Below are positions 1 through 64,000 of a stretch of DNA of 64,000 bases, piece by piece. The number at the start of each line of letters is the position of its first letter. Within the stretch, counting starts at the first letter, position 1. Location: contig NZ_AP027737.1 in the NCBI RefSeq assembly GCF_030296695.1, forward strand, positions 3,100,001-3,164,000, read 5' to 3'. The stretch comes from Agromyces mangrovi. Its GTDB lineage: Bacteria > Actinomycetota > Actinomycetes > Actinomycetales > Microbacteriaceae. The notes below the pieces were generated by a model. That model saw only the letters and a program-made list of their open reading frames with translations, had not been told where the DNA came from and made no database searches. The position numbers and the translations under genes were made by a program.

Positions 1-637
1 TGATCGGGATCTGCTCGTCGGCGACCGCCTGCCAGTGCGGCGACTGCGGCAGCAGGTGGCGCACCGCGGCGTGCACGATCCTGGTCTTGTTCGCGGTCAC
101 CTTGAACTCACCCGACCACTCGAACGCATCCTTGTCGGTCAGGTCGTAGCCGAAGGCGAATGTCTTCGCCGCGCGGTCCTGCATGTCGGCGCCGCCCTTC
201 GACCAGTACACCGACTTGGCCTCGCGCGGGATGACGGTGCTCATGATGCCGCCGCCGACCCCGTAGATGAAGAAGAGGTAGCTGTCCATCCGGCGGTGGA
301 AGTCGGCCGCTCGGCGGAGCTTCCACCAGTCGGCCCAGTCGGGCAGCTTCGTCGACTCCGTGAAGTAGTTCCTCAGGTCGGTCGGCAGGGCGCTCGGCAC
401 CGGCTGCCAGTTGTGCACCCAGTTGCGCATGGCGTCGTTGACCTGCGCGACCTGGCCGTTGTCGACGATGGACGCCATGATCTGGTCGATCTCCGGGTCC
501 CAGACCTGCTGCGGGTCGAGGCCGGCACCGCTGCCGGCGACGGACCCGGCCGGGGACCACGCCCAGGCCGCGCCGGGGACTGCTGCGCCCGCGAAGCCGA
601 GCGCGGCTCCGAGGGTCAGGACGGAACGTCTGTTCAT
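1..637 (-). CDS. Oxygenase MpaB family protein (DUF2236, latex-clearing-protein-like), C-terminus cut off by window edge
   Basis: This is the N-terminal 212 residues of a secreted protein. It opens with MNRRSVLTLG followed by a hydrophobic Ala/Gly stretch, which looks like a twin-arginine signal peptide ending near residue 30. The segment around residues 110-145 and the block at residues 184-197 (TRIVHAAVRHLLP, with H189, R193 and H194) match the DUF2236/MpaB family. That family includes the heme-b rubber oxygenase Lcp, where conserved Arg and His residues lie near the heme. The family is clear to me but the substrate is not: it could be a rubber or terpenoid oxygenase, or an MpaB-like enzyme of unknown substrate. 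The ATG at 637 is chosen because the signal peptide starts directly there. The rest of the gene lies left of base 1. Confidence 0.75.
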   Translation of the reverse strand, partial: MNRRSVLTLGAALGFAGAAVPGAAWAWSPAGSVAGSGAGLDPQQVWDPEIDQIMASIVDNGQVAQVNDAMRNWVHNWQPVPSALPTDLRNYFTESTKLPDWADWWKLRRAADFHRRMDSYLFFIYGVGGGIMSTVIPREAKSVYWSKGGADMQDRAAKTFAFGYDLTDKDAFEWSGEFKVTANKTRIVHAAVRHLLPQSPHWQAVADEQIPI

Positions 638-809
638 TTCGGGCACGAGGCCACCTGCTTCCCGAGAAGAGGATGGACCCCGTCTGCACGATCAGCATCG
701 ATCGTGCGCCACCACCAGCGCCCATCCTTGGACATGTGTGATTGGTCGTTAACATATGGGCGGACGCGGTGCTCCACAAGCCCCGATCGAAGCGAATTCA
801 TCGCCTGAG

Positions 810-1442
810 TCACTCCAGCTCGGATGAGGATTCCTCGTTCACCTTTCGGTGCGACCGACGCGCCGCCACGATCGCGACGGCGCGGTCCACGAGCAGTCCC
901 AAGCCGATCGCGATCGGGATGGAGATCGCCACGGCGAGCAGCGGTTGCTCGCGCAGCGCACTTCCCACGAGGCCGCCGATCGCGACGTTGTAGATCGCCC
1001 ACGCCAGGCCCGCGGCCGCGGAGAGCGGCAGGTACCGGCGCAGGGGCACCCGACCGGCCCCCGCGGCGAGGTTCACCGCGATGCGCGCGAACGGCACGTA
1101 CCTGGCGGTGAAGACGAGCACCGCCGTGCGCCGGTGGACCGTCGCGCGCACCCGTTCGATCGCGCGGCCGACGCGCCCCTCGCGCTGCCAGCGCCAGCGG
1201 TCGGGGCCGATCCGCCGGCCGATCAGGTAGCAGAGCAGGTCACCGGTCGCGGCTCCGGCCGCCGCGACGGGCACGACCAGCAGTGCGGAGGGCGAGCCGG
1301 TCGAGGCCGAGAGGGCGCCCAGCGCCACCACGGCGGTCTCGCTCGGCAGCACCACCAGGAACGCGTCGCCGACGACCAGCGCGAACAGCGCCGGCAGCAG
1401 CCACGGCGACCCGGTGAGGCCCTCGATCCACGCGGCATCCAC
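810..1442 (-). CDS. DedA/SNARE-associated family membrane protein
   Basis: A 210-residue integral membrane protein of the DedA family, which are inner-membrane proteins linked to lipid flipping and membrane homeostasis. Hydrophobic segments lie near residues 13-35, 50-70, 100-125, 130-155 and 160-190. The family signature is visible as a glycine-rich stretch ending in LIGRRIG, followed by RYVPFARIAVNLAAGAG, which corresponds to the conserved F/YxRxxPxxRxxxxxxAG motif. The length is normal for the family. The start is GTG at 1442, preceded by a GAGAG-like ribosome site. No functional partner is evident: the oxygenase gene downstream on the same strand is separated by 172 bases. Confidence 0.85.
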   Translation of the reverse strand: MDAAWIEGLTGSPWLLPALFALVVGDAFLVVLPSETAVVALGALSASTGSPSALLVVPVAAAGAATGDLLCYLIGRRIGPDRWRWQREGRVGRAIERVRATVHRRTAVLVFTARYVPFARIAVNLAAGAGRVPLRRYLPLSAAAGLAWAIYNVAIGGLVGSALREQPLLAVAISIPIAIGLGLLVDRAVAIVAARRSHRKVNEESSSELE

Positions 1443-1501
1443 CGCGCCGTTCTCTCACGGCGAGGTGAACGGCAGGCGACCTGGCGTCCGGTGGGCCCGG
1501 A

Positions 1502-1690
1502 TCAGCCGCTCTTGCGGCGGAACTCGCGCTGGTGCGTCGCGGGGCCGTGAGCGTCGTGCACGGCCGACTCGCCGTCTAGGTGCGCCTCGCCGCGGCCCTC
1601 GGCCTGCTGCTTCTTGCGCTCGAGCGCTTCGCGGAACTTGCGCTTGGTCTCGTCGCTCGCGCCCTGTGGAGTCTCGTCGTCGGAACCCAT
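1502..1690 (-). CDS. DUF5302 domain-containing small protein
   Basis: A 62-residue, highly charged protein beginning MGSDDETPQ, with the core KRKFREALERKKQQ that defines the DUF5302 family of small actinobacterial proteins of unknown function. It ends in basic residues (REFRRKSG) and has no membrane segment. The ATG at 1690 is supported by a TACACT -10-like element (complement of 1697-1702) exactly six bases before it, which suggests a leaderless transcript. A longer open frame runs upstream through the pnp leader but has no family support. Function is unknown. Confidence 0.75.
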   Translation of the reverse strand: MGSDDETPQGASDETKRKFREALERKKQQAEGRGEAHLDGESAVHDAHGPATHQREFRRKSG

Positions 1691-1964
1691 GCCGCCAGTG
1701 TATCCTCGGCCGCCCGCAGGCGGCTCTGATAGGCTCGTCGCGGTCGTTCGGGGCGTCACTCGATTCCCCGCGCGGCCCTGGGGCAGGCCCGGCAGGAAGC
1801 TGGTCCCCTGTGGTGGACTTCGGAACGGATGCGTCCGAGGTGTTCTACTGGTGGCCAGCGCAAACGATTCACATCCTGACTCGCTGAGATTCTGCCTGTT
1901 CCCTGCTCCTGCGTAGGAGTCGTGCCCATACGGGGTGCGACGGGAAACAAAGGAGAGAGACCTC
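1691..1964 (+). promoter_or_regulatory. Long leader region of pnp
   Basis: No protein gene is convincing here. The stretch holds several short dyads, including one formed by CTCCTGCGTAGGAG at about 1909-1922, and a TAGGCT -10-like sequence near 1731. pnp leaders in other bacteria are structured and bound by PNPase for autoregulation. A similar role is an inference; I cannot fold the RNA here. Confidence 0.35.
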
Positions 1965-4238
1965 TTGGAAGGTCCTGAGATCACCGCCGCCGAGACCGTC
2001 ATCGACAACGGTCGCTTCGGCACCCGCACCGTCCGGTTCGAGACCGGGCGACTCGCCCAGCAGGCGCAGGGTTCGGCCGTCGCCTACATCGACGGCGAGA
2101 CCATGCTGCTGTCGGCCACGTCCGTGTCGAAGCAGCCGAAGGAGCACTTCGACTTCTTCCCGCTGACCATCGACGTCGAGGAGCGCATGTACGCCGCGGG
2201 CCGCATCCCCGGCTCGTTCTTCCGCCGCGAGGGCCGCCCCTCGACCGAGGCGATCCTCACCTGCCGCCTCATCGACCGCCCGCTGCGCCCGTCGTTCGTC
2301 GACGGCCTCCGCAACGAGGTCCAGGTCGTCGTGACGGTGCTCGCGATCGACCCCGACGAGCTCTACGACGTGCTCGCCATCAACGCGGCGTCCATGTCGA
2401 CCCAGCTGTCGGGCCTGCCCTTCTCCGGCCCCATCGGCGGCGTGCGCGTCGCGCTCATCGACGGCCAGTGGGTCGCGTTCCCGAAGCACGCCCAGCTCGC
2501 GGAGGCCGTGTTCAGCATGGTCGTCGCGGGTCGTGTGGTGACGGATGCCTCGGGTGGCACCGACGTCGCGATCATGATGATCGAGGCCGAGGCCACCGAC
2601 AACGCGTGGGACCTCATCCAGGCCGGTGCGGTCAAGCCGAACGAGCAGGTCATCGCCGAGGGCATCGAGGCGTCGAAGCCGTTCATCAAGCAGCTCGTCG
2701 AGGCGCAGCAGCAGGTTGCCGCGACCGCCGCGAAGGAGACCGCCGACTACCCGACGTTCCCGCCGTACCAGCAGTCGACCTACGACGTGGTCGCAGGCAT
2801 CGCTTACGACGAGCTCAAGGGCGTCTACCAGATCGCCGGCAAGGTCGAGCGCCAGGACGCCGACGACGCGCTCAAGGCGCGCGTCAAGGAGGCCGTCGCC
2901 GCCAAGGTCGAGGCGGGCGAGCTTCCCGAGTCCGCCAACGGCGAGGTGTCGGCCGCGTACAAGTCGGTCACGAAGCTCGTCGTGCGCTCGCGCGTGCTGA
3001 ACGACGGCGTGCGCATCGACGGTCGCGGCCTCGCCGACATCCGTCCGCTCGACGCCGAGGTGCAGGTCATCCCGCGCGTGCACGGCTCCGCCATCTTCCA
3101 GCGCGGCGAGACCCAGATCATGGGCGTCACCACGCTGAACATGCTGAAGCTCGAGCAGCAGATCGACTCGCTGAGCCCGGTCACCAAGAAGCGCTACATG
3201 CACAACTACAACTTCCCGCCCTACTCGACCGGTGAGACCGGCCGCGTGGGGTCGCCGAAGCGTCGCGAGATCGGGCACGGCGCACTCGCCGAGCGCGCGC
3301 TCGTGCCGGTGCTGCCGACGCGCGACGAGTTCCCGTACGCGATCCGCCAGGTGTCCGAGGCGCTCGGCTCGAACGGCTCGACCTCGATGGGCTCGGTCTG
3401 CGCGTCCACGCTGTCGCTGCTGAATGCGGGCGTGCCGCTGCGCGCACCCGTCGCGGGCATCGCGATGGGCCTCATCTCCGACACCGTCGACGGTGAGACC
3501 CGCTACGCGGCCCTCACCGACATCCTCGGTGCCGAGGACGCGCTGGGCGACATGGACTTCAAGGTCGCAGGTACCTCGGAGTTCGTCACTGCCATCCAGC
3601 TCGACACCAAGCTCGACGGCATCCCCGCCTCGGTGCTGGCCGCCGCGCTGACCCAGGCGAAGGAGGCGCGCACCACGATCCTGTCGGTGCTGAACGCCGC
3701 CATCGACGGCCCCGACGAGATGGCCCCGACCGCTCCGCGCGTCATCAGCGTGCAGATCCCGGTCGACAAGATCGGCGAGCTGATCGGCCCGAAGGGCAAG
3801 ACGATCAACGGCATCCAGGACGACACCGGCGCCGACATCTCGATCGAGGACGACGGCACCGTGTTCATCGGCGCGACCGACGGCCCGACGGCCGAGGCCG
3901 CCCGTGCCGCGGTGAACGCGATCGCCAACCCCACCAACCCGGAGGTCGGCGAGCAGTTCCTCGGCACCGTCGTGAAGATCGCCGCCTTCGGCGCGTTCGT
4001 CTCGCTGCTGCCCGGCAAGGACGGCCTGCTGCACATCTCCGAGGTGCGCAAGCTCGCCGGCGGCAAGCGCGTCGAGAACGTCGACGACGTGCTCGGCGTC
4101 GGGCAGAAGATCCTGGTCGAGATCACCAAGGTGGACGACCGCGGCAAGCTCTCGCTCGCCCCGGTCATCGCGGACGAGGCGGAGACGCACGGCCGTGACG
4201 CGGCCGGCGAGCACGCCGACGCGCCCGTCGAGGGCTGA
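1965..4238 (+). CDS. pnp: Polyribonucleotide nucleotidyltransferase (PNPase)
   Basis: A 757-residue 3'-5' phosphorolytic exoribonuclease of mRNA turnover. The order is RNase PH domain 1 (about 10-220), an alpha-helical linker (about 230-340), RNase PH domain 2 (about 345-580), a KH domain with [12 protein letters not shown] near 605-620, and an S1 domain near 660-730. The active-site region carries [12 protein letters not shown] and the conserved metal-ligand segment [16 protein letters not shown] place the start at TTG 1965 because AAAGGAGAG lies 9 bases upstream and the encoded LEGPEI matches the usual N-terminus. An upstream in-frame GTG at 1935 lies before the ribosome site. The length is normal. 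The gene stands alone and is followed by a strong hairpin. Confidence 0.97.
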
Positions 4239-4257
4239 TCTCCCGCACCACGCACGC

Positions 4258-4292
4258 GATGCCCGTCCCGGATCCGATCCGGGGCGGGCATC
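4258..4292 (+). terminator. Terminator hairpin after pnp
   Basis: Two 17-base arms (4258-4274 and 4276-4292) are complementary apart from one G-T wobble. They give a GC-rich stem with no strong U-tract, typical of actinobacterial terminators. Confidence 0.75.
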
Positions 4293-4348
4293 CGTCGTTC
4301 TCGGGCGCCTCGCGACTCAGCCGCGCGCCACACCTCGAGTCGTCATGA

Positions 4349-5655
4349 AATGTCGCTATGACTGCGGCGGTTTCAGGGTGTCAGTGCAACACCGTGAGTA
4401 GTTGGTCCAGTTTCTCAGCTGGGGTGTGGAAGCCGAGGGTCTGTCGTGGGCGGATGTTCAGGAGGCGTTGCGTTTCGGTGAGGTCGGTGTCGGTGATGGT
4501 GTTGAAGTTCGTGCCCTTGGGGTAGAAGTCGCGGATGAGGCCGTTGGTGTTCTCGTTGCTGCCGCGTTGCCAGGGTGCGTGCGGGTCGCAGAAGAACACG
4601 TGGACTCCGGTGCGGATCGTGAGCCGGGCGTGCTCGGCCATCTCGCTGCCTTGGTCCCAGGTGATCGTGCGGGCCAGGTCGGTGGGCAGGTGGCTGATCA
4701 TGCCGGCGAGCACGTCGGTCACGGTACGGCTGTCGCGGGTCCCGGGCAGCCTGCCGAGCAGCACGAACCGGGTCTGTCGTTCGACGAGGGTGACGATGCC
4801 GGAGTTCCCGGGGCCGACCACGAGGTCGCCTTCCCAGTGCCCCGGGACCGCCCGGTCGGCGGCTTCCGCGGGCCGGTCCGTGATCCGAGCCCCGTCCAGC
4901 CAGGGCCGGTTCGAACGGGCGGGGAGTTTGGACTGCGGCTTGCGACCGGTCCGGCCGGTGCGCAGCGCTTTCTGCACGGTCAGTTCGTGCCGCAACCCGC
5001 CACGACCCTGGACGTACAGGGCTTGGTAGATCGTCTCGTGCGACACCCGCATATCCTCCCGCGTCGGGAACAGCACCGGCATCCTTCCCGCGACCTGCTG
5101 CGGTGAGAACTTCGCGTTCAGCCCGTCCACGACCGCGGACCGCAGCGCCGGGTGCAGGTCCAGCTTCCGGGCCTTCGGGCGGGCGCGCTGCGCTCGCGCG
5201 CGATGGTCCGCGACCCGCGCGTCGTACAACACCTCGCTCCGGTACCGCAGCGCCGACCGGGCGACCTCACGCGACACTGTCGACGGTGCGACCCCGATCA
5301 TCGCCGCGATCGCACGCCGCGACAGCCCACGCGACAACCCGACCTGGATCACCGCCCGATCCGTCGCCGACAACCGGCGCCCATGCCCGACACCGGCCCC
5401 GGTAAGGCCACGCGCCGCAACCGCGCCACCATGGCGCCCTTTCGCCAACTCCACGCCGGCCAGCATCGCCCACCGCGGAACCTGCCGCGACCCGATCCCG
5501 AGCCTTCCCGCAACAGCAGGCGAACTCAGACCATCCAGCAACAACCCCAACGCCACCGCACGAACCTGCAACGACGAATGCGACCCCATCCCAGCCTCCC
5601 AGGCAACGAGGCGTTGCACTCACCCCCTGAAACCGCCTGCCCTGATTCCGACATC
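4349..5655 (-). mobile_element. IS30-family insertion sequence, intact, about 1.3 kb
   Basis: One transposase gene is flanked by imperfect inverted repeats of about 42 bases. Both ends share ATGTCG near the tip, GGCGGTTTCAGGG, and AGTGCAAC further in. The bases on both sides read TCATGA (4343-4348 and 5656-5661), a possible target duplication that is itself palindromic. Outside this, CCTCGAGTCG (4333-4342) and CGACTCGAGG (5662-5671) are mirror images, so the empty site was a perfect 26-bp palindrome. IS30 is known to prefer long symmetric targets. The exact ends are uncertain by a few bases because the flank is symmetric. Confidence 0.85.
4381..5619 (-). CDS. IS30-family transposase
   Basis: A 412-residue transposase, apparently intact. 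It has an N-terminal helix-turn-helix (LSATDRAVIQVGLSRGLSRR, then IGVAPSTVSREV, about residues 83-112). The C-terminal DDE integrase core shows the first Asp in GHWEGDLVVG, the second in ITWDQGSEM and the Glu in WQRGSNENTNGL, spaced as in IS30. The GTG start at 5619 lies just inside the right inverted repeat; an ATG ten codons later is an alternative. Base composition does not differ obviously from neighbours. The element lies between pnp and the AsnC regulator gene and interrupts neither coding sequence. Confidence 0.95.
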   Translation of the reverse strand: MQRLVAWEAGMGSHSSLQVRAVALGLLLDGLSSPAVAGRLGIGSRQVPRWAMLAGVELAKGRHGGAVAARGLTGAGVGHGRRLSATDRAVIQVGLSRGLSRRAIAAMIGVAPSTVSREVARSALRYRSEVLYDARVADHRARAQRARPKARKLDLHPALRSAVVDGLNAKFSPQQVAGRMPVLFPTREDMRVSHETIYQALYVQGRGGLRHELTVQKALRTGRTGRKPQSKLPARSNRPWLDGARITDRPAEAADRAVPGHWEGDLVVGPGNSGIVTLVERQTRFVLLGRLPGTRDSRTVTDVLAGMISHLPTDLARTITWDQGSEMAEHARLTIRTGVHVFFCDPHAPWQRGSNENTNGLIRDFYPKGTNFNTITDTDLTETQRLLNIRPRQTLGFHTPAEKLDQLLTVLH

Positions 5656-6117
5656 TCATGACGACTCGAGGAGGGGACCCAGGCGGAACGGGATGAGCTC
5701 GCCCATCGCGAGGGAGGTCTCGGTGCGCTCGACGCCGTCGATCGCGAGGATGAGCCCGTCGATGCGGAACAGGTCGTGCGCGTCACGGCACACCACGCGC
5801 ACCTGCAGGTCGACCGGTCCGCTCAGGCCGTGCGCCTGCACCACCTCGGGAATCCCGGCGATGTCGGCCACCACGTCGGCGAGCCGCTTCTGTCGCACGT
5901 GCACCGCGATGAACGCCTCGAGCGGATAGCCGAGCGGCTCCGGATCGATGGCGCGATCGAACGAGAGGAAGGCGCCCTCGCGCTCCAGACGGGCCATGCG
6001 CGCCTGCACGGTGTTGCGCGACATGCCCAGGCGCTCGGCGAGCGCGACCACCGTCGCCCTCGGGTCGGCGGCGAGCGCGGTCAGGAGCTGACGGTCGACG
6101 GCGTCCAGACGTCCCAT
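5656..6117 (-). CDS. Lrp/AsnC family transcriptional regulator
   Basis: A 153-residue DNA-binding regulator. The N-terminal helix-turn-helix spans about residues 1-60 (LDAVDRQLLTALAADP, then ALAERLGMSRNTVQARMARLE). The C-terminal RAM ligand-binding domain spans about 65-145 (VHVRQKRLADVVADIAGIPEV). It is divergent from bkdABC, so it is probably the amino-acid- or keto-acid-responsive regulator of those genes, like BkdR in other bacteria; this is inference from position. A TAACGT -10-like element ends 8 bases before the ATG at 6117. The last two codons and stop lie on the palindrome hit by the IS30 element, and the duplicated TCATGA preserves the stop codon. Confidence 0.92.
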   Translation of the reverse strand: MGRLDAVDRQLLTALAADPRATVVALAERLGMSRNTVQARMARLEREGAFLSFDRAIDPEPLGYPLEAFIAVHVRQKRLADVVADIAGIPEVVQAHGLSGPVDLQVRVVCRDAHDLFRIDGLILAIDGVERTETSLAMGELIPFRLGPLLESS

Positions 6118-6163
6118 ACTGCGGGACGTTAGCACGCGATTCGGGCCCAGGACCGTGCAACAT

Positions 6164-6190
6164 GCTCAACGCATCCGTCAATGCTTGAGC
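6164..6190. promoter_or_regulatory. Candidate operator between the AsnC regulator gene and bkdA
   Basis: An inverted repeat GCTCAA(C)GCAT - CCGTCA - ATGCTTGAGC lies in the divergent intergenic region. The arms match fully except for one extra base. Its position and size suit binding by the adjacent Lrp/AsnC regulator, but this is inference. Confidence 0.5.
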
Positions 6191-6295
6191 CGAGTGACTG
6201 ATCGACCTACCCTCGAAGCAGGACCCGGCAGAGCCGCCGGGCACGTCGGGCAGCTCACGAGGCGACCCCGGCGACACGAGACGATGGGATCGACG

Positions 6296-7456
6296 ATGAC
6301 CCTTTCCGACGGGCGCGACACCGACGCGCATCCCCGAACCGACCGGCCCGCCCAGGCGGCATCCGAGTTCGTGCAGCTCCTCGACCCCGACGGCACGCGC
6401 GTGACCGCCCCCGGGTACGACCAGTGGATCGCCGACCTCGACGAGGCCGCGCTGCTCGCGCTCTACCGCGACATGGTCGTGATCCACCGCGTGGACGCCG
6501 AGGCCACCGCGCTGCAGCGGCAGGGCGAGATCGGCCTGTGGCCACCGCTCGCCGGGCAGGAGGCCGCGCAGGTCGGCTCGGCGCACGCGCTCCGCGAGGA
6601 CGACTTCGTCTTCTCCTCGTACCGCGAGCACGCCGTCGCGTGGTGCCGCGGCCTGCGCCCGGAGGACCTGCTGAAGGTCTGGCGAGGCGTCGCGGGCTCG
6701 GGGTGGGACCCGTACGAGCTCGGCATGGCGACCCCGCAGATCATCATCGCGGCGCAGACGCTGCACGCCGTGGGCTACGCCATGGGCATCCAGCGCGACG
6801 GCACCGACCAGGCCGCGATCGCGTACTTCGGCGACGGCGCCACGAGCGAGGGCGACGCGAGCGAGGCGCTCGTGTTCGCCGCCACCTACAAGGCGCCGGT
6901 CGTGTTCTTCTGCCAGAACAACCAGTGGGCGATCTCCGAGCCGGTCGGCCTGCAGTCGACCCAGCACCTCGCGCAGCGCGCCGCCGGGTTCGGCATCCCC
7001 TGGATGCGGGTCGACGGCAACGACGTCCTCGCGGTCATGGCCGCGACGCGCATCGCGCTCGAGCGCGCGCGCACCGGCGGCGGCCCCACCTACATCGAGG
7101 CCGTGACCTACCGCATGGGGCCGCACACCACCGCCGACGACCCGAAGCGGTACCGCACCGAGGACGAGCTCGAGGAGTGGCGCGGCCGCGACCCGATCGC
7201 CCGGCTCGAACGCCTGCTGCGCTCCCGCGGGGCGCTCGACGACGACGGGGCATCCGACATCGCCCGGGAGGCCGACGCGGCCGCGGCGGCCGTGCGCGCC
7301 GCCTGCGTGAGCCTGCCCGACCCCGAGCCGCTGTCGATCTTCGACCACGTGTACGCCGAGCCGAACAGCCACGTCGACCGCCAGCGCGACCACTACGCGC
7401 GCTACCTCGCGATGTTCGACGAACCCGGCGCCGCGGGAGAGGGGAGCCGCGCATGA
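6296..7456 (+). CDS. bkdA: Branched-chain 2-oxo acid (or pyruvate) dehydrogenase E1 component, alpha subunit
   Basis: A 386-residue thiamine-diphosphate-dependent E1 alpha subunit. The cofactor motif starts at about residue 179 (GDGATSEGDASEA) and closes with NNQWAIS near 207, the GDG-x(~27)-NN signature. The loop with YRMGPHTTADDPKRY is the phosphorylation-loop region of this family. It overlaps the beta subunit gene by ATGA. A Lrp/AsnC regulator and a leucine catabolic operon lie nearby, and M. tuberculosis has the same grouping with its experimentally assigned BkdABC, so branched-chain 2-oxo acids are the likely substrates. Pyruvate cannot be excluded from sequence. ATG 6296 has a weak GGGA site; ATG 6284 is also possible. 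Confidence 0.88.
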   Translation: MTLSDGRDTDAHPRTDRPAQAASEFVQLLDPDGTRVTAPGYDQWIADLDEAALLALYRDMVVIHRVDAEATALQRQGEIGLWPPLAGQEAAQVGSAHALREDDFVFSSYREHAVAWCRGLRPEDLLKVWRGVAGSGWDPYELGMATPQIIIAAQTLHAVGYAMGIQRDGTDQAAIAYFGDGATSEGDASEALVFAATYKAPVVFFCQNNQWAISEPVGLQSTQHLAQRAAGFGIPWMRVDGNDVLAVMAATRIALERARTGGGPTYIEAVTYRMGPHTTADDPKRYRTEDELEEWRGRDPIARLERLLRSRGALDDDGASDIAREADAAAAAVRAACVSLPDPEPLSIFDHVYAEPNSHVDRQRDHYARYLAMFDEPGAAGEGSRA

Positions 7457-8463
7457 GCACGCTCACCCTGGGCCAGGCCCTGAACGCCGGCCTCCGCCGC
7501 GCGCTCGAGGACGACGACCGCGTCGTGCTCCTCGGCGAGGACATCGGCACGCTCGGCGGCGTCTTCCGCGTCACCGACGGGCTCCAGCGCGACTTCGGCG
7601 ACGCCCGCGTGGTCGACACCCCGCTCTCGGAGGCGGGCATCATCGGCACCGCCGTCGGCCTCGCGTACCGAGGGTTCCGTCCGGTCTGCGAGATCCAGTT
7701 CGACGGGTTCATCTACCCGGGCTTCGACCAGATCGTCGCGCAGGTCGCGAAGCTGCACGCGCGCACGCAGGGCAGGGTGCGGATGCCCCTGACGATCCGC
7801 GTCCCCTTCGGCGGCGGCATCGGCGCGGTCGAGCACCACTCCGAGTCGCCCGAGGCGTACTTCACGCACACGTCGGGTCTTCGGGTCGTGGCGTGCGCGA
7901 ACCCGCAGGACGCGTACACGATGGTGCGCCAGGCGATCGCGAGCGATGACCCGGTGCTGTTCTTCGAGCCCAAGCGCCGCTACCACGCCAAGGGCGAGGT
8001 CGACGTCGACGCGGACCTCGCCGACGCGCCGCCCATGGGCGTGGCGACCGTCGCACAGCGCGGCGACGACGTGACCCTCGTGACCTACGGCGCGCTCGTG
8101 CAGGTCGCACGGGACGCGGCAGCGGCGACCGCCGACGACGGCGTCTCGATCGAGGTCATCGACCTGCGCTCGCTGTCGCCCGTCGACTACCCGACCATCG
8201 AGCAGTCGGTGCGCCGCACCGGCCGCCTCGTCATCACGCACGAGGCCGGACAACAGGGCGGCGTGGGCGCCGAGATCGCCGCGAGCATCACCGAGCGCTG
8301 CTTCGAGTTCCTCGAGGCCGCCCCGGTGCGCATCACGGGGCACGACGTGCCCTATCCGCCGGCCAAGCTCGAACAGCACCACCTGCCCGACCTCGACCGC
8401 ATTCTCGACGGGGTCGACCGCGTGCTCGGCCGACCCAACTCGCTGACGGGGGTGGAGGGATGA
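7453..8463 (+). CDS. bkdB: Branched-chain 2-oxo acid (or pyruvate) dehydrogenase E1 component, beta subunit
   Basis: A 336-residue transketolase-like E1 beta subunit that pairs with the alpha subunit to decarboxylate the 2-oxo acid and acylate the E2 lipoyl group. The N-terminal pyrimidine-binding domain includes VVLLGEDIGTLGGVF and the catalytic-glutamate region DTPLSEAGIIGTAVGLA. GGGIGAVEHHSESPEAYF is the conserved His segment. The C-terminal transketolase domain is complete. ATG 7453 overlaps the E1 alpha stop and the gene's own stop overlaps the E2 start, so the three subunits are translationally coupled. Length is normal. Confidence 0.93.
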   Translation: MSTLTLGQALNAGLRRALEDDDRVVLLGEDIGTLGGVFRVTDGLQRDFGDARVVDTPLSEAGIIGTAVGLAYRGFRPVCEIQFDGFIYPGFDQIVAQVAKLHARTQGRVRMPLTIRVPFGGGIGAVEHHSESPEAYFTHTSGLRVVACANPQDAYTMVRQAIASDDPVLFFEPKRRYHAKGEVDVDADLADAPPMGVATVAQRGDDVTLVTYGALVQVARDAAAATADDGVSIEVIDLRSLSPVDYPTIEQSVRRTGRLVITHEAGQQGGVGAEIAASITERCFEFLEAAPVRITGHDVPYPPAKLEQHHLPDLDRILDGVDRVLGRPNSLTGVEG

Positions 8464-9824
8464 GCGCCGAACGCGACTTCGCACTGCCCGACCTCGGCGA
8501 GGGCCTGACCGAGTCCGAGCTGATCGACTGGCGCGTCGCCGTCGGCGACGAGGTCTCGCTCAACCAGATCGTCGCCGACGTCGAGACGGCCAAGGCGGTC
8601 GTCGAGCTGCCGTCGCCGGTCGCCGGCGTCGTGACCGCGCTGCACGCCGAGCCCGGCGAGGTCGTGCAGGTGGGCGCGAGCCTCATGTCGTTCCGGGTGG
8701 GCGGGGCGGATGCCCCGGAGCCGCCGGAGCCCCGAGAGGAACGTGAGACAGAGACAGCGCCCGTCGAACCGGAGGAGTCGCCACGGCGCGAGCCCAACCT
8801 GGTCGGGTACGGGGCCGCCGCGGACGCGTCGCACCCGAAGCGGAAGGCGCGGAAGGTGCCGAGCGCGCCGGCTGCGTCGACCGCACCGGCTCCCGAGCCG
8901 GTCGCTGCGGTCGCGTCGACCACCACGCTGGAGCGCCCGCGACCCGCGGAGCGGCCGCGTTCGACCCCGCCGGTGCGCAAGCTCGCGCACGACCTCGGCG
9001 TGGACCTCGAGGCGCTCGAGGGCACCGGGGAGCGCGGGCTCATCACGCGGGCCGACGTCGAGCACGCGGCATCCGACCGCCCCGTCTCGGGCGCGTCGAG
9101 CACGGCCGAGACTCCCGCAGCCGACGACCGCGTGACGCGCACGCCTGTGCGCGGGGTGCGCAAGCACACGGCCGAGGCGATGGTGCGCAGCGCGTTCACG
9201 GCGCCGCACGCGACCGAGTTCCTGACGGTGGACGTGACCGCGTCGACCGAGCTGCTCGACGAGCTGCGCGACGACCGCGCGACGGCGGGGCACCGGGTCA
9301 CGATGCTCGCGATGGCCGCGAAGGCGACGTGCATCGCGCTCGCGCGCACGCCCGAGCTGAACTCGCGGTGGGACGACGACGCGCACGAGATCGTGCAGCA
9401 CCACTACGTGAACCTCGGCATCGCGGTCGCGACCGAGCGCGGGCTGCTCGTGCCGAACGTGCGCGACGCCGAGCGCATGTCGCTGCTCGAGCTGGCCGAC
9501 GCGATCGGCGAGCTCGCCGCCACGGCGCGCGACGGCAAGACCGCGCCCGCCGACCTCGCCGGCGGCACGATGTCGATCACGAACATCGGCGTCTTCGGCA
9601 TCGACGCGGGCACGCCCATCCTGAACCCGGGCGAGGCCGCGATCCTCGCGACCGGCGCGGTGCGCCGCATGCCGTGGGAGCACCGCGGCGAGGTGGCGCT
9701 GCGCGACGTGATGACGCTCAGCCTGTCGTTCGACCACCGGCTCGTCGACGGGGCGCAGGCGTCCCGGTTCCTGGCCGACGTGGGGGCGATCCTGCGCAGC
9801 CCCGGGCGGGCGCTGACGATGTGA
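8460..9824 (+). CDS. bkdC: 2-oxo acid dehydrogenase complex E2, dihydrolipoamide acyltransferase
   Basis: A 454-residue E2 core protein. It has one N-terminal lipoyl domain (about 5-80) with lipoylated Lys45 in VETAKAVVE. A Pro/Ala/Glu-rich linker follows (about 80-165), then a peripheral subunit-binding domain (VRKLAHDLGVDLEALEGTGERG, split here as VRKLAHDLGV and LEGTGERG, about 170-205). The C-terminal acyltransferase domain carries the catalytic His in FDHRLVDGAQ near 425. It transfers the acyl group from E1 to CoA. No E3 gene is present, so dihydrolipoamide dehydrogenase must be encoded elsewhere. It is the last gene of the bkdABC operon. Confidence 0.94.
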   Translation: MSAERDFALPDLGEGLTESELIDWRVAVGDEVSLNQIVADVETAKAVVELPSPVAGVVTALHAEPGEVVQVGASLMSFRVGGADAPEPPEPREERETETAPVEPEESPRREPNLVGYGAAADASHPKRKARKVPSAPAASTAPAPEPVAAVASTTTLERPRPAERPRSTPPVRKLAHDLGVDLEALEGTGERGLITRADVEHAASDRPVSGASSTAETPAADDRVTRTPVRGVRKHTAEAMVRSAFTAPHATEFLTVDVTASTELLDELRDDRATAGHRVTMLAMAAKATCIALARTPELNSRWDDDAHEIVQHHYVNLGIAVATERGLLVPNVRDAERMSLLELADAIGELAATARDGKTAPADLAGGTMSITNIGVFGIDAGTPILNPGEAAILATGAVRRMPWEHRGEVALRDVMTLSLSFDHRLVDGAQASRFLADVGAILRSPGRALTM

Positions 9825-9885
9825 TGTGCGTCGGTGCGGCGGGCGAGGCATGGACGGATCGGCGCGCGCATGGCACGGTGAGGTC

Positions 9886-10194
9886 ATGAGCGATCGTCGC
9901 ATCCTCTCGCCCGCCGACACCGAGGGCCCCCTCGCCGAGACCGCGTTCACGCACGGCCCGGGCGCGCTGCGGGCCGAGTACACGACCCCCGACTTCGCGA
10001 GCGCGGTACGGCTGCTCGACGCCGTCGCGGTCGTCGCGGACGCGCAGGACCACCACCCCGACGTCGAGCTCGGCTGGGGCCGGGTCGCCTTCACGTTGAG
10101 CTCGCACGACGTCGGCGGCGTCACCAGCCGCGACGTCGAGCTGGCGCAGCGCATCCACGAACTCGCGCTCGAGCAGCGCGGCGACGAGCTCTAG
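9886..10194 (+). CDS. 4a-hydroxytetrahydrobiopterin dehydratase (pterin-4a-carbinolamine dehydratase)
   Basis: A 102-residue protein of the PCD/DCoH family, which dehydrates pterin-4a-carbinolamine to recycle the pterin cofactor of aromatic amino acid hydroxylases. The active-site signature is visible in DAQDHHPDVELGWGRV, with the paired His residues, followed by LSSHDVGGVTSRDVELA. The ATG at 9886 follows a GGTGAGG ribosome site at 5-bp spacing. It is 61 bases downstream of bkdC on the same strand. No hydroxylase gene is nearby, so its physiological partner is unknown. Confidence 0.88.
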   Translation: MSDRRILSPADTEGPLAETAFTHGPGALRAEYTTPDFASAVRLLDAVAVVADAQDHHPDVELGWGRVAFTLSSHDVGGVTSRDVELAQRIHELALEQRGDEL

Positions 10195-10215
10195 CCTCGG
10201 CGGGGACTCGACGCG

Positions 10216-10629
10216 TCAGTCGAGGCGGAAGACGATTCCGTCCGCGTCGTCGGCGACGGGTGTGAAGCCGGTGTGCTCGAGCACCGCGATCGAGGCGTGG
10301 TCGTCGGTCGCGGTGCGCGCGTGCACGGGCCGCGGCTGGGTGTCGAGGAAGAGGCGCACTGCGCGGGTGCCGATGCCGCGCCCCTGCTGGTCGGGGCGGA
10401 TGCGGCAGGTGATCTCCGAGCCCGCTGGGCCGGTCTGCCGCACGACCGTGCCGACGGGAGTGCCGTCGGCGCGCACCAGGCGCGCGTCGACGCCGGGTTC
10501 GTCGAGCAGACGCCGCCAGCGGGCATCCGCCGCTTCAGCCCCCTCGGAAGGGTCGGGTTCGAGTCGCGGGAGTTCGTCGAGGTCGCGTGCGCGGATCGCG
10601 CGCAGGCTCACGACGCGAGGCTGCTCCAT
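10216..10629 (-). CDS. GNAT family N-acetyltransferase
   Basis: A 137-residue acetyltransferase of the GNAT fold. The acetyl-CoA pyrophosphate-binding loop is RPDQQGRGIGTRAVRLFL (about residues 80-97), followed by the NDHA-type segment TDDHASIAVLEHTGFTPV typical of motif B. The substrate is unknown. Its start at 10629 overlaps the end of the TetR gene by 22 bases, so the two are probably cotranscribed from the TetR promoter. A longer frame upstream is a shadow of the TetR gene. Confidence 0.8.
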   Translation of the reverse strand: MEQPRVVSLRAIRARDLDELPRLEPDPSEGAEAADARWRRLLDEPGVDARLVRADGTPVGTVVRQTGPAGSEITCRIRPDQQGRGIGTRAVRLFLDTQPRPVHARTATDDHASIAVLEHTGFTPVADDADGIVFRLD

Positions 10630-11204
10630 GCCATGTCCTCCAGGATGCGACGGACCACGTCGTCCGCCGGTCGCCGCCCATGTGCTCGGGCGCTGTGCGG
10701 GGTCGAGTTGACGAGTCCGAAGGCCGCGTGGGCCCGGATGCGCAACTCGGGTTCGGCCCGGTCGGGCCTCAGGCGGGCGAGCACGCCCACCCACAGTTCG
10801 ACGTACTCGCGCTGCAGCCGCCTGACCTCGTGGGCGTCGGCGTCGGGCAGGCTCGCGAGCTCGCGGTCCTGCACGCGGATCACATCGGCGTTGGCGAGCG
10901 CGAAGTCCACGTGGAAGCTGATCAGGTCGTGCAGGGCGGTTGCCTCGTCGGCCGCGTGTGTGACGGTGGCGCGCCCGCCGTCGAGCAGGCCCGCACTCGC
11001 GTCGCGCAGGACCGCGGCGAGCACGGCCGCCTTGCCGGGGAAGTGGCGGTAGACCGCGGGGCCGCGCACCCCCACGGCTGCACCCAGGTCTTCGAGGGTC
11101 ACGCCGGCGTAGCCGCGCTCGGCGAACAGGTGCGCGGCGGCCTCGAGCAGCGCGTCGCGCCGGTCGGCCTTCGCGCGGTCGCGGTCGGTGAGCGTCTCGG
11201 TCAT
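10608..11204 (-). CDS. TetR/AcrR family transcriptional regulator, likely regulator of the leucine operon
   Basis: A 198-residue repressor. The N-terminal helix-turn-helix (about 12-58) reads ALLEAAAHLFAERGYAGVTL and LGAAVGVRGPAVYRHFPGK. The C-terminal ligand domain ends with a segment typical of acyl-CoA-responsive TetR proteins of actinobacterial fatty acid and amino acid catabolism. An 18-bp palindrome (11216-11233) lies directly upstream, and the same sequence recurs twice before accD1 at 12.7 kb. I infer that it represses itself and the accD1-accA1 operon, with an acyl-CoA as a plausible inducer. ATG 11204 has a GAGAGGG ribosome site. Confidence 0.9.
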   Translation of the reverse strand: MTETLTDRDRAKADRRDALLEAAAHLFAERGYAGVTLEDLGAAVGVRGPAVYRHFPGKAAVLAAVLRDASAGLLDGGRATVTHAADEATALHDLISFHVDFALANADVIRVQDRELASLPDADAHEVRRLQREYVELWVGVLARLRPDRAEPELRIRAHAAFGLVNSTPHSARAHGRRPADDVVRRILEDMAWSSLAS

Positions 11205-11212
11205 GGGTCCCT

Positions 11213-11236
11213 CTCGGTTAATGAACACTAACCGAG
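11213..11236. promoter_or_regulatory. TetR operator 1 (autoregulatory)
   Basis: The inverted repeat CTCGGTTA-N8-TAACCGAG lies immediately upstream of the TetR start. Its 18-bp core GGTTAATGAACACTAACC aligns base for base with two sites upstream of accD1. Confidence 0.75.
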
Positions 11237-11268
11237 ATGAGTGGTCGAGACAAGCGGATGCCGCGGGG

Positions 11269-11991
11269 TCAGGCCGCGGCCGCCGAAGCGCGCACGCGTG
11301 CGACGGCGTCGGCCGCATCGCCGTGCCAGGGTGCGCCGTGGCCCGGCAGCACCCACTCCGCACCGGTCGCGGCGATCGCGTCGAGCGAGTCGAGCGCGAG
11401 GGCGGGGTCGTCGGTGAACGGCGCCGGGCCAGGGCCGGTCGTACCCGTGAGCACGTGCCGAGTCGTGAGCGCGTCGCCGACGCAGACCGCGCCAACGGTC
11501 GGCAGGTGCACGGCGATGCTGCCGGGGGAGTGGCCGGGAACGCCGATCACCCGAGGGCTGCCGGGCAGGTCGAGCACGTGCCCGTCGGCGACGGTGGTCA
11601 CCTCGGCCGGGTACGTGGTCTTCAGGCCCCCGTGGGTCATGGCGTAGCCGAGGAACCGTGCGACCGGTCCGACGCGCATGCGCCCCCACGAGACCGACGG
11701 CGGCTTCTCGGTGCCGCGTGCGCGCGCGGCATCCGCCTCGTGCACGTGGATCGGCACGCCGTGGTCGCGGCGCAGGCGCTCGGCCATGCCGATGTGGTCG
11801 GAGTCGCCGTGGGTGAGCACGACGCCCCGCAGGTCGTCGATCGAGCGGCCCATGGCGTCGAGTTCGGCGAGCAGGTCGTCCCACTGGCCGGCGAGGCCGG
11901 TGTCGACCATCGTGACGCCGTGCTCGTCGGCGACGAGGTAGGAGGCGACGATGTCGTTGCCGACACGGTGCAGCTGCGTGGCGAGTTTCAT
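11269..11991 (-). CDS. MBL-fold metallo-hydrolase
   Basis: A 240-residue metallo-beta-lactamase-fold hydrolase. The metal-binding motif is THGDSDHIG near residue 60, a variant of HxHxDH in which the second His is Asp (HGDSDH). Further ligands are in GVPGHSPGSIAVHLP (His near 155), CVGDALTTRH and VLPGHGAPWHGD. This resembles glyoxalase-II or lactonase-like members; the substrate is unknown. It is divergent from the TetR at 12053, whose operator overlaps the promoter, so that regulator probably controls it. A TATCGT -10-like element ends 7 bases before ATG 11991. Confidence 0.85.
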   Translation of the reverse strand: MKLATQLHRVGNDIVASYLVADEHGVTMVDTGLAGQWDDLLAELDAMGRSIDDLRGVVLTHGDSDHIGMAERLRRDHGVPIHVHEADAARARGTEKPPSVSWGRMRVGPVARFLGYAMTHGGLKTTYPAEVTTVADGHVLDLPGSPRVIGVPGHSPGSIAVHLPTVGAVCVGDALTTRHVLTGTTGPGPAPFTDDPALALDSLDAIAATGAEWVLPGHGAPWHGDAADAVARVRASAAAA

Positions 11992-12014
11992 GAAGGCTAC
12001 GATAGTTAGCTATG

Positions 12015-12035
12015 ATGGCTACTGTCAATAGCCAT
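12015..12035. promoter_or_regulatory. Candidate operator between the metallo-hydrolase and TetR genes
   Basis: A perfect inverted repeat ATGGCTA-CTGTCAA-TAGCCAT sits in the 61-base divergent gap, next to the TATCGT -10-like element of the metallo-hydrolase gene. It is the obvious binding site for the TetR encoded 18 bases downstream. Confidence 0.65.
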
Positions 12036-12052
12036 CGAGTGAAGGAGGCGCC

Positions 12053-12625
12053 ATGCCCACTCCCGAGCGCACGTCCACCGAGCAGGTCGTCGCCGAGGCG
12101 CGGCGCATCCTGGAGGAGCGCGGAGCCGACGGGCTCACGATGCAGGCGGTCGCGACGGCGGTCGGCGTGCGGGCGCCCTCGCTGTACAAGCGGGTCGCCA
12201 GTCGCGACGACCTGCTGCGGCTCGCGCTCGAGGCCACGGCACTCGAGGTCGGCGACCGCGTCGACCGGGCGCTCGCCGGAGCGCCGGCGGACGCGCGGGG
12301 TGCGCTCGGTGCGGTCGCCGACGCGACCCGTGACTACGCCGCCGAAGTGCCCGTCGCGTTCGGCCTGCTGTTCGGCCCGCTCCCGGACGCGGCTCGCCCG
12401 CGGCCCGAGGTGCTCGCGAGCGCGAGCGCCGCGGTGCGCGCGCTCGGTCGACGACTCGCCGGGCCCGAGCACGAGCTCGCGGCCGCCCGCACGATCACGG
12501 CGTGGATGACCGGGTTCGTCGGGATGCAGCGCGCGGGCGCGTTCCGGCTCGGCGGCGACGTCGAGGAGGCGTGGCGGTTCGGCGTCGAGGCGCTCGGTGC
12601 GGCGCTGGAGGCGCGCCGCGGTTGA
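12053..12625 (+). CDS. TetR/AcrR family transcriptional regulator
   Basis: A 190-residue regulator. The N-terminal helix-turn-helix (about 8-55) contains ARRILEERGADGLTMQAVAT and VGVRAPSLYKRVASRDDLLR. The C-terminal part matches the TetR_C_33/WHG-type domain with AARTITAWMTGFVGMQRAGAFRLGG, written here as two blocks: ITAWMTGFVGM and RAGAFRLGGDVEEAW. It is divergent from the metallo-hydrolase gene, its probable target. ATG 12053 has a good AAGGAGGCG ribosome site. The inducer is unknown. Confidence 0.88.
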   Translation: MPTPERTSTEQVVAEARRILEERGADGLTMQAVATAVGVRAPSLYKRVASRDDLLRLALEATALEVGDRVDRALAGAPADARGALGAVADATRDYAAEVPVAFGLLFGPLPDAARPRPEVLASASAAVRALGRRLAGPEHELAAARTITAWMTGFVGMQRAGAFRLGGDVEEAWRFGVEALGAALEARRG

Positions 12626-12688
12626 CTCCGGAGCCGCGGCCGGCCCCGAGGCATCCGTCACCTGACCTGGCAGCTGACTTGCCACTTC

Positions 12689-12732
12689 AGTTAACGATCG
12701 CTAACCTGAATTCCAGTGAGTGATCACTAACT
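12689..12732. promoter_or_regulatory. TetR operators 2 and 3 upstream of accD1
   Basis: Two 18-bp sites, AGTTAACGATCGCTAACC (12689-12706) and AGTGAGTGATCACTAACT (12715-12732), have centres 26 bases apart. Both match operator 1 of the TetR at 11.2 kb in GT, A, GA, C and CTAAC positions. They fill the promoter region of the leucine operon, so binding should repress it. Confidence 0.75.
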
Positions 12733-12775
12733 GAAATGCGCGCGATCGCGCGACGCCATCGACGGAGAGGCGGGC

Positions 12776-14383
12776 ATGGCCACCCTGACGAGCACGCTCG
12801 ACGCGGCATCCGACCAGGCGCAGGCCCGAGCCCGCGCGCACGCCGAGCTCGCCGACGACCTGCGCGCCCGGCTCGAGCGGGCCGCGCGGGGCGGCCCCGA
12901 CGCATCCCGCGACCGCCACGTCGCTCGCGGCAAGCTCCTGCCGCGCGACCGCGTCGACCACCTGCTCGACGAGGGCAGCCCGTTCCTCGAGGTCGCGCCG
13001 CTCGCCGCAGACGGACTCTACGACGACGACACGCCAGCGGCCGGCGTCATCGCCGGCATCGGCCTCGTGTACGGCCGGCACGTGATGGTCGTGTGCAACG
13101 ACCCGACGGTCAAGGGCGGCACGTACTTCCCGATGACCGTGAAGAAGCACCTGCGCGCGCAGGAGATCGCCCTCGAGAACCGCCTGCCCTGCATCTACCT
13201 GGTCGACTCGGGCGGTGCCTTCCTGCCGATGCAGGACGAGGTGTTCCCCGACCGCGACCACTTCGGCCGCATCTTCCACAACCAGGCGCGCATGTCGGCC
13301 GAGGGCATCCCGCAGATCGCCGCCGTGCTCGGCTCGTGCACCGCGGGCGGCGCGTACGTACCGGCGATGAGCGACGAGACCGTGATCGTGCGGAACCAGG
13401 GCACGATCTTCCTCGGGGGCCCGCCGCTCGTGAAGGCCGCCATCGGCGAGGTCGTCACGGCCGAGGAGCTCGGCGGCGGCGAGCTGCACGCGGGCACCTC
13501 GGGCGTCGCCGACCACCTCGCCGAGAACGACGAGCACGCGCTGGCGATCGTGCGCGACATCGTCGCGACCGTGCCGCCGCCGGCCGCTCCGGCGTGGAGC
13601 GTCGCCCCGCCGCATCCGCCCGCCCTCGACGAGGCCGAGCTCACCGCCGCCGTGCCCGTCGACGTGCAGCAGCCCTACGACGTGCGCGAGGTGATCGCGC
13701 GCCTCGTCGACGACAGCGACTTCCACGAGTTCAAGCGCGAGTACGGCGACACGCTCGTCACCGGGTTCGCGCGCATCCACGGCCACCCGGTCGGCATCGT
13801 CGCCAACAACGGCGTGCTGTTCAGCGAGTCGGCCATGAAGGGCGCGCACTTCATCGAGCTGTGCGACCAGCGCGGCATCCCGCTGGTGTTCCTCCAGAAC
13901 ATCTCGGGCTTCATGGTCGGCACCGACGCCGAGGCCGGCGGCATCGCCAAGCACGGCGCGAAGATGGTCACGGCCGTCGCGACGACCCGGGTGCCGAAGC
14001 TCACGGTCGTGATCGGCGGGTCGTTCGGCGCCGGCAACTACTCGATGTGCGGGCGGGCGTACTCGCCCCGGTTCCTCTGGATGTGGCCGAACGCGCGCAT
14101 CTCGGTGATGGGCGGCGAGCAGGCGGCATCCGTGCTCGCGACCGTCAAGCGCGACCAGCTCGAGGCGCGCGGCGAGGAGTGGTCCGATGCCGACGAGGCC
14201 GCGTTCCGCGCCCCGGTGCGCGAGCGCTACGAGTCGCAGGGCAGCCCGTACTACGCCAGCGCCCGGCTCTGGGACGACGGCGTCATCGACCCGCGCGACA
14301 CCCGCACCGTGCTCGGCCTCGCGCTCGACGTCTGCAGCCGAACCCCGCTGCCCGAGCCCGGCTTCGGCCTGTTCCGGATGTGA
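12776..14383 (+). CDS. accD1: 3-methylcrotonyl-CoA carboxylase, carboxyltransferase (beta) subunit
   Basis: A 535-residue carboxyltransferase that moves CO2 from carboxybiotin to the acyl-CoA in leucine breakdown. Length and sequence are closest to methylcrotonyl-CoA carboxylase beta rather than acetyl- or propionyl-CoA carboxylase. The N-terminal crotonase-like half has [35 protein letters not shown] and [16 protein letters not shown]. The C-terminal half has [27 protein letters not shown] and [22 protein letters not shown] 12776 follows GGAGAGGCGGG. It heads an operon with accA1, an acyl-CoA dehydrogenase, MaoC and a CoA-ester lyase, the same set as M. tuberculosis Rv2498c-Rv2502c. Confidence 0.93.
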
Positions 14384-14388
14384 TCGGC

Positions 14389-16677
14389 ATGACCGCAGCC
14401 CCCTTTCACACCGTGCTCGTCGCGAACCGCGGCGAGATCGCCGTGCGCGTCATCCGTACGCTCCGCCGCCTCGGCATCCGCTCGGTCGCGGTCTACAGCG
14501 ATGCGGATGCCTCTGGGCTGCACGTGCGCACGGCCGACGACGCCGTGCGCATCGGCCCCGCCGCCGCATCCGAGAGCTACCTCGTGCCCGAGCGCATCGT
14601 CGAGGCGGCGCTCGCCTCGGGTGCCGAGGCCGTGCACCCGGGCTACGGATTCCTCTCGGAGCATGTGGGCCTCGCGCGCGCGTGCGCCGACGCGGGCATC
14701 GTGTTCGTCGGCCCGGGGGAGCGCGCGCTCGAGGTGATGGGCGACAAGATCCGCGCGAAGCGCCACGTCGCGCCGTCCGGAGTGCCGGTGGTGCCGGGCG
14801 TCGCCGAGCCCGGGCTCGACGACGACGCGCTCGTCGCGGCCGCGCCGGAGGTCGGCTTCCCGCTGCTCGTGAAGCCGTCGGCGGGCGGCGGCGGCAAGGG
14901 CATGCAGGTCGTGCGCACGGTCGAGGATCTCCGCGCCGAGCTGCCCGGCGTGCGCCGCGTCGCCCGGGCCGCGTTCGGCGACGACGCGCTGCTGCTCGAG
15001 CGCTACCTCGAGCGGCCGCGCCACATCGAGGTGCAGGTGCTCGCCGACCGTCACGGCGGCGTCATCCACCTGGGCGAGCGCGAGTGCTCGCTGCAGCGCC
15101 GCCACCAGAAGGTCATCGAGGAGGCGCCCTCGCCCGTCGTCGACGCGGCCACCCGCCGCCGGCTCGGCGAGGCGGCCTGCGCGGCCGCACGATCGGTCGA
15201 CTACGTCGGCGCGGGCACCGTGGAGTTCCTGGTGTCGGATGCCGCGCCCGACGAGTTCTTCTTCATCGAGATGAACACCCGGCTGCAGGTCGAGCACCCG
15301 GTGACCGAGCTCGTCACCGGCGTCGACCTGGTCGAGCAGCAGCTGCGGATCGCCGCGGGCGAACCGCTCGCCCTCGCGCAGGACGCCGTCGCGTTCGACG
15401 GCCACGCGATCGAGGCGCGCGTCTACGCCGAGTCGCCCGAGCGCGGGTTCCTGCCGTCGACCGGCGACGTGCTCGCGTACCGGGCGCCCTCCGGCGCGGG
15501 CGTGCGGGTCGACAGCGGCATCGACGAGGCATCCGTCGTCACCGCCCACTACGACCCGATGCTCGCGAAGGTCATCGCCCACGGAGCCGACCGCGCCGAG
15601 GCGCTCGACCGGCTCGACCGGGCGCTCGCCGACACCGTCGTGCTCGGCGTCGACACCAACATCGCGTTCCTCCGCCGCCTGCTCGCCGACGAGTCGGTGC
15701 GCGCCGGCCACCTCGACACGGGCCTCATCGATCGGATGCCCGAGGCCGAACCGGCCACGCCCTCGCCGGCCGCCCTCGCAGCCGCCGCCCGCCTCGTCGC
15801 CGCGCGTGCCGCCGACTCCCGCGCCGCCGACGCGGCCCGCGGCCTCGCGTCGCCCATCTGGTCGTCCGGCTCCGGCTGGCGCCTCGGCGCCGACCGCCCC
15901 CGCACGCTGACCTTCACCCACGACGGCGCGTCCTTCGACGTGCCAGCCTCGCCCGCACCCGTCGCCACCCGCCTCGCCACGGCGCCCGCCACCCCGCTCT
16001 CCCACGTGCCCGCCACCGCCATCCCCACGCCTCAGCCACCTGCTGGTGCGCAAAAGGTGGCATCCGCCCCGCAATTGCCACCTTCTGCGCACCAGCAGCC
16101 GTCAGCCGAGGCCGCTGGTGGTGCGCAAGTTGTGGTGACGGACGGCTCGAAGCCACGCGTTGTGCACCAGCGGCCGGAAGGTGTCGAGCACGGCGGCCCT
16201 GGCCGGGACGATGGCGGCGCGATCGCGGTCGCGGGCGACGACGGCACGATCTGGGTGCACGCCGACGGACGCGCGGTCGAGCTGCGTCACATCGGGCGCG
16301 CCGAGCGACTCGCGGCGGCGCTCGCGGCAGTCGAGCGCGGGGGAGCGGATGCGGCGCCGGAGTTGCGCGCACCCATGCCCGGCGCGGTCTCGGCCATCGC
16401 GGTCGCCGACGGCGACCGCGTCGGGGCCGGCGCCGACGTGCTGAGCGTCGAGGCGATGAAGATGGAGCACCGCGTGCGCGCCCCCGTCGCCGGGGTCGTC
16501 CGGCTCGCGGTCGCCGTCGGCGACCAGGTACGTCGCGACCAGGTCGTCGCGCACGTCGAGCCGGCCGACGCGCCGGCGCCCACCGAGACGCCGAACCAAG
16601 AGGCATCCGCTGAGCACCCCCAGACCCCCGCGACCCCGGCCCACCAGGCCGCCGCGGCCCACCCCCACGAGGAATGA
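14389..16677 (+). CDS. accA1: 3-methylcrotonyl-CoA carboxylase, biotin carboxylase/biotin carrier (alpha) subunit
   Basis: A 762-residue protein. The biotin carboxylase domain spans about 1-450, with ATP-grasp motif [11 protein letters not shown] and catalytic HYDPMLAK and [14 protein letters not shown] segments. A BT-like region follows, and the C-terminal biotin carrier domain (about 660-735) has the biotinylated Lys in VEAMKMEH. It carboxylates biotin with ATP and bicarbonate for accD1. Between the two ends lies an unusually long Pro/Gln/His-rich linker (about 545-620). It is encoded by two strong palindromes (16040-16098 and 16110-16175) and looks like inserted repeat DNA translated in frame. 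ATG 14389 is preferred; an in-frame GTG at 14380 would overlap the accD1 stop. Confidence 0.92.
16040..16098. repeat. Palindromic element inside accA1, copy A
   Basis: Two 23-base arms (16040-16062 and 16076-16098) are complementary with one mismatch around a 13-base loop. The arms contain GGTGCGCA and AGGTGGCA. The element is translated in frame within the accA1 linker. Confidence 0.8.
16110..16175. repeat. Palindromic element inside accA1, copy B
   Basis: A second, less perfect palindrome starts 12 bases after copy A. Its arms contain GGCCGCTGGTGGTGCGCA on the left and the complement of TGTGCACCAGCGGCC on the right. It shares the GGTGCGCA element with copy A, which suggests a tandem pair. 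Confidence 0.65.
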
Positions 16678-16691
16678 CGAGGACACGCATC

Positions 16692-17858
16692 ATGGACACC
16701 CTGCTGAGCGCCGAGGAACGCGAGCTCTACGAGACCGTCAAGGAGTTCGCCGACACCGTCGTCGCACCTGCCGCGTACCAGTACGACACCGAGCGGCGCC
16801 TGCCGATCGAGATCATCCGCCAGATGGGCGACCTGGGCCTGTTCGGCCTGCCGTTCCCCGAGGAGGTCGGCGGCCGCGGCAAGGACTACGTGCAGCTCTG
16901 CCTCGCCGTCGAGGCGCTCGGCCGCGTCGACCAGTCGATCGGCGTGACCCTCGAGGCGGGCGTCGGGCTCGGCATCATGCCGATCTTCCGCTACGGCACC
17001 GACGAGCAGCGGCAGCAGTGGCTGCCCGACCTCGTCACGGGCCGTGCACTGGCCGGCTTCGGGCTCACCGAGGCACGCGCCGGCTCCGACGCGGGTGCCA
17101 CCGAGACCACCGCACGCCTCGACGGCGACGAGTGGGTCATCGACGGCTCGAAGCAGTTCATCACCAACTCGGGCACGCCGATCACCAGCCTCGTCACGGT
17201 CACCGCCGTCACCAACGAGACCGAGCGCCCCGACGGCTCCGTCAAGAAGGAGCTCTCGAGCATCATCGTGCCGAGCGGCACCCCCGGCTTCACGGTCGGC
17301 GAGAGCTACGACAAGGTCGGCTGGCACACGAGCGACACGCACCCGCTGACGTTCGAGGGCGTGCGCGTGCCCGCCGGCAACCTGCTTGGTGAGCGCGGTC
17401 GCGGCTACGCGAACTTCCTGCAGTCGCTCGACGAGGGCCGCATCGCCTTCGCCGCGCTCGCGACCGGCGCCGCACAGGGCTGCCTCGAGGAGGCCGTCCG
17501 CTACGCGAAGGAGCGCAACGTGTTCGGCACGAACATCGGCTCGCACCAGCACATCGCCTTCACGATCGCGAAGATGCAGGCCCGCGCGCAGCAGGCGCGG
17601 TTGTGCTGGCACGACGCGGCGCGCAAGATGGTCGCCGGGAAGCCCTTCAAGATGGAGGCGTCGATCGCGAAGATGGTGGCGGGGGATGCCGCGATGGAGA
17701 ACGCGCGCGCGGCCACCCAGGTGTTCGGCGGCTACGGCTTCCTGAACGAGAACGCCGTGGCGCGCCACTACCGCGACTCGAAGATCCTCGAGATCGGCGA
17801 GGGCACGACCGAGGTGCAGCTCATGGTCATCTCGCGGGAGCTCGGCCTGGCGGCGTAG
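16692..17858 (+). CDS. Acyl-CoA dehydrogenase (isovaleryl-CoA dehydrogenase-like, FadE19 type)
   Basis: A 388-residue FAD-dependent acyl-CoA dehydrogenase with the usual N-terminal helical, middle beta and C-terminal helical domains. Signatures are FGLTEARAGSDAGATETTA (substrate/FAD loop), QVFGGYGFLNENAVARHYRD and the C-terminal EIGEGTTEVQ. The catalytic Glu sits in the classical C-terminal position (GEGT); human isovaleryl-CoA dehydrogenase has Ala there and uses another Glu. Operon context next to methylcrotonyl-CoA carboxylase still points to isovaleryl-CoA (or a short branched acyl-CoA) as substrate. ATG 16692 has GAGGA 8 bases upstream; ATG 16674 overlapping the accA1 stop is the alternative. 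Confidence 0.9.
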   Translation: MDTLLSAEERELYETVKEFADTVVAPAAYQYDTERRLPIEIIRQMGDLGLFGLPFPEEVGGRGKDYVQLCLAVEALGRVDQSIGVTLEAGVGLGIMPIFRYGTDEQRQQWLPDLVTGRALAGFGLTEARAGSDAGATETTARLDGDEWVIDGSKQFITNSGTPITSLVTVTAVTNETERPDGSVKKELSSIIVPSGTPGFTVGESYDKVGWHTSDTHPLTFEGVRVPAGNLLGERGRGYANFLQSLDEGRIAFAALATGAAQGCLEEAVRYAKERNVFGTNIGSHQHIAFTIAKMQARAQQARLCWHDAARKMVAGKPFKMEASIAKMVAGDAAMENARAATQVFGGYGFLNENAVARHYRDSKILEIGEGTTEVQLMVISRELGLAA

Positions 17859-17871
17859 CGGGAGGAACGGC

Positions 17872-18399
17872 ATGAACGAGACGGATGCCCCTGACGGCGC
17901 GCCGACCGAGACGCCCGCGCGCGAGGTGGTGCAGCGCGGCCTCTGGTTCGAGGAGTTCGAGCCGGGGGTGCGCTACCTGCACCGCCCGGGGCGGACCGTC
18001 ACCGAGGCCGACAACGTGCTGTTCTCGACACTCACGATGAACCCGCAGGCGCTCCACCTCGACGCCGCATGGTCGGCCGAGCAGCCGTTCGGGCAGCGCC
18101 TCATGAACTCGATGTTCACGCTCGCGACGCTCGTCGGGGCATCCGTCTCGCAGCTCACGCAGGGCACGATCGTCGCGAACCTCGGGTTCGTCGAGGTCGC
18201 GTTCCCCGCCCCGCTGTTCCACGGCGACACGCTCTACAGCGAGACAACCGTGGCCGAGAAGCGGCTCTCGGCCTCGCGCCCGGGGCAGGGGATCGTCACA
18301 CTGGATCACGTCGGTCGCAACCAGCACGGCGACGTCGTCGCGCGCGCTCGCCGGAGCGTGCTCATGCAGTGTCGGCCGGAGGAGGAGACGGGCGCATGA
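17872..18399 (+). CDS. MaoC-family dehydratase
   Basis: A 175-residue hot-dog-fold hydratase. The conserved block DNVLFSTLTMNPQALHLDA carries the Asp/His hydratase signature near residues 45-62, and AFPAPLFHGDTLYSE is the second typical segment. In the equivalent M. tuberculosis cluster the homologue Rv2499c is a hydratase acting with the CitE-like lyase. By analogy it would hydrate 3-methylglutaconyl-CoA and/or an itaconate-derived acyl-CoA. ATG 17872 has a GGGAGGAA ribosome site, and the stop overlaps the next start by ATGA. Confidence 0.85.
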   Translation: MNETDAPDGAPTETPAREVVQRGLWFEEFEPGVRYLHRPGRTVTEADNVLFSTLTMNPQALHLDAAWSAEQPFGQRLMNSMFTLATLVGASVSQLTQGTIVANLGFVEVAFPAPLFHGDTLYSETTVAEKRLSASRPGQGIVTLDHVGRNQHGDVVARARRSVLMQCRPEEETGA

Positions 18400-19205
18400 C
18401 GTTCACGATGGGGCCGGCGCTGCTGTTCTGCCCGGCCGACCGGCCCGAGCGGTTCCAGAAGGCGGAGGATCGCGCCGACGCGGTGATCCTTGACCTCGAG
18501 GATGCGGTCGCGCCCGACGCGAAGGCGGCCGCGCGCGAGGCCGTCGCCGACTCCGGCCTCGACCCCGACCGCACGATCGTGCGCGTGAACCCCGCGGGCA
18601 GCGCCGACTTCACGGCCGACCTCGCCGCCGTTGCGGCCGGCGGCTTCCACACCGTGATGCTCGCCAAGGCGAGCGGCACGGCCGACCTCGTGGAGTTGCG
18701 CGACCTGCGCGTCGTGGCGCTGTGCGAGACGCCCGCTGGCGTGCTCGCGGCGCCCGCGATGGCGTCGGTCGAGTGCGTGGTCGCGCTCATGTGGGGTGCG
18801 GAGGACCTGGTCGGCGCGCTCGGCGGTTCGTCGAGCCGCACGCCCGACGGCGGCTATCGCGACGTCGCCCGCTTCGCGCGCGCGAGCGTGCTGCTCGCCG
18901 CGGGGGCGCACGACATCGCGGCGATCGACGCGGTGCACCTCGACATCGCCGATGTCGACGGGCAGCGGGCCGAGGCGACGGATGCGGCCGCGAGCGGATT
19001 CGCCGCGACCGCGTGCATCCATCCCTCGCAGGTGCCCGTCGTGCGCGAGGCGTACCGACCCGGCGACGAGGAACTGGCGGCGGCGCGCGAACTGCTGGCC
19101 GCGGCATCCGGTCGTGACGGGGTGTTCACCCACGAGGAGCGCATGATCGACGCGCCCGTGCTGCGGCAGGCCGAACGGGTGGTCGCCCGCGCGGCCCGCC
19201 GCTGA
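18396..19205 (+). CDS. HpcH/HpaI aldolase / citrate-lyase-beta-like CoA ester lyase
   Basis: A 269-residue TIM-barrel CoA-ester lyase. It shows FCPADRPERFQKA (CoA-binding start), VILDLEDAV with the metal-ligand acidic residues, MLAKASGTADL, ALCETPAGVLAAP with the catalytic-region Glu, and WGAEDLVGALG with the second metal Asp. It is not a subunit of citrate lyase, since no partner subunits are present. The M. tuberculosis homologue in the same gene context, Rv2498c, was reported to cleave both HMG-CoA and citramalyl-CoA, finishing leucine degradation and itaconate dissimilation. The same role here is inference from context. It is the last gene of the operon. Confidence 0.85.
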   Translation: MTFTMGPALLFCPADRPERFQKAEDRADAVILDLEDAVAPDAKAAAREAVADSGLDPDRTIVRVNPAGSADFTADLAAVAAGGFHTVMLAKASGTADLVELRDLRVVALCETPAGVLAAPAMASVECVVALMWGAEDLVGALGGSSSRTPDGGYRDVARFARASVLLAAGAHDIAAIDAVHLDIADVDGQRAEATDAAASGFAATACIHPSQVPVVREAYRPGDEELAAARELLAAASGRDGVFTHEERMIDAPVLRQAERVVARAARR

Positions 19206-19226
19206 CGCGACCGGCGCTGTCGCGAA

Positions 19227-20027
19227 TCAGATCGCGACGTCGCGCCGCCGGAACACCAGCCAGCCGGCGACGAGCAGCAGCAGCGAGAGCCCGTAGAGCA
19301 GGCCCAGCGCGCCCCAGTCGGCGCCGACTGCGAGCGGGTTCTCGTCCCACGCCCACGAGTACGGCGAGAACCGGTGCAGCCACTCGACGTCCTCGCTCTG
19401 GTTGCCGAGGGCGTTGAGCACGTAGCCGACCACGGCGATGCCCGCGCCGGCGCCGATCGCCCAGGTGCGGCTGCCCGTCATCGCGCCGACGCCGATCGCG
19501 GCGGAGGCGGAGAGCATCGTCAACCCGAGCATCGTGACGGTGCCCGCGACGATGTGCCACGGCTCCATGCCGAGGTCGCTCGGCTCGTTCAGCGCCCACA
19601 CGATGCCGACGATGACCACGCCGATGATCGCGAGCTTCGCGACGATCGCGGCGGTGCGCTCGACGAGCACGCGTCCGCGGCTCACTGCGTGCGCGAGGGT
19701 GAGCTCGAGCTGGCCGTTCTCCTCGTCGGAGGCGATCGCCGAGGTGCCCCAGCCGACGACCGCGATGGTGAGCAGCACGAACCCGATCAGGCCGAAGAAC
19801 GTGCCCTGCGCGTAGCCGGCGCCGGTGCCGAGCTGGTCGTAGCCGAGGGTGTTCACGAGGCCCTCGGGCAGCGAGTCGATGATCGCCTCGAACTCGCCGT
19901 CGGCGCCGAACGACGAGTACAGCGGCAGGTACAGGAACAGGGCCGCGCTGAGGCCGACGATCCAGCCGATGAGGCCGCGCCAGCTGTTCGCGAACACGCG
20001 GCGGAAGAGGGCGAGCGTGCCGTTCAT
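19227..20027 (-). CDS. ABC transporter permease (ABC-2 type)
   Basis: A 266-residue membrane protein with six predicted transmembrane segments: near residues 18-40, 75-100, 125-150, 155-180, 185-205 and 235-258. A short cytoplasmic end carries FRRRDVAI. It pairs with the ATPase encoded immediately upstream; the two genes overlap by ATGA. DEENGQLELTLAHAVSRGRV resembles the conserved cytoplasmic loop of ABC-2 exporters. The substrate is unknown; a drug, lipid or peptide exporter is likely. The gene is third in a TetR-ATPase-permease operon. Confidence 0.85.
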   Translation of the reverse strand: MNGTLALFRRVFANSWRGLIGWIVGLSAALFLYLPLYSSFGADGEFEAIIDSLPEGLVNTLGYDQLGTGAGYAQGTFFGLIGFVLLTIAVVGWGTSAIASDEENGQLELTLAHAVSRGRVLVERTAAIVAKLAIIGVVIVGIVWALNEPSDLGMEPWHIVAGTVTMLGLTMLSASAAIGVGAMTGSRTWAIGAGAGIAVVGYVLNALGNQSEDVEWLHRFSPYSWAWDENPLAVGADWGALGLLYGLSLLLLVAGWLVFRRRDVAI

Positions 20028-20995
20028 CGGGCGTCCTCCTCGTCGTCGGCGGTCGGTCTCGGGGCATCCGACCCGTCGTAGTACCGCATGACCGACTCCT
20101 CGAGCTCGGGCTCCTCGATGGCCAGGTCGATGATCGGATGCTGCGCCAGGGCCTTCACGAAGTCGTCGACGTGCGCGTCGATCGTGGCGGTGAACTCCGA
20201 CTCGCCCTCGGCGGGGCCGAGCGGCGACTGCCCGATCGCGGAGATGCCGGGGGAGGCGCTGAGGGTCGCGGCGAGGGCGCCGGCGTCCTGCTCGGCGACG
20301 ACCACCCGCACGTGGCGCACCGCGGTCTCGCGCAGCTGCTTCACGGTGGCGATCGTCGCGATGCGCCCGTCGCGCAGGATCGCGACCTCGTCGGCCGCCT
20401 GCTGCACCTCGCTCAGCACGTGGGAGCTGAGGAACACGGTCTGCCCCGCGGCCTTCGCCTCGCGCACCATGGTGAGGAACTCCTGCTGCACGAGCGGGTC
20501 GAGTCCGCTCGTGGGCTCGTCGAGCACGAGCAGCTCGGGTTCGTGCATGAACGCCTGGATGAGTCCGACCTTCTGCTTGTTTCCCTTCGACAGCTTGCGC
20601 ACGGGCCGCGAGAGGTCGACGCCGAGCCGGTCGCCGAGCTGTTCGATGCGGTCGGCGGGCACGCCGCCGGAGATGCGCGCGTAGTGCCGCAGCAGTTCGC
20701 GGCCGCTGCCGCGCCCGCCCAGGTGCAGCTCGCCGGGCAGGAAGCCGATGCGTCGGCGCAGCGACGGCCCGCCGCTGCGCGGATCCGCGCCGAGCACGCT
20801 CACCTCCCCGGACGTCGGCCGGATGATGTCGAGCAGCAACCGCATCGTCGTGGTCTTGCCCGCGCCGTTCGGGCCGATCACGCCGAACACGGTGCCGGTC
20901 GGCACCTGGAAGTCGACGCGGTCGAGCGCGACGGTCGACCCGTAGTGCTTGGTGAGGCCGCGCGAGTCGATCGCGGCCGGTGTCGTGGGCGTCAT
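20024..20995 (-). CDS. ABC transporter ATP-binding protein
   Basis: A 323-residue ATPase. Walker A is GPNGAGKTTT (about 42-51), the ABC signature is LSKGNKQKV (a common variant in which LSGGQ is LSKGN), and Walker B with the switch is LLVLDEPTSGLD, followed by the H-loop in FLSSHVLSE. About 100 residues beyond the nucleotide-binding domain form the C-terminal extension typical of drug-exporter ATPases. It overlaps both neighbours by four bases, so TetR, ATPase and permease form one operon. Confidence 0.93.
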   Translation of the reverse strand: MTPTTPAAIDSRGLTKHYGSTVALDRVDFQVPTGTVFGVIGPNGAGKTTTMRLLLDIIRPTSGEVSVLGADPRSGGPSLRRRIGFLPGELHLGGRGSGRELLRHYARISGGVPADRIEQLGDRLGVDLSRPVRKLSKGNKQKVGLIQAFMHEPELLVLDEPTSGLDPLVQQEFLTMVREAKAAGQTVFLSSHVLSEVQQAADEVAILRDGRIATIATVKQLRETAVRHVRVVVAEQDAGALAATLSASPGISAIGQSPLGPAEGESEFTATIDAHVDDFVKALAQHPIIDLAIEEPELEESVMRYYDGSDAPRPTADDEEDAR

Positions 20996-21651
20996 GCCCC
21001 TCCTTCATCGGTTGGCGGTGGTGCGGTCGCGGCCATCGCGTCGCGTGCGGCCGCGAGCATGCGGTCGTCGACGTAGAGGCCGTTCGTGTAGAGGTCGAGC
21101 ATCGGCAGCGTCATTCGGCGCGCGGTCGCCGTCTCGTGCACGTCGGCGCCGAGCGTGCGGGCGAGCTGGGCCCGCAGCAGCAGCGGGGCGAGTGCCTGCA
21201 GCGCGACCAGCAGTGCGCGCATCTCGGGGTCGTCGCTCGGGCGCATCGACCCGTCGGCGACGCCCGCGTCGATCATCTCCCTGGTCTCGTGCAGCAGTGC
21301 GTCGAACACCTGGTTGCCGGCGTCGCCGCCCTCCTGCAGCATGGCCGCGAGGTAGTCGACGTAGGGGCGGAACCGATCGACATCGGCGAGCCACTCGCGC
21401 ATCGCGGCGCCCACCTGGGGCCCGCGGGTGCGGTCCTTCTCGTCGAAGACCGAGCCGATGAGGTACTCGTCGCAGGCGCGGCGCAGCTCCTCCTTCGACC
21501 CGAAGTGGTGGATGACCAGAGCGGGGCTGACCTCGGCTGCGCGGGCGATGTCGCGGATGCTCGTGGCGGCGTACCCGCGCGAGCCGAAGAGCTCGATCGC
21601 GCGGTCGCGGATGCGGGCCGCGGTGGTGAGGTCGCCCGACGCTGAACGCAT
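20992..21651 (-). CDS. TetR/AcrR family repressor of the ABC exporter operon
   Basis: A 219-residue TetR regulator. The helix-turn-helix (about 10-55) contains RDRAIELFGSRGYAATSIRD and AAEVSPALVIHHFGSKEELR. It is the first gene of the operon, followed by the ATPase and permease with 4-base overlaps. Two 14-bp palindromes lie directly before ATG 21651, so it most likely represses its own operon until an exported compound binds. An open frame extends further upstream, but that part has no TetR similarity. Confidence 0.9.
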   Translation of the reverse strand: MRSASGDLTTAARIRDRAIELFGSRGYAATSIRDIARAAEVSPALVIHHFGSKEELRRACDEYLIGSVFDEKDRTRGPQVGAAMREWLADVDRFRPYVDYLAAMLQEGGDAGNQVFDALLHETREMIDAGVADGSMRPSDDPEMRALLVALQALAPLLLRAQLARTLGADVHETATARRMTLPMLDLYTNGLYVDDRMLAAARDAMAATAPPPTDEGGA

Positions 21652-21676
21652 GTTCAATATGCTAAACGATCGTTCA
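21643..21676. promoter_or_regulatory. Paired operators for the exporter TetR
   Basis: TGAACGCATGTTCA (21643-21656) and TAAACGATCGTTCA (21663-21676) are two near-identical palindromes spaced 20 bases apart. The first overlaps the TetR start codon. Their outer halves also form GCTGAACG / CGTTCAGC. Confidence 0.75.
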
Positions 21677-21889
21677 GCGTGTCGGCAAGTGCCTACGGCG
21701 CCGCGCCCTGTGAACGCCAGCAAACGATTACGTAACGGTTGCGCGAAACGGGCGAGTTCTTCCGCGATCGACAACGTAAGGTCGGAGCAATCCTGGGGAG
21801 GAGGATCGAATGACCGAGGTCTCGACCGACGAGCACGGTGCGACGGGGGTCGCCCGAGCCACGATGCGGATGCCGCTGAGACGGCCGCC

Positions 21890-22888
21890 GTGCCGCCCGC
21901 GAGCGCCGCGCCCGCGAACGCCGACTCGTCGCACACGATCGAGACGCTGCACTCCGGCCCCATCGTCATGGCGGCCCGCGAGCCGCTGCCCGGCACCGAC
22001 CACCCGATCCACCCGGTCGGCCTCGGCACGACCGACTTCGGCTGGACCCTCGACGCGCACGCCTCGGGCCAGGTGCTCGACCGCTTCCTGTTCTCCGGCG
22101 GCAACCTCATCGCCACGTCCGACGGCGACGCCTCGGGCCGCGCCGAGTTCCTCGTCGGGTCGTGGATGCGCGCCCGCGGCTGCCGCGACCAGGTCGTGCT
22201 CGCCGCGACCGTCGGACGTCACGCCGACAACCCCGGCCTGTCGCCCGCCAACCTCACCGCCGCGGTCGACGCGTCGCTCGCGCGCCTCGGCACCGACCGC
22301 ATCGACCTGCTCTCCTTCGACGGCCACGACGAGACGGTGCCGCTCGAGGAGACGCTCGGCGCGGTCGACGCGCTCATCCTCGCCGGCAAGGTGCGCACGA
22401 TCGGCGGCATCGGCTTCTCGGCCGACCGACTGATCCAGGCGCGCGTGCTCGCCGCGAACGGCCTGCCGCGGTTCACCACGATCTCGGCGAAGTACAACCT
22501 GCTCGACCGCAGTCAGGTCGAGGGCTCCCTCGAACTCGTCGCCTCGGCGCAGGGCCTCGCCCTGCTGCCGACCACGCCGCTCGCGAGCGGCTTCCTCGCG
22601 GGCGTCGTGCGTCGCCGTGGAGACGTGCGACGCGATGTCCGCGGCGCGCGGGCGGGGGCCTACCTCAATCGCCGCGGTAACCGCGTGCTCGCCGTGCTCG
22701 ACCGCATCGCCGCGGCGCACGGCGTGCGCCCCGCGGCGGTCGCGCTGGCCTGGCTCATCGCGCGTCCGGTCGTCGCCGCGCCCGTGGTCGACGCGACCGC
22801 GCCCGAGCACGTCGAGGACCTGATCGCGGCGGGCTCGCTCGAGCTCACGCGCAACGACCTGCTCGAGCTCGACCGCGTCAGCGCCTGA
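21890..22888 (+). CDS. Aldo/keto reductase family protein, catalytic residues apparently lost
   Basis: About 332 residues with a clear AKR barrel: HPVGLGTTDFGW, LGTDRIDLLSFDGHDETVP, EETLGAVDALILAGKVRTIG, and a C-terminal AWLIARPVVAAPVVDATAPE. The usual tetrad (Asp and Tyr in DTADVYG, Lys in ATKVG, His in IHRPD) aligns with IATSDGDA, LAATVG and FDGHD, so all four residues look substituted. A redox role is therefore doubtful. The start is uncertain. The best ribosome site (GGGGAGGAGG) precedes ATG 21810 in another frame, and one extra G in the run at 21845-21849 would join that start to this frame. GTG 21890 and ATG 21968 are the in-frame options. Confidence 0.7.
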   Translation: MPPASAAPANADSSHTIETLHSGPIVMAAREPLPGTDHPIHPVGLGTTDFGWTLDAHASGQVLDRFLFSGGNLIATSDGDASGRAEFLVGSWMRARGCRDQVVLAATVGRHADNPGLSPANLTAAVDASLARLGTDRIDLLSFDGHDETVPLEETLGAVDALILAGKVRTIGGIGFSADRLIQARVLAANGLPRFTTISAKYNLLDRSQVEGSLELVASAQGLALLPTTPLASGFLAGVVRRRGDVRRDVRGARAGAYLNRRGNRVLAVLDRIAAAHGVRPAAVALAWLIARPVVAAPVVDATAPEHVEDLIAAGSLELTRNDLLELDRVSA

Positions 22889-22957
22889 CCCCGCCGGCCG
22901 CATTCGGGCTGTGGGGTCCGGGCCCGGATGACGCACGCCTGACGTAGGCTGGACGGG

Positions 22958-24348
22958 ATGAACGGCGCCGTTGAACTCCCCTTGGACGTGCCCGATCTGA
23001 CCCTCGACGCAGCAGGCGGAGCACGCGTGCGCCGCAGCGTGCTCCCGAGCGGTCTGCGGGTCCTGACCGAGGCGATGCCCGGCAGCCGCAGCGCGACGGT
23101 GGGGTTCTGGGTCGGCGTCGGCTCCCGCGACGAGCGCGACGATCCCGACTCCGCCGCGCCCGGCACGTACGGGTCCACGCACTTCCTCGAGCATCTGCTG
23201 TTCAAGGGCACGGCGACGCGCACCGCGCTCGACATCGCCACCGCCTTCGACGCCGTCGGCGGCGAGCACAACGCGATGACGGCCAAGGAGTACACCTGCT
23301 ACTACGCGCGTGTGCAGGACAAGGACCTGCCCATGGCGGTCGACGTGCTCGCCGACATGCTGACGGCATCCCGCCTCGACCCCGACGAGTTCGAGAACGA
23401 GCGGGGCGTCATCCTCGAGGAGCTCGCGATGGCGGGCGACGACCCGGCGGATGCCGCGAGCGAGCGCTTCTTCGACGCGGTCTTCGGCGCCCACCCGCTC
23501 GGGCGCCCCATCGGCGGCACCCGCCACTCGATCGGCCGCGTGAGCCGCGACGCCGTCTTCACGCACTTCCGTGCGCGGTACCGTCCCGACGAGCTGGTCG
23601 TCACGGCCGCCGGCGCGGTCGACCACGACGCGCTCGTCGCCCGCGTCAGCGCGGGACTCGCGGCCGGCGGCTGGGACCTCGGCACGCCGCATCCGCCCGC
23701 CCCTCGCCGCGTCGCCGACGAGGCCGCGCTCACCCGCGGCGCCGACATCTCGATCGAGGACCGGCCGATCGAGCAGGCGAACCTGCTGCTCGGGGTGCCC
23801 GGCCTCACCGCGACCGACCCGCGGCGGCCCGTGCTCAACGTGCTGAACTCGGTGTACGGCGGCGGCATGTCGTCGCGCCTCTTCCAGGAGGTGCGCGAAC
23901 GCCGCGGGCTCGCCTACGCGGTGCACTCGCTCGCGCCGGGCTACTCCGACGCGGGTGTCTTCGGCGCCTTCGCCGCCTGCCAGCCGTCGAACGCCGGCAC
24001 CGTCGCCGAGCTCGTGGTCGGCGAGCTCGGCCGCATCGCCGACGACGGCATCACCGAGGCCGACCTCGCCCGCGCGGCCGGCCAGCTCGGCGGGGAGCGG
24101 CGCTCGCACTCGAGGACTCCGACACCCGCATGAGCCGACTCGGGCGCGCCGAGCTCACGCACGGCGAGTTCGTCGACCTCGACGAGGCGCTCCGGCGCAT
24201 CGCGCTGGTGACGCGCGACCACGTGCGCGACCTCGCGGCCGAGCTGCGCGAGCGTCCGTGGTCGATCGCCGCCGTGGGCGGAGTCGACGCCGACACCTTC
24301 CGCGCCGTCGCCGGCGGCGCCGGCTCCGCCGCATCCGAGACCCCCTGA
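22958..24348 (+). pseudogene. M16 family zinc peptidase (PepR-like), frameshifted near its C-terminus
   Basis: A processing-peptidase-like M16 metalloprotease of about 463 residues once the shift is repaired. The zinc motif HFLEHLLFKGT (HxxEH) lies near residue 70 and the downstream Glu ligand in NERGVILEEL. The frame from ATG 22958 reads well to GQLGG and then fails. From about 24100 the family continues one frame over with ALALEDSDTRMSRLGRAEL, through to TGA 24348. One missing base in the GGGG run at 24092-24095 explains this. The active site is upstream of the break. A TAGGCT -10-like element lies 7 bases before the ATG. The gene follows pnp in actinobacterial gene order. Confidence 0.85.
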
Positions 24349-24371
24349 CCGCCCCCGATCGAGGGAACCCC

Positions 24372-24974
24372 GTGACCCACTACCTCTACCTCGTCCGCCA
24401 CGGCGAGCAGCTCGACGCCGAACACGGGCTGCCCGACGGGCCCCTGTCGCCGCGGGGGCGGCGCCAGGCGCAGCTGCTCGCCGAGCGCCTCGGCGGCATC
24501 CCCTTCGACGCGTCCTGGCACTCGCCGCTCGAGCGCGCGGCCGAGACGGCCGCCATCCTCTCCGAGCGCATGCCCGCGCTCGCCTCCGAGCCCTCGCCCC
24601 TGCTGTTCGACTGCGTGCCGTCGGGCCCCGCCGAGGAGATGCCGTCGTTCTACGATCCCTTCTTCGGCTCGGTCACCGAGGCCGAGATCGAGGCCGGCCG
24701 GGCGCAGATGGCGGATGCCGCCGGGGAGTTCCTCCGCCAGCACCGCGGCGACCGGCACGACCTGCTCATCACCCACAACTTCGTGATCGGCTGGTTCGTG
24801 CGCGAGGTGCTCGAGGCGCCCGAGTGGCGCTGGGTCACGCTGAACCAGGCCAACTGCGGCCTCACCGTGCTCGTCCAGAAGCCCCGCCGCCCATGGAGCC
24901 TCCTCGTGCACAACGACCTCGCGCACCTGCCGCCCGAGTTGCGCACGGGCCTGCCCGAGCCCTGGGCGATCTGA
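24372..24974 (+). CDS. Histidine phosphatase family protein (phosphoglycerate mutase-like)
   Basis: A 200-residue histidine phosphatase. The catalytic RHG motif is at the N-terminus (YLVRHGEQ, His10), with conserved GPLSPRGRRQAQLLAERL, the SPLERAAETA segment and the second catalytic His in LLITHNFVIGWFVRE. The substrate is unknown; members act on phospho-sugars, small phospho-metabolites or phosphoproteins. The start is GTG 24372 with a GAGGGAA site upstream. It lies 23 bases after the M16 peptidase and ends before the first intergenic palindromic element. Confidence 0.87.
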   Translation: MTHYLYLVRHGEQLDAEHGLPDGPLSPRGRRQAQLLAERLGGIPFDASWHSPLERAAETAAILSERMPALASEPSPLLFDCVPSGPAEEMPSFYDPFFGSVTEAEIEAGRAQMADAAGEFLRQHRGDRHDLLITHNFVIGWFVREVLEAPEWRWVTLNQANCGLTVLVQKPRRPWSLLVHNDLAHLPPELRTGLPEPWAI

Positions 24975-25003
24975 GCGGCGCAGGTCGCTCCCACCCGCCT
25001 GTG

Positions 25004-25079
25004 GGCGAACCGTAGGAGATTCGGGCGGATGCCGCTGGCCGACGCGGCGCGTCGCCGAATCCGTCCTACGTTCGGCCCG
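25004..25079 (+). repeat. Intergenic palindromic element, copy 1
   Basis: A 76-base unit with arms GCGAACCGTAGGA and TCCTACGTTCGG around a GC-rich core that includes GGCGGATGCC and ACGCGGCGCGTCGCC. It belongs to a seven-copy family in this window and is in the same orientation as copies 2 and 3. Confidence 0.8.
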
Positions 25080-25101
25080 CCGCCGGGCCCGCGGCGCGCA
25101 C

Positions 25102-25470
25102 TCAGAAGTCGTCGGAGCTGATGCCGAGGCGTGCGAGCATCGCGTCGCGCTCGGTCGGAGGCAACCAGGCGAAGTCGTAGCGGCCATTCCGTGTCAGGGC
25201 GGCGCTTTCGACGTCCAGGTAGCCGGATCGCATCTCGGTGACCGCGAGGAACGGCGGGTAGTCCTCGGTCGAGGGCTCCCGCACGCCGTCCGTCCAGACC
25301 ACGATGTACCAGACCCACCACTGCTTCCGCAGCGGGCTGAACGGCGACCAGAACCAGCTCAGCGTGGTCGCCACGTGCCCCCGCACCTCGCCATCGCGGG
25401 TGAGCACCCCGACGCCGCCGTCGAACGGCTCGAGCGACTCATCGGGGTGGGGCGGTCTCACGATCGGCAC
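25102..25470 (-). CDS. Hypothetical protein
   Basis: A 122-residue protein I do not recognise. It is rich in aromatics, with a Trp cluster in TLSWFWSPFSPLRKQWWVWYIVVW around residues 37-60, cited here as SWFWSPF and QWWVWYIVVW. It has an acidic C-terminus ending ISSDDF. No signal peptide is evident; the aromatic stretch could be a buried beta-sheet rather than a membrane segment. The start is GTG 25470, with a TAGGCT -10-like element (complement of 25477-25482) six bases before it. It is bracketed by palindromic elements on both sides (copies 1 and 2). Confidence 0.6.
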   Translation of the reverse strand: MPIVRPPHPDESLEPFDGGVGVLTRDGEVRGHVATTLSWFWSPFSPLRKQWWVWYIVVWTDGVREPSTEDYPPFLAVTEMRSGYLDVESAALTRNGRYDFAWLPPTERDAMLARLGISSDDF

Positions 25471-25510
25471 TCGCCGAGCCTAGTGCCGCCTGACCCCAGG
25501 GCGCGTCCCA

Positions 25511-25583
25511 GGCGAACCGTAGGAGATTCGGGCGGATGCCGCTGTGCGGCGCGGCGCGCCCTTGATTGCGTCCTACGTTCGGC
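25511..25583 (+). repeat. Intergenic palindromic element, copy 2
   Basis: A 73-base unit starting GGCGAACCGTAGGAGATTCG and ending GCGTCCTACGTTCGGCC. The core has diverged on the right side relative to copy 1. Confidence 0.8.
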
Positions 25584-25604
25584 CCGTGCCTTCCGCCGGC
25601 CCGT

Positions 25605-25680
25605 GTGCGAACCGGAGGAGATTCGGGCGGATGGCGTCGGCTGACGCGGCGCGCCGCCGATTCCGTCCTACCTTCGGCAC
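25605..25680 (+). repeat. Intergenic palindromic element, copy 3
   Basis: A 76-base unit, GTGCGAACCGGAGGAGATTC to CCGTCCTACCTTCGGCAC, 21 bases after copy 2. The single changes in both arms partly compensate each other (CGGAGGA against TCCTACC), leaving a near-complete stem. Confidence 0.78.
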
Positions 25681-25708
25681 GCCGGCCGGGCCGATCGGCG
25701 ACGACGCG

Positions 25709-26182
25709 CTACGGCCGCCGGGCGAACCAGTGGGTCGCGTTCGGGTTGTCGTTGTAGGGCGCGATCTCGGCGTAGCCGAGCGAGCGGTAGAGCGAGCCGG
25801 CGGCCTCGAGGCTCGCGTTGGTGTCGAGCACGAGCTCCTCGGCGCCCATCTCGACGGCCCGGCGCTCGAGCTCGACCAGCAGCGCGCGGCCGCGGCCGCC
25901 GCCGCGGGCGGACGGCGCGACCCAGAGATGCTTGACCTCGTACCGCACGAGGCCGTCGTCGCCCGGCGGGACGCGGCGCACCCCGCCGCATCCGATGTCG
26001 ACACCGTCGGCCTGGAGCACCAGGAACACGCCGGCGGGCGGGGTGAACGGCTCGTCGACGGGGAAGGTCGGCGCGTACGCGCCCTGCGCGGGCGGGAAGC
26101 TCGCGGTGCGCTCGGCGAAGTAGGCCGCGAGCAGGCGCACGGCGGCCGGGTCGGTGGGCGGCGTGTCGACGTACTGGTCCAT
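25709..26182 (-). CDS. GNAT family N-acetyltransferase
   Basis: A 157-residue acetyltransferase. The family core is LVRYEVKHLWVAPSARGGGRGRALLVELE, with the acetyl-CoA loop ARGGGRGRALL near residues 92-102, followed by LVLDTNASLEAAGSLYRSLGY typical of the C-terminal half. The substrate is unknown. A TAGGCT -10-like element ends 8 bases upstream of ATG 26182. It is divergent from dapB with 62 bases between them. Confidence 0.85.
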   Translation of the reverse strand: MDQYVDTPPTDPAAVRLLAAYFAERTASFPPAQGAYAPTFPVDEPFTPPAGVFLVLQADGVDIGCGGVRRVPPGDDGLVRYEVKHLWVAPSARGGGRGRALLVELERRAVEMGAEELVLDTNASLEAAGSLYRSLGYAEIAPYNDNPNATHWFARRP

Positions 26183-26244
26183 CGGGCACCAGCCTACGAC
26201 CGCAGCGGGCAGGGCCCCGGACGGCCGGTTGCTAGGGTGAGTGC

Positions 26245-26994
26245 GTGACGAGTCGGGTGGCGGTCGTAGGCGCGACGGGCAGGATGGGCCGACTGGCCCT
26301 CGGGCTGATCGAACAGGCGGAGGACCTCGAGGTCCATGCGGAACTCGACTCGTCGTCGAGCCTCGACGAGATCGCCGGCGCCGACGTCGTGTTCGACGTC
26401 ACGCGCCCGGGCGTCACGGAGCGGGTCGTCGACCACGCGATCGACCTCGGAATCCCGACCGTCGTCGGCACCTCGGGCTGGCCGGCCGAGCGCATCGACC
26501 ACGTGCGCGGGCGGCTCGCGAGCGGCGACGAGGATGCCCCGGGCATCCTGTTCGTGCCGAACTTCTCGCTCGGCAGCGTGCTCGCCTCGCGGTTCGCTGC
26601 CATCGCCGCGCCCTACTTCGACTCGATCGAGATCATCGAGGCGCACCACGCCGGCAAGGTCGACTCGCCCTCCGGCACGGCCGTGCGCACGGCCGAGCTG
26701 ATCGGCGGCGCGCACCTCGGCGGACGCCCGGTCTCGGCGCCGCACTCCGACCAGCGCGCCCGCGGGCAGCTCGTCGCGGGCGTACCCGTGCACAGCCTGC
26801 GCATGGACGGCGTGCTCGCCAAGCAGGACGTCATCATGGGTGCGACCGGCGAGACCCTCACGCTCACGCACACGACGCAGAGCCCGTCGTCGTACGAGGC
26901 GGGCATCCTGCTCGCGCTGCGCGCGGCGCCCGAGGCGCGCGGCGTGTCCGTGGGCCTCGAGACGCTGCTCGACCTCGGGTTGCCGACCGAGTGA
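26245..26994 (+). CDS. dapB: 4-hydroxy-tetrahydrodipicolinate reductase
   Basis: A 249-residue NAD(P)H-dependent reductase of the diaminopimelate/lysine pathway, needed for peptidoglycan. The N-terminal Rossmann motif is VVGATGRMG (residues 7-15). The catalytic block EAHHAGKVDSPSGTA (about 132-146) contains the conserved His-His-Lys-Asp residues. Length is normal. The start GTG 26245 has a TAGGGT -10-like element six bases upstream and no ribosome site, consistent with leaderless translation. The next gene overlaps by GTGA. dapA follows at 32.5 kb and dapF at 45.1 kb. Confidence 0.96.
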   Translation: MTSRVAVVGATGRMGRLALGLIEQAEDLEVHAELDSSSSLDEIAGADVVFDVTRPGVTERVVDHAIDLGIPTVVGTSGWPAERIDHVRGRLASGDEDAPGILFVPNFSLGSVLASRFAAIAAPYFDSIEIIEAHHAGKVDSPSGTAVRTAELIGGAHLGGRPVSAPHSDQRARGQLVAGVPVHSLRMDGVLAKQDVIMGATGETLTLTHTTQSPSSYEAGILLALRAAPEARGVSVGLETLLDLGLPTE

Positions 26995-27446
26995 GCGCAC
27001 GCAACGCGGCGCGCGTCGGCGCCATCGTCATGGCCGTGCTGCTCGTCGGCTACATCGCCCTCGTCGGCTGGCGCGCCGTGCTCTTCATCGGCTCGGGCGA
27101 CCCGGTGGGCATCGCCATCGGCGTCGCGCTCGTCGTGCTGCCGGTCATCGCGGTCTGGGCGCTCTGGCGCGAACTCGCGTTCGGGGTGCGCTCCGAGCGA
27201 CTGGTCGACCGGCTCGACGAGGAGGACGGCCTGCCCGAGTTCCCCGCCCAGCCGAGCGGGCGGCCCGATCGCGCCGAGGCGACCGTCGCGTTCGACGCGT
27301 ACCGCGCCGAGACCGAGGCCGACCCGGAGTCGTGGCGCGCCTGGCTGCGGCTCGGCATCGCGTACGACGCGGCGGGCGACCGCCGTCGCGCCCGCGCTGC
27401 CGTGCGGCAGGCGATCACGCTGGAACGCGCGTCGGCTCCCCGCTGA
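26991..27446 (+). CDS. Membrane-anchored TPR-like protein
   Basis: A 151-residue protein with two transmembrane segments (about 8-30 and 36-58). A cytoplasmic acidic linker and a C-terminal tetratricopeptide-like helix pair (DPESWRAWLRLGIAYDAAGD and RRRARAAVRQAITLE) follow. The role is unknown; TPR ends usually bind proteins. GTG 26991 overlaps the dapB stop. Its 3' end overlaps the convergent SDR gene by 32 bases, an unusually large convergent overlap. Confidence 0.72.
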   Translation: MSARNAARVGAIVMAVLLVGYIALVGWRAVLFIGSGDPVGIAIGVALVVLPVIAVWALWRELAFGVRSERLVDRLDEEDGLPEFPAQPSGRPDRAEATVAFDAYRAETEADPESWRAWLRLGIAYDAAGDRRRARAAVRQAITLERASAPR

Positions 27447-28326
27447 GCATCGCGTCGATCGCGGCCTCCGCGGTCGCATGCTCGAACCGGAATCCGTCGT
27501 CCAGCAGCCGTGCCGGCACGACCTTCTGGCTCGCGAGCAGCATCTCGTCTGCCGCGCCGCCGATCGCCAGTCCGAGCACCGGTTCCGGGATCGTGAACGC
27601 GTAGGGCCGTCGCATCCGCTCTGCCAGTGCATGCGAGATGCGGTCGGAGGTGGCGGGCGTCGGCCCCGCGAGGTTCACCGGACCCGACAGCTCCGACTCG
27701 ACCAGCAGGTGACGGATGGCCCGCACCTCGTCCCGCAGGCTGATCCACGGCCAGTGCTGTCCGCCCGTGCCGAGCCGTGCGCCGAGGCCGAGCTTCGTCA
27801 GCAGCGACAGTCGCTGCATCGCGCCGCCGTCGCCCATCACGATGCCGCTGCGGAACATGACCGTTCGCGTCGCCTCGGGTGCGAGCCGGGCGGCGTCCTC
27901 CCAGCGGGTCACCACCTCGGCGAGGAACCCGTCGCCCGCCTGCGCCTCCTCGGTGAGCAGCTCCGCGGGGCGGTCGCCGTAGAACCCCGAGGCGGATGCG
28001 TTGAGGAACACCGCCGGCGGCGTGCGTGCCTGCCGCATCGCGTCGGTCAGGGTGCGGGTCGCGTCGACCCGTGAGGTGAGGATCTCGCGCCTGTACGCCG
28101 GCGTCCACGGCAGCCGGGCGAGGTTCGCGCCCGAGAAGTCGACGACCGCGTCGACACGGTCCATGATGGTGAAATCGATGATGCCCGAGCCGGGCGACCA
28201 GCTCAGCTCGTCGTCGGCGCGCGGCTTCCGCCGCACGAGGGTGACGACGTCATGCCCCTCGTCACGCAGCAGCGGAACGAGCGATGAGCCGATGAAGCCG
28301 GACGCCCCGGCGATGAGCACGCGCAC
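27415..28326 (-). CDS. TIGR01777 family NAD-dependent epimerase/dehydratase-like oxidoreductase
   Basis: A 303-residue extended-SDR-like protein. The N-terminal Rossmann motif is IAGASGFIGSSLVPLL (residues 5-20), with VDAVVDFSGANLA, LNASASGFYGD (active-site Tyr region) and the C-terminal PYAFTIPEPVLGLAIGGAADE typical of the TIGR01777 family. Bacterial members have unknown substrates; plant and cyanobacterial relatives act in division and chloroplast functions. It lies downstream of the OsmC gene on the same strand, three bases after its stop, so the two are probably cotranscribed. Confidence 0.9.
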   Translation of the reverse strand: MRVLIAGASGFIGSSLVPLLRDEGHDVVTLVRRKPRADDELSWSPGSGIIDFTIMDRVDAVVDFSGANLARLPWTPAYRREILTSRVDATRTLTDAMRQARTPPAVFLNASASGFYGDRPAELLTEEAQAGDGFLAEVVTRWEDAARLAPEATRTVMFRSGIVMGDGGAMQRLSLLTKLGLGARLGTGGQHWPWISLRDEVRAIRHLLVESELSGPVNLAGPTPATSDRISHALAERMRRPYAFTIPEPVLGLAIGGAADEMLLASQKVVPARLLDDGFRFEHATAEAAIDAMLSGEPTRVPA

Positions 28327-28329
28327 GGG

Positions 28330-28755
28330 TCAGGCGAGCTCCGCCTCGATCGTGATCGGGATTGCCGCGAGCGCCTGCGAGATCGGGCAGTTCGTCTTCG
28401 CGTCCTCGGCGAACGCCTCGAACTCCTCCTCGCTCATGCCTGGCACCCGGGCGCTCACGAGCAGGTGGCTGCCGAGCACGCCGCGCCCGGCCTCGAACGT
28501 GACCGCGGCGGTGGTCTGGATGCTCTCCGGCGGGTGTCCGGCGCCGGCGAGTGCGTTCGACAGCGCCATCGAGAAGCACGACGAGTGCGCCGCGGCGAGC
28601 AGTTCCTCGGGGTTCGTGGTGTCGCGCACGCCCTCCGAGCGGGCCGCCCAGTTCACGGGGAACGTGCCCGAGTCGGAGGAGTCCAGGTGCACGTCACCCG
28701 ATCCCTCGATCAGGCTGCCCTTCCAGACGGTGGTGGCCTCGCTCGTCACTGCCAT
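28330..28755 (-). CDS. OsmC family peroxiredoxin
   Basis: A 141-residue OsmC-type thiol peroxidase that reduces organic hydroperoxides. The two catalytic cysteines are in AAAHSSCFSMALS (about residue 60) and AKTNCPISQAL (about 123). NPEELLAAAHSSCFSMAL is the family signature. ATG 28755 follows AGGAGGAAGC. Downstream on the same strand is the TIGR01777 oxidoreductase; upstream are the thioredoxin-like and DUF4395 genes, so this stretch looks redox-related. Confidence 0.92.
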   Translation of the reverse strand: MAVTSEATTVWKGSLIEGSGDVHLDSSDSGTFPVNWAARSEGVRDTTNPEELLAAAHSSCFSMALSNALAGAGHPPESIQTTAAVTFEAGRGVLGSHLLVSARVPGMSEEEFEAFAEDAKTNCPISQALAAIPITIEAELA

Positions 28756-28820
28756 TGCTTCCTCCTCGTCGCGGTGGAAGCCAGCCTAGCCGCGGCCGTG
28801 CCGCACGGGGAGGGGTGGCG

Positions 28821-29273
28821 TCAGGATGCGCGGATGACCCGTGCGCGCACCAGCAGCGCGTACATGCGGCAGCCGAGGCAGAAGTCGAACGCCGCGTTGA
28901 GGAACGCCGCGACGAACGCGATCGACGCCGAGATCCAGACCGCCCCGTCGACGCCGAGGAGTGCGAGCACGAGGCCGGCACCGGTGACGGCGAAGCCGAC
29001 GCCCTGAGCGAAGGTCGGCGGGCGCGGGTCCTCCGTCTCGGCCGGAGGCGCGAGGCGAGGGCGCACGAAGCGCTTGAAGAGCGCACCCCAGGGGTGGCGG
29101 CGGATGCCCGCGAAGGCGCCCCACGCGAACAGCGCGACGAGCGCGGCGAGCAGCAGCAGCGCCGCGAGCGACGCGCCGGCGAGGTCGAGCACGACCACGG
29201 TGAGCAGCAGCACGGACGTGACGGCGGCGCCGAAGCGCGGGCCGCGCGGGTCGATCGGGTCAGGTCGTGACAC
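28821..29273 (-). CDS. DUF4395 membrane protein
   Basis: A 150-residue protein with four predicted membrane segments in two pairs (about 15-55 and 95-135). It carries the DUF4395 signatures DPRGPRFGAAVTS at the start and DFCLGCRMYALL near the end, with a CxxC pair that may be redox active. The start is GTG 29273. It follows the thioredoxin-like gene, an association common in actinobacteria that suggests a membrane disulfide function. This role is inferred from context. Confidence 0.82.
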   Translation of the reverse strand: MSRPDPIDPRGPRFGAAVTSVLLLTVVVLDLAGASLAALLLLAALVALFAWGAFAGIRRHPWGALFKRFVRPRLAPPAETEDPRPPTFAQGVGFAVTGAGLVLALLGVDGAVWISASIAFVAAFLNAAFDFCLGCRMYALLVRARVIRAS

Positions 29274-29704
29274 AGGGGGTCCTCGGGCGTTCGAGCGATG
29301 GGGAGTGCGGCCGTCACGTCGGCGCGCATCGGCGCACCGGCGAAGCGCTGCACCGCGACGCCGTCGGCGTCGAGCACGACGACGGTGGGGGTCTGCGTCA
29401 CGCGGAACCGCGCGGCGAGGTCGAGGTGCGTCGCGACGTCGAGCTCGACGTGCGCGAGGTCGGCGTCGGTCGCGGCGATCTCGCCGAGCGCGCGTGCGGT
29501 GCCGGGGCAGCGCGCGCAGAACTCGGAGGAGAACTGCAGCAGCGTGGCGCGCGCGGGCAGCGCGTCGAGGTCGAGCTCGGCGGCATCCGCTCGCTCGCCC
29601 TTCGAGGCCGCGGCCCGGCCCTCGCGGCGCTTCACCAGGACCCCGAGCACCGACGTGCCGGCCAGCAGGGCCGTGGCGACGCCGAGTGCGAGCAGGAGAT
29701 CCAT
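29260..29704 (-). CDS. Membrane-anchored thioredoxin family protein, probable indel near its 3' end
   Basis: An N-terminal membrane helix (MDLLLALGVATALLAGTSV, residues 1-22) is followed by a thioredoxin domain. The redox pair is SSEFCARCPGTARAL (CxRC), and FRVTQTPTVVVLDADG carries the cis-Pro region. As written, the frame has no stop until 28694 and runs through the DUF4395 gene out of register. Removing one C from the five-C run (29275-29279 on this strand) gives a stop at 29260-29262, a normal 147-residue protein and a short overlap with the DUF4395 start. Adding one C instead would fuse the two proteins. I consider the stop more likely. Confidence 0.75.
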
Positions 29705-29812
29705 GCACCCGAATGTACGCCTGCCCACCTGAGCGGCGCCCGAGTGTGACGGACGATGACGCGCCGCATCCGCCCCCTCGTCGCGGGCACTGACCGGGGC
29801 TACCATCGGGGC

Positions 29813-30622
29813 GTGGCCGCAGTCATCCCAACCCCGTACGAAGACCTGCTGCGCGAGGTGCTCGCCGGCGGCACGCCGAAGTCCGACCGCACCGGTACCG
29901 GCACGCGCAGCGTGTTCGGCCGCCAGCTGCGCTTCGACCTCGCCGAGGGCTTCCCGCTCATCACGACCAAGCGCGTGCACTTCAAGTCGGTCGCGTACGA
30001 GCTGCTGTGGTTCCTGCGCGGCGACTCGAACGTGCGCTGGCTGCAGGAGCACGGCGTCTCGATCTGGGACGAATGGGCGGATGCCTCGGGCGACCTCGGC
30101 CCCGTCTACGGCGTGCAGTGGCGATCGTGGCCGACGCCGTCGGGCGCGCACATCGACCAGCTCGCGCAGGTGATCGAGCAGATCCGCGTCTCGCCCGACT
30201 CGCGGCGCCTCGTCGTCTCGGCGTGGAACCCGGCCGACATCCCCGACATGGCGCTCGCGCCCTGCCACGCGCTGTTCCAGTTCTACGTGGCCGACGGCAG
30301 GCTGTCGTGCCAGCTCTACCAGCGCAGCGCCGACCTCTTCCTCGGGGTGCCGTTCAACATCGCCTCCTACGCGCTGCTCACCCACCTCGTCGCCGCGCAG
30401 ACCGGCCTCGGCGTCGGCGACTTCGTCTGGACCGGCGGCGACTGCCACATCTACGACAACCACGTCGACCAGGTGACCGAGCAGCTCACGCGCGACCCGT
30501 ACCCCTATCCCTCGCTGCGCATCACGGCCGACCGCTCGACCATCTCGGACTACGAGTTCGAGGACCTCGAGGTCGTCGACTACGTGCACCACCCCGCGAT
30601 CCGGGCCGCCGTCGCGGTATGA
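29813..30622 (+). CDS. thyA: Thymidylate synthase
   Basis: A 269-residue enzyme converting dUMP to dTMP with methylene-tetrahydrofolate. The active-site Cys151 is in [16 protein letters not shown] at the N-terminus and [18 protein letters not shown] are diagnostic. GTG 29813 has a TACCAT -10-like element six bases before it and no ribosome site. The stop overlaps the dihydrofolate reductase start, so the two enzymes that use and regenerate tetrahydrofolate are coupled. Of its 22 Asp codons, 21 are GAC and the only GAT is inside a GGATGC motif. Confidence 0.97.
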
Positions 30623-31167
30623 CGGATGCCCCTGAGCCGGCGCCTGGTCTCGGCGCGCCGTCGATCGGCCTGATCTGGGCCGAGGCGCGTGGCGGCGTCA
30701 TCGGGCGCGACGGTGTCATGCCGTGGCACCTCCCGGAGGACCTCGCGCACTTCCGTGACGTGACCCGCGGTGCCCCCGTGGTGATGGGCCGCCGCACCTG
30801 GGAGTCGCTGCCCCCGCGCTTCCGCCCGCTGCCCGGGCGTCGCAACATCGTCGTCTCGCGCGAGGCAGCGGCCGCCTTCGACGGCGCCGAGCACGCGGCA
30901 TCCGTGCCCGGCGCCCTCGCGCTCGCCGCCGCGCCCTCGCCCATGCCCCCGGACCGCATCTGGATCATCGGCGGCGCCGAGCTCTACCGCCAGACCATCG
31001 CCCTCGCCGACCGCCTCGAGGTGACGCGCATCGACGCCGACATCGACGGCGACACCCGCGCCCCCGCGATCGGCCCGCACTGGCGCCTCGCCGCATCCGA
31101 CCCCGCCTCCGGCTGGCACACCGCAGCCTCCGGCCTCCGCTACCGCTTCGACACCCTCGCCCGCTGA
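30619..31167 (+). CDS. folA: Dihydrofolate reductase
   Basis: A 182-residue NADPH-dependent enzyme reducing dihydrofolate made by ThyA. Family blocks are [20 protein letters not shown] (substrate site, Trp and Asp/Glu region), [12 protein letters not shown] (cofactor site) and [13 protein letters not shown] 30619 overlaps the thyA stop. Slightly longer than average because of an N-terminal extension ([15 protein letters not shown]). Confidence 0.95.
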
Positions 31168-31223
31168 CCCGCCCCCACCTGCGCGCGTCGCCCGCCGGCC
31201 CGCGTTCGGCCGACCCCGCCGGT

Positions 31224-31295
31224 GCGAAACGTAGGACTCGATCGGCGACGCGCCGCGTGGCCCACCCGCATCCGCCCACATTTCCTACGGTTCGC
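31224..31295 (-). repeat. Intergenic palindromic element, copy 4 (reverse orientation)
   Basis: Read on the minus strand it starts GCGAACCGTAGGA, has the core GGCGGATGC and ACGCGGCGCGTCGCC, and ends GTCCTACGTTTCGC. It is therefore inverted relative to copies 1-3. Confidence 0.78.
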
Positions 31296-31329
31296 TCTGC
31301 CGTCCCCGCGCCATCCATGCCCGGCTCGT

Positions 31330-31402
31330 GCGAAGCGTAGGACTCGATCGGCGACGCGCCGCGTGGCACGCCCGCATCCGCCCGATTCTCCTACGATTTG
31401 TC
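31330..31402 (-). repeat. Intergenic palindromic element, copy 5 (reverse orientation)
   Basis: Same core as copy 4, 34 bases further on. One outer arm has drifted (TCCTACGATTTGTC), weakening the stem. Together copies 4 and 5 fill most of the 330-base gap between folA and the AbiEi-like gene. Confidence 0.72.
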
Positions 31403-31497
31403 CCGCATCGTCTCCTCCACAGCCGCCCGAACCGCCCGAACTTCCCGTGAGACGCGGCCGACGCGCACCGCCGTCGCCGGACCGCCACGCTGCTCGA

Positions 31498-32367
31498 GTG
31501 ACTGAACCGCACCTCGTGCAGCGCACCTGCCGCGACCTCGGCGGCGTCGCCCGCGCCGCAGAGCTCGCCGCGGCAGGCGTAGGCCGACGCGCCCTGGCCC
31601 GCGCGCTCGCCGACGGCGCACTGATCCGGCTCCGCCAGGGGATCTACGCAATGCCCGACCTGGATCCCGACGCAGCCGCCGCCGTCCGCCACGGTGGAGC
31701 GCTCGGATGCCTCTCCGCGGCCCGCGCCCTCGGGCTCTGGGTGCTGACCGACGACGATCGCCTGCACGTGTCTATGCCCCCGACCGGGCGCTCGCGCGAG
31801 CACCCGGACTGCGCGTGCGTCCTGCACTGGACCGGCGGCGTACTCCGACCCATCGCATCGATCGTCGACGTGCTCCGCCAGGTGCTCGCGTGCGCCGGCC
31901 CGGAGGAATTCTTCGTGTGCCTGGAATCGGCGATGCGGCTGAAGCGGATCGACGCCGCCGGGGTCGCGCGCCTCCGCGCACGGGTGCCGTCCTGGGTGCG
32001 GCCACTCGTCGACGACGCCCAATGGGACGCAGACAGCGGCCTCGAGTCCCTGCTGCGGTTCCGGCTCCGCCCGTACCGGCTGCGAATCCGCTCGCAGGTG
32101 GTGATCCCGACCGTCGGTCGCGTGGACCACGTCATCGGCGACCGACTGATCCTCGAGGCGGACGGGCGCGAGAACCACGATGGTGGGTCCGAGCGACACC
32201 GAGACCTGGTCCGAGACGCGGCCGCCGCCGCGCTCGGGTTCGACACCCTTCGGTTCGACTACGCGCAGATCGTGCACGACTGGCCGTCGGTTCGTGCCGC
32301 GATCCTGGCCAAGGTCGATGCCGGCCTCCACCTGCGGTGTGCGGATCGGAGGAGATTCAGCGCCTGA
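31498..32367 (+). CDS. AbiEi-like antitoxin-domain protein with C-terminal nuclease-like domain
   Basis: A 289-residue two-domain protein. The N-terminal winged helix (about 8-60, GGVARAAELAAAGVGRRALA and GALIRLRQGIYAMPD) resembles the AbiEi antitoxin of type IV toxin-antitoxin systems. The C-terminal part (about 185-280), with SGLESLLRFRL, VGRVDHVIGDRLILEADG and FRLDYAQ-like LRFDYAQIVHDW, resembles DUF559/Vsr-type endonucleases: a Glu, then Asp...GxxLILEADG with a candidate ExK/DxD site. No AbiEii toxin partner is adjacent, so this is probably a stand-alone actinobacterial family rather than half of a TA pair. GTG 31498 is the likely start. Function unknown. Confidence 0.7.
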   Translation: MTEPHLVQRTCRDLGGVARAAELAAAGVGRRALARALADGALIRLRQGIYAMPDLDPDAAAAVRHGGALGCLSAARALGLWVLTDDDRLHVSMPPTGRSREHPDCACVLHWTGGVLRPIASIVDVLRQVLACAGPEEFFVCLESAMRLKRIDAAGVARLRARVPSWVRPLVDDAQWDADSGLESLLRFRLRPYRLRIRSQVVIPTVGRVDHVIGDRLILEADGRENHDGGSERHRDLVRDAAAAALGFDTLRFDYAQIVHDWPSVRAAILAKVDAGLHLRCADRRRFSA

Positions 32368-32464
32368 GCGTGCTCGGCAGCGGCGTGTCGACCGATTCCT
32401 CCTTCAGTTCGCACGCGAGGGTGCGACGCACGGCGCGCCCCGCCGGAGCGATAGCCTGTACCCC

Positions 32465-33442
32465 GTGACTTCCCCGGAGAACCCGTTCGGCCAGGTGCTC
32501 GTGGCACTCGTCACCCCGATGACCGCCGACGGCGAGGTCGACTGGCCCGCGGTCGAGCGCCACATGGACCACGTGATCGCGAACGGCGCCGACGGCATCG
32601 TCGTGACCGGCACGACCGGCGAGACCTCGACCCTCACCGACCCCGAGAAGATCCGCCTCGTCGAGGTCGGCAAGGACGTCGCGGCGGGCCGCGCCAAGAT
32701 CATCACGGGCGGCGGCTCGAACGAGACCGCGCACGCCATCGAGCTCTACCAGAAGAGCGAGCAGGCCGGCGCCGACGGCATCATGATCGTCACGCCGTAC
32801 TACAACAAGCCCACCCAGGCGGGCGTGCTCACGCACTTCCGCATGGTGGCGGATGCCACGGACCTGCCCGTGATCCTCTACGACATCCCCGGCCGCACCG
32901 GCGTCCCGATCAGGTACGAGACGATCCTGCGCGTCGCCAAGCACCCGAACATCCTCGCGATCAAGGACGCCAAGGGCGACTTCTCCGAGGTGAGTCGCGT
33001 GCTGAACCAGACCGACCTGATGTACTTCTCGGGCGACGACTCGAACGTGCTGCCGCACCTGTCGATCGGCGCGACCGGGCTCATCGGCGTGACCGCGAAC
33101 ATCGTGCCCGGGCCGTACCGCACGATCGTCGACGCGGTGAACGCGGGCGACCTCAAGACCGCCACCGCCGCCCACCGCCAGCTCGAGCCGCTCGTGCGCG
33201 CCACGATGACGCACGTGCCCGGCACGGTCGCGGCGAAGTACATCCTGCACGGCCTCGGCCGCATCGGCAGCCCGCGCGTGCGCCTGCCGCTCGTCGGGCC
33301 CGAGGAGTGGGAGGCTGCACTCATCGAGGACGAGATCGACCTCGTACGCGACCTTCCGGGCGTCGACTTCCGCCACTTCCGGCCCGACCGCAACGCCGCC
33401 GCGGGCGGCGCGCTGCCGAAGATCGCCGGCACCACCCGATAG
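32465..33442 (+). CDS. dapA: 4-hydroxy-tetrahydrodipicolinate synthase
   Basis: A 325-residue TIM-barrel Schiff-base aldolase condensing pyruvate with aspartate semialdehyde in lysine/diaminopimelate synthesis. The Schiff-base Lys167 is in ILAIKDAKGD, the catalytic Tyr in VILYDIPGRTG, and TGTTGETSTLT binds pyruvate. GTG 32465 has a TAGCCT -10-like element 7 bases upstream and no ribosome site, so a leaderless start is likely. rnj follows 60 bases downstream, the order seen in M. tuberculosis. Confidence 0.96.
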   Translation: MTSPENPFGQVLVALVTPMTADGEVDWPAVERHMDHVIANGADGIVVTGTTGETSTLTDPEKIRLVEVGKDVAAGRAKIITGGGSNETAHAIELYQKSEQAGADGIMIVTPYYNKPTQAGVLTHFRMVADATDLPVILYDIPGRTGVPIRYETILRVAKHPNILAIKDAKGDFSEVSRVLNQTDLMYFSGDDSNVLPHLSIGATGLIGVTANIVPGPYRTIVDAVNAGDLKTATAAHRQLEPLVRATMTHVPGTVAAKYILHGLGRIGSPRVRLPLVGPEEWEAALIEDEIDLVRDLPGVDFRHFRPDRNAAAGGALPKIAGTTR

Positions 33443-33502
33443 ACGACGCGGATGCCCCGACAGGGCCGTCCGCACCACAGACAACCGAACACAGGAGGCC
33501 CC

Positions 33503-35179
33503 ATGCAGGGCGAGATCGTCGAACCCGCACCCCTCGAGCCCGGCACGCTGCGCGTGATCCCCGTCGGCGGACTGGGCGAGGTCGGCCGCAACATGACCAC
33601 CTTCGAGATCGACGGCAAGATCCTCATCGTCGACTGCGGCGTGCTCTTCCCCGAGGAGCACCAGCCCGGCGTCGACCTGATCCTGCCCGATTTCGCGCCC
33701 GTGCGCGACCGGCTCGACGACATCGTGGGCGTCGTGCTCACCCACGGCCACGAGGACCACATCGGCGCGGTGCCGTACCTGCTGAAGCTGCGCGCCGACA
33801 TCCCCCTGATCGGCTCGGGCCTCACCCTCGCGCTCGTGGAGGCGAAGCTCAAGGAGCACCGCATCCAGCCGTACAGCCTCACGGTGAAGGAGGGCCAGCG
33901 CGAGTCGCTCGGCCCGTTCGACCTCGAGTTCGTCGCGGTGAACCACTCGATCCCCGACGCGCTCGCCGTGGCGATCACCACGAGCGCCGGCAAGGTGCTC
34001 GCGACCGGCGACTTCAAGATGGACCAGCTGCCGCTGGACGGCCGCCTCACCGACCTGCGCGAGTTCGCGCGCCTGGGCCAGGAGGGCGTCGACCTGTTCC
34101 TCGTCGACTCCACGAACGCGGATGTCCCGGGCTTCACCCCGCTCGAGCGGGCGATCGGGCCCGTGCTCGACCAGGTCATCTCGCGCGCCGAGCGCCGCGT
34201 CATCGTGGCGAGCTTCTCGAGCCACGTGCACCGCGTGCAGCAGGTGCTCGACGCGGCCCACGCGAACGGCCGCCGGGTGGCGCTGCTCGGACGCTCGATG
34301 GTGCGCAACATGACCATCGCGGCCGACCTGGGCTACCTGCACGTGCCCGAGGGCGTGCTGGTCGACTACAAGAAGTCGGGCGACATCCCCGACGACAAGA
34401 TCGTCTACATGTCGACCGGGTCGCAGGGCGAGCCGATGGCGGTGCTCAGCCGCATGGCGAACCTCGACCACCAGATCGAGGTCGGCGTGGGCGACACGGT
34501 GATCCTCGCGTCGAGCCTCATCCCGGGCAACGAGAACGCGGTCTACCGCGTGATCGACGGGCTCACCAAGCTCGGCGCGAACGTCGTGCACAAGGCCAAC
34601 GCGAAGGTGCACGTCTCCGGTCACGCGGCCGCGGGCGAGCTGCTCTACTGCTACAACATCCTGCAGCCGAAGAACGTGCTGCCGATCCACGGCGAATACC
34701 GGCACCTGGCAGCGAATGCGGCACTCGCGATCGACACCGGCGTGCCGGCGAAGAACGTGTTCATGGGCGAGGACGGCAGCGTGTTCGACCTCAAGGACGG
34801 CCAGGTCCGGCAGGTCGGCCAGCTCGACCTCGGCTTCGTCTACGTCGACGGCTCGACCGTGGGCGAGATCACCGACGCCGACCTGAAGGATCGCCGCATC
34901 CTCGGCGAGGAGGGCTTCATCTCCGTGATCGTCGTCGTCGACGCGGCGACCGGGCGGGTCATCAGCGGCCCCGAGATCCACGCGCGCGGCTTCGCCGAGG
35001 ACGACAAGGTGTTCGACGACGTGAAGCCGAAGATCGAGAAGGCACTGGCGGATGCCGCGCACAACGGCGTCCGCGACACGCACGCACTCCAGCAGGTCGT
35101 GCGTCGCGCCGTCGGCGGGTGGGTCAGCCGCAAGCTGCGGCGCCGCCCGATGCTCGTGCCGCTCGTCATCGAGGCGTAG
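33503..35179 (+). CDS. rnj: Ribonuclease J
   Basis: A 558-residue metallo-beta-lactamase/beta-CASP ribonuclease acting in RNA processing and decay, with endo- and 5'-exonuclease activity in the family. The zinc motif THGHEDHIGA starts at about residue 80 (His81, His83, Asp85, His86). The beta-CASP block includes ASFSSHVHRVQQ, STGSQGEPMA and KVHVSGHAAAGEL. ATG 33503 is supported by ACAGGAGG seven bases upstream; an upstream in-frame ATG at 33452 lacks such a site. Confidence 0.95.
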   Translation: MQGEIVEPAPLEPGTLRVIPVGGLGEVGRNMTTFEIDGKILIVDCGVLFPEEHQPGVDLILPDFAPVRDRLDDIVGVVLTHGHEDHIGAVPYLLKLRADIPLIGSGLTLALVEAKLKEHRIQPYSLTVKEGQRESLGPFDLEFVAVNHSIPDALAVAITTSAGKVLATGDFKMDQLPLDGRLTDLREFARLGQEGVDLFLVDSTNADVPGFTPLERAIGPVLDQVISRAERRVIVASFSSHVHRVQQVLDAAHANGRRVALLGRSMVRNMTIAADLGYLHVPEGVLVDYKKSGDIPDDKIVYMSTGSQGEPMAVLSRMANLDHQIEVGVGDTVILASSLIPGNENAVYRVIDGLTKLGANVVHKANAKVHVSGHAAAGELLYCYNILQPKNVLPIHGEYRHLAANAALAIDTGVPAKNVFMGEDGSVFDLKDGQVRQVGQLDLGFVYVDGSTVGEITDADLKDRRILGEEGFISVIVVVDAATGRVISGPEIHARGFAEDDKVFDDVKPKIEKALADAAHNGVRDTHALQQVVRRAVGGWVSRKLRRRPMLVPLVIEA

Positions 35180-35256
35180 CCCGGGAGGCGCGGACGCGCA
35201 GCCGCCGGTCAGGGGCCGGAAATCGCCGCGAAACACCGGCGGCGTAGCATCCGCTC

Positions 35257-35751
35257 ATGGTGGCGTCATTCACCCTGCGTCCGGCGGTTCCCGCCGACGG
35301 GCCGTTCCTGGCCGAGATGGTCGTCGAGGCGGCCAACTGGCACGCGGCGCGCGCCCGGCCGAAGTTCGCGGTGCTGACCGACCCCGCGCACGTGCACTAC
35401 GTGTCGGGCTGGATGCGTCCGGGCGACGTCGGCGTCGTCGCCGAGAACCCCGACGGCGAGGCCGTGGGCGCCGCCTGGTACCGCATCTTCAGCAAGGACG
35501 ACGCGGCGCACGGCTTCGTCGCGACCGGCGTGCCCGAGTTGATCATCGGCGTGCGCCCGATGTGGCGCGGCGTCGGCGTCGGCCGCGCGCTCATGCGCGA
35601 GCTCGTCCGCAGCGCGACGGCCGCCGGGTACGTCCGCATCGCGCTGAGCGTCGAGCAGGGCAACTTCGCCGAAGGCCTGTACCGCAGCGAGGGCTTCCGC
35701 GTCGCCGAGGTGCATCCGCCGCGCCTCACCATGGTGCGCCGGCTGACCTGA
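35257..35751 (+). CDS. GNAT family N-acetyltransferase
   Basis: A 164-residue acetyltransferase. LIIGVRPMWRGVGVGRALMRELV (about 97-119) holds the acetyl-CoA loop RGVGVGRAL, and LSVEQGNFAEGLYRSEGFRVAEVH is the C-terminal GNAT block. The substrate is unknown. ATG 35257 is preceded by a TAGCAT -10-like element at six bases, so it is probably transcribed on its own and leaderless, between rnj and ftsK. Confidence 0.85.
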   Translation: MVASFTLRPAVPADGPFLAEMVVEAANWHAARARPKFAVLTDPAHVHYVSGWMRPGDVGVVAENPDGEAVGAAWYRIFSKDDAAHGFVATGVPELIIGVRPMWRGVGVGRALMRELVRSATAAGYVRIALSVEQGNFAEGLYRSEGFRVAEVHPPRLTMVRRLT

Positions 35752-35843
35752 GCGAGCGGATGCCCCGCCAGGGCGGATCGCCGATCGCGAACACTCGCGC
35801 CCGCTTCAGGCCCGAAGTCGGCCGCCGCCCCTAACGTGGACGC

Positions 35844-38666
35844 ATGGCCACGAGCACCAAGTCGACGAGTCGCGCCTCCGGGCGGTCCGGCCGCGGCAGC
35901 TCGTCGTCCGGGGGAACGACGAAGAAGACCGCGACGAAGCCGGCCGCGAAGGCGCCGGCGCGCTCCAAGGCGCCCGCAAAGCGGGCCCCGCGCGACCCGG
36001 ATCGCGATCCGCTCCTCGTCCGCGCGTGGATGGGCATGGCCCACGTCGCCGGCGGCGCCGCACGCGCGCTCGGTCCGGAGACCCTCGCCAAGGAGGACCG
36101 CCGCGACGGCCTGCCGTTCTTCCTCGTGCTCCTGGCGATCGCCGGTGCGGTCGTCGAGTGGTTCCTGATCAACGAGCCCGTCGCCCAGGTCGTCGACGCC
36201 TGGACGTTCGGCGGCCTGCTCGGCCGCGTGGCGTTCGCCCTGCCGGTCATCCTGCTCGTGTTCGCGATCTGGCTCTTCCGCCACCCGAGCTCGGTACACG
36301 ACAACACGCGCATCGGCATCGGCCTGTGGCTGCTGCTGCTGACGGTCTCGGGGCTCTGCCACATCTTCGGCGGCCAGCCCGACCCGAGCGAGGGCATGGA
36401 GGTGCTCGCGACCGCGGGCGGCATCCTCGGCTGGATGCTCGCGCAGCCGCTCGTGCTGCTCACGACCGAGATCGGCGCGACCGCGATCGTCATCGTGCTG
36501 CTGCTGCTGTCGATCCTGATCATCACGAAGACCCCGCCGAACCGCATCCCGTCCCGACTGGGCGAGCTGTACCGCTGGCTGTTCGGCGCGACGCTCGAGG
36601 AACAGCCCGAGGCGGAGCCATCCGAGAAGAAGTCCCGCCGCGGGAGGAAGTCCACCCAGGTCGAACTCGACGGCGTCGACGACGAGGACGACGAGCCGTC
36701 GTCGCCCGGCGTGCTGCCGTGGTGGCGGCGCAATTCGTCGAACCGCGAGGAGGACCCGGAGTTCGACTCCTCCGGCGACGGCATGACCGAGGTGTTCGGC
36801 GACGGACGCCCGGAGGGCGGGTTCGAGACGGCGCTCGAGGGTGCGCCGGTCGGGCGCGCCGAGTACGGCGCCGCCGTCGAGAGCGACCTGCAGCGCGCGG
36901 AGTCGGCCATCCAGGACTTCGGCGGCGCGGGCGCGCCGCCCGTCGCGCGCGACGCCGGTGCCACGGGCGCGACCGAGGTCCTGCCCGGGTTCGTGGCCGC
37001 AGCGGCGGGGGAGTCGGGGTTCGACCCCAACCAGGTGCCCGAGCAGGCTTCGCCCGAGGCCGAGCATCCGTACCACCTGCCTGCGGCGTCGACCCTCGCG
37101 GCCGGTGCCCCGGCGAAGTCGCGGTCGGCCGCCAACGACGATGTGGTGCGCGCGATCACGCACGTGCTCGACCAGTTCGGCGTCGACGCGAAGGTGACCG
37201 GGTTCTCGCGCGGCCCGACCGTCACTCAGTACGAGATCGAGCTCGGTCCGGGCGTCAAGGTCGAGCGCGTGACCGCGCTGTCGAAGAACCTGTCGTACGC
37301 GGTCGCGTCGAACGAGGTGCGCATCCTCTCGCCCATCCCGGGCAAGAGCGCGATCGGCGTCGAGATCCCGAACTCCGACCGCGAGATCGTCACGCTCGGC
37401 GACGTGCTGCGCTCGTCGACCGCATCCGGCAGCACCCACCCGATGACCATCGGCGTGGGCAAGGACGTCGGCGGCGGCTACGTGGTCGCGAACCTCGCGA
37501 AGATGCCGCACCTGCTCGTCGCCGGCTCCACCGGCTCGGGCAAGTCGAGCTTCGTGAACTCCATGATCACGAGCCTGCTCATGCGCGCCAAGCCGGCCGA
37601 CGTGCGCATGGTGCTCATCGACCCGAAGCGCGTCGAGCTCGCCCCGTACGCCGGGGTGCCGCACCTGATCACGCCCATCATCACGAACCCGAAGAAGGCG
37701 GCCGAGGCGCTGCAGTGGGTCGTGAAGGAGATGGACATGCGGTACGACGACCTCGCGTCGTTCGGGTTCCGCCACATCGACGACTTCAACAAGGCCGTCG
37801 TGAACGACGAGATCGTGCTGCCCGAGGGGAGTGAGCGCACGCTCAAGCCGTACCCGTACCTGCTGGTCGTGGTCGACGAGCTCGCCGACCTCATGATGGT
37901 CGCCCCGCGCGACGTCGAGGACTCGATCGTGCGCATCACGCAGCTCGCGCGCGCGTCGGGCATCCACCTCGTGCTCGCGACCCAGCGGCCGTCGGTCGAC
38001 GTCGTCACGGGCCTCATCAAGGCGAACGTGCCGTCGCGGCTCGCGTTCGCGGTGACGAGCGTGACCGACTCCCGCGTCATCCTCGACCAGCCGGGCGCCG
38101 ACAAGCTCATCGGCCAGGGCGACGGACTCTTCCTGCCTATGGGCGCGTCGAAGTCGATCCGCGTGCAGGGCGCGTGGGTGAGCGAATCCGAGATCGAGAA
38201 GGTCGTCAAGCACGTCACCCGCCAGGCCCGGCCCGAGTACCGCAAGGACGTCGAGGCGGCCGTCGAGAAGAAGGAGATCGAGTCCGACATCGGCGACGAC
38301 CTCGAGGTGCTGCTCGCCGCGGCCGAACTGGTCGTGTCGACGCAGTTCGGCTCGACCTCGATGCTCCAGCGCAAGCTGCGGGTCGGCTTCGCCAAGGCGG
38401 GCCGGCTCATGGACCTGCTCGAGTCGCGCGAGATCGTCGGGCCGTCCGAGGGGTCGAAGGCGCGAGACGTGCTGGTGACCGCCGAGCAGCTGCCGGGCGT
38501 GCTCGCGAGGCTCCGCGGCGAGGAGCCGGTCGAGCATCGCCCCGCCGCATCCGCCGCCCCCGCCGAGCCCTACGAGGGCGACCCGGTGGCGCGCATGTCG
38601 GAGGGTCACGAAGAGGTCGACGGCGGGTCGGACGAGGACGCCTGGGGGCTCACCGGCCGCGACTGA
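35844..38666 (+). CDS. ftsK: FtsK/SpoIIIE family DNA translocase
   Basis: A 940-residue septal DNA pump for chromosome segregation. The N-terminus is Ser/Lys/Ala-rich (1-55), followed by about four transmembrane segments (about 95-225). A long acidic linker (about 255-425) precedes the motor domain (about 430-860), with Walker [10 protein letters not shown] near 561, Walker [15 protein letters not shown] and [17 protein letters not shown]. The C-terminal gamma winged helix ([20 protein letters not shown]) reads the orienting sequences. ATG 35844 has TAACGT six bases upstream and looks leaderless. pgsA follows 20 bases after the stop. Confidence 0.96.
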
Positions 38667-38686
38667 GCGACCGGTAGTCTTTCCCC

Positions 38687-39283
38687 ATGAGCGACGCCGA
38701 CAGCCCGACCCGATCGGCGAACTGGAACCTCCCGAACGCCATCACCGTGGTGCGCATCCTGATGGCGCCGTTCTTCTTCTGGATGCTGCTGGCCGACGGC
38801 GGCTCCGACGGCCCCCTCCGCTGGATCGCCGCGGCGTTCTTCATCGTCGCGATCTCGACCGACGGGCTCGACGGGCACATCGCGCGCAGCCGAGGGCTCG
38901 TCACCGACCTCGGCAAGATCCTCGACCCGATCGCCGACAAGCTCCTCACGAGCGGTGCGCTCATCTGCCTGTCGATCCTCGGCGAGCTGTGGTGGTGGGT
39001 CACCGCGCTCATCGTCCTCCGCGAGGTCGGCATCACGGTGTGGCGCCTCGTCGAACTGCGACGCGGCAACGTCGTGCCGGCGTCGAGCGGCGGCAAGCTG
39101 AAGACGGTCGTGCAGGCCGTCGCGATCTCGCTCGCGCTCACGCCGCTCTGGCTGTTCCTCGGCGACTGGGTGTTCTGGGTGAACTGGTTCGCCATGGGCG
39201 TGGCGCTCGTGCTCACGGTGTGGTCGGGCGCGGTGTACCTCGTCGACGCCGCGAAGCTGCGGCGCACCGGGGCGGATGCCTGA
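38687..39283 (+). CDS. pgsA: CDP-diacylglycerol--glycerol-3-phosphate 3-phosphatidyltransferase
   Basis: A 198-residue membrane enzyme of phosphatidylglycerol synthesis. The CDP-alcohol phosphotransferase motif D-x2-D-G-x2-A-R-x8-G-x3-D-x3-D is complete in DGLDGHIARSRGLV followed by DLGKILDPIADK. Several hydrophobic helices surround it. ATG 38687 has TAGTCT six bases before it (leaderless arrangement). The end overlaps cinA by eight bases. The paralogue context (ftsK, pgsA, cinA, clgR) equals that of M. tuberculosis pgsA3. Confidence 0.92.
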   Translation: MSDADSPTRSANWNLPNAITVVRILMAPFFFWMLLADGGSDGPLRWIAAAFFIVAISTDGLDGHIARSRGLVTDLGKILDPIADKLLTSGALICLSILGELWWWVTALIVLREVGITVWRLVELRRGNVVPASSGGKLKTVVQAVAISLALTPLWLFLGDWVFWVNWFAMGVALVLTVWSGAVYLVDAAKLRRTGADA

Positions 39284-39770
39284 GGGCGCGCGCTCGCTCG
39301 TCGACGCGCTCGCCGCGCGGGGCATGACCGTCGCCGTCGCGGAGTCGCTCACCGGCGGGATGCTCGCCGCGCGGATCGTGGACGTGCCCGGGGCATCCGC
39401 CGTGTTCCTCGGGGGCATCGTGGCGTACGCCACGGAGCTCAAGCACGACCTGCTCGGGGTGGATGCCGCGCTGCTCGCGGAGCGCGGGCCGGTGGACGCG
39501 GAGGTGGCCCGGCAGCTCGCGTCGGGGGTGCGGCGCGCGTGCGCGGTCGACGGGCGCGAGGCCGACCTCGGGGTGGCGACGACCGGGGTCGCCGGGCCGG
39601 ACGCGCAGGGCGGGAAGGCGCCGGGGACGGTGTTCGTGGGGGTCGCGACCGACGCGGGGTCGCGAGCGGTCGAGCTCGCGCTGACGGGGGAGCGGGCCGC
39701 GATCCGCGCGGCGACGGTCGAGGCGGCGCTGGCCGAAGCGGTCGCCGAAGTGCGGAATAGACGGCGTTAA
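39276..39770 (+). CDS. cinA: CinA family protein (nicotinamide-nucleotide amidohydrolase-like domain)
   Basis: A 164-residue stand-alone CinA C-terminal domain, the deamidase fold acting on NMN (PncC type). Signatures are AVAESLTGGMLAARIVDVPG, FLGGIVAYATELKHDLLGV and VATTGVAGPDAQGGKAPGTVF. The N-terminal MoCo-binding domain of full-length CinA is absent, as in many actinobacteria. Its start overlaps the pgsA end by eight bases. Confidence 0.9.
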   Translation: MPEGARSLVDALAARGMTVAVAESLTGGMLAARIVDVPGASAVFLGGIVAYATELKHDLLGVDAALLAERGPVDAEVARQLASGVRRACAVDGREADLGVATTGVAGPDAQGGKAPGTVFVGVATDAGSRAVELALTGERAAIRAATVEAALAEAVAEVRNRRR

Positions 39771-39906
39771 CAGGCCGTTACATGTACGGCATTCACACGC
39801 AAAGCCCAGTGTGCGACGCTAATGTCGTAGGAAGGGAACCAGTCGCCAGTCGACCGGCTCCCGGATCGGCCGCTCGGGCCGATGGGCAGAGAGAAGGAGG
39901 TTCCCG

Positions 39907-40215
39907 ATGGTTCTGGTTCGTCAGGAAATCGGCGATGTGCTGAGGGACTTCCGCCTGCAGAAGGGTCGGACGCTCCGACAGGTCGCGAGCAAGGCCAGCG
40001 TGGCCCTCGGCTACCTGAGCGAGGTGGAGCGCGGCCAGAAGGAGGCCTCGAGCGAGATCCTCGCCTCGGTGGCGGAGGCGCTCGAGACCCCGATCTCGAC
40101 CATCATGCGCGAGGTCGGCGACCGTCTGGCAGTGATCGAGGGCATCGACCCGATCCCCGACACGGTTCCCGACGAGTTCGTGGCCGGCTTCGACGCCGAC
40201 ATGATGGTGCGCTGA
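39907..40215 (+). CDS. clgR: Helix-turn-helix XRE-family regulator (ClgR-like)
   Basis: A 102-residue regulator with a Cro/C1-type helix-turn-helix (DVLRDFRLQKGRTLRQVASK, then VALGYLSEVERGQKEASSEI, residues 9-55). The acidic C-terminal tail ends FDADMMVR. ClgR in actinobacteria activates clp protease and stress genes and is itself degraded by Clp. Length, position between cinA and recA, and sequence agree with ClgR; the exact regulon is not shown here. ATG 39907 has a strong GAAGGAGG site at 39893-39900. Confidence 0.85.
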   Translation: MVLVRQEIGDVLRDFRLQKGRTLRQVASKASVALGYLSEVERGQKEASSEILASVAEALETPISTIMREVGDRLAVIEGIDPIPDTVPDEFVAGFDADMMVR

Positions 40216-40236
40216 CCCACGACACATCGACGTACG

Positions 40237-40264
40237 GAACGACCGGCCCGCGGGCCGGTCGTTC
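40237..40264 (+). terminator. Perfect palindrome after the clgR-like gene
   Basis: A 28-base perfect palindrome with half-site GAACGACCGGCCCG. It is followed by CTCGTTT, so it may act as a terminator or attenuator between the clgR-like and DUF3046 genes. Confidence 0.7.
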
Positions 40265-40286
40265 TCGTTTCCCGGCAGGAGGGCCC

Positions 40287-40511
40287 GTGAAGCTCAGCGA
40301 GTTCCGCATCGCGGTCGACGACGAGTTCGGCGCCGGCTACGGCCGTGTGGTCGTCGCCGACCTGGTGCTGCCCACGCTCGCCGGGCGCACGGCCGAGCAG
40401 GCGCTGGCCGACGGCGTGCCGGCGCGCGAGGTGTGGAACGCGCTGTGCGACGCGACCGACGTGCCCTCGCATCGCCGCTACGGCGTTGGGCGCCTCGACC
40501 ACCGCGGCTGA
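40287..40511 (+). CDS. DUF3046 domain-containing protein
   Basis: A 74-residue protein of the DUF3046 family, found upstream of recA in actinobacteria (as M. tuberculosis Rv2738c). It reads VKLSEFRIAVDDEFGAGYGR (start) and GRTAEQALADGVPAREVWNA, with a VP(S)HRRYG-type end. GTG 40287 has AGGAGGGC upstream. Function unknown. Confidence 0.85.
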   Translation: MKLSEFRIAVDDEFGAGYGRVVVADLVLPTLAGRTAEQALADGVPAREVWNALCDATDVPSHRRYGVGRLDHRG

Positions 40512-40560
40512 CGCGGGTGCGGATGTTCGATGAATCGCGCATGACACGCGGCGTGTCGAT

Positions 40561-40574
40561 CGAACACGTGTTCG
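40561..40574. promoter_or_regulatory. SOS (LexA) box upstream of recA
   Basis: CGAACACGTGTTCG fits the actinobacterial LexA consensus CGAAC-N4-GTTCG perfectly. It lies 209 bases before the recA start, inside the 271-base gap after the DUF3046 gene, so recA should have a long leader. That gap otherwise holds no gene I can see. Confidence 0.9.
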
Positions 40575-40782
40575 GATTCCGGGCGTAGTCTCCTCAACAG
40601 GCGGGTGAGCCCCGCGCGTCGGGAACTCCACGGCGCTGCAACCGACCGATGTCGGGGGTGGTGCGTAGCGTGAACGGCGTCGGATCACACCGCACCGCCT
40701 TGTCGACGAGGTGTCCCGGGTCACGGCCCGGGCGCGGAGCGACAGCCTACAGGCAGCAGCACCGAGACGAAGGAGACAGCAC

Positions 40783-41852
<1,070 letters not shown>

Positions 41853-41856
<4 letters not shown>

Positions 41857-42575
41857 CCCGCTCCACGAACACCGGCCGGGGCGATCGCGACGATGACGCG
41901 ATCGCCCCGGTCGCCTACCTGCCGTGGGTGCAGCCCGGCGACGCGGCTTCGCCGGCTGACGCTGCGTCCGCAGACGAGTCGTCACGGTCGGAGCCCGCGC
42001 GGAAACAGCCGGCCAGCCGTGCGCGGCCGGAGCTGTGGGGCGTGGTGCCGGGTTCGGAGCCATCCGACTGCGAGCGCGTGGAGGCTCGGCTGGCAGAAGA
42101 ACCCGGTGTGGATGAGGACCGCGTCGACCGCGTGGTGCTCGCACGGCTGCGGCGGTCTTCTCTCAGCGTGTCGGAGGTCCGCCGGCTGCTCCGCGAGCAC
42201 GATGTCGAGGCGGAGCAGATCGACGGCTGGATCGATCGGTACGAGCGGCTCGGCTACCTCGACGACCGATCGTTCGCCGACCAGCTCGCCGCCTCGCTGG
42301 TGGAGCGCAAGGGCTACGGGGCCGGTGCGGTACTCGCCGAGCTCCAGCGCCGCGGCATCGACCAGGCGCTCGCGCGCGAGACCGTTGACGCGCTCGACGG
42401 CGACGACGAGCGGTCGCGGGCGATCGAGCTCGCCGCCGAGCGCGTCCGCCGCATGGGATCGCTCGACCGCACCGCTGCGGTGCGCCGGCTCTCCGGCTAC
42501 CTGCAACGCCGCGGCTACTCGGGCGATGTCGTCCGCGAGGCCGTGAACGCCGCGCTCGACGGCGCGCACGTCTGA
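41853..42575 (+). CDS. recX: Regulatory protein RecX
   Basis: A 240-residue modulator that binds RecA filaments. The RecX helical repeats cover about residues 90-235, with [40 protein letters not shown] and [20 protein letters not shown]. The first 85 residues are low-complexity and acidic, longer than in most RecX. It is translated with recA through the ATGA overlap, giving joint SOS induction. Confidence 0.92.
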
Positions 42576-42635
42576 CTCGGCACGTGCCGGCCGGGCGCTC
42601 GCATCCCGCATGCGAATCGTAGACTGGTGCGCATC

Positions 42636-44195
42636 ATGAGCAGCATCACCGAGACGCCGACCGTCATCGAGGGGTCGCGTGGCGCAGTCGACGACGCCGG
42701 CCGTGCGCGCACCTACGAGGTGCGCACCTTCGGCTGCCAGATGAACGTGCACGACTCCGAGCGCCTGAGCGGCTCGCTCGAGGCCGCCGGCTACGTGCCC
42801 GCCGAGGGCGCCGAGCCCGACGTCGTCGTCATCAACACGTGCGCGGTGCGCGAGAACGCCGACAACAAGCTCTACGGCAACCTCGGTCACCTCGCCGGCG
42901 TCAAGCGCCGCCACGAGGGCATGCAGATCGCCGTGGGTGGATGCCTCGCGCAGAAGGACACGAGCACCATCCTCGAGAAGGCGCCGTGGGTCGACGTGGT
43001 GTTCGGCACGCACAACATGGGCGCGCTGCCGCGTCTGCTCGAACGCGCGCGGCACAACGACGAGGCCCAGCTCGAGATTCTCGACGCGCTCGAGACGTTC
43101 CCGTCGACGCTGCCGACGAAGCGCGACTCGAGCTACAGCGGCTGGGTGTCGATCTCGGTGGGATGCAACAACACCTGCACCTTCTGCATCGTGCCGTCGC
43201 TGCGCGGCAAGGAGAAGGACCGCCGGCCCGGCGACATCCTCGCCGAGGTGCAGGCGCTCGTCGACGACGGCGCGATCGAGGTCACGCTGCTCGGCCAGAA
43301 CGTGAACTCCTACGGCGTCGAGTTCGGCGACCGGCAGGCGTTCGGCAAGCTGCTGCGCGCCGCCGGGCGCATCGACGGCCTGGAGCGCATCCGCTTCACG
43401 AGCCCCCACCCGGCCGCGTTCACCGACGACGTGATCGACGCCATGGCGGAGACGCCGAACGTCATGCCGCAGCTGCACATGCCGCTGCAGTCGGGCTCCG
43501 ACCGCATCCTCAAGGCGATGCGCCGGTCGTACCGCAGCGAGCGGTTCCTCGGCATCCTCGACAAGGTGCGCGAGCGCATCCCGCATGCCGCGATCAGCAC
43601 CGACATCATCGTGGGCTTCCCCGGCGAGACCGAGGAGGACTTCCAAGAGACCCTGCGCGTGGTCGAGGCGGCGCGGTTCGCGTCGGCGTTCACGTTCCAG
43701 TACTCGATCCGCCCCGGCACGCCCGCGGCGACCATGGACGACCAGGTGCCGAAGGAGGTCGTGCAGGACCGCTACGACCGCCTGATCGCCCTGCAGGAGC
43801 GCATCAGCCTCGAGGAGAACAAGGCGGTCGTGGGCCGCGAGGTCGAGCTGCTCGTCGCCACCGGCGAGGGCAAGAAGGACGCCGAGACCCACCGCATGTC
43901 GGGTCGCGCGGAGGACAGCCGGCTCGTGCACTTCGAGGTGCCGGCAGGCTCCGAGCTGCCGCGTCCCGGCGACGTCGTCACCGTGACGGTCACCCACGCC
44001 GCGCCGTTCCACCTCATCGCCGACTCGCCCGACGGTGCGCCGCTGCGCATCCGCCGCACGCGCGCCGGCGACGCGTGGGACCGCGCGCAGGCCGACAGCT
44101 GCGGTGTGCCGGCCGCCCCCGGCGCGGCATCCGGCGGCGCCGTCTCGCTCGGCCTGCCGACCGTGCGCGTGGTGGACGAGACCCGCACGACGTGA
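42636..44195 (+). CDS. miaB: tRNA (N6-isopentenyl adenosine(37)-C2)-methylthiotransferase
   Basis: A 519-residue radical-SAM enzyme adding a methylthio group at tRNA A37 after MiaA. The N-terminal MTTase domain has [20 protein letters not shown] and GGCLAQKD for the auxiliary Fe-S cluster. The radical-SAM motif is [13 protein letters not shown], and a TRAM domain covers about 375-450. A TAGACT -10-like element precedes ATG 42636 by ten bases; a GTG at 42627 is less likely. GTGA overlap couples it to miaA. Confidence 0.96.
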
Positions 44196-45112
44196 CCCTG
44201 ATCGCGGTCGTCGGCGCGACCGGCACCGGCAAGAGCGAGTTCGCGCTCGACGTCGCCGAGGCGATCGCCGCGCGCGGCGGCCGCGCAGAGGTCGTGAACG
44301 CCGACGCCATGCAGCTCTACCGGGGCATGGACATCGGCACCGCGAAGCTCGCGCCCCACGAGCGCCGGGGCGTGCCGCACCACCTGCTCGACGTGCTCGA
44401 CGTCACCGACGAGGCATCCGTCGCCGCGTACCAGCTCCAGGCGCGCGCCGCGATCACCGCGATCCGCGAGCGCGGCGCCGTGCCGTTGCTCGTGGGCGGG
44501 TCGGGCCTCTACGTCTCCGCCGTGCTCTACGAGTTCGAGTTCCCCGGCACCGACGCCGAGGTACGCGCACGGCTCGAGGCCGAGCTCGAGCGAGACGGTC
44601 GTGGCGCCCTGCATCGCCGCCTGCGCGAACTCGACGCGCCCACGGCCGAGGCGGTCGGCCCGCACAACGCCCGCCGCATCGTGCGTGCGCTCGAGGTGAT
44701 CGAGGTGACCGGTGAGCCGGCCGCGGCCCGGCTGCCCGACGAGCCGGTGCCATGGACGCGACACGAGACGGTGCGCCTGCACGTCGACCGCGACGAACTC
44801 GTACCGCGACTCGACGCGCGCGTCGAGCGCATGTGGCGCGACGGGATCGTCGACGAGGTGCGGGGGCTCATCCCGCAGGGCATCGAGCGCGGGGTCACCG
44901 CGAGCCGCGCGATCGGATACGCCCAGGCGATCGCCGAGGTGCACGAGAGGATGCCCCGGGAGGACGCCATCGCCGAGACGCAGGCGCTCACCCGGCGCTA
45001 CGCCCGCCGCCAGGTCGGCTGGTTCCGCCGGTACGCCGATACGACCGTGCTCGATGCGACCGACGCCGATGCGCGGGCCGAGCAGGTGCACCGCCTCGCG
45101 ACCCTAGACTGA
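44192..45112 (+). CDS. miaA: tRNA dimethylallyltransferase
   Basis: A 306-residue enzyme attaching the isopentenyl group to tRNA A37. The P-loop is [11 protein letters not shown] (residues 8-18), with [27 protein letters not shown] and the C-terminal [14 protein letters not shown] tRNA-binding block. GTG 44192 overlaps the miaB stop. The last codons contain the TAGACT promoter element of dapF. Confidence 0.96.
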
Positions 45113-45117
45113 TCGGC

Positions 45118-45999
45118 ATGCCGTTCGATCTGCCGTTCACCAAGGGCCAGGGCACGGGCAACGACTTCGTGCTCGTCTCAGACCCCGAGGGTGAGCTCGA
45201 CCTCACGCCCGAGCGCGTGCGCGCGATCTGCGACCGCCGGTTCGGCGTGGGCGGCGACGGCGTCATCCGCGCCGTGCGCTCGCGTGCGATCGACGAGGGC
45301 GCCGCCGCGCTCGCGGAGGAGCCCGCCGCCGAGTGGTTCATGGACTATCGCAACGCCGACGGCTCGATCGCCGAGATGTGCGGCAACGGCATCCGCGTCT
45401 TCACCCGGTACCTGCTCGAGCAGGGCCTCGCCACGCTCGAGCCCGGCAGCACGCTGCCGATCGGCACCCGCACGGGCGTGCACGACGTGATTGCGAGCGC
45501 CACCGGGTTCCAGGCCGACCTCGGCCGCTGGCGCCTCGAGGGCGGCGAGCCGCTCGTGCGCGCCAAGGAGCTGCCGGTCGCGCGCCCCGGCCTCGGCGTC
45601 GACGTGGGCAACCCGCACGTGGTCGTCGCGGTCGCCGACGACGACGAGCTCGAGTCGATCGACCTGTCGTTCGTCCCGGTGCTGGAGCCCGCACCCGAGG
45701 CGGGCGCGAACGTCGAGTTCGTGGTGCCGGGCGAGCCGCTCGTGGTCGACGGCGTCGGCCGCATCCGCATGCGCGTGCACGAGCGAGGGTCGGGGGAGAC
45801 GCTCTCGTGCGGCACCGGCGCGGTCGCGGCCGCCCTCGCGGTGCGCCACTGGGCGGGCGAGGGCGCGCCGAACGAGTGGCGCGTGCAGGTGCCGGGCGGC
45901 ATCCTCGGCGTGCGCATGTTCCCCGCCGAGGACGGCGAGCACGTGGCCCTCGCGGGCCCGGCCGAGCTGGTCTTCGACGGCGTCGTAGCGGTCGAGTAG
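45118..45999 (+). CDS. dapF: Diaminopimelate epimerase
   Basis: A 293-residue cofactor-free epimerase converting LL- to meso-diaminopimelate. The two catalytic cysteines are in [10 protein letters not shown] and [13 protein letters not shown], and the N-terminal GTGNDFVL binds substrate. ATG 45118 lies 7 bases after a TAGACT element that overlaps the end of miaA, so it can be expressed as its own leaderless transcript. Gene order miaB-miaA-dapF-hflX is the standard actinobacterial one. Confidence 0.96.
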
Positions 46000-46009
46000 C
46001 GCGCGGGCC

Positions 46010-46621
46010 TCAGCCGGCCCGGCGCACCCGCAGCACCCGGAACCCCTTGCTGATCGTCTCGCGCGTCACGTCGAAGTCGTCGGGCAGTTCGCCCTGCAGC
46101 CAGCGTTGCAGTGAGTCCGAGCCGAGGTTGCGCTGCACGACGAGCCAGGCGTCGCCGCCCGGCTCGAGGCGCGGCAGCCAGCGCAGCAGCAGCGCGTGCA
46201 GCTCCTGCTTGCCGATGCGGATCGGCGGGTTCGACCAGATGCTGCGGAACTGGAGCCCCTCGGGAACATCGTCGGGCAGTGCGGCGTTGACCTGAGGCAG
46301 GCCGAGTGCGGCGGCGTTGCGGCGCACGAGGTCGAGGGCCCGCTCGTTCACGTCGACCGCCCAGACGTCGGCGTGGGGCGACTCGAGGCCGAGCGTCAGC
46401 GCGATCGGCCCCCAGCCGCAGCCGATGTCGAGCAGCGCCCCGCCGGGCGGCGGCTCGGGCGCGTTGGCCAGCAGCACCCGGGTGCCCTGGTCGATGCGAT
46501 CGGGGCTGAAGATGCCGGATGCGGTGGTCAGCGTGACCTCGCGACCGGCGAGTCGCACCTGGAGGGGCCGGAGGGCGCCGGAGCTGGCGGGCTGCGACGA
46601 GAAGTAGTGGTCCGACGCCAT
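46010..46621 (-). CDS. Class I SAM-dependent methyltransferase (RsmC/RlmG-like)
   Basis: A 203-residue methyltransferase. The SAM motif is LLDIGCGWGPIALTLG (about 63-78), with VDVNERALDLVRRNAAALG next, and the catalytic motif SNPPIRIGKQ (about 130-139), the NPPY-type sequence of N2-guanine RNA methyltransferases. The RsmC-like fold suggests 16S or 23S rRNA guanine as target, not certain. A TACGTT -10-like element (complement of 46628-46633) lies six bases before ATG 46621. It is divergent from hflX with a 41-base gap. Confidence 0.88.
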   Translation of the reverse strand: MASDHYFSSQPASSGALRPLQVRLAGREVTLTTASGIFSPDRIDQGTRVLLANAPEPPPGGALLDIGCGWGPIALTLGLESPHADVWAVDVNERALDLVRRNAAALGLPQVNAALPDDVPEGLQFRSIWSNPPIRIGKQELHALLLRWLPRLEPGGDAWLVVQRNLGSDSLQRWLQGELPDDFDVTRETISKGFRVLRVRRAG

Positions 46622-46662
46622 AGAGGGAACGTAGCGCAGAGCGAGGAACTAGGGTTAACGGG

Positions 46663-48213
46663 ATGGATCGTACCGAGGAACGGCTGACCGCCGACGACGA
46701 CGCCGTGGAGCGGGTGCTCGCCCACGGCGATTCGCACGCGCGCGGATTCAGCCTGTTCGACGGTCGCGCCGGGGCGCTCCAGGCGCATGAGACGGCGACG
46801 GATGCCTCGGGCGGCGACGCCTACGACGGCGACCAGTTCGACCGTGAGGACCGCGCCGCGCTCCGCCGCGTCGTCGGCCTCTCGACCGAGCTCGAGGACG
46901 TCACCGAGGTCGAGTACCGGCAGCTGCGCCTCGAGAACGTGGTGCTCATCGGCGTGCACCCGCAGGGTGGGCTGCGCGACGCGGAGAACTCGCTGCGCGA
47001 GCTCTCCGCACTCGCCGAGACCGCCGGCGCGCGCGTGCTCGACGGCCTGCTCCAGCGCCGTCCGCACCCCGATCCCTCCACCTACCTCGGTCGCGGCAAG
47101 GCAGAGGAGCTGCGCATGATCGTGCGGTCCCTCGGCGCCGACACCGTCATCGCCGACACCGAGCTCGCACCGAGCCAGCGTCGTGCGCTGGAGGACGTGG
47201 TGAAGGTCAAGGTCATCGACCGCACGGCCGTGATCCTCGACATCTTCAGCCAGCACGCCAAGAGCCGCGAGGGCAAGGCGCAGGTCGAGCTCGCGCAGCT
47301 CGAGTACCTGCTCCCGCGCCTGCGCGGCTGGGGTGAGTCGATGTCCCGCCAGGCCGGTGGCCAGGTGGGCGGCGCGGGCGCCGGCATGGGCTCCCGCGGA
47401 CCCGGTGAGACGAAGATCGAGCTCGACCGCCGCCGCATCCACACCCGCATGTCCCGCCTGCGCAAGCAGATCGCGGCGATGAAGCCGGCCCGCGAGGCCA
47501 AGCGCGCGAACCGCCGCCGCAACGCGGTGCCGTCGGTCGCGATCGCCGGGTACACCAACGCCGGCAAGTCGAGCCTCGTCAACCGCATCACGGGCGCGGG
47601 CGTGCTCGTCGAGAATGCCCTGTTCGCGACCCTCGACGCGACCGTGCGCCGCAACCAGACCCCCGACGGCCGCCTGTACACGATCGCCGACACGGTCGGC
47701 TTCGTGCGCAACCTGCCGCACCAGCTCGTCGAGGCGTTCCGATCGACGCTCGAGGAGGTCGGCGACTCCGACCTGATCGTGCACGTCGTCGACGCGTCGC
47801 ACCCCGATCCGGCGAGCCAGCTCGCCACGGTGCGCGACGTCATCGGCGAGCTCGGCGCACGAGACATCCCCGAGCTCGTGGTCTTCAACAAGTCCGACCT
47901 CATCGACGACGAGGAGCGCCTGGTGCTCCGCGGCCTCGAGCCCGACGCGGTCTTCGCGTCGGCGCGCACGGGTGCGGGCATCCCCGAGCTGCTCGAGGTC
48001 ATCGCCGCGCGCATCCCCGACCCCTCGGTCGAGGTCGACCTGCTGGTGCCGTACGACCGCGGCGACATCGTCTCGACGCTGCACGAGGCCGGCCGCGTGC
48101 TCGAGGTCGACTACCGCGACGAGGGCACGCACGTGCGCGCGCTCGCGAACCCCGAGCTCGCCGCGCAGCTCGCCGAGTACTCGGTGCGCCCCGCGGCATC
48201 CGTCGCCGAATAG
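46663..48213 (+). CDS. hflX: GTPase HflX
   Basis: A 516-residue ribosome-associated GTPase that splits or rescues stalled ribosomes. The N-terminal HflX domain (about 80-290) ends in [20 protein letters not shown], the glycine-rich hallmark. The G domain has G1 [11 protein letters not shown] near 296, ATLDAT (G2 region), DTVGF (G3) and NKSD (G4). ATG 46663 follows TAGGGT by 7 bases (leaderless arrangement). Length is within the actinobacterial range. Confidence 0.96.
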
Positions 48214-48446
48214 CCCCGGAGCCCGCCCCGCCTGCGGGCCGCCGATCGCCGCAGACCCTCGCACGTCACATTCGGTCACGGGGCTGACGGCGCCGGGCGA
48301 CCGGCGTATCGTCGTGATCGATCGTTGCGACGGGCCCGGCCCGCCGCGTGGAGCGACCGCCGAGCCCGGCACCCGCCCGCGACACCGACCACGCGTCGGG
48401 TCCGCGGCCTGCCGTGCGCCCGTCGCCCCGAGACGATGGGGACCCG

Positions 48447-49439
48447 ATGTCCGAGACCGGCCGAACCCGAGCGCACGACGACCTCGCCGTGCGGCGCGTT
48501 CCCGTGTCGTTCGAGCTGTTCCCGCCCCGGTCGGATGCCGCGGCCATCGCCCTCGGTCGCACCATCGACAAGCTCGCCGAGGCCGACCCCGCGTTCATCT
48601 CGGTGACGTTCGGCGCGGGCGGCTCGACGCACGACCGGTCGCTCACGGTGCTGCGGTACATCCTCGACCAGACCGAGGTCGAGCCGATGGCGCATCTGAC
48701 CTGCGTCGGCTCGTCGCACGAGGAGGCGAACCACCTCGTGCGCGAGTTCCTCGACGCGGGCATCACGAGCTTCCTCGCGCTGCGCGGCGACCCGCCGAAG
48801 GACTCCGACGGCGACGGCCTCGGCGACCTCGGCTCGTCGGCCGAGCTCGTGCAGCTCATCCACCGGGTGCAGCAGGAGCGCGAGCCGTTCGCGCAGCTCG
48901 GCGTCCCTGGGGCGCCGAAGGCGCGGCGCATCGAGGACCGCCCGCGGCCCGAGCGCGTCGCGGTCGCCACGTTCCCCACGGGGCATCCGCGCTCGGCCAA
49001 TCGCCGACAGGACGTCGACGCGCTGCTCGCCAAGGAGGTCGCCGGCGCGAACCTCGCGATCACCCAGCTGTTCTGGCACGCCGACGACTACCTCCGCTTC
49101 GTCGACCTCGCGCGCGAGGGCGGCGTGACCATCCCGATCCTGCCCGGCATCATGCCGGTGGTCTCGCCGAAGCGACTCGCGCGGCTCACCGAGCTGACCG
49201 GCGTGCCCGCGCCCGACGACCTCGCGATCGCGCTCGAGATCGAGCCCGACGAGGCGGCGCAGCGCGAGATCGGCATGCGCTTCGCGACCGACCTCGCGCG
49301 CGCCGTGATCGACGGCGGCGCCCCCGGCCTGCACCTCTACACCTTCAACCGCCACGAGGCCGTGCTCGGCGTGCTCGCCGAGCTCGACCTCTTCCCGCCC
49401 CGGGCCGCCCGGCCCACGTCACTCACGGAGCACGCATGA
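48447..49439 (+). CDS. metF: Methylenetetrahydrofolate reductase
   Basis: A 330-residue FAD enzyme making 5-methyl-tetrahydrofolate for methionine synthesis. Family segments are [11 protein letters not shown] (catalytic Glu), [31 protein letters not shown] and ITQLFW. ATG 48447 is preferred over frames starting further up, because the family begins near VSFELFPP. The 233 bases upstream hold a TATCGT -10-like element near 48308 and no riboswitch I could recognise. It overlaps metE by ATGA, so methyl donor and acceptor enzymes are coupled. Confidence 0.94.
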
Positions 49440-51772
49440 CCAGCAACACGTTCCCGTCCGGCACCATCCTCGGCTATCCGCGCATCGGGCGCCGCCGCGA
49501 GCTCAAGCGCGCGGTGGAGTCCTTCTGGGCGGGCCGCATCGACGAGGCGGAGCTCGAGCACACCGCCGCCGAGCTGCGCGCCGCGACCCGGTCGCGGTTG
49601 CAGGAGCTCGGCCTCGGCGCCGACGACTCGGCCATTCCCGAGTCGTTCTCGTACTACGACCAGGTGCTCGACGCCGCGGTCGCCGTCGGCGCGATTCCCG
49701 AGCGCTTCGCCGACCTCGCAGGCGACTCGGGCCGCGTCGGCCTCGACGCCTACTTCACGATCGCGCGCGGCGAGGGCGACAAGGCGCCGCTCGAGATGAC
49801 CAAGTGGTTCGACTCGAACTACCACTACCTCGTGCCCGAGATCGCGGCCGACACCGCCTTCCGCCTCGCCGACGACCGCATCGTGCGCGAGGTCGCCGAG
49901 GCGCGCGCGGCGGCCCTCGTCACCCGCCCGGTCGTCGTCGGACCCGTGACGCTGCTGCTGCTCAGCAAGGCTGCAGACGGGTCGGATGCCTCGTTCCGCC
50001 CGCTCGACCGCCTCGACGACCTGCTCCCGGTGTACGTCGAGCTCCTCGCCCGGCTCGCCGACGCGGGCGCCGAGTGGGTGCAGCTCGACGAGCCCGCGCT
50101 CGTGTCGGAGAGCATCGACGTCGACCCGGCCGATGCCCGTGCCGCGCTCGCGCGCGCATACGACGTGCTCGGCGGGGCATCCGCCCGCCCCTCGATCTTC
50201 GTCGCGGCGCCCTACGGTGCGCTCGACGCCGCCCTGCCCGTGCTCGCCGCGAGCCCGGTCGAGGCGATCGGGCTCGACCTCGTGCGTGGCACGGCTCCGG
50301 TCGGCGTCGACGAGGCCACCCGCGCGGGCCTCGCGACCAAGACGATCGTCGCGGGCGTGATCGACGGGCACAACGTGTGGCGCGGCGACCTCGCCGGCGC
50401 GCTGGCCGCGGCCGAGGGCCTGCGCGGCCTCGGCGCCGACCTCGCCGTGTCGACCTCGACCTCGCTGCTGCACGTGCCGCACGACGTCGACGACGAGCCG
50501 TCGCTCGACGCGCGCCTGCGCTCGTGGCTCGCGTTCGCCGACCAGAAGGTCGCACAGGTCGCCGTGCTCGCCCGCGGGCTCGCCGGGGGAGCGGATGCGG
50601 TCGCCGGCGACCTCGCGGCCGCGACCGAGGCGCTGGCCGACCGCCTCGGTGCGCCCGGCGTGCGCGACGGTGCGGTGCGCGACCGCCTCGCGGGCCTCGA
50701 CGCCGGCGCCGGCACCCGCGCCGACTACGACGAGCGCGTCGCCGCGCAGGCGGGGCTCGGCCTGCCGGTGCTGCCGACGACGACGATCGGGTCGTTCCCG
50801 CAGACCGGCGACATCCGCCGCGCACGCGCCCGGCACGGCCGCGGCGAGCTCGACGACGCCGGGTACGAGTCGCTCATGCGCGAGGAGATCGAGCGGGTCA
50901 TCCGCCTCCAGGAGGAGATCGGCCTCGACGTGCTCGTCCACGGCGAGCCCGAGCGCAACGACATGGTGCAGTACTTCGCCGAGCTCCTCGACGGCTTCGC
51001 CGTCACCGAGAACGGCTGGGTGCAGTCGTACGGCAGCCGCTGCACGCGCCCGTCGATCCTCTGGGGCGACGTGTCGCGCCCCGAGCCGATGACCGTCGCG
51101 TGGTCGCAGTACGCGCAGTCGCTCTCGGACAAGCCCGTCAAGGGCATGCTGACCGGCCCGGTGACGATCCTCGCCTGGTCGTTCGTGCGCGACGACCAGC
51201 CGCTCGGCGACACCGCGAACCAGGTCGCGCTCGCGCTGCGCGACGAGATCGCCGACCTCGAGACCGCGGGCATCCGCATCATCCAGGTCGACGAGCCGGC
51301 CCTGCGCGAGCTGCTGCCGCTGAAGCGCGCCGACCAGCCCGCGTACCTCGACTGGTCGGTGGGCGCGTTCAGGCTCGCGACCGGCGGCGCGGCGACGGCC
51401 ACGCAGGTGCACACGCACCTCTGCTACTCGGAGTTCGGCGTGGTGATCGACGCGATCCGCGCGCTCGACGCCGACGTGACGAGCATCGAGGCGGCGCGCA
51501 GCCGCATGGAGGTCGTCGACGACCTGCGCACGAGCGGCTTCGACCACGGCGTCGGCCCGGGCGTGTACGACATCCACTCGCCGCGCGTGCCGAGCGTCGC
51601 CGAGGTCACGCAGCTGCTCGAGCGCGCGGCCGGTGCCCTGCCGCTCCGCCAGGTCTGGGTGAACCCCGACTGCGGCCTGAAGACCCGCGGCTACGACGAG
51701 ACCGTCGCGTCGCTGCGCAACATCATCGACGCGACCCGCGAGGTGCGCGCCCGCGCTGCGGTGCAGGCCTGA
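49436..51772 (+). CDS. metE: 5-methyltetrahydropteroyltriglutamate--homocysteine S-methyltransferase (cobalamin-independent methionine synthase)
   Basis: A 778-residue enzyme transferring the methyl group from methyl-THF-polyglutamate to homocysteine. It has two homologous barrels. The N-terminal half starts at [13 protein letters not shown]; the catalytic half has [17 protein letters not shown]. The zinc ligands are in THLCYSEF (His-x-Cys), the Glu of EAARSRME and the C-terminal [18 protein letters not shown] precedes ATG 49436. Despite its frequent control by B12 or SAM riboswitches elsewhere, none is visible here. A hairpin follows the stop. Confidence 0.96.
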
Positions 51773-51774
51773 GC

Positions 51775-51824
51775 GGATGCCTCGGGGCTGCGCGCGCCCC
51801 TGCGCACGCCGCCCCGGGGCATCC
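51775..51824 (+). terminator. Terminator hairpin after metE
   Basis: Arms GGATGCCTCGGGG (51775-51787) and CCCCGGGGCATCC (51812-51824) pair over 13 bases with one G-T wobble, two bases after the metE stop. Confidence 0.65.
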
Positions 51825-51916
51825 GTCGCCCTGCCGTGCGAGGGCCCGCGGATCCGCCCCGCGTGGGCCTTCGCATCCGACGCCCCGCGCGGCGTGAGCC
51901 CGCGCCGACCCGCCAC

Positions 51917-51992
51917 GTGCGAAACGTAGGAGATTCGCTTATCGGGACGCCCGTGTAGCGGCGTGTCGTGGAACGGGTCCTACGCTTCGCAC
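51917..51992. repeat. Intergenic palindromic element, copy 6
   Basis: GTGCGAAACGTAGGAGATTC on the left and GGTCCTACGCTTCGCAC on the right give a 76-base unit. The core retains TAGCGGCGTGTCGTG, related to the core of copies 1-5. The 367-base gap between metE and lexA holds this unit, copy 7 and the metE terminator, and nothing else recognisable. Confidence 0.8.
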
Positions 51993-52040
51993 GGCCCGTG
52001 CCGGCCGCGCGGGCCGTGCTTCCCGGCGTCGTGCCACCCC

Positions 52041-52120
52041 GCGTGCGAAATGTAGGAGATTCGCGGGGCGGGGCACCCCGCCAGCGGCGTGTCGCGCAAC
52101 GAGTCCTACGTTTCGCACGC
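52041..52120. repeat. Intergenic palindromic element, copy 7
   Basis: An 80-base unit with arms GCGTGCGAAATGTAGGA and TCCTACGTTTCGCACGC and core CAGCGGCGTGTCGCG. It ends 19 bases before the lexA stop, so it may also serve as the lexA terminator. Confidence 0.8.
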
Positions 52121-52139
52121 CGAGCAGCGCGCGAAACGC

Positions 52140-52839
52140 TCAGACGGTGCGGAGCACCGCGACGACCTTGCCGAGCACCTCGGCGTAGTCGCCGATGATC
52201 GGCTCGAACGCGCTGTTGCGGGGGAGCAGCCAGGTGTGGCCGTCGCGCTGCCGGAAGACCTTCACGGTCGCCTCGCCGTCGAGCATCGCGGCGACGATCT
52301 CGCCGTTCTCGGCCTCCTGCTGGCGACGCACGACGACCCAGTCGCCGTCGCAGATCGCCGCGTCGATCATGGAGTCGCCCACGACCTTGAGGATGAACAG
52401 CTCGCCCTTGCCCACGAGCTGGCGGGGGCGGGAACACCTCCTCGATCTGCTGGTCGGCGGTGATCGGCACGCCCGCGGCGATGCGGCCGACCATCGGCAC
52501 CATGGCGGCGTCTCCGACCGGGGCGGGCGCGCCCGACGCGCCGGCCGAGCCGGTCTCGTCGGCGGACTCGGTCTGCGACGGCGTCTCGATGAGCACCTCG
52601 AGCGCGCGCGGACGGTTCGGGTCGCGGCGCAGGTAGCCGCTCAGCTCGAGCTGGCTCAGCTGGTGGGCGACGCTCGACAGCGAGGAGAGCCCGACCGCGT
52701 CGCCGATCTCGCGCATGCTCGGCGGATACCCGCGGGTCGACACCGACCGCTGGATCACGTCGAGGATCTGCAGCTGCTTCGCGCTGAGGCTCTTGCGTCG
52801 CCGGGTCGCCCGGCGTTCGGTTCCGTTCTCGGTGTCCAC
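52140..52839 (-). pseudogene. lexA: SOS repressor LexA, frameshifted in the middle (probably an assembly error)
   Basis: The N-terminal winged helix ([40 protein letters not shown]) and the Ala-Gly cleavage site (RIAAGVPI) are in one frame. The catalytic half, with Ser in [15 protein letters not shown] and Lys in EATVKVF, is in another. The break is at the five-base G/C run 52424-52428. Removing one base gives [16 protein letters not shown] and a normal protein of about 232 residues; adding two also works. GTG 52839 has GGAGGGCGA upstream. SOS boxes lie between it and the divergent LysM gene. LexA loss is unlikely given intact boxes and recA. Confidence 0.9.
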
Positions 52840-52950
52840 GTCTCTCGCCCTCCACAGGTGCGTCTGCCGGGGCCGGCCGATCGAATGTCGGTGGGTGCTG
52901 ATCGACTGTCGCCAGACACTCGAAACTGTATCCGGCGCGCCGGGTGCGGG

Positions 52951-52964
52951 CAAACATATGTTCG
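52951..52964. promoter_or_regulatory. SOS (LexA) box in the lexA promoter region
   Basis: CAAACATATGTTCG matches CGAAC-N4-GTTCG except at the second base. It lies 112 bases upstream of the lexA start and probably provides autoregulation. Confidence 0.75.
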
Positions 52965-53025
52965 AGCGTGTCGCGCGGAAACTCGGGCGAATCGCCTCGG
53001 CCGAAGGGTTGAGTGTTCGAAGTAT

Positions 53026-53039
53026 CGAAGGTATATTCG
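53026..53039. promoter_or_regulatory. Possible SOS box in front of the LysM gene
   Basis: CGAAGGTATATTCG keeps the outer CGAA/TTCG of the LexA box but differs at the inner C and G. It lies 67 bases before the LysM gene. A weaker site than the other two. Confidence 0.5.
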
Positions 53040-53105
53040 GAACAGAGCTTCGCGCCGGCCTTCCCGGCCGAAGGCCGACGCGGAGCTCGACCAGGGAGGT
53101 GCGAG

Positions 53106-53501
53106 ATGACGATGGCAATCCACAGCGGCACGGTCTTCGGTTCGCCGCGCACGACGACAGGGCAGGCGACGGATGCCTCCGCAGGCGACGACCGGGTGCG
53201 CACGCGCCTGCGCCTCACGCGGCGGGGCCGACTCGTGTTCGGCACGCTCGGTGTACTGGTGGTGCTGGCGTTCGCCCTGCTGCTCCCGCTGGCCGCATCG
53301 CCGGCGGTCGCGGGCGACGAGGCGGCCGAGCCGCTCCAGGTCATCACGGTCGAGCACGGCCAGTCGCTCTGGTCCATCGCCGAGTCGATCGCCCCGCAGG
53401 CCGACCCGCGCGAGGTCATCGCCGACATCCTGAGTCTCAACGGACTGACGTCGGCCGAGCTCGTGCCGGGTCAGCAGCTCGCGCTGCCGGCCGGCCGCTG
53501 A
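53106..53501 (+). CDS. LysM-domain membrane protein divergent from lexA (DivS/Rv2719c-like SOS division regulator candidate)
   Basis: A 131-residue protein with a basic cytoplasmic N-terminus ([11 protein letters not shown]), one transmembrane helix (about 43-64) and an extracellular LysM peptidoglycan-binding domain (about 79-127, [16 protein letters not shown] and [18 protein letters not shown]). In mycobacteria and corynebacteria the gene divergent from lexA encodes an SOS-induced LysM protein that blocks or modulates division (Rv2719c, DivS). Same position and architecture here support that role, but sequence similarity outside LysM cannot be judged. ATG 53106 has GGGAGGTGC upstream. Confidence 0.85.
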
Positions 53502-53564
53502 GCAGGGCCGTCGCTCCGTCGCAGACTGCCGAAACACGCCCGTCGCGCTCAGTAGCATGAGTGC

Positions 53565-54641
53565 GTGACGACCCTCGACGACCTGCCGATCCGAGACGAC
53601 CTCCGCGGCAAGATCCCCTACGGCGCACCGCAGCTGCACGTGCCGGTCGCGCTGAACGTCAACGAGAACACGCACCCCATTCCCGAGGACGTCGCGCACG
53701 ACATCATCGCCCGCATCGCGCAGGCGCTCCTGAGCCTCAACCGGTACCCCGACCGCGAGTTCACCGCGCTGCGCGAGGCACTCGCGGGCTACCTCGGCCA
53801 CGGGCTCTCGGCCGATCAGCTCTGGGCCGCGAACGGCTCGAACGAGGTGCTCCAGCAGGTGCTGCAGGCGTTCGGCGGCTTCGGCCGCACCGCACTCGGG
53901 TTCACGCCCACGTATTCCATGTACCCGCTGCTCTCGTCGGGCGTCGGCGTGGAGTGGATCGGCGCCGAGCGCGACGCCGACTTCGAGCTCTCGCCCGAGA
54001 CGGCCGTGCGCGCGGTCGAGGAACACGACCCCGACATCGTGATCCTCTGCTCGCCGAACAACCCCACCGGCACCCCGATCCCGCTCGAGACCGTGCAGGC
54101 GGTGGCCGATGCCGCACGCGGCATGGTGGTCGTCGACGAGGCCTATGCCGAGTTCGCCCCGCCCGGCTCGACCGGCGCACTGTCGCTGCTCGAGGGCCGG
54201 CCGCGCCTCATCGTCTCCCGCACCATGAGCAAGGCGTTCGCGTTCGCCGGCGCCCGCGTCGGCTATCTCGCGGCCGACCCTGCCGTGATCGACGCGATCC
54301 GGCTCGTGCGCCTGCCGTACCACCTCTCCGCACTCACCCAGGCGGCCGCGATCGGCGCCGTCGAGCACGCGCCCGAGATGCTCGCGATGGTCGACGACAT
54401 CCGCGGCCAGCGCGACCGCATTTCCGCCGAGCTCGCCGCGCTCGGCTACCGCCCGTACCGCTCGTGGAGCAACTTCGTGCTCTTCGCGGGCGTCGACGAT
54501 CCGCAGGCGACCTGGGCGGCGCTCCGCGACCGCGGCGTGCTCGTGCGCGACGTCGGCATCCCGGGCACGCTCCGAGTGAGCGCCGGCACGGAGACCGAGA
54601 CCACGGCGTTCCTCGAGGCGATCGCCGCCGTCGGTCGCTGA
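53565..54641 (+). CDS. hisC: Histidinol-phosphate aminotransferase
   Basis: A 358-residue PLP aminotransferase of histidine synthesis. NVNENTHPIPEDV at the N-terminus, the substrate/PLP region SPNNPTGTPIP, VVDEAYAEF (PLP Asp/Tyr) and the Schiff-base Lys in SRTMSKAFAFAGARVGY are intact. GTG 53565 has TAGCAT six bases before it (leaderless arrangement). It heads the hisC-hisB-hisH-hisA group. Confidence 0.95.
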   Translation: MTTLDDLPIRDDLRGKIPYGAPQLHVPVALNVNENTHPIPEDVAHDIIARIAQALLSLNRYPDREFTALREALAGYLGHGLSADQLWAANGSNEVLQQVLQAFGGFGRTALGFTPTYSMYPLLSSGVGVEWIGAERDADFELSPETAVRAVEEHDPDIVILCSPNNPTGTPIPLETVQAVADAARGMVVVDEAYAEFAPPGSTGALSLLEGRPRLIVSRTMSKAFAFAGARVGYLAADPAVIDAIRLVRLPYHLSALTQAAAIGAVEHAPEMLAMVDDIRGQRDRISAELAALGYRPYRSWSNFVLFAGVDDPQATWAALRDRGVLVRDVGIPGTLRVSAGTETETTAFLEAIAAVGR

Positions 54642-54706
54642 GCTCAGGGGCATCCGCCCGCCTGCGCCCCGTGAACCGCCCGCAACCCCCGCAATAGGAT
54701 GGCCGC

Positions 54707-55315
54707 ATGAGCACCCCCGCACGGACCGCCCGCGTGCAGCGCGAGACGAGCGAGTCGAGCATCGACCTCTCGCTCGACCTCGACGGCACCGGGGAGAGCG
54801 ACATCGAGACCTCGGTGCCGTTCTACGACCACCTGCTCACCGCGTTCGCGAAGCACTCGCTGACCGACCTGCGCGTGCGCGCGAGCGGCGACATCGAGAT
54901 CGACGTGCACCACACCGTTGAGGACGTCGGCATCGTCCTCGGCACGGCCATCAAGCAGGCGCTCGGCGACAAGCGCGGCATCTCGCGCTACGGCGACGCG
55001 CTCGTGCCGCTCGACGAGGCGCTCGCGCAGGCGGTCGTCGACATTTCGGGGCGCCCCTACCTCGTGCACACGGGAGAGCCCGCCGGCTTCGAGCTCCACC
55101 TCATCGGCGGCCACTTCACCGGGTCGATGGTGCGTCACGTCTTCGAGGCGATCACCTTCCACTCCGCCATGACCGTGCACGTCGACGTGCGCGCGGGCCG
55201 CGACCCGCACCACATCGCCGAGGCCGAGTTCAAGGCGTTCGCGCGCGCGTTCCGCCAGGCGAAGGCGCTCGACCCGCTCGTGACGGGCATCCCGTCGACG
55301 AAGGGTGCGCTGTGA
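54707..55315 (+). CDS. hisB: Imidazoleglycerol-phosphate dehydratase
   Basis: A 202-residue manganese enzyme of histidine synthesis. The metal-binding repeats are [20 protein letters not shown] (with HHTVED) and [20 protein letters not shown] followed by [14 protein letters not shown]. No phosphatase domain is fused, as usual in actinobacteria. ATG 54707 has TAGGAT six bases upstream, so it may have its own leaderless transcript in addition to read-through from hisC. It overlaps hisH by GTGA. Confidence 0.96.
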
Positions 55316-55947
55316 GCCGACCGAGCGTGGTCGTGCTCGACTACGGCACCGGCAACGTGCACTCGGCGGTCAAGGCGCTCGAGCGCGCCGGGGCCGACGT
55401 CGAGCTCACGGCCGACCGCTCCGCCGCGATGGAGGCCGACGGCCTGCTCGTGCCGGGTGTCGGCGCGTTCAGCGCGGTCATGGAAGCGCTGAAGGGCGTG
55501 CGCGGCGACGAGATCATCGATCGGCGCCTCGCGGGCGGCCGCCCGGTGATGGGCATCTGCGTGGGCATGCAGGTGCTGTTCGAGCACGGCATCGAGCGCG
55601 GCGTCGACACCGAGGGGCTCGGCGAGTGGCCGGGTACGGTCGCCGAGCTCCCGGCATCCGTGCTGCCCCACATGGGCTGGAACACGATCGACGCGCCCGA
55701 CGACTCGGTGCTGTTCGAGGGGCTCCACGACGAGCGGTTCTACTTCGTGCACTCGTACGCGGCGATGGAGTGGACGCTCGACGTGCAGCCGCCGTTCCCG
55801 CAGCCGCTCGTGACGTGGTCGGAGCACGGCGCGCCGTTCCTCGCGGCGGTCGAGAACGGGCCGCTCACAGCGACGCAGTTCCACCCGGAGAAGTCGGCCG
55901 ACGCGGGCATCCGCCTGCTGTCGAACTGGCTCGGCACGCTGGGCTGA
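55312..55947 (+). CDS. hisH: Imidazole glycerol phosphate synthase, glutamine amidotransferase subunit
   Basis: A 211-residue class I glutamine amidotransferase feeding ammonia to HisF. The triad is Cys83 in [11 protein letters not shown], and His/Glu in [17 protein letters not shown] and PHMGWN are further conserved parts. GTG 55312 overlaps the hisB stop. The partner gene hisF is not in this window. Confidence 0.95.
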
Positions 55948-56057
55948 GCGGCTCCGACCGGCGCCGTCGTCACGTGTGCGTTCGGCGTGTCGCACGCGAG
56001 TAGGATGCTGTGACTGTGCCGGTCTCCGACCAGGATGACCATGATTCGAGGACAGTG

Positions 56058-56804
56058 ATGAGCGAGTTCAACAGGACCCCGCGTCTTGTGCTGCTTCCGG
56101 CGGTGGACGTCGCCGGCGGCAAGGCGGTACGCCTGACCCAGGGCGAGGCGGGGACCGAGACCAACTACGGCGACCCGATCGATGCGGCCGAGGACTGGGC
56201 CCGGCAGGGTGCCGAGTGGATCCACCTGGTCGACCTGGACGCGGCGTTCGGCCGCGGCAGCAACACCGGCATCCTGAAGAAGGTCATCCGCCAGGTGCGC
56301 GGCGTGAACATCGAGCTGTCGGGCGGCATCCGCGACGACGCGTCGCTCGAGAAGGCGCTCGAGATCGGCGCCAAGCGCATCAACCTCGGCACCGCGGCAC
56401 TCGAGAACCCCGAGTGGGCGGCGTCGGTCATCGCACAGTACGGCGAGGCCGTCGCGGTCGGGCTCGACGTGCGCGGCACCACGCTCGCGGCACGCGGCTG
56501 GACCAAGGAGGGCGGCGACCTCTGGCAGGTCATGGACCGCCTCGAGGAGGCCGGCTGCGCGCGCTACGTCGTCACCGACGTCACCAAGGACGGCACGCTG
56601 CAGGGCCCGAACGTCGACCTGCTGCGCCAGGTCATGGAGCGCACGCGTCGCCCCGTCATCGCCTCGGGCGGCATCTCGAGCCTCGACGACCTGGCGGCGC
56701 TCCGCGAACTCGTGCCGCACGGCCTCGAGGGCACGATCGTGGGCAAGGCGCTCTACTCGGGCGCGTTCACGCTCGCCGAGGCGCTGGATGTCGCCGGCCA
56801 CTGA
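56058..56804 (+). CDS. hisA: ProFAR isomerase HisA / bifunctional PriA
   Basis: A 248-residue (beta/alpha)8 isomerase. The first catalytic Asp is in [15 protein letters not shown], the second in VTDVTKDGT, with phosphate loops SGGIRDD and ASGGISSL. In actinobacteria lacking trpF this protein (PriA) also isomerises phosphoribosyl anthranilate; whether trpF exists elsewhere is unknown. ATG 56058 follows GAGGACAG. A TAGGAT element at 56001-56006 suggests a promoter giving a short leader. Confidence 0.93.
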
Positions 56805-57573
56805 GCCTGACGGGCCGGCCGACTCGGCCGGCCAGCCGTGGGCGGGCCGCTCGTTCACCCCGAACGCCCACGCGGCCGATGACGGCACGATGCCCGAGCG
56901 CCTCGCCGAGGCGATCCGCCGGTTCCGGGCGGACGAGGTGGGACAGGCCGAGGTCGTCGACGCGTTCCGCGACGCGCGCCTGCTGATCCCGCTCGTCGCG
57001 CAGCTCGGCGACGGCGGCACCGAGGTCGGCGCGCACGGTCTCGCGGTCGAGAAGAGCCAGGAGCTCGCGATCGTCACGGTCGCCGGGCCCGACGGCCGCA
57101 ACGTGCTGCCCGTGTTCGGCTCGGTCGCCGCGATGTCGGCCTGGAACCCGCAGGCGCGTCCGGTGCCGGCCGACGGCGTGCGGGTAGCGCTCGCCGCCGC
57201 GAGCGAGGACACCGAGCTCGTCGTGCTCGACCCCGGCAGTGCGGGCGAGTTCGTGCTGCGCCGCCCCGCACTGTGGGCCGTCGCGCAGTCGCAGCCGTGG
57301 CGCCCCGCGTTCGAGGACGACGACGTGCGCGACGCCTTCGCGCGGTCGATCGCGAGCGAGTTGGCGGCCGTCGCCACGACGCTCGAACCGGGCGACCCCG
57401 GTGCGCGCCTCGCGGGCCCCGAGGTGGTCGTGCGCCTCGAACTGCTCGCCGGACTCGAGCGGGCCGAGCTCGACGCCGTGCTGCAGCGGCTCGCGCAGCG
57501 CTGGGCCGCCGACGACGACATCGCGACGCGGGTCGACAGCCTGACCGTGCGGCTCGTCACGGCCGACGCCTGA
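56788..57573 (+). CDS. SseB family protein
   Basis: A 261-residue protein with an SseB N-terminal-type domain (about 35-150: [58 protein letters not shown]). A C-terminal alpha/beta region follows. SseB domains occur in enhanced-serine-sensitivity proteins and type VII-associated proteins; function is unclear. The start overlaps the hisA end by 17 bases, so expression is tied to the his genes. Position after hisA is typical of Microbacteriaceae-like genomes. Confidence 0.8.
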
Positions 57574-57649
57574 CGCGCGTTCGGCCGGACCGCGCGCCGA
57601 CTCCGGAGCATCCGACCGGCATGTCGGTGGCATCGGCTTGAATGGACGC

Positions 57650-60600
57650 GTGGGCTCCGTGCTCGATCGATTCTCGGAAGCCACGCGCGCGTGGTTCACC
57701 GAGTCCTTCCGCGCGCCCACCGACGCCCAGGCCGGCGCGTGGGACGCGATCTCGCAGGGCGAGCACTCGCTCATCGTCGCGCCGACCGGCTCGGGCAAGA
57801 CCCTCGCCGCCTTCCTCTGGGCGATCGACCGGCTGGTGCGCGGCCACGGCGAGGCGGTCGAGGGCGAGGGCGAAGCGGATGCCCCTCCGCCTGCGCCTCG
57901 CGGCACCCGCGTGCTCTACGTCTCCCCGCTCAAGGCGCTCGGCGTCGACGTCGAGCGCAACCTGCGCGCGCCGCTCGTGGGCATCGCCCGCACCTCGGAG
58001 CGCCTCGGCGTCGCCGCACCCGACATCACGGTCGGCGTGCGCTCGGGCGACACGACCCCCGCCGAGCGGCGCCTGCTCGTGCGCACCCCGCCCGAGATCC
58101 TCATCACGACGCCCGAGTCGCTGTTCCTGCTGCTCACCTCGAACGCGCGCGAGTCGCTGCGCGACGTCGACACCGTGATCGTCGACGAGATCCACGCGAT
58201 GGCGGGCACCAAGCGCGGCGCGCACCTCGCGGTGAGCCTCGAGCGGCTCGACGCGCTGCTCGCGCGCCCGGCGCAGCGCATCGGCCTGTCGGCGACGGTG
58301 CGCCCGCACGACGAGGTCGCGCGCTTCCTCGCGGGGACCGCGCCCGTGCGCATCGTCGCGCCGCCGTCGGGCAAGAAGTTCGACCTGCGCGTGGTCGTGC
58401 CGCTCGAGGACATGGGCGACCTCGCCGCCGAGCAGGGCACGATCTGGCCGCACGTCGAGGAGGCGATCGTCGACGACGTGCTGGCGCACCGCTCGTCGAT
58501 CGTCTTCGCGAACTCGCGCCGGCTCGCCGAGCGACTCACCGCGCGCCTGAATGAGATCCACGCGGAGCGCACGGCGCTGGTGACGGCGGGAGCGGCCGAC
58601 ACAGCGGCATCCGGAGCAGCGGCATCCGGACCAGCCGCATCCGACGGCTTCGTCCCTCCGCCGACCCGCCCGCCCGCCGAGATGATCGCCGCGTCGGGCG
58701 CGACGAAGGGTGCCGAGCCGCTGCTCGCGCGCGCCCACCACGGGTCGGTGAGCAAGGAGGAGCGGGCCGGCATCGAGGACGACCTGAAGTCCGGCCGCCT
58801 CCGCTGCGTCGTCGCGACCTCGAGCCTCGAGCTCGGCATCGACATGGGCGCCGTCGACCTCGTCGTGCAGGTCGAGTCGCCGCCGTCGGTCGCGAGCGGC
58901 CTCCAGCGGGTGGGTCGCGCCGGCCACCAGGTCGGCGAGGTCTCGCGCGGCGTGCTGTACCCCAAGCACCGCGCCGACCTCGTGCACACCGCGGTCGCGA
59001 CCGAGCGCATGGTCGCCGGCGCGATCGAGGAGCTCGCGATCCCGGCGAATCCGCTCGACATCCTCGCCCAGCAGACCATCGCCGCCTGCGCGCTCGACCC
59101 GCTCGACGTCGACGACTGGTACGACACCGTGCGCCGGTCCGCACCGTTCGCCGGGCTGCCGCGCTCGGCATACGAGGCCACGCTCGACCTGCTCGCGGGC
59201 CGCTACCCGTCCGACCGGTTCGCCGAGCTGCGTCCGCGCATCGTCTGGGACCGCGACGCCGGCACCCTGAACGGCCGCCCCGGCGCGCAGCGCCTCGCGG
59301 TGACGAGCGGCGGCACCATCCCCGACCGCGGCATGTTCGGCGTGTTCATGGCGGGGGAGGAGGGCACGAACCGCCGCGTCGGCGAGCTCGACGAGGAGAT
59401 GGTCTACGAGTCGCGCGTCGGCGACGTGTTCGCGCTCGGCGCGACGAGCTGGCGCATCCAGGACATCACGCACGACCGCGTGGTCGTCACCCCGGCGTTC
59501 GGGCAGCCCGGGCGGCTGCCGTTCTGGAAGGGCGATGGGCTGGGGCGCCCCGCCGAGCTCGGTCGGGCGATCGGCGCGTTCGTGCGCGAGGTGTCCGATG
59601 CGAGCCCGGCGGATGCCTCGGAGCGGGCCGCCGCCGCAGGACTCGACGCCCGCGCCACGACGAACCTCGTCGCGTTCCTCGACGAGCAGCGTCGCGCGAC
59701 CCGCCACCTCCCGACCGACCGCACCATCGTGGTCGAGCGCTTCCGCGACGAGCTGGGCGACTGGCGGGTCGTCATGCACGCCCCGTTCGGCACGCCCGTG
59801 CACGCGCCGTGGGCACTCGCCGTGGGCGCGCGCATCCGCGAGCGCTACGGGGTCGACGCCAACGCGGTCGCGAGCGACGACGGCATCGTCATCCGCATGC
59901 CCGACACGGGCGGCGACCCGCCCGCGGCCGACCTGTTCGTGTTCGAGACCGACGAGCTCGTCGAACTCGTGACCGAGGAGGTCGGCGGCTCGGCCCTGTT
60001 CGCCTCGAGGTTCCGCGAGTGCGCGGCGCGCGCCCTGCTGCTGCCGCGCCTCAACCCCGGCCGGCGGTCGCCGCTCTGGCAGCAGCGCCAGCGCGCCTCG
60101 CAGCTGCTCGAGGTCGCGCGCGACTACGGCGACTTCCCGATCATCCTCGAGACCGTGCGCGAGTGCCTGCAGGACGTCTACGACCTCCCGTCGCTGCGCG
60201 CCGTCTCCGAGGACATCGCCGCTCGTCGCATCCGCGTGGTCGAGACCGAGACCGAGACCGCGAGCCCGTTCGCCGCGAGCCTGCTCTTCGGCTACGTCGG
60301 CGCGTTCATGTACGAGGGCGACTCGCCGCTCGCCGAGCGCCGCGCGGCCGCGCTCTCGCTCGACACCGGCATGCTCGCCGAGCTGCTCGGCACGGTCGAG
60401 CTGCGCGAGCTGCTCGACCCCGAGGTCATCGCGCAGGCCGAGGCCGAGTTGCAGCGTCTCGACCCCGAGCGGCGGGCGCGCGGCGCCGAGGGCGTCGCCG
60501 ACCTGCTCCGCGAGCTCGGGCCGCTGTCGGCCGACGAGGTCGCGGCCCGGGTCGATGACGAGACGGATGCCCCTGAGGCGCTCGCCGCACTCGCCGCCGC

Positions 60601-62232
60601 GCGCCGCGTGGCCGAGGTCGCCTTCGCCGGTGCGCAACGCTGGGCCGTCGTCGAGGACGCGAGTCGGCTGCGCGACGCGCTCGGCGTGCCCATCCCGCCC
60701 GGGGTGCCCGACGCGTTCGCCGAGGCCGTCGCCGACCCGGTCGGCGACCTCGTCAGCCGGTACGCGCGCACGCACGGGCCGTTCACGGCGCAGGCGGTCG
60801 CCGAGCGCCTCGGCATCGGCTCGGCGGTCGCCACCGCTGCGCTCCGGCGCCTCGCGGCCGACCGGCGCGTCGTGGAGGGGAGTTCCGCCCGCACGGCTCA
60901 GGCACCGAGTGGTGCGACGCCGAGGTGCTCCGCCGCCTCCGCCGACGCTCGCTCGCGGCGCTCCGCAAGGAGGTCGAACCCGTCGACCAGCGGGCGTTCG
61001 CGCGGTTCCTGCCCGACTGGCAACACGTCGGCGGCCGGCTGCGCGGCGTCGACGGCGTGCTGCAGGTCGTCGAGCAGCTCGAGGGCGCGCGCCTTCCCGC
61101 ATCCGCGTGGGAGTCGCTCGTGCTGCCGGGCCGCGTCGCCCACTATAGCCCCGCCATGCTCGACGAGCTGACCGCGGCCGGCGAGGTGCTCTGGGCCGGG
61201 GCGGGCGCCATGTCCGGCAACGACGGCTGGATCACGCTGCACCTGGCCGACACCGCGCCGCTCTCACTGCCGCTGCCGGTCGACACCGAACCGTCGGCGC
61301 TCGAGCAGGAGGTGCTCGCCACGCTCGGCACCGGCGGCGCGTACTTCTTCCGCCAGCTCGCCGATGCGGTCGGCAGCACCGACGACCTGGCGCTCGCCGA
61401 GGCGATCTGGAACCTCGCGTGGGCGGGACTCGTCACCAACGACACGTTCTCGCCGGTGCGGGCGATGCTGGCGGGCGGGCGTACGAGCCACGCGCCGACC
61501 CGGCCCACACCGCGCTCGCGTGCCTACGCCGGCCGAGGCCGGGTGAGCGGCCGCCCGGCGAGTCCGCTGCGCACCGGCCCGCCGAACGTCGCCGGCCGCT
61601 GGTCGATCCTCCCGGTCGCCGACGACTCCGCGACCCGTCGCGCGCACGCCCTGGGTGAGACGCTGCTCGATCGGCACGGCGTCGTCACCCGCGGGGCCGT
61701 CGTCGCCGAGGGCGTGCTCGGCGGCTTCGCCCTGGCCTACCGCACGCTCGCGGGCTTCGAGGAGTCGGGACGCGTGCGCCGCGGCTACTTCATCGACGGG
61801 CTCGGCGCGGCCCAGTTCGGCAGCGGCGGCGCCGTCGACCGCCTCCGCACCGCGCCCGAGGCGCCCACGCTCGTGCTCGCCGCGACCGACCCCGCGAACC
61901 CGTACGGGGCGGCGCTGCCGTGGCCCGAGCTGCCCGTCGACGGGCACCGGCCCGGGCGGAAGGCCGGTGCGATGGTGATCCTCGTCGACGGTGCGCTCGT
62001 CGCGTACGTCGAGCGCGGCGGCAAGACGATCATCGCCTTCACCGACGACGCCGAGGTGCTGCGGGGCGCGGCCGCGGCGCTCGCGGCGGTCGTGCAGCGC
62101 GGCGCCGTCGACCGGCTCCGCGTCGAGACCGTGAACGGCGCCTACGTGCTCGGCACGCCCGCGGGCGACGCGCTCCAGGAGGCGGGCTTCCGCACGACGC
62201 CGAGGGGACTGCGGATCAGTGCTCGTGGGTGA
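57650..62232 (+). pseudogene. lhr: ATP-dependent helicase Lhr, frameshifted in the C-terminal part (probably an assembly error)
   Basis: A large superfamily-2 helicase of about 1527 residues after repair, acting in DNA repair. Motif I is APTGSGKTLAAFLW, motif II DEIHAMAG, motif III LSATV, and motif VI LQRVGRAGHQVG; the winged-helix and Lhr-CTD regions follow. The frame is intact to about 60880. There VVEG-SSARTAQ replaces the expected VVEGEFRPHGSGTEW, which is present one frame over and continues to TGA 62232. One G missing from the GGGG run at 60877-60880 explains it. Helicase motifs lie before the break. GTG 57650 is the likely start; TTG 57638 is in frame upstream. Confidence 0.88.
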
Positions 62233-62301
62233 GATCAGTGCGCGAGGCTGACCTGTCGCGGGCGGAGCGGGGCGCGCGCGCCGCGCACGAGGGGGAGCGC
62301 C

Positions 62302-63078
62302 GTGCCCGAGGGTGACACCGTCTGGCGCGCTGCGCGCCGGCTCGACGAGGCGCTGGCCGGGGCATCCGTCACCAGCACCGACGTGCGCGTGCCGCGCTAC
62401 GCGACCGTCGACCTCGCCGGCGAGACCGTGCACGGCGTCGCCGCGCGCGGCAAGCACCTGCTCATGCGCATCGGCGACCAGGTGGTGCACACGCACCTCA
62501 AGATGGACGGGGAGTGGCGCGTGCTCCGGCCCGGCCAGCGCTGGCCGCACCCTGCGCACCGCGCACGCATCGTCATCACGACCCCCGACACGGTCGCGAT
62601 CGGCTTCGACCTCGGCATCGTCGAGGTGTTCCCGGCAGACGAGGAGGCCGACCGGCTCGCCTACCTCGGGCCCGACCTGCTGGGCGACGACTGGGATGCC
62701 GCCGAGGCCATGCGCCGCCTCGCCGCACACCCGGAGCAGGAGATCATCGTCGCGCTCGCCGACCAGCGCAACCTCGCCGGGCTCGGCAACGTGTACGTGA
62801 ACGAGCTCTGCTTCCTGCGCGGTCTCGCGCCCGGCCGCCCGGTCGCCGATGTAGAGCTCGAACGCGCCGTCGCGCTCGCCGAACGGCTCATCCGAGCGAA
62901 CCGCGACCGCGTCGCGCGCACGACCACGGGCGACACCCGGCCCGGCAAGCGCCTCTGGGTGCACGGCCGCGGCAGCCAGCCCTGCCGGCGCTGCGGCACG
63001 ACGATCCGACACGCGCGCCACGGGCGCACCGAGCTCGAGCTGCGCGAGACCTGGTGGTGCCCGCACTGCCAGACGTGA
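62302..63078 (+). CDS. Fpg/Nei family DNA glycosylase (Nei2-like)
   Basis: A 258-residue base-excision glycosylase/AP lyase for oxidised bases. The catalytic N-terminus after the initiator is PEGDTVWRAARRLDEAL (Pro2, Glu3), with HTHLKMDGEWR, the helix-two-turn-helix GLGNVYVNELCFLRG and a C-terminal CxxC zinc finger (CRRCGTTI and WWCPHCQT). GTG 62302 is fixed by the need for Pro2. It follows lhr by 69 bases; a link between Lhr and uracil or base repair is known in other bacteria, so the pair may form a repair unit. Confidence 0.93.
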   Translation: MPEGDTVWRAARRLDEALAGASVTSTDVRVPRYATVDLAGETVHGVAARGKHLLMRIGDQVVHTHLKMDGEWRVLRPGQRWPHPAHRARIVITTPDTVAIGFDLGIVEVFPADEEADRLAYLGPDLLGDDWDAAEAMRRLAAHPEQEIIVALADQRNLAGLGNVYVNELCFLRGLAPGRPVADVELERAVALAERLIRANRDRVARTTTGDTRPGKRLWVHGRGSQPCRRCGTTIRHARHGRTELELRETWWCPHCQT

Positions 63079-63142
63079 GGCCGGCGGGCGTCAGCGGCGC
63101 GGCATCCGCCCCGCTCTGTTCACTGCGCGAGCCCGCGAGCGG

Positions 63143-63493
63143 TCAGTTGACCGGTCCGGTCCACTTCTCGCCGGGGCCCTGCCCGATCGGGTCGGGAATG
63201 ACGGATGCCTCGCGGAACGCCAGCTGCAGCGAACGCAGGCCGTCGCGCAGGCTCCGCGCGTGCATGTCGCTGATCTCCGGGGCGCCGGCCGTGATGAGCC
63301 CCGCGAGGGCGTTGATGAGCTTGCGCGCCTCGTCGAGGTCGACCTCGGCCTCGGGGTCGTCGGCCAGTCCGCACTTGACCGCGGCGGCGCTCATGAGGTG
63401 CACGGCGGTGGTCGTGATCACCTCGACCGCGGGAACCTCCGCGATGTCTCGGGTGGCGTCGATCGTGGCATCCGACTGGGGATTCTGAGACAC
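63143..63493 (-). CDS. DUF1844 domain-containing protein
   Basis: A 116-residue protein with the DUF1844 core VEVITTTAVHLMSAAAVKCG and LDEARKLINALAGLITAGAP. It is conserved beside infC in actinobacteria. No membrane segment or catalytic motif is visible. GTG 63493 has an AGAGG ribosome site and starts the family's N-terminus; a longer frame upstream is unsupported. It is divergent from infC. Confidence 0.85.
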   Translation of the reverse strand: MSQNPQSDATIDATRDIAEVPAVEVITTTAVHLMSAAAVKCGLADDPEAEVDLDEARKLINALAGLITAGAPEISDMHARSLRDGLRSLQLAFREASVIPDPIGQGPGEKWTGPVN

Positions 63494-63568
63494 GTGGAAC
63501 CTCTGGTAGACTTCTGCGGGCTCCGGGGCCATTCCCCGGTACGAAAGTGGAGATTCTCCCACCCGCGC

Positions 63569-63599
63569 TTGACCGCCTCACTAGGTTACCGGGTAGATC
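63569..63599 (+). promoter_or_regulatory. Candidate infC promoter and leader start
   Basis: TTGACC (63569-63574) and TAGATC (63594-63599) are spaced 19 bases; TAGGTT at 63582 is an alternative -10. The following 130-150 bases before infC contain GGAA/TTCC-flanked dyads (about 63660-63700) and could be a structured leader, as known for infC operons controlled by L20 or IF3. Confidence 0.4.
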
Positions 63600-63757
63600 G
63601 CACTCCGCTTGCCGGCCGCGAGGTCGGGAAGTAGACAGGGTGCCGTAGGTGCCGCACGTGGAAGTCACGGGCGGCGGTGCGTGGATTTCCGCCTTCGTCG
63701 CCAGGCGGCATCCGCTCCCTGGCGCAGCAGGAAATGCTCGAACAGAGGAGTACACGC

Positions 63758-64000
<243 letters not shown>

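What the first reader, a model, noticed from the sequence alone, without database searches (positions are those of the whole stretch)
25004..52120. Seven-copy family of about 76-bp intergenic palindromes in three clusters
Units at 25004-25079, 25511-25583, 25605-25680, 31224-31295, 31330-31402, 51917-51992 and 52041-52120 share arms GTGCGAAACGTAGGA / TCCTACGTTTCGCAC and a core related to GCGGCGCGTCGCC. They occur only between genes and in tandem or near-tandem sets. Copies 4-5 are inverted relative to 1-3, so the core gives them a polarity. Several arm changes are compensated on the other side, which implies selection for the hairpin. This resembles REP/BIME elements, which are mobilised by Y1 transposases in enterobacteria; I know of no described family with this sequence.
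Basis: partly seen in the sequence, partly recalled or inferred. Interest (0 to 1): 0.75.

Follow-up and report, generated by a model that had tools for sequence, protein, structure and literature searches.

The report
Palindromic repeats paired with a nuclease
The repeated palindromes in this soil-bacterium genome belong to a wide family of scattered repeats whose key copies bracket, and appear to co-evolve with, a gene for an uncharacterised DNA-binding nuclease, a pairing that resembles the known REP/transposase systems but uses an unrelated enzyme.

Summary
The seven copies are real; the window holds an eighth (32335-32418) and the genome (Agromyces, inferred) 21. In the 17 closest copies the core has one length, 60 bp.

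A covariance model traces the family through 51 of 60 Agromyces genomes and 31 of 85 sampled genera of the family. General form: variable arm-GGA, inner half-sites CGACACGCCG / CGGCGTGTCG, loop 8 or 18-19.

No Y1 (RAYT) gene was found in the genus (0 of 60). Instead copies 4, 5 and 8 bracket a gene (31498-32367) for an AbiEi-like winged helix plus DUF559 (Vsr-like) nuclease. It sits at one locus (thyA-folA-gene-dapA), with elements beside it in 29 of 30 loci. Scattered copies match the arms at their own genome's nuclease best on average (0 of 5000 permutations). Arms track the helix domain, the inner motif the nuclease domain. About half of 40 further homologs have matched flanks of their own. 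Two sites are filled or empty depending on species.

Best reading: a REP/RAYT-like partnership built on an unrelated nuclease. Association well supported; binding, cutting and mobilisation inferred. No paper making the link was found in an open-access library.

The parts
24999..25082 (+). palindromic element c1
   Evidence: CM hit 86.9 bits (c1-c7 helped train the model)
25506..25589 (+). palindromic element c2
   Evidence: CM hit 75.7 bits
25601..25684 (+). palindromic element c3, 95 bp after c2
   Evidence: CM hit 77.6 bits
31218..31301 (-). palindromic element c4, upstream of the nuclease gene
   Evidence: CM hit 81.8 bits
31324..31407 (-). palindromic element c5, 106 bp from c4, upstream of the nuclease gene
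   Evidence: CM hit 78.0 bits
31498..32367 (+). gene for AbiEi-like winged helix + DUF559 (Vsr-like) nuclease, 289 aa, GTG start (start inferred from homologs)
   Evidence: CM hit 53.1 bits, E 2.5e-10, not in the training set
51913..51996 (+). palindromic element c6, between metE and lexA
   Evidence: CM hit 79.6 bits; neighbours by Pfam
52039..52122 (+). palindromic element c7, 126 bp after c6
   Evidence: CM hit 85.7 bits; DNA fold z -5.4

Best explanation
The palindromes are a REP-like family of short non-autonomous elements that belong to a resident chromosomal nuclease, the product of 31498-32367. SHOWN by sequence: the nuclease gene is bracketed by members of the family, stays at one syntenic locus in the genomes that carry this clade of it, and the scattered copies of a genome on average carry the arm sequence found beside that genome's nuclease. 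INFERRED: the N-terminal AbiEi-type winged helix of a dimer reads the two arms; the C-terminal Vsr-like domains act on the inner half-sites CGACACGCCG / CGGCGTGTCG, held on one face of the helix (loops of 8 or 18-19, many tandem spacings near 95, 105 and 126 bp); nicking or cutting there leads to copying of the palindrome into new intergenic sites by replication or repair. The enzyme would thus do for these repeats what RAYT (TnpA-REP) is thought to do for REPs, by unrelated chemistry. The transfer step itself is the least certain part.
For: Elements beside the gene in 29 of 30 close-clade loci (own included; R2 at E<=0.1), both sides in 22, and both sides in the 31st, L292; synteny thyA-folA-gene-dapA in 29 of 30, dapA only in the cut-off L264. 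The elements were found without reference to the gene; 3 of the 29 copies that trained R2 lie beside it. In named loci the gene occurs in 7 of 120, all Microbacterium, with elements on both sides in 7 of 7; two elements 0.8-1.5 kb apart occur in 17 of the 113 loci without the gene. 40 further Agromyces homologs (39 distant, one close-clade): left and right flanks resemble each other at E<1e-8 in 21, against 3 of 142 other genes (Fisher 1e-13), with sequences that differ between paralog families; 7 of 15 homologs in other families of the order likewise. Own-genome arm matching 8.98 of 11 vs 6.65 between genomes, 0 of 5000 permutations. Mantel, 19 genomes: arms follow the HTH domain (partial r 0.51, 0 of 5000), not the nuclease domain (0.01); the inner motif follows the nuclease domain (0.38, 9 of 5000), not the HTH (-0.03). 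All 31 genomes with the close-clade gene have elements; 20 of 29 without it do. Presence/absence between related species at two sites. E183, D210, E220, D222 and H227 invariant in 36 aligned sequences. No Y1.
Against: No transposition was seen; insertion and deletion were not told apart; no clean target-site duplication (one site has a 6-bp direct repeat TGAGCG, the other none seen). L258 lacks a detectable element and L264 has only a weak one (E 0.023). For 53 scattered copies the same-genome flank is the best or tied-best match in 29; G020, G059, G034 and G008 match poorly, possibly because their copies belong to other paralogs. 20 of 29 genomes without the close-clade gene still have elements; whether other paralogs serve them was not tested one by one. 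16 of 29 close-clade loci and 21 of 40 further homologs pass the strict flank test, so 13 and 19 do not. The middle region of the protein (61-175) also follows the arms (r 0.54; 0.18 once the HTH is allowed for, 105 of 2000). The domain correlations rest on 19 genomes. An operator role explains binding and co-evolution equally well.
Confidence: 0.57

Rival explanations
1. The palindromes are operators: the AbiEi-type domain represses its own gene and a regulon by binding them, and the nuclease acts elsewhere (defence or repair). Scattered copies are regulatory sites or duplicates without transfer by the nuclease.
For: AbiEi antitoxin of S. agalactiae is reported to bind inverted repeats and autoregulate (PMC7319586, start of abstract in the listing); c4/c5 lie upstream of the gene; arms follow the HTH domain; 6 of 21 own-genome copies lie between divergent genes by rough gene calls.
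Against: Elements also lie downstream of the gene; in named loci 28 lie between convergent genes, 30 co-directional and 5 divergent (23 of 93 fell inside called ORFs, 7 had no neighbour; rough gene calls), and 8 of 21 in the own genome are convergent, poor places for operators; two sites are empty in related species; the inner motif follows the nuclease domain.
Confidence: 0.25
2. Binding sites of a defence or genome-maintenance enzyme (self-marking, repair or recombination sites) spread passively by recombination.
For: PADLOC matches are all AbiEi, best E 2.9e-10; Vsr- and homing-endonuclease-like fold; lengths and spacings in steps near one helical turn suggest protein binding.
Against: Nearest neighbours are thyA, folA and dapA, not known defence genes (wider surroundings not searched for them). 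Low copy number and clustering do not suit a genome-wide mark.
Confidence: 0.12
3. REP elements mobilised by a Y1/RAYT transposase.
For: Palindromic, dispersed, often paired, extragenic.
Against: No Y1_Tnp match in any of 60 genomes; 84 or 94 bp instead of 20-40 bp and no terminal tag (definition).
Confidence: 0.01
4. RNA hairpins: transcription terminators or structured RNAs selected for base pairing.
For: Strong covariation across the genus; hairpin folding of some copies as DNA or RNA.
Against: No Rfam match in the window; no excess compensation within the genome; in a set of 94 Agromyces copies 62 measure 83-86 bp, 31 measure 93-96, one 75 and none 87-92, unexpected for a free RNA loop, though other hits exist with lengths such as 81-82 or 87-88; arms co-vary with a protein domain.
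Confidence: 0.05

Closest known systems
REP / REPIN elements with RAYT (TnpA-REP) transposases ('REPtrons')
   Same: Short dispersed extragenic palindromes; a resident enzyme gene flanked by them; repeat sequence matched to the enzyme of the genome.
   Different: Enzyme is AbiEi-HTH + Vsr-like, not a Y1 HUH transposase; elements are 84 or 94 bp with conserved inner half-sites, not 20-40 bp with a GTAG or CGTC tag.
TIRtrons (RAYT-like genes flanked by long inverted repeats, with dispersed repeat families; PMC3733652, passages)
   Same: Enzyme gene between two matched inverted-repeat units that may also form a dispersed family.
   Different: The enzyme is again a tyrosine (HUH) transposase.
AbiEi antitoxins of type IV toxin-antitoxin systems
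   Different: Fused nuclease domain; no AbiEii toxin gene seen beside it; sites scattered over the genome.
Vsr endonuclease and I-Bth0305I homing endonuclease
   Different: Different partner domain, palindromic repeats, no intron; mismatch or homing activity untested.
MITEs
   Same: Short non-autonomous inverted-repeat elements.
   Different: No parent insertion sequence known (none searched for); the enzyme gene of this clade keeps its place within the genus; no consistent target duplication.

Membership tests
REP/RAYT system | Y1 (HUH) tyrosine transposase in the genome | tested here: not met
   PF01797 0 of 60 Agromyces genomes; rings in 5 of 14 controls
REP/RAYT system | 20-40 bp unit tagged at one end by GTAG or CGTC (PMC3733652, passages read) | tested here: not met
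   Units of 84 or 94-95 bp; GTAG lies inside the arm, not at an end, and is missing from the gene-flanking elements of 14 of 20 genomes
REP/RAYT system | dispersed extragenic copies and a resident enzyme gene flanked by them | tested here: met
REP/RAYT system | enzyme recognises and cleaves the repeat | not testable with these tools
   Only co-variation evidence
Type IV TA (AbiE) | AbiEi-like DNA-binding protein | tested here: met
   Pfam, PADLOC and fold
Type IV TA (AbiE) | adjacent AbiEii nucleotidyltransferase toxin gene | tested here: not met
   Immediate neighbours are folA and dapA in 29 of 30 loci; no AbiEii profile was run
Vsr-like (PD-(D/E)XK) nuclease | fold and conserved catalytic-type residues | tested here: met
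   E183, D210, E220, D222, H227 invariant in 36 sequences; fold. Their catalytic role is recalled from the family, not tested
MITE of a DDE insertion sequence | terminal inverted repeats with target-site duplication and a parent transposase | tested here: inconclusive
   Two sites compared: one 6-bp direct repeat, one none seen; no parent transposase was searched for
Known structured RNA family | match to an Rfam model | tested here: not met
   0 matches in the window at gathering score

The most novel reading that the evidence does not exclude
AbiEi-DUF559 nucleases, a large actinobacterial family of unknown role, each maintain and spread their own palindromic repeat family: a second, independently evolved REP/RAYT-type system in which a winged helix reads variable arms, a Vsr-like domain reads a conserved inner dyad, and both parts of the site co-evolve with their protein domains.
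Probability: 0.45. Interest if true: 0.9.

Novelty: new variant of a known kind. Interest (0 to 1): 0.8.

Why it matters
Proteins of this family are numerous (979 homologs at E<=1e-10 among 7996 scored candidates) and named only 'very-short-patch-repair endonuclease', 'DUF559' or 'AbiEi antitoxin'. The finding gives them a concrete predicted DNA partner that can be tested by binding and cleavage assays with defined sequences, and gives a bacterial repeat family a candidate enzyme. If mobilisation is confirmed, dedicated enzymes for palindromic repeats arose at least twice from unrelated folds, and the arm/inner-motif correspondence would offer a natural series of protein-DNA specificity pairs.

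Tried and rejected
RNA-element reading: tested with Rfam, folding and pair counts; not supported within the genome.

RAYT reading: tested and rejected.

Recurrent-neighbour search in 80 named loci first gave an 11-locus cluster; the one member I printed, L131_3, reads like an ABC-transport ATPase, so I took the cluster for common transporters and did not follow it. The next cluster, of 5 loci, was the nuclease.

Left/right flank similarity at E<1e-3 was too loose (37 of 142 controls, against 23 of 29 close-clade and 33 of 40 further loci); I rely on 1e-8 (3 of 142; 16 of 29; 21 of 40). At 1e-5: 8 of 142, 19 of 29, 26 of 40; for the 15 order-level homologs 9 at 1e-5 and 7 at 1e-8. The control genes come from other genera and from loci that hold elements, so some controls may be inflated.

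A 3'-end bias (5 divergent of 63 placed copies) was not seen in the own genome (8 convergent, 7 co-directional, 6 divergent); no claim is made.

Helical phasing of tandem spacings: of 25 neighbours under 200 bp in four genomes 14 are 94-96 bp, 6 are 105-106, the others 85, 99, 120, 126 and 149 (from capped hit lists); 99 and 120 (both G015) do not fit, and several pairs are orthologous between species, so this is suggestive only.

Target-site duplication: not established.

Paralog-specific scattering: the palindrome at the c6/c7 site of G023 shares a short string with those beside its second paralog; too little to claim.

Full report
WHAT IS THERE. The seven palindromic units are present as described. 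The window is part of a 3.61-Mb single-contig genome. GTAGGA-N{40,52}-TCCTAC occurs at 14 sites, all with N46, control 1. 17 copies align without gaps. A covariance model trained on them (R1) finds 21 full-length copies in the genome, including an eighth in the window at 32335-32418; they sit in three broad zones near 1.23-1.34, 2.05-2.45 and 3.12-3.15 Mb. In four of the seven tandem pairs among the 17 the two members are each other's closest copy.

HAIRPIN OR DYAD. Within this genome the arms are conserved as sequence and their variation is not compensated: 85.5% of cells pair, 85.1% after shuffling. Across the genus the arms differ strongly yet remain complementary: 29 diverse copies give 81.4% paired against 72.0% shuffled, covariation score 0.302 against 0.156, 0 of 500 shuffles. 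These copies were picked with a pair-aware model, which favours paired arms, so the size of this effect is inflated. Together the two results fit two half-sites that each follow one protein, though they do not exclude a hairpin.

GENERAL FORM. R2, built from those 29 copies, finds the family in 51 of 60 Agromyces genomes at E<=1e-4, and in 52 of 249 sampled genomes of the family, 31 of 85 genera with Agromyces counted, at E<=1e-5 (a lower bound, 18 candidates were scored per genome). The form is arm-GGA-(GATTC)-CGACACGCCG-loop-CGGCGTGTCG-(GAATC)-TCC-arm. Of 94 Agromyces copies 62 measure 83-86 bp, 31 measure 93-96, one 75, none 87-92; some other hits have lengths such as 81-82 or 87-88. Tandem copies start 94-96 bp apart in 14 of 25 cases and 105-106 in 6. 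Steps near one helical turn point to protein binding on duplex DNA; part of this may be shared descent.

STRENGTH OF THE LINK. Protein search of 60 Agromyces genomes gives 55 with a match and a close clade of 31 genes, one per genome. 30 were fetched as L242-L271 and the 31st as L292. 29 of the 30 have thyA, folA and dapA; the cut-off one has dapA, and L292 folA and dapA. R2 (E<=0.1) finds elements beside the gene in 29 of 30, on both sides in 22, on one side in 7, none in L258; apart from one weak hit inside a gene (E 0.09) every match lies within about 210 bp of the gene although 1.5 kb was searched on most sides. L292 has both sides. Three of the 29 copies that trained R2 lie beside the gene. 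In named genomes (all Microbacterium) the gene occurs in 7 of 120 loci, with elements on both sides in 7 of 7; 17 of the 113 other loci have two elements 0.8-1.5 kb apart. For 40 further homologs in Agromyces (39 distant) the two flanks resemble each other at E<1e-8 in 21, against 3 of 142 other genes; 16 of 29 for the close clade. Where inspected, their palindromes differ between paralog families. Among 15 homologs from other families of the order 7 pass E<1e-8, with 108 bp at 93.5% and 132 bp at 98.5% identity as extremes; three show no similarity. All 31 genomes with the close-clade gene have elements; of 29 without, 20 do (Fisher p 0.0007).

COGNATE SPECIFICITY. 53 scattered copies from 20 genomes match the arms at a nuclease locus of their own genome better than those of other genomes: 8.98 against 6.65 of 11, permutation mean 6.76, sd 0.33, 0 of 5000; the own genome is best or tied in 29 of 53. 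Shared ancestry adds to this. Across 19 syntenic loci arm similarity follows identity of residues 1-60 (r 0.58; 0.51 given the nuclease domain; both 0 of 5000) and not of the nuclease domain given the HTH (0.01). After removing four close relatives the HTH value is 0.48 (0 of 5000) and the nuclease value 0.03. The middle region also follows the arms (0.54), weakly once the HTH is allowed for (0.18, 105 of 2000). Similarity of the inner segment shows the reverse: nuclease given HTH 0.38 (9 of 5000), HTH given nuclease -0.03, HTH alone 0.20 (282 of 5000). The inner-segment test was run once with one definition. The HTH domain could follow species relationships better than the nuclease domain, but that would not explain the reversal.

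TURNOVER. At 24980-25698 two relatives have no element (G001, G054), one has a single element (G015), one has the small ORF with one element (G023). Between metE and lexA, G001 shares the pair, G015 is empty and G023 carries another palindrome with arms of about 25 bp; in G054 other sequence lies there. Elements are thus gained or lost while the nuclease gene stays. Direction, unit ends and target duplications are not settled.

COMPARISON WITH WHAT IS KNOWN. RAYT genes are described as flanked by REPs or by long inverted repeats, REPs as 20-40 bp and tagged GTAG or CGTC, and CGTC REPs as apparently lacking a dedicated transposase (PMC3733652, passages); REPINs as REP doublets with a RAYT (PMC3116915, abstract). 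No Y1 transposase was found in the 60 genomes, so this is not a RAYT system, although the layout is the same. An AbiEi antitoxin is reported to bind inverted repeats (PMC7319586, start of abstract), which makes arm reading by the N-terminal domain plausible. Searches of an open-access library for DUF559 with palindromic (2 papers, unrelated by title and abstract start), DUF559 with AbiEi (0), very short patch repair with extragenic palindromic (0) and palindromic repeat families in Microbacteriaceae (0) found no paper making this link; broader searches were seen as listings only. Most subscription papers, and preprints, were not covered.

VERDICT. The association of these palindromes with AbiEi-DUF559 nucleases is strong; recognition is likely; mobilisation by the nuclease is the best single explanation but unproven, with an operator role as the main rival.

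Noticed in passing
window 25102-25470 (-): A 122-aa ORF without Pfam match lies between c1 and c2/c3; it is present in own and G023 but absent at the same site in G001, G015 and G054: possible cargo gained or lost together with elements.
   Followed up: partly
L319/L322 (G023, metE-lexA): A different near-perfect palindrome (arms about 25 bp, GCCTGCATGTTTCGTCGTTC) occupies the site of c6/c7; palindromes beside the second DUF559 paralog of that genome (L294) share TGCATGTTT-CG.
   Followed up: partly
L272-L311: Distant DUF559 paralogs carry flanking palindromes of their own, e.g. TTTGTCGGACA (L297), GGGAACACATTC (L299), ACGCATGAGAATCC (L283/L301), GGCGATCGCCACGA (L273/L284); whether these are scattered too was not tested.
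   Followed up: partly
L366 and L375: Homologs in other families of the order are flanked by nearly identical repeats (108 bp 93.5%, 132 bp 98.5%), suggesting recent activity or gene conversion.
   Followed up: no
L135, L142, L147, L153, L168, L169, L184, L190 (Nocardioides), L133, L180 (Geodermatophilus), L125 (Arthrobacter): The same inner half-sites with loops of 5-9 and other arms occur in other actinobacterial orders; no homolog of the nuclease lies in these fetched stretches at tblastn E 1e-8, their genomes were not searched.
   Followed up: no
window 31498-32367: C71, C105, C107, H110 and C132 of the protein are invariant in 36 aligned sequences, a possible metal site between the two domains.
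   Followed up: no
window 52143-53118 (-): The lexA-like gene beside c7 seems to change reading frame: its S24 part (52143-52460) is in another frame than the LexA-like N-terminal part seen in the ORF list. Sequencing error or real break; not checked in relatives.
   Followed up: no
genome-wide, e.g. L017, L020, L023, L025: Short GGCGGATGC / GCATCCGCC strings are scattered through the genome outside the elements and also occur inside c1-c5.
   Followed up: no
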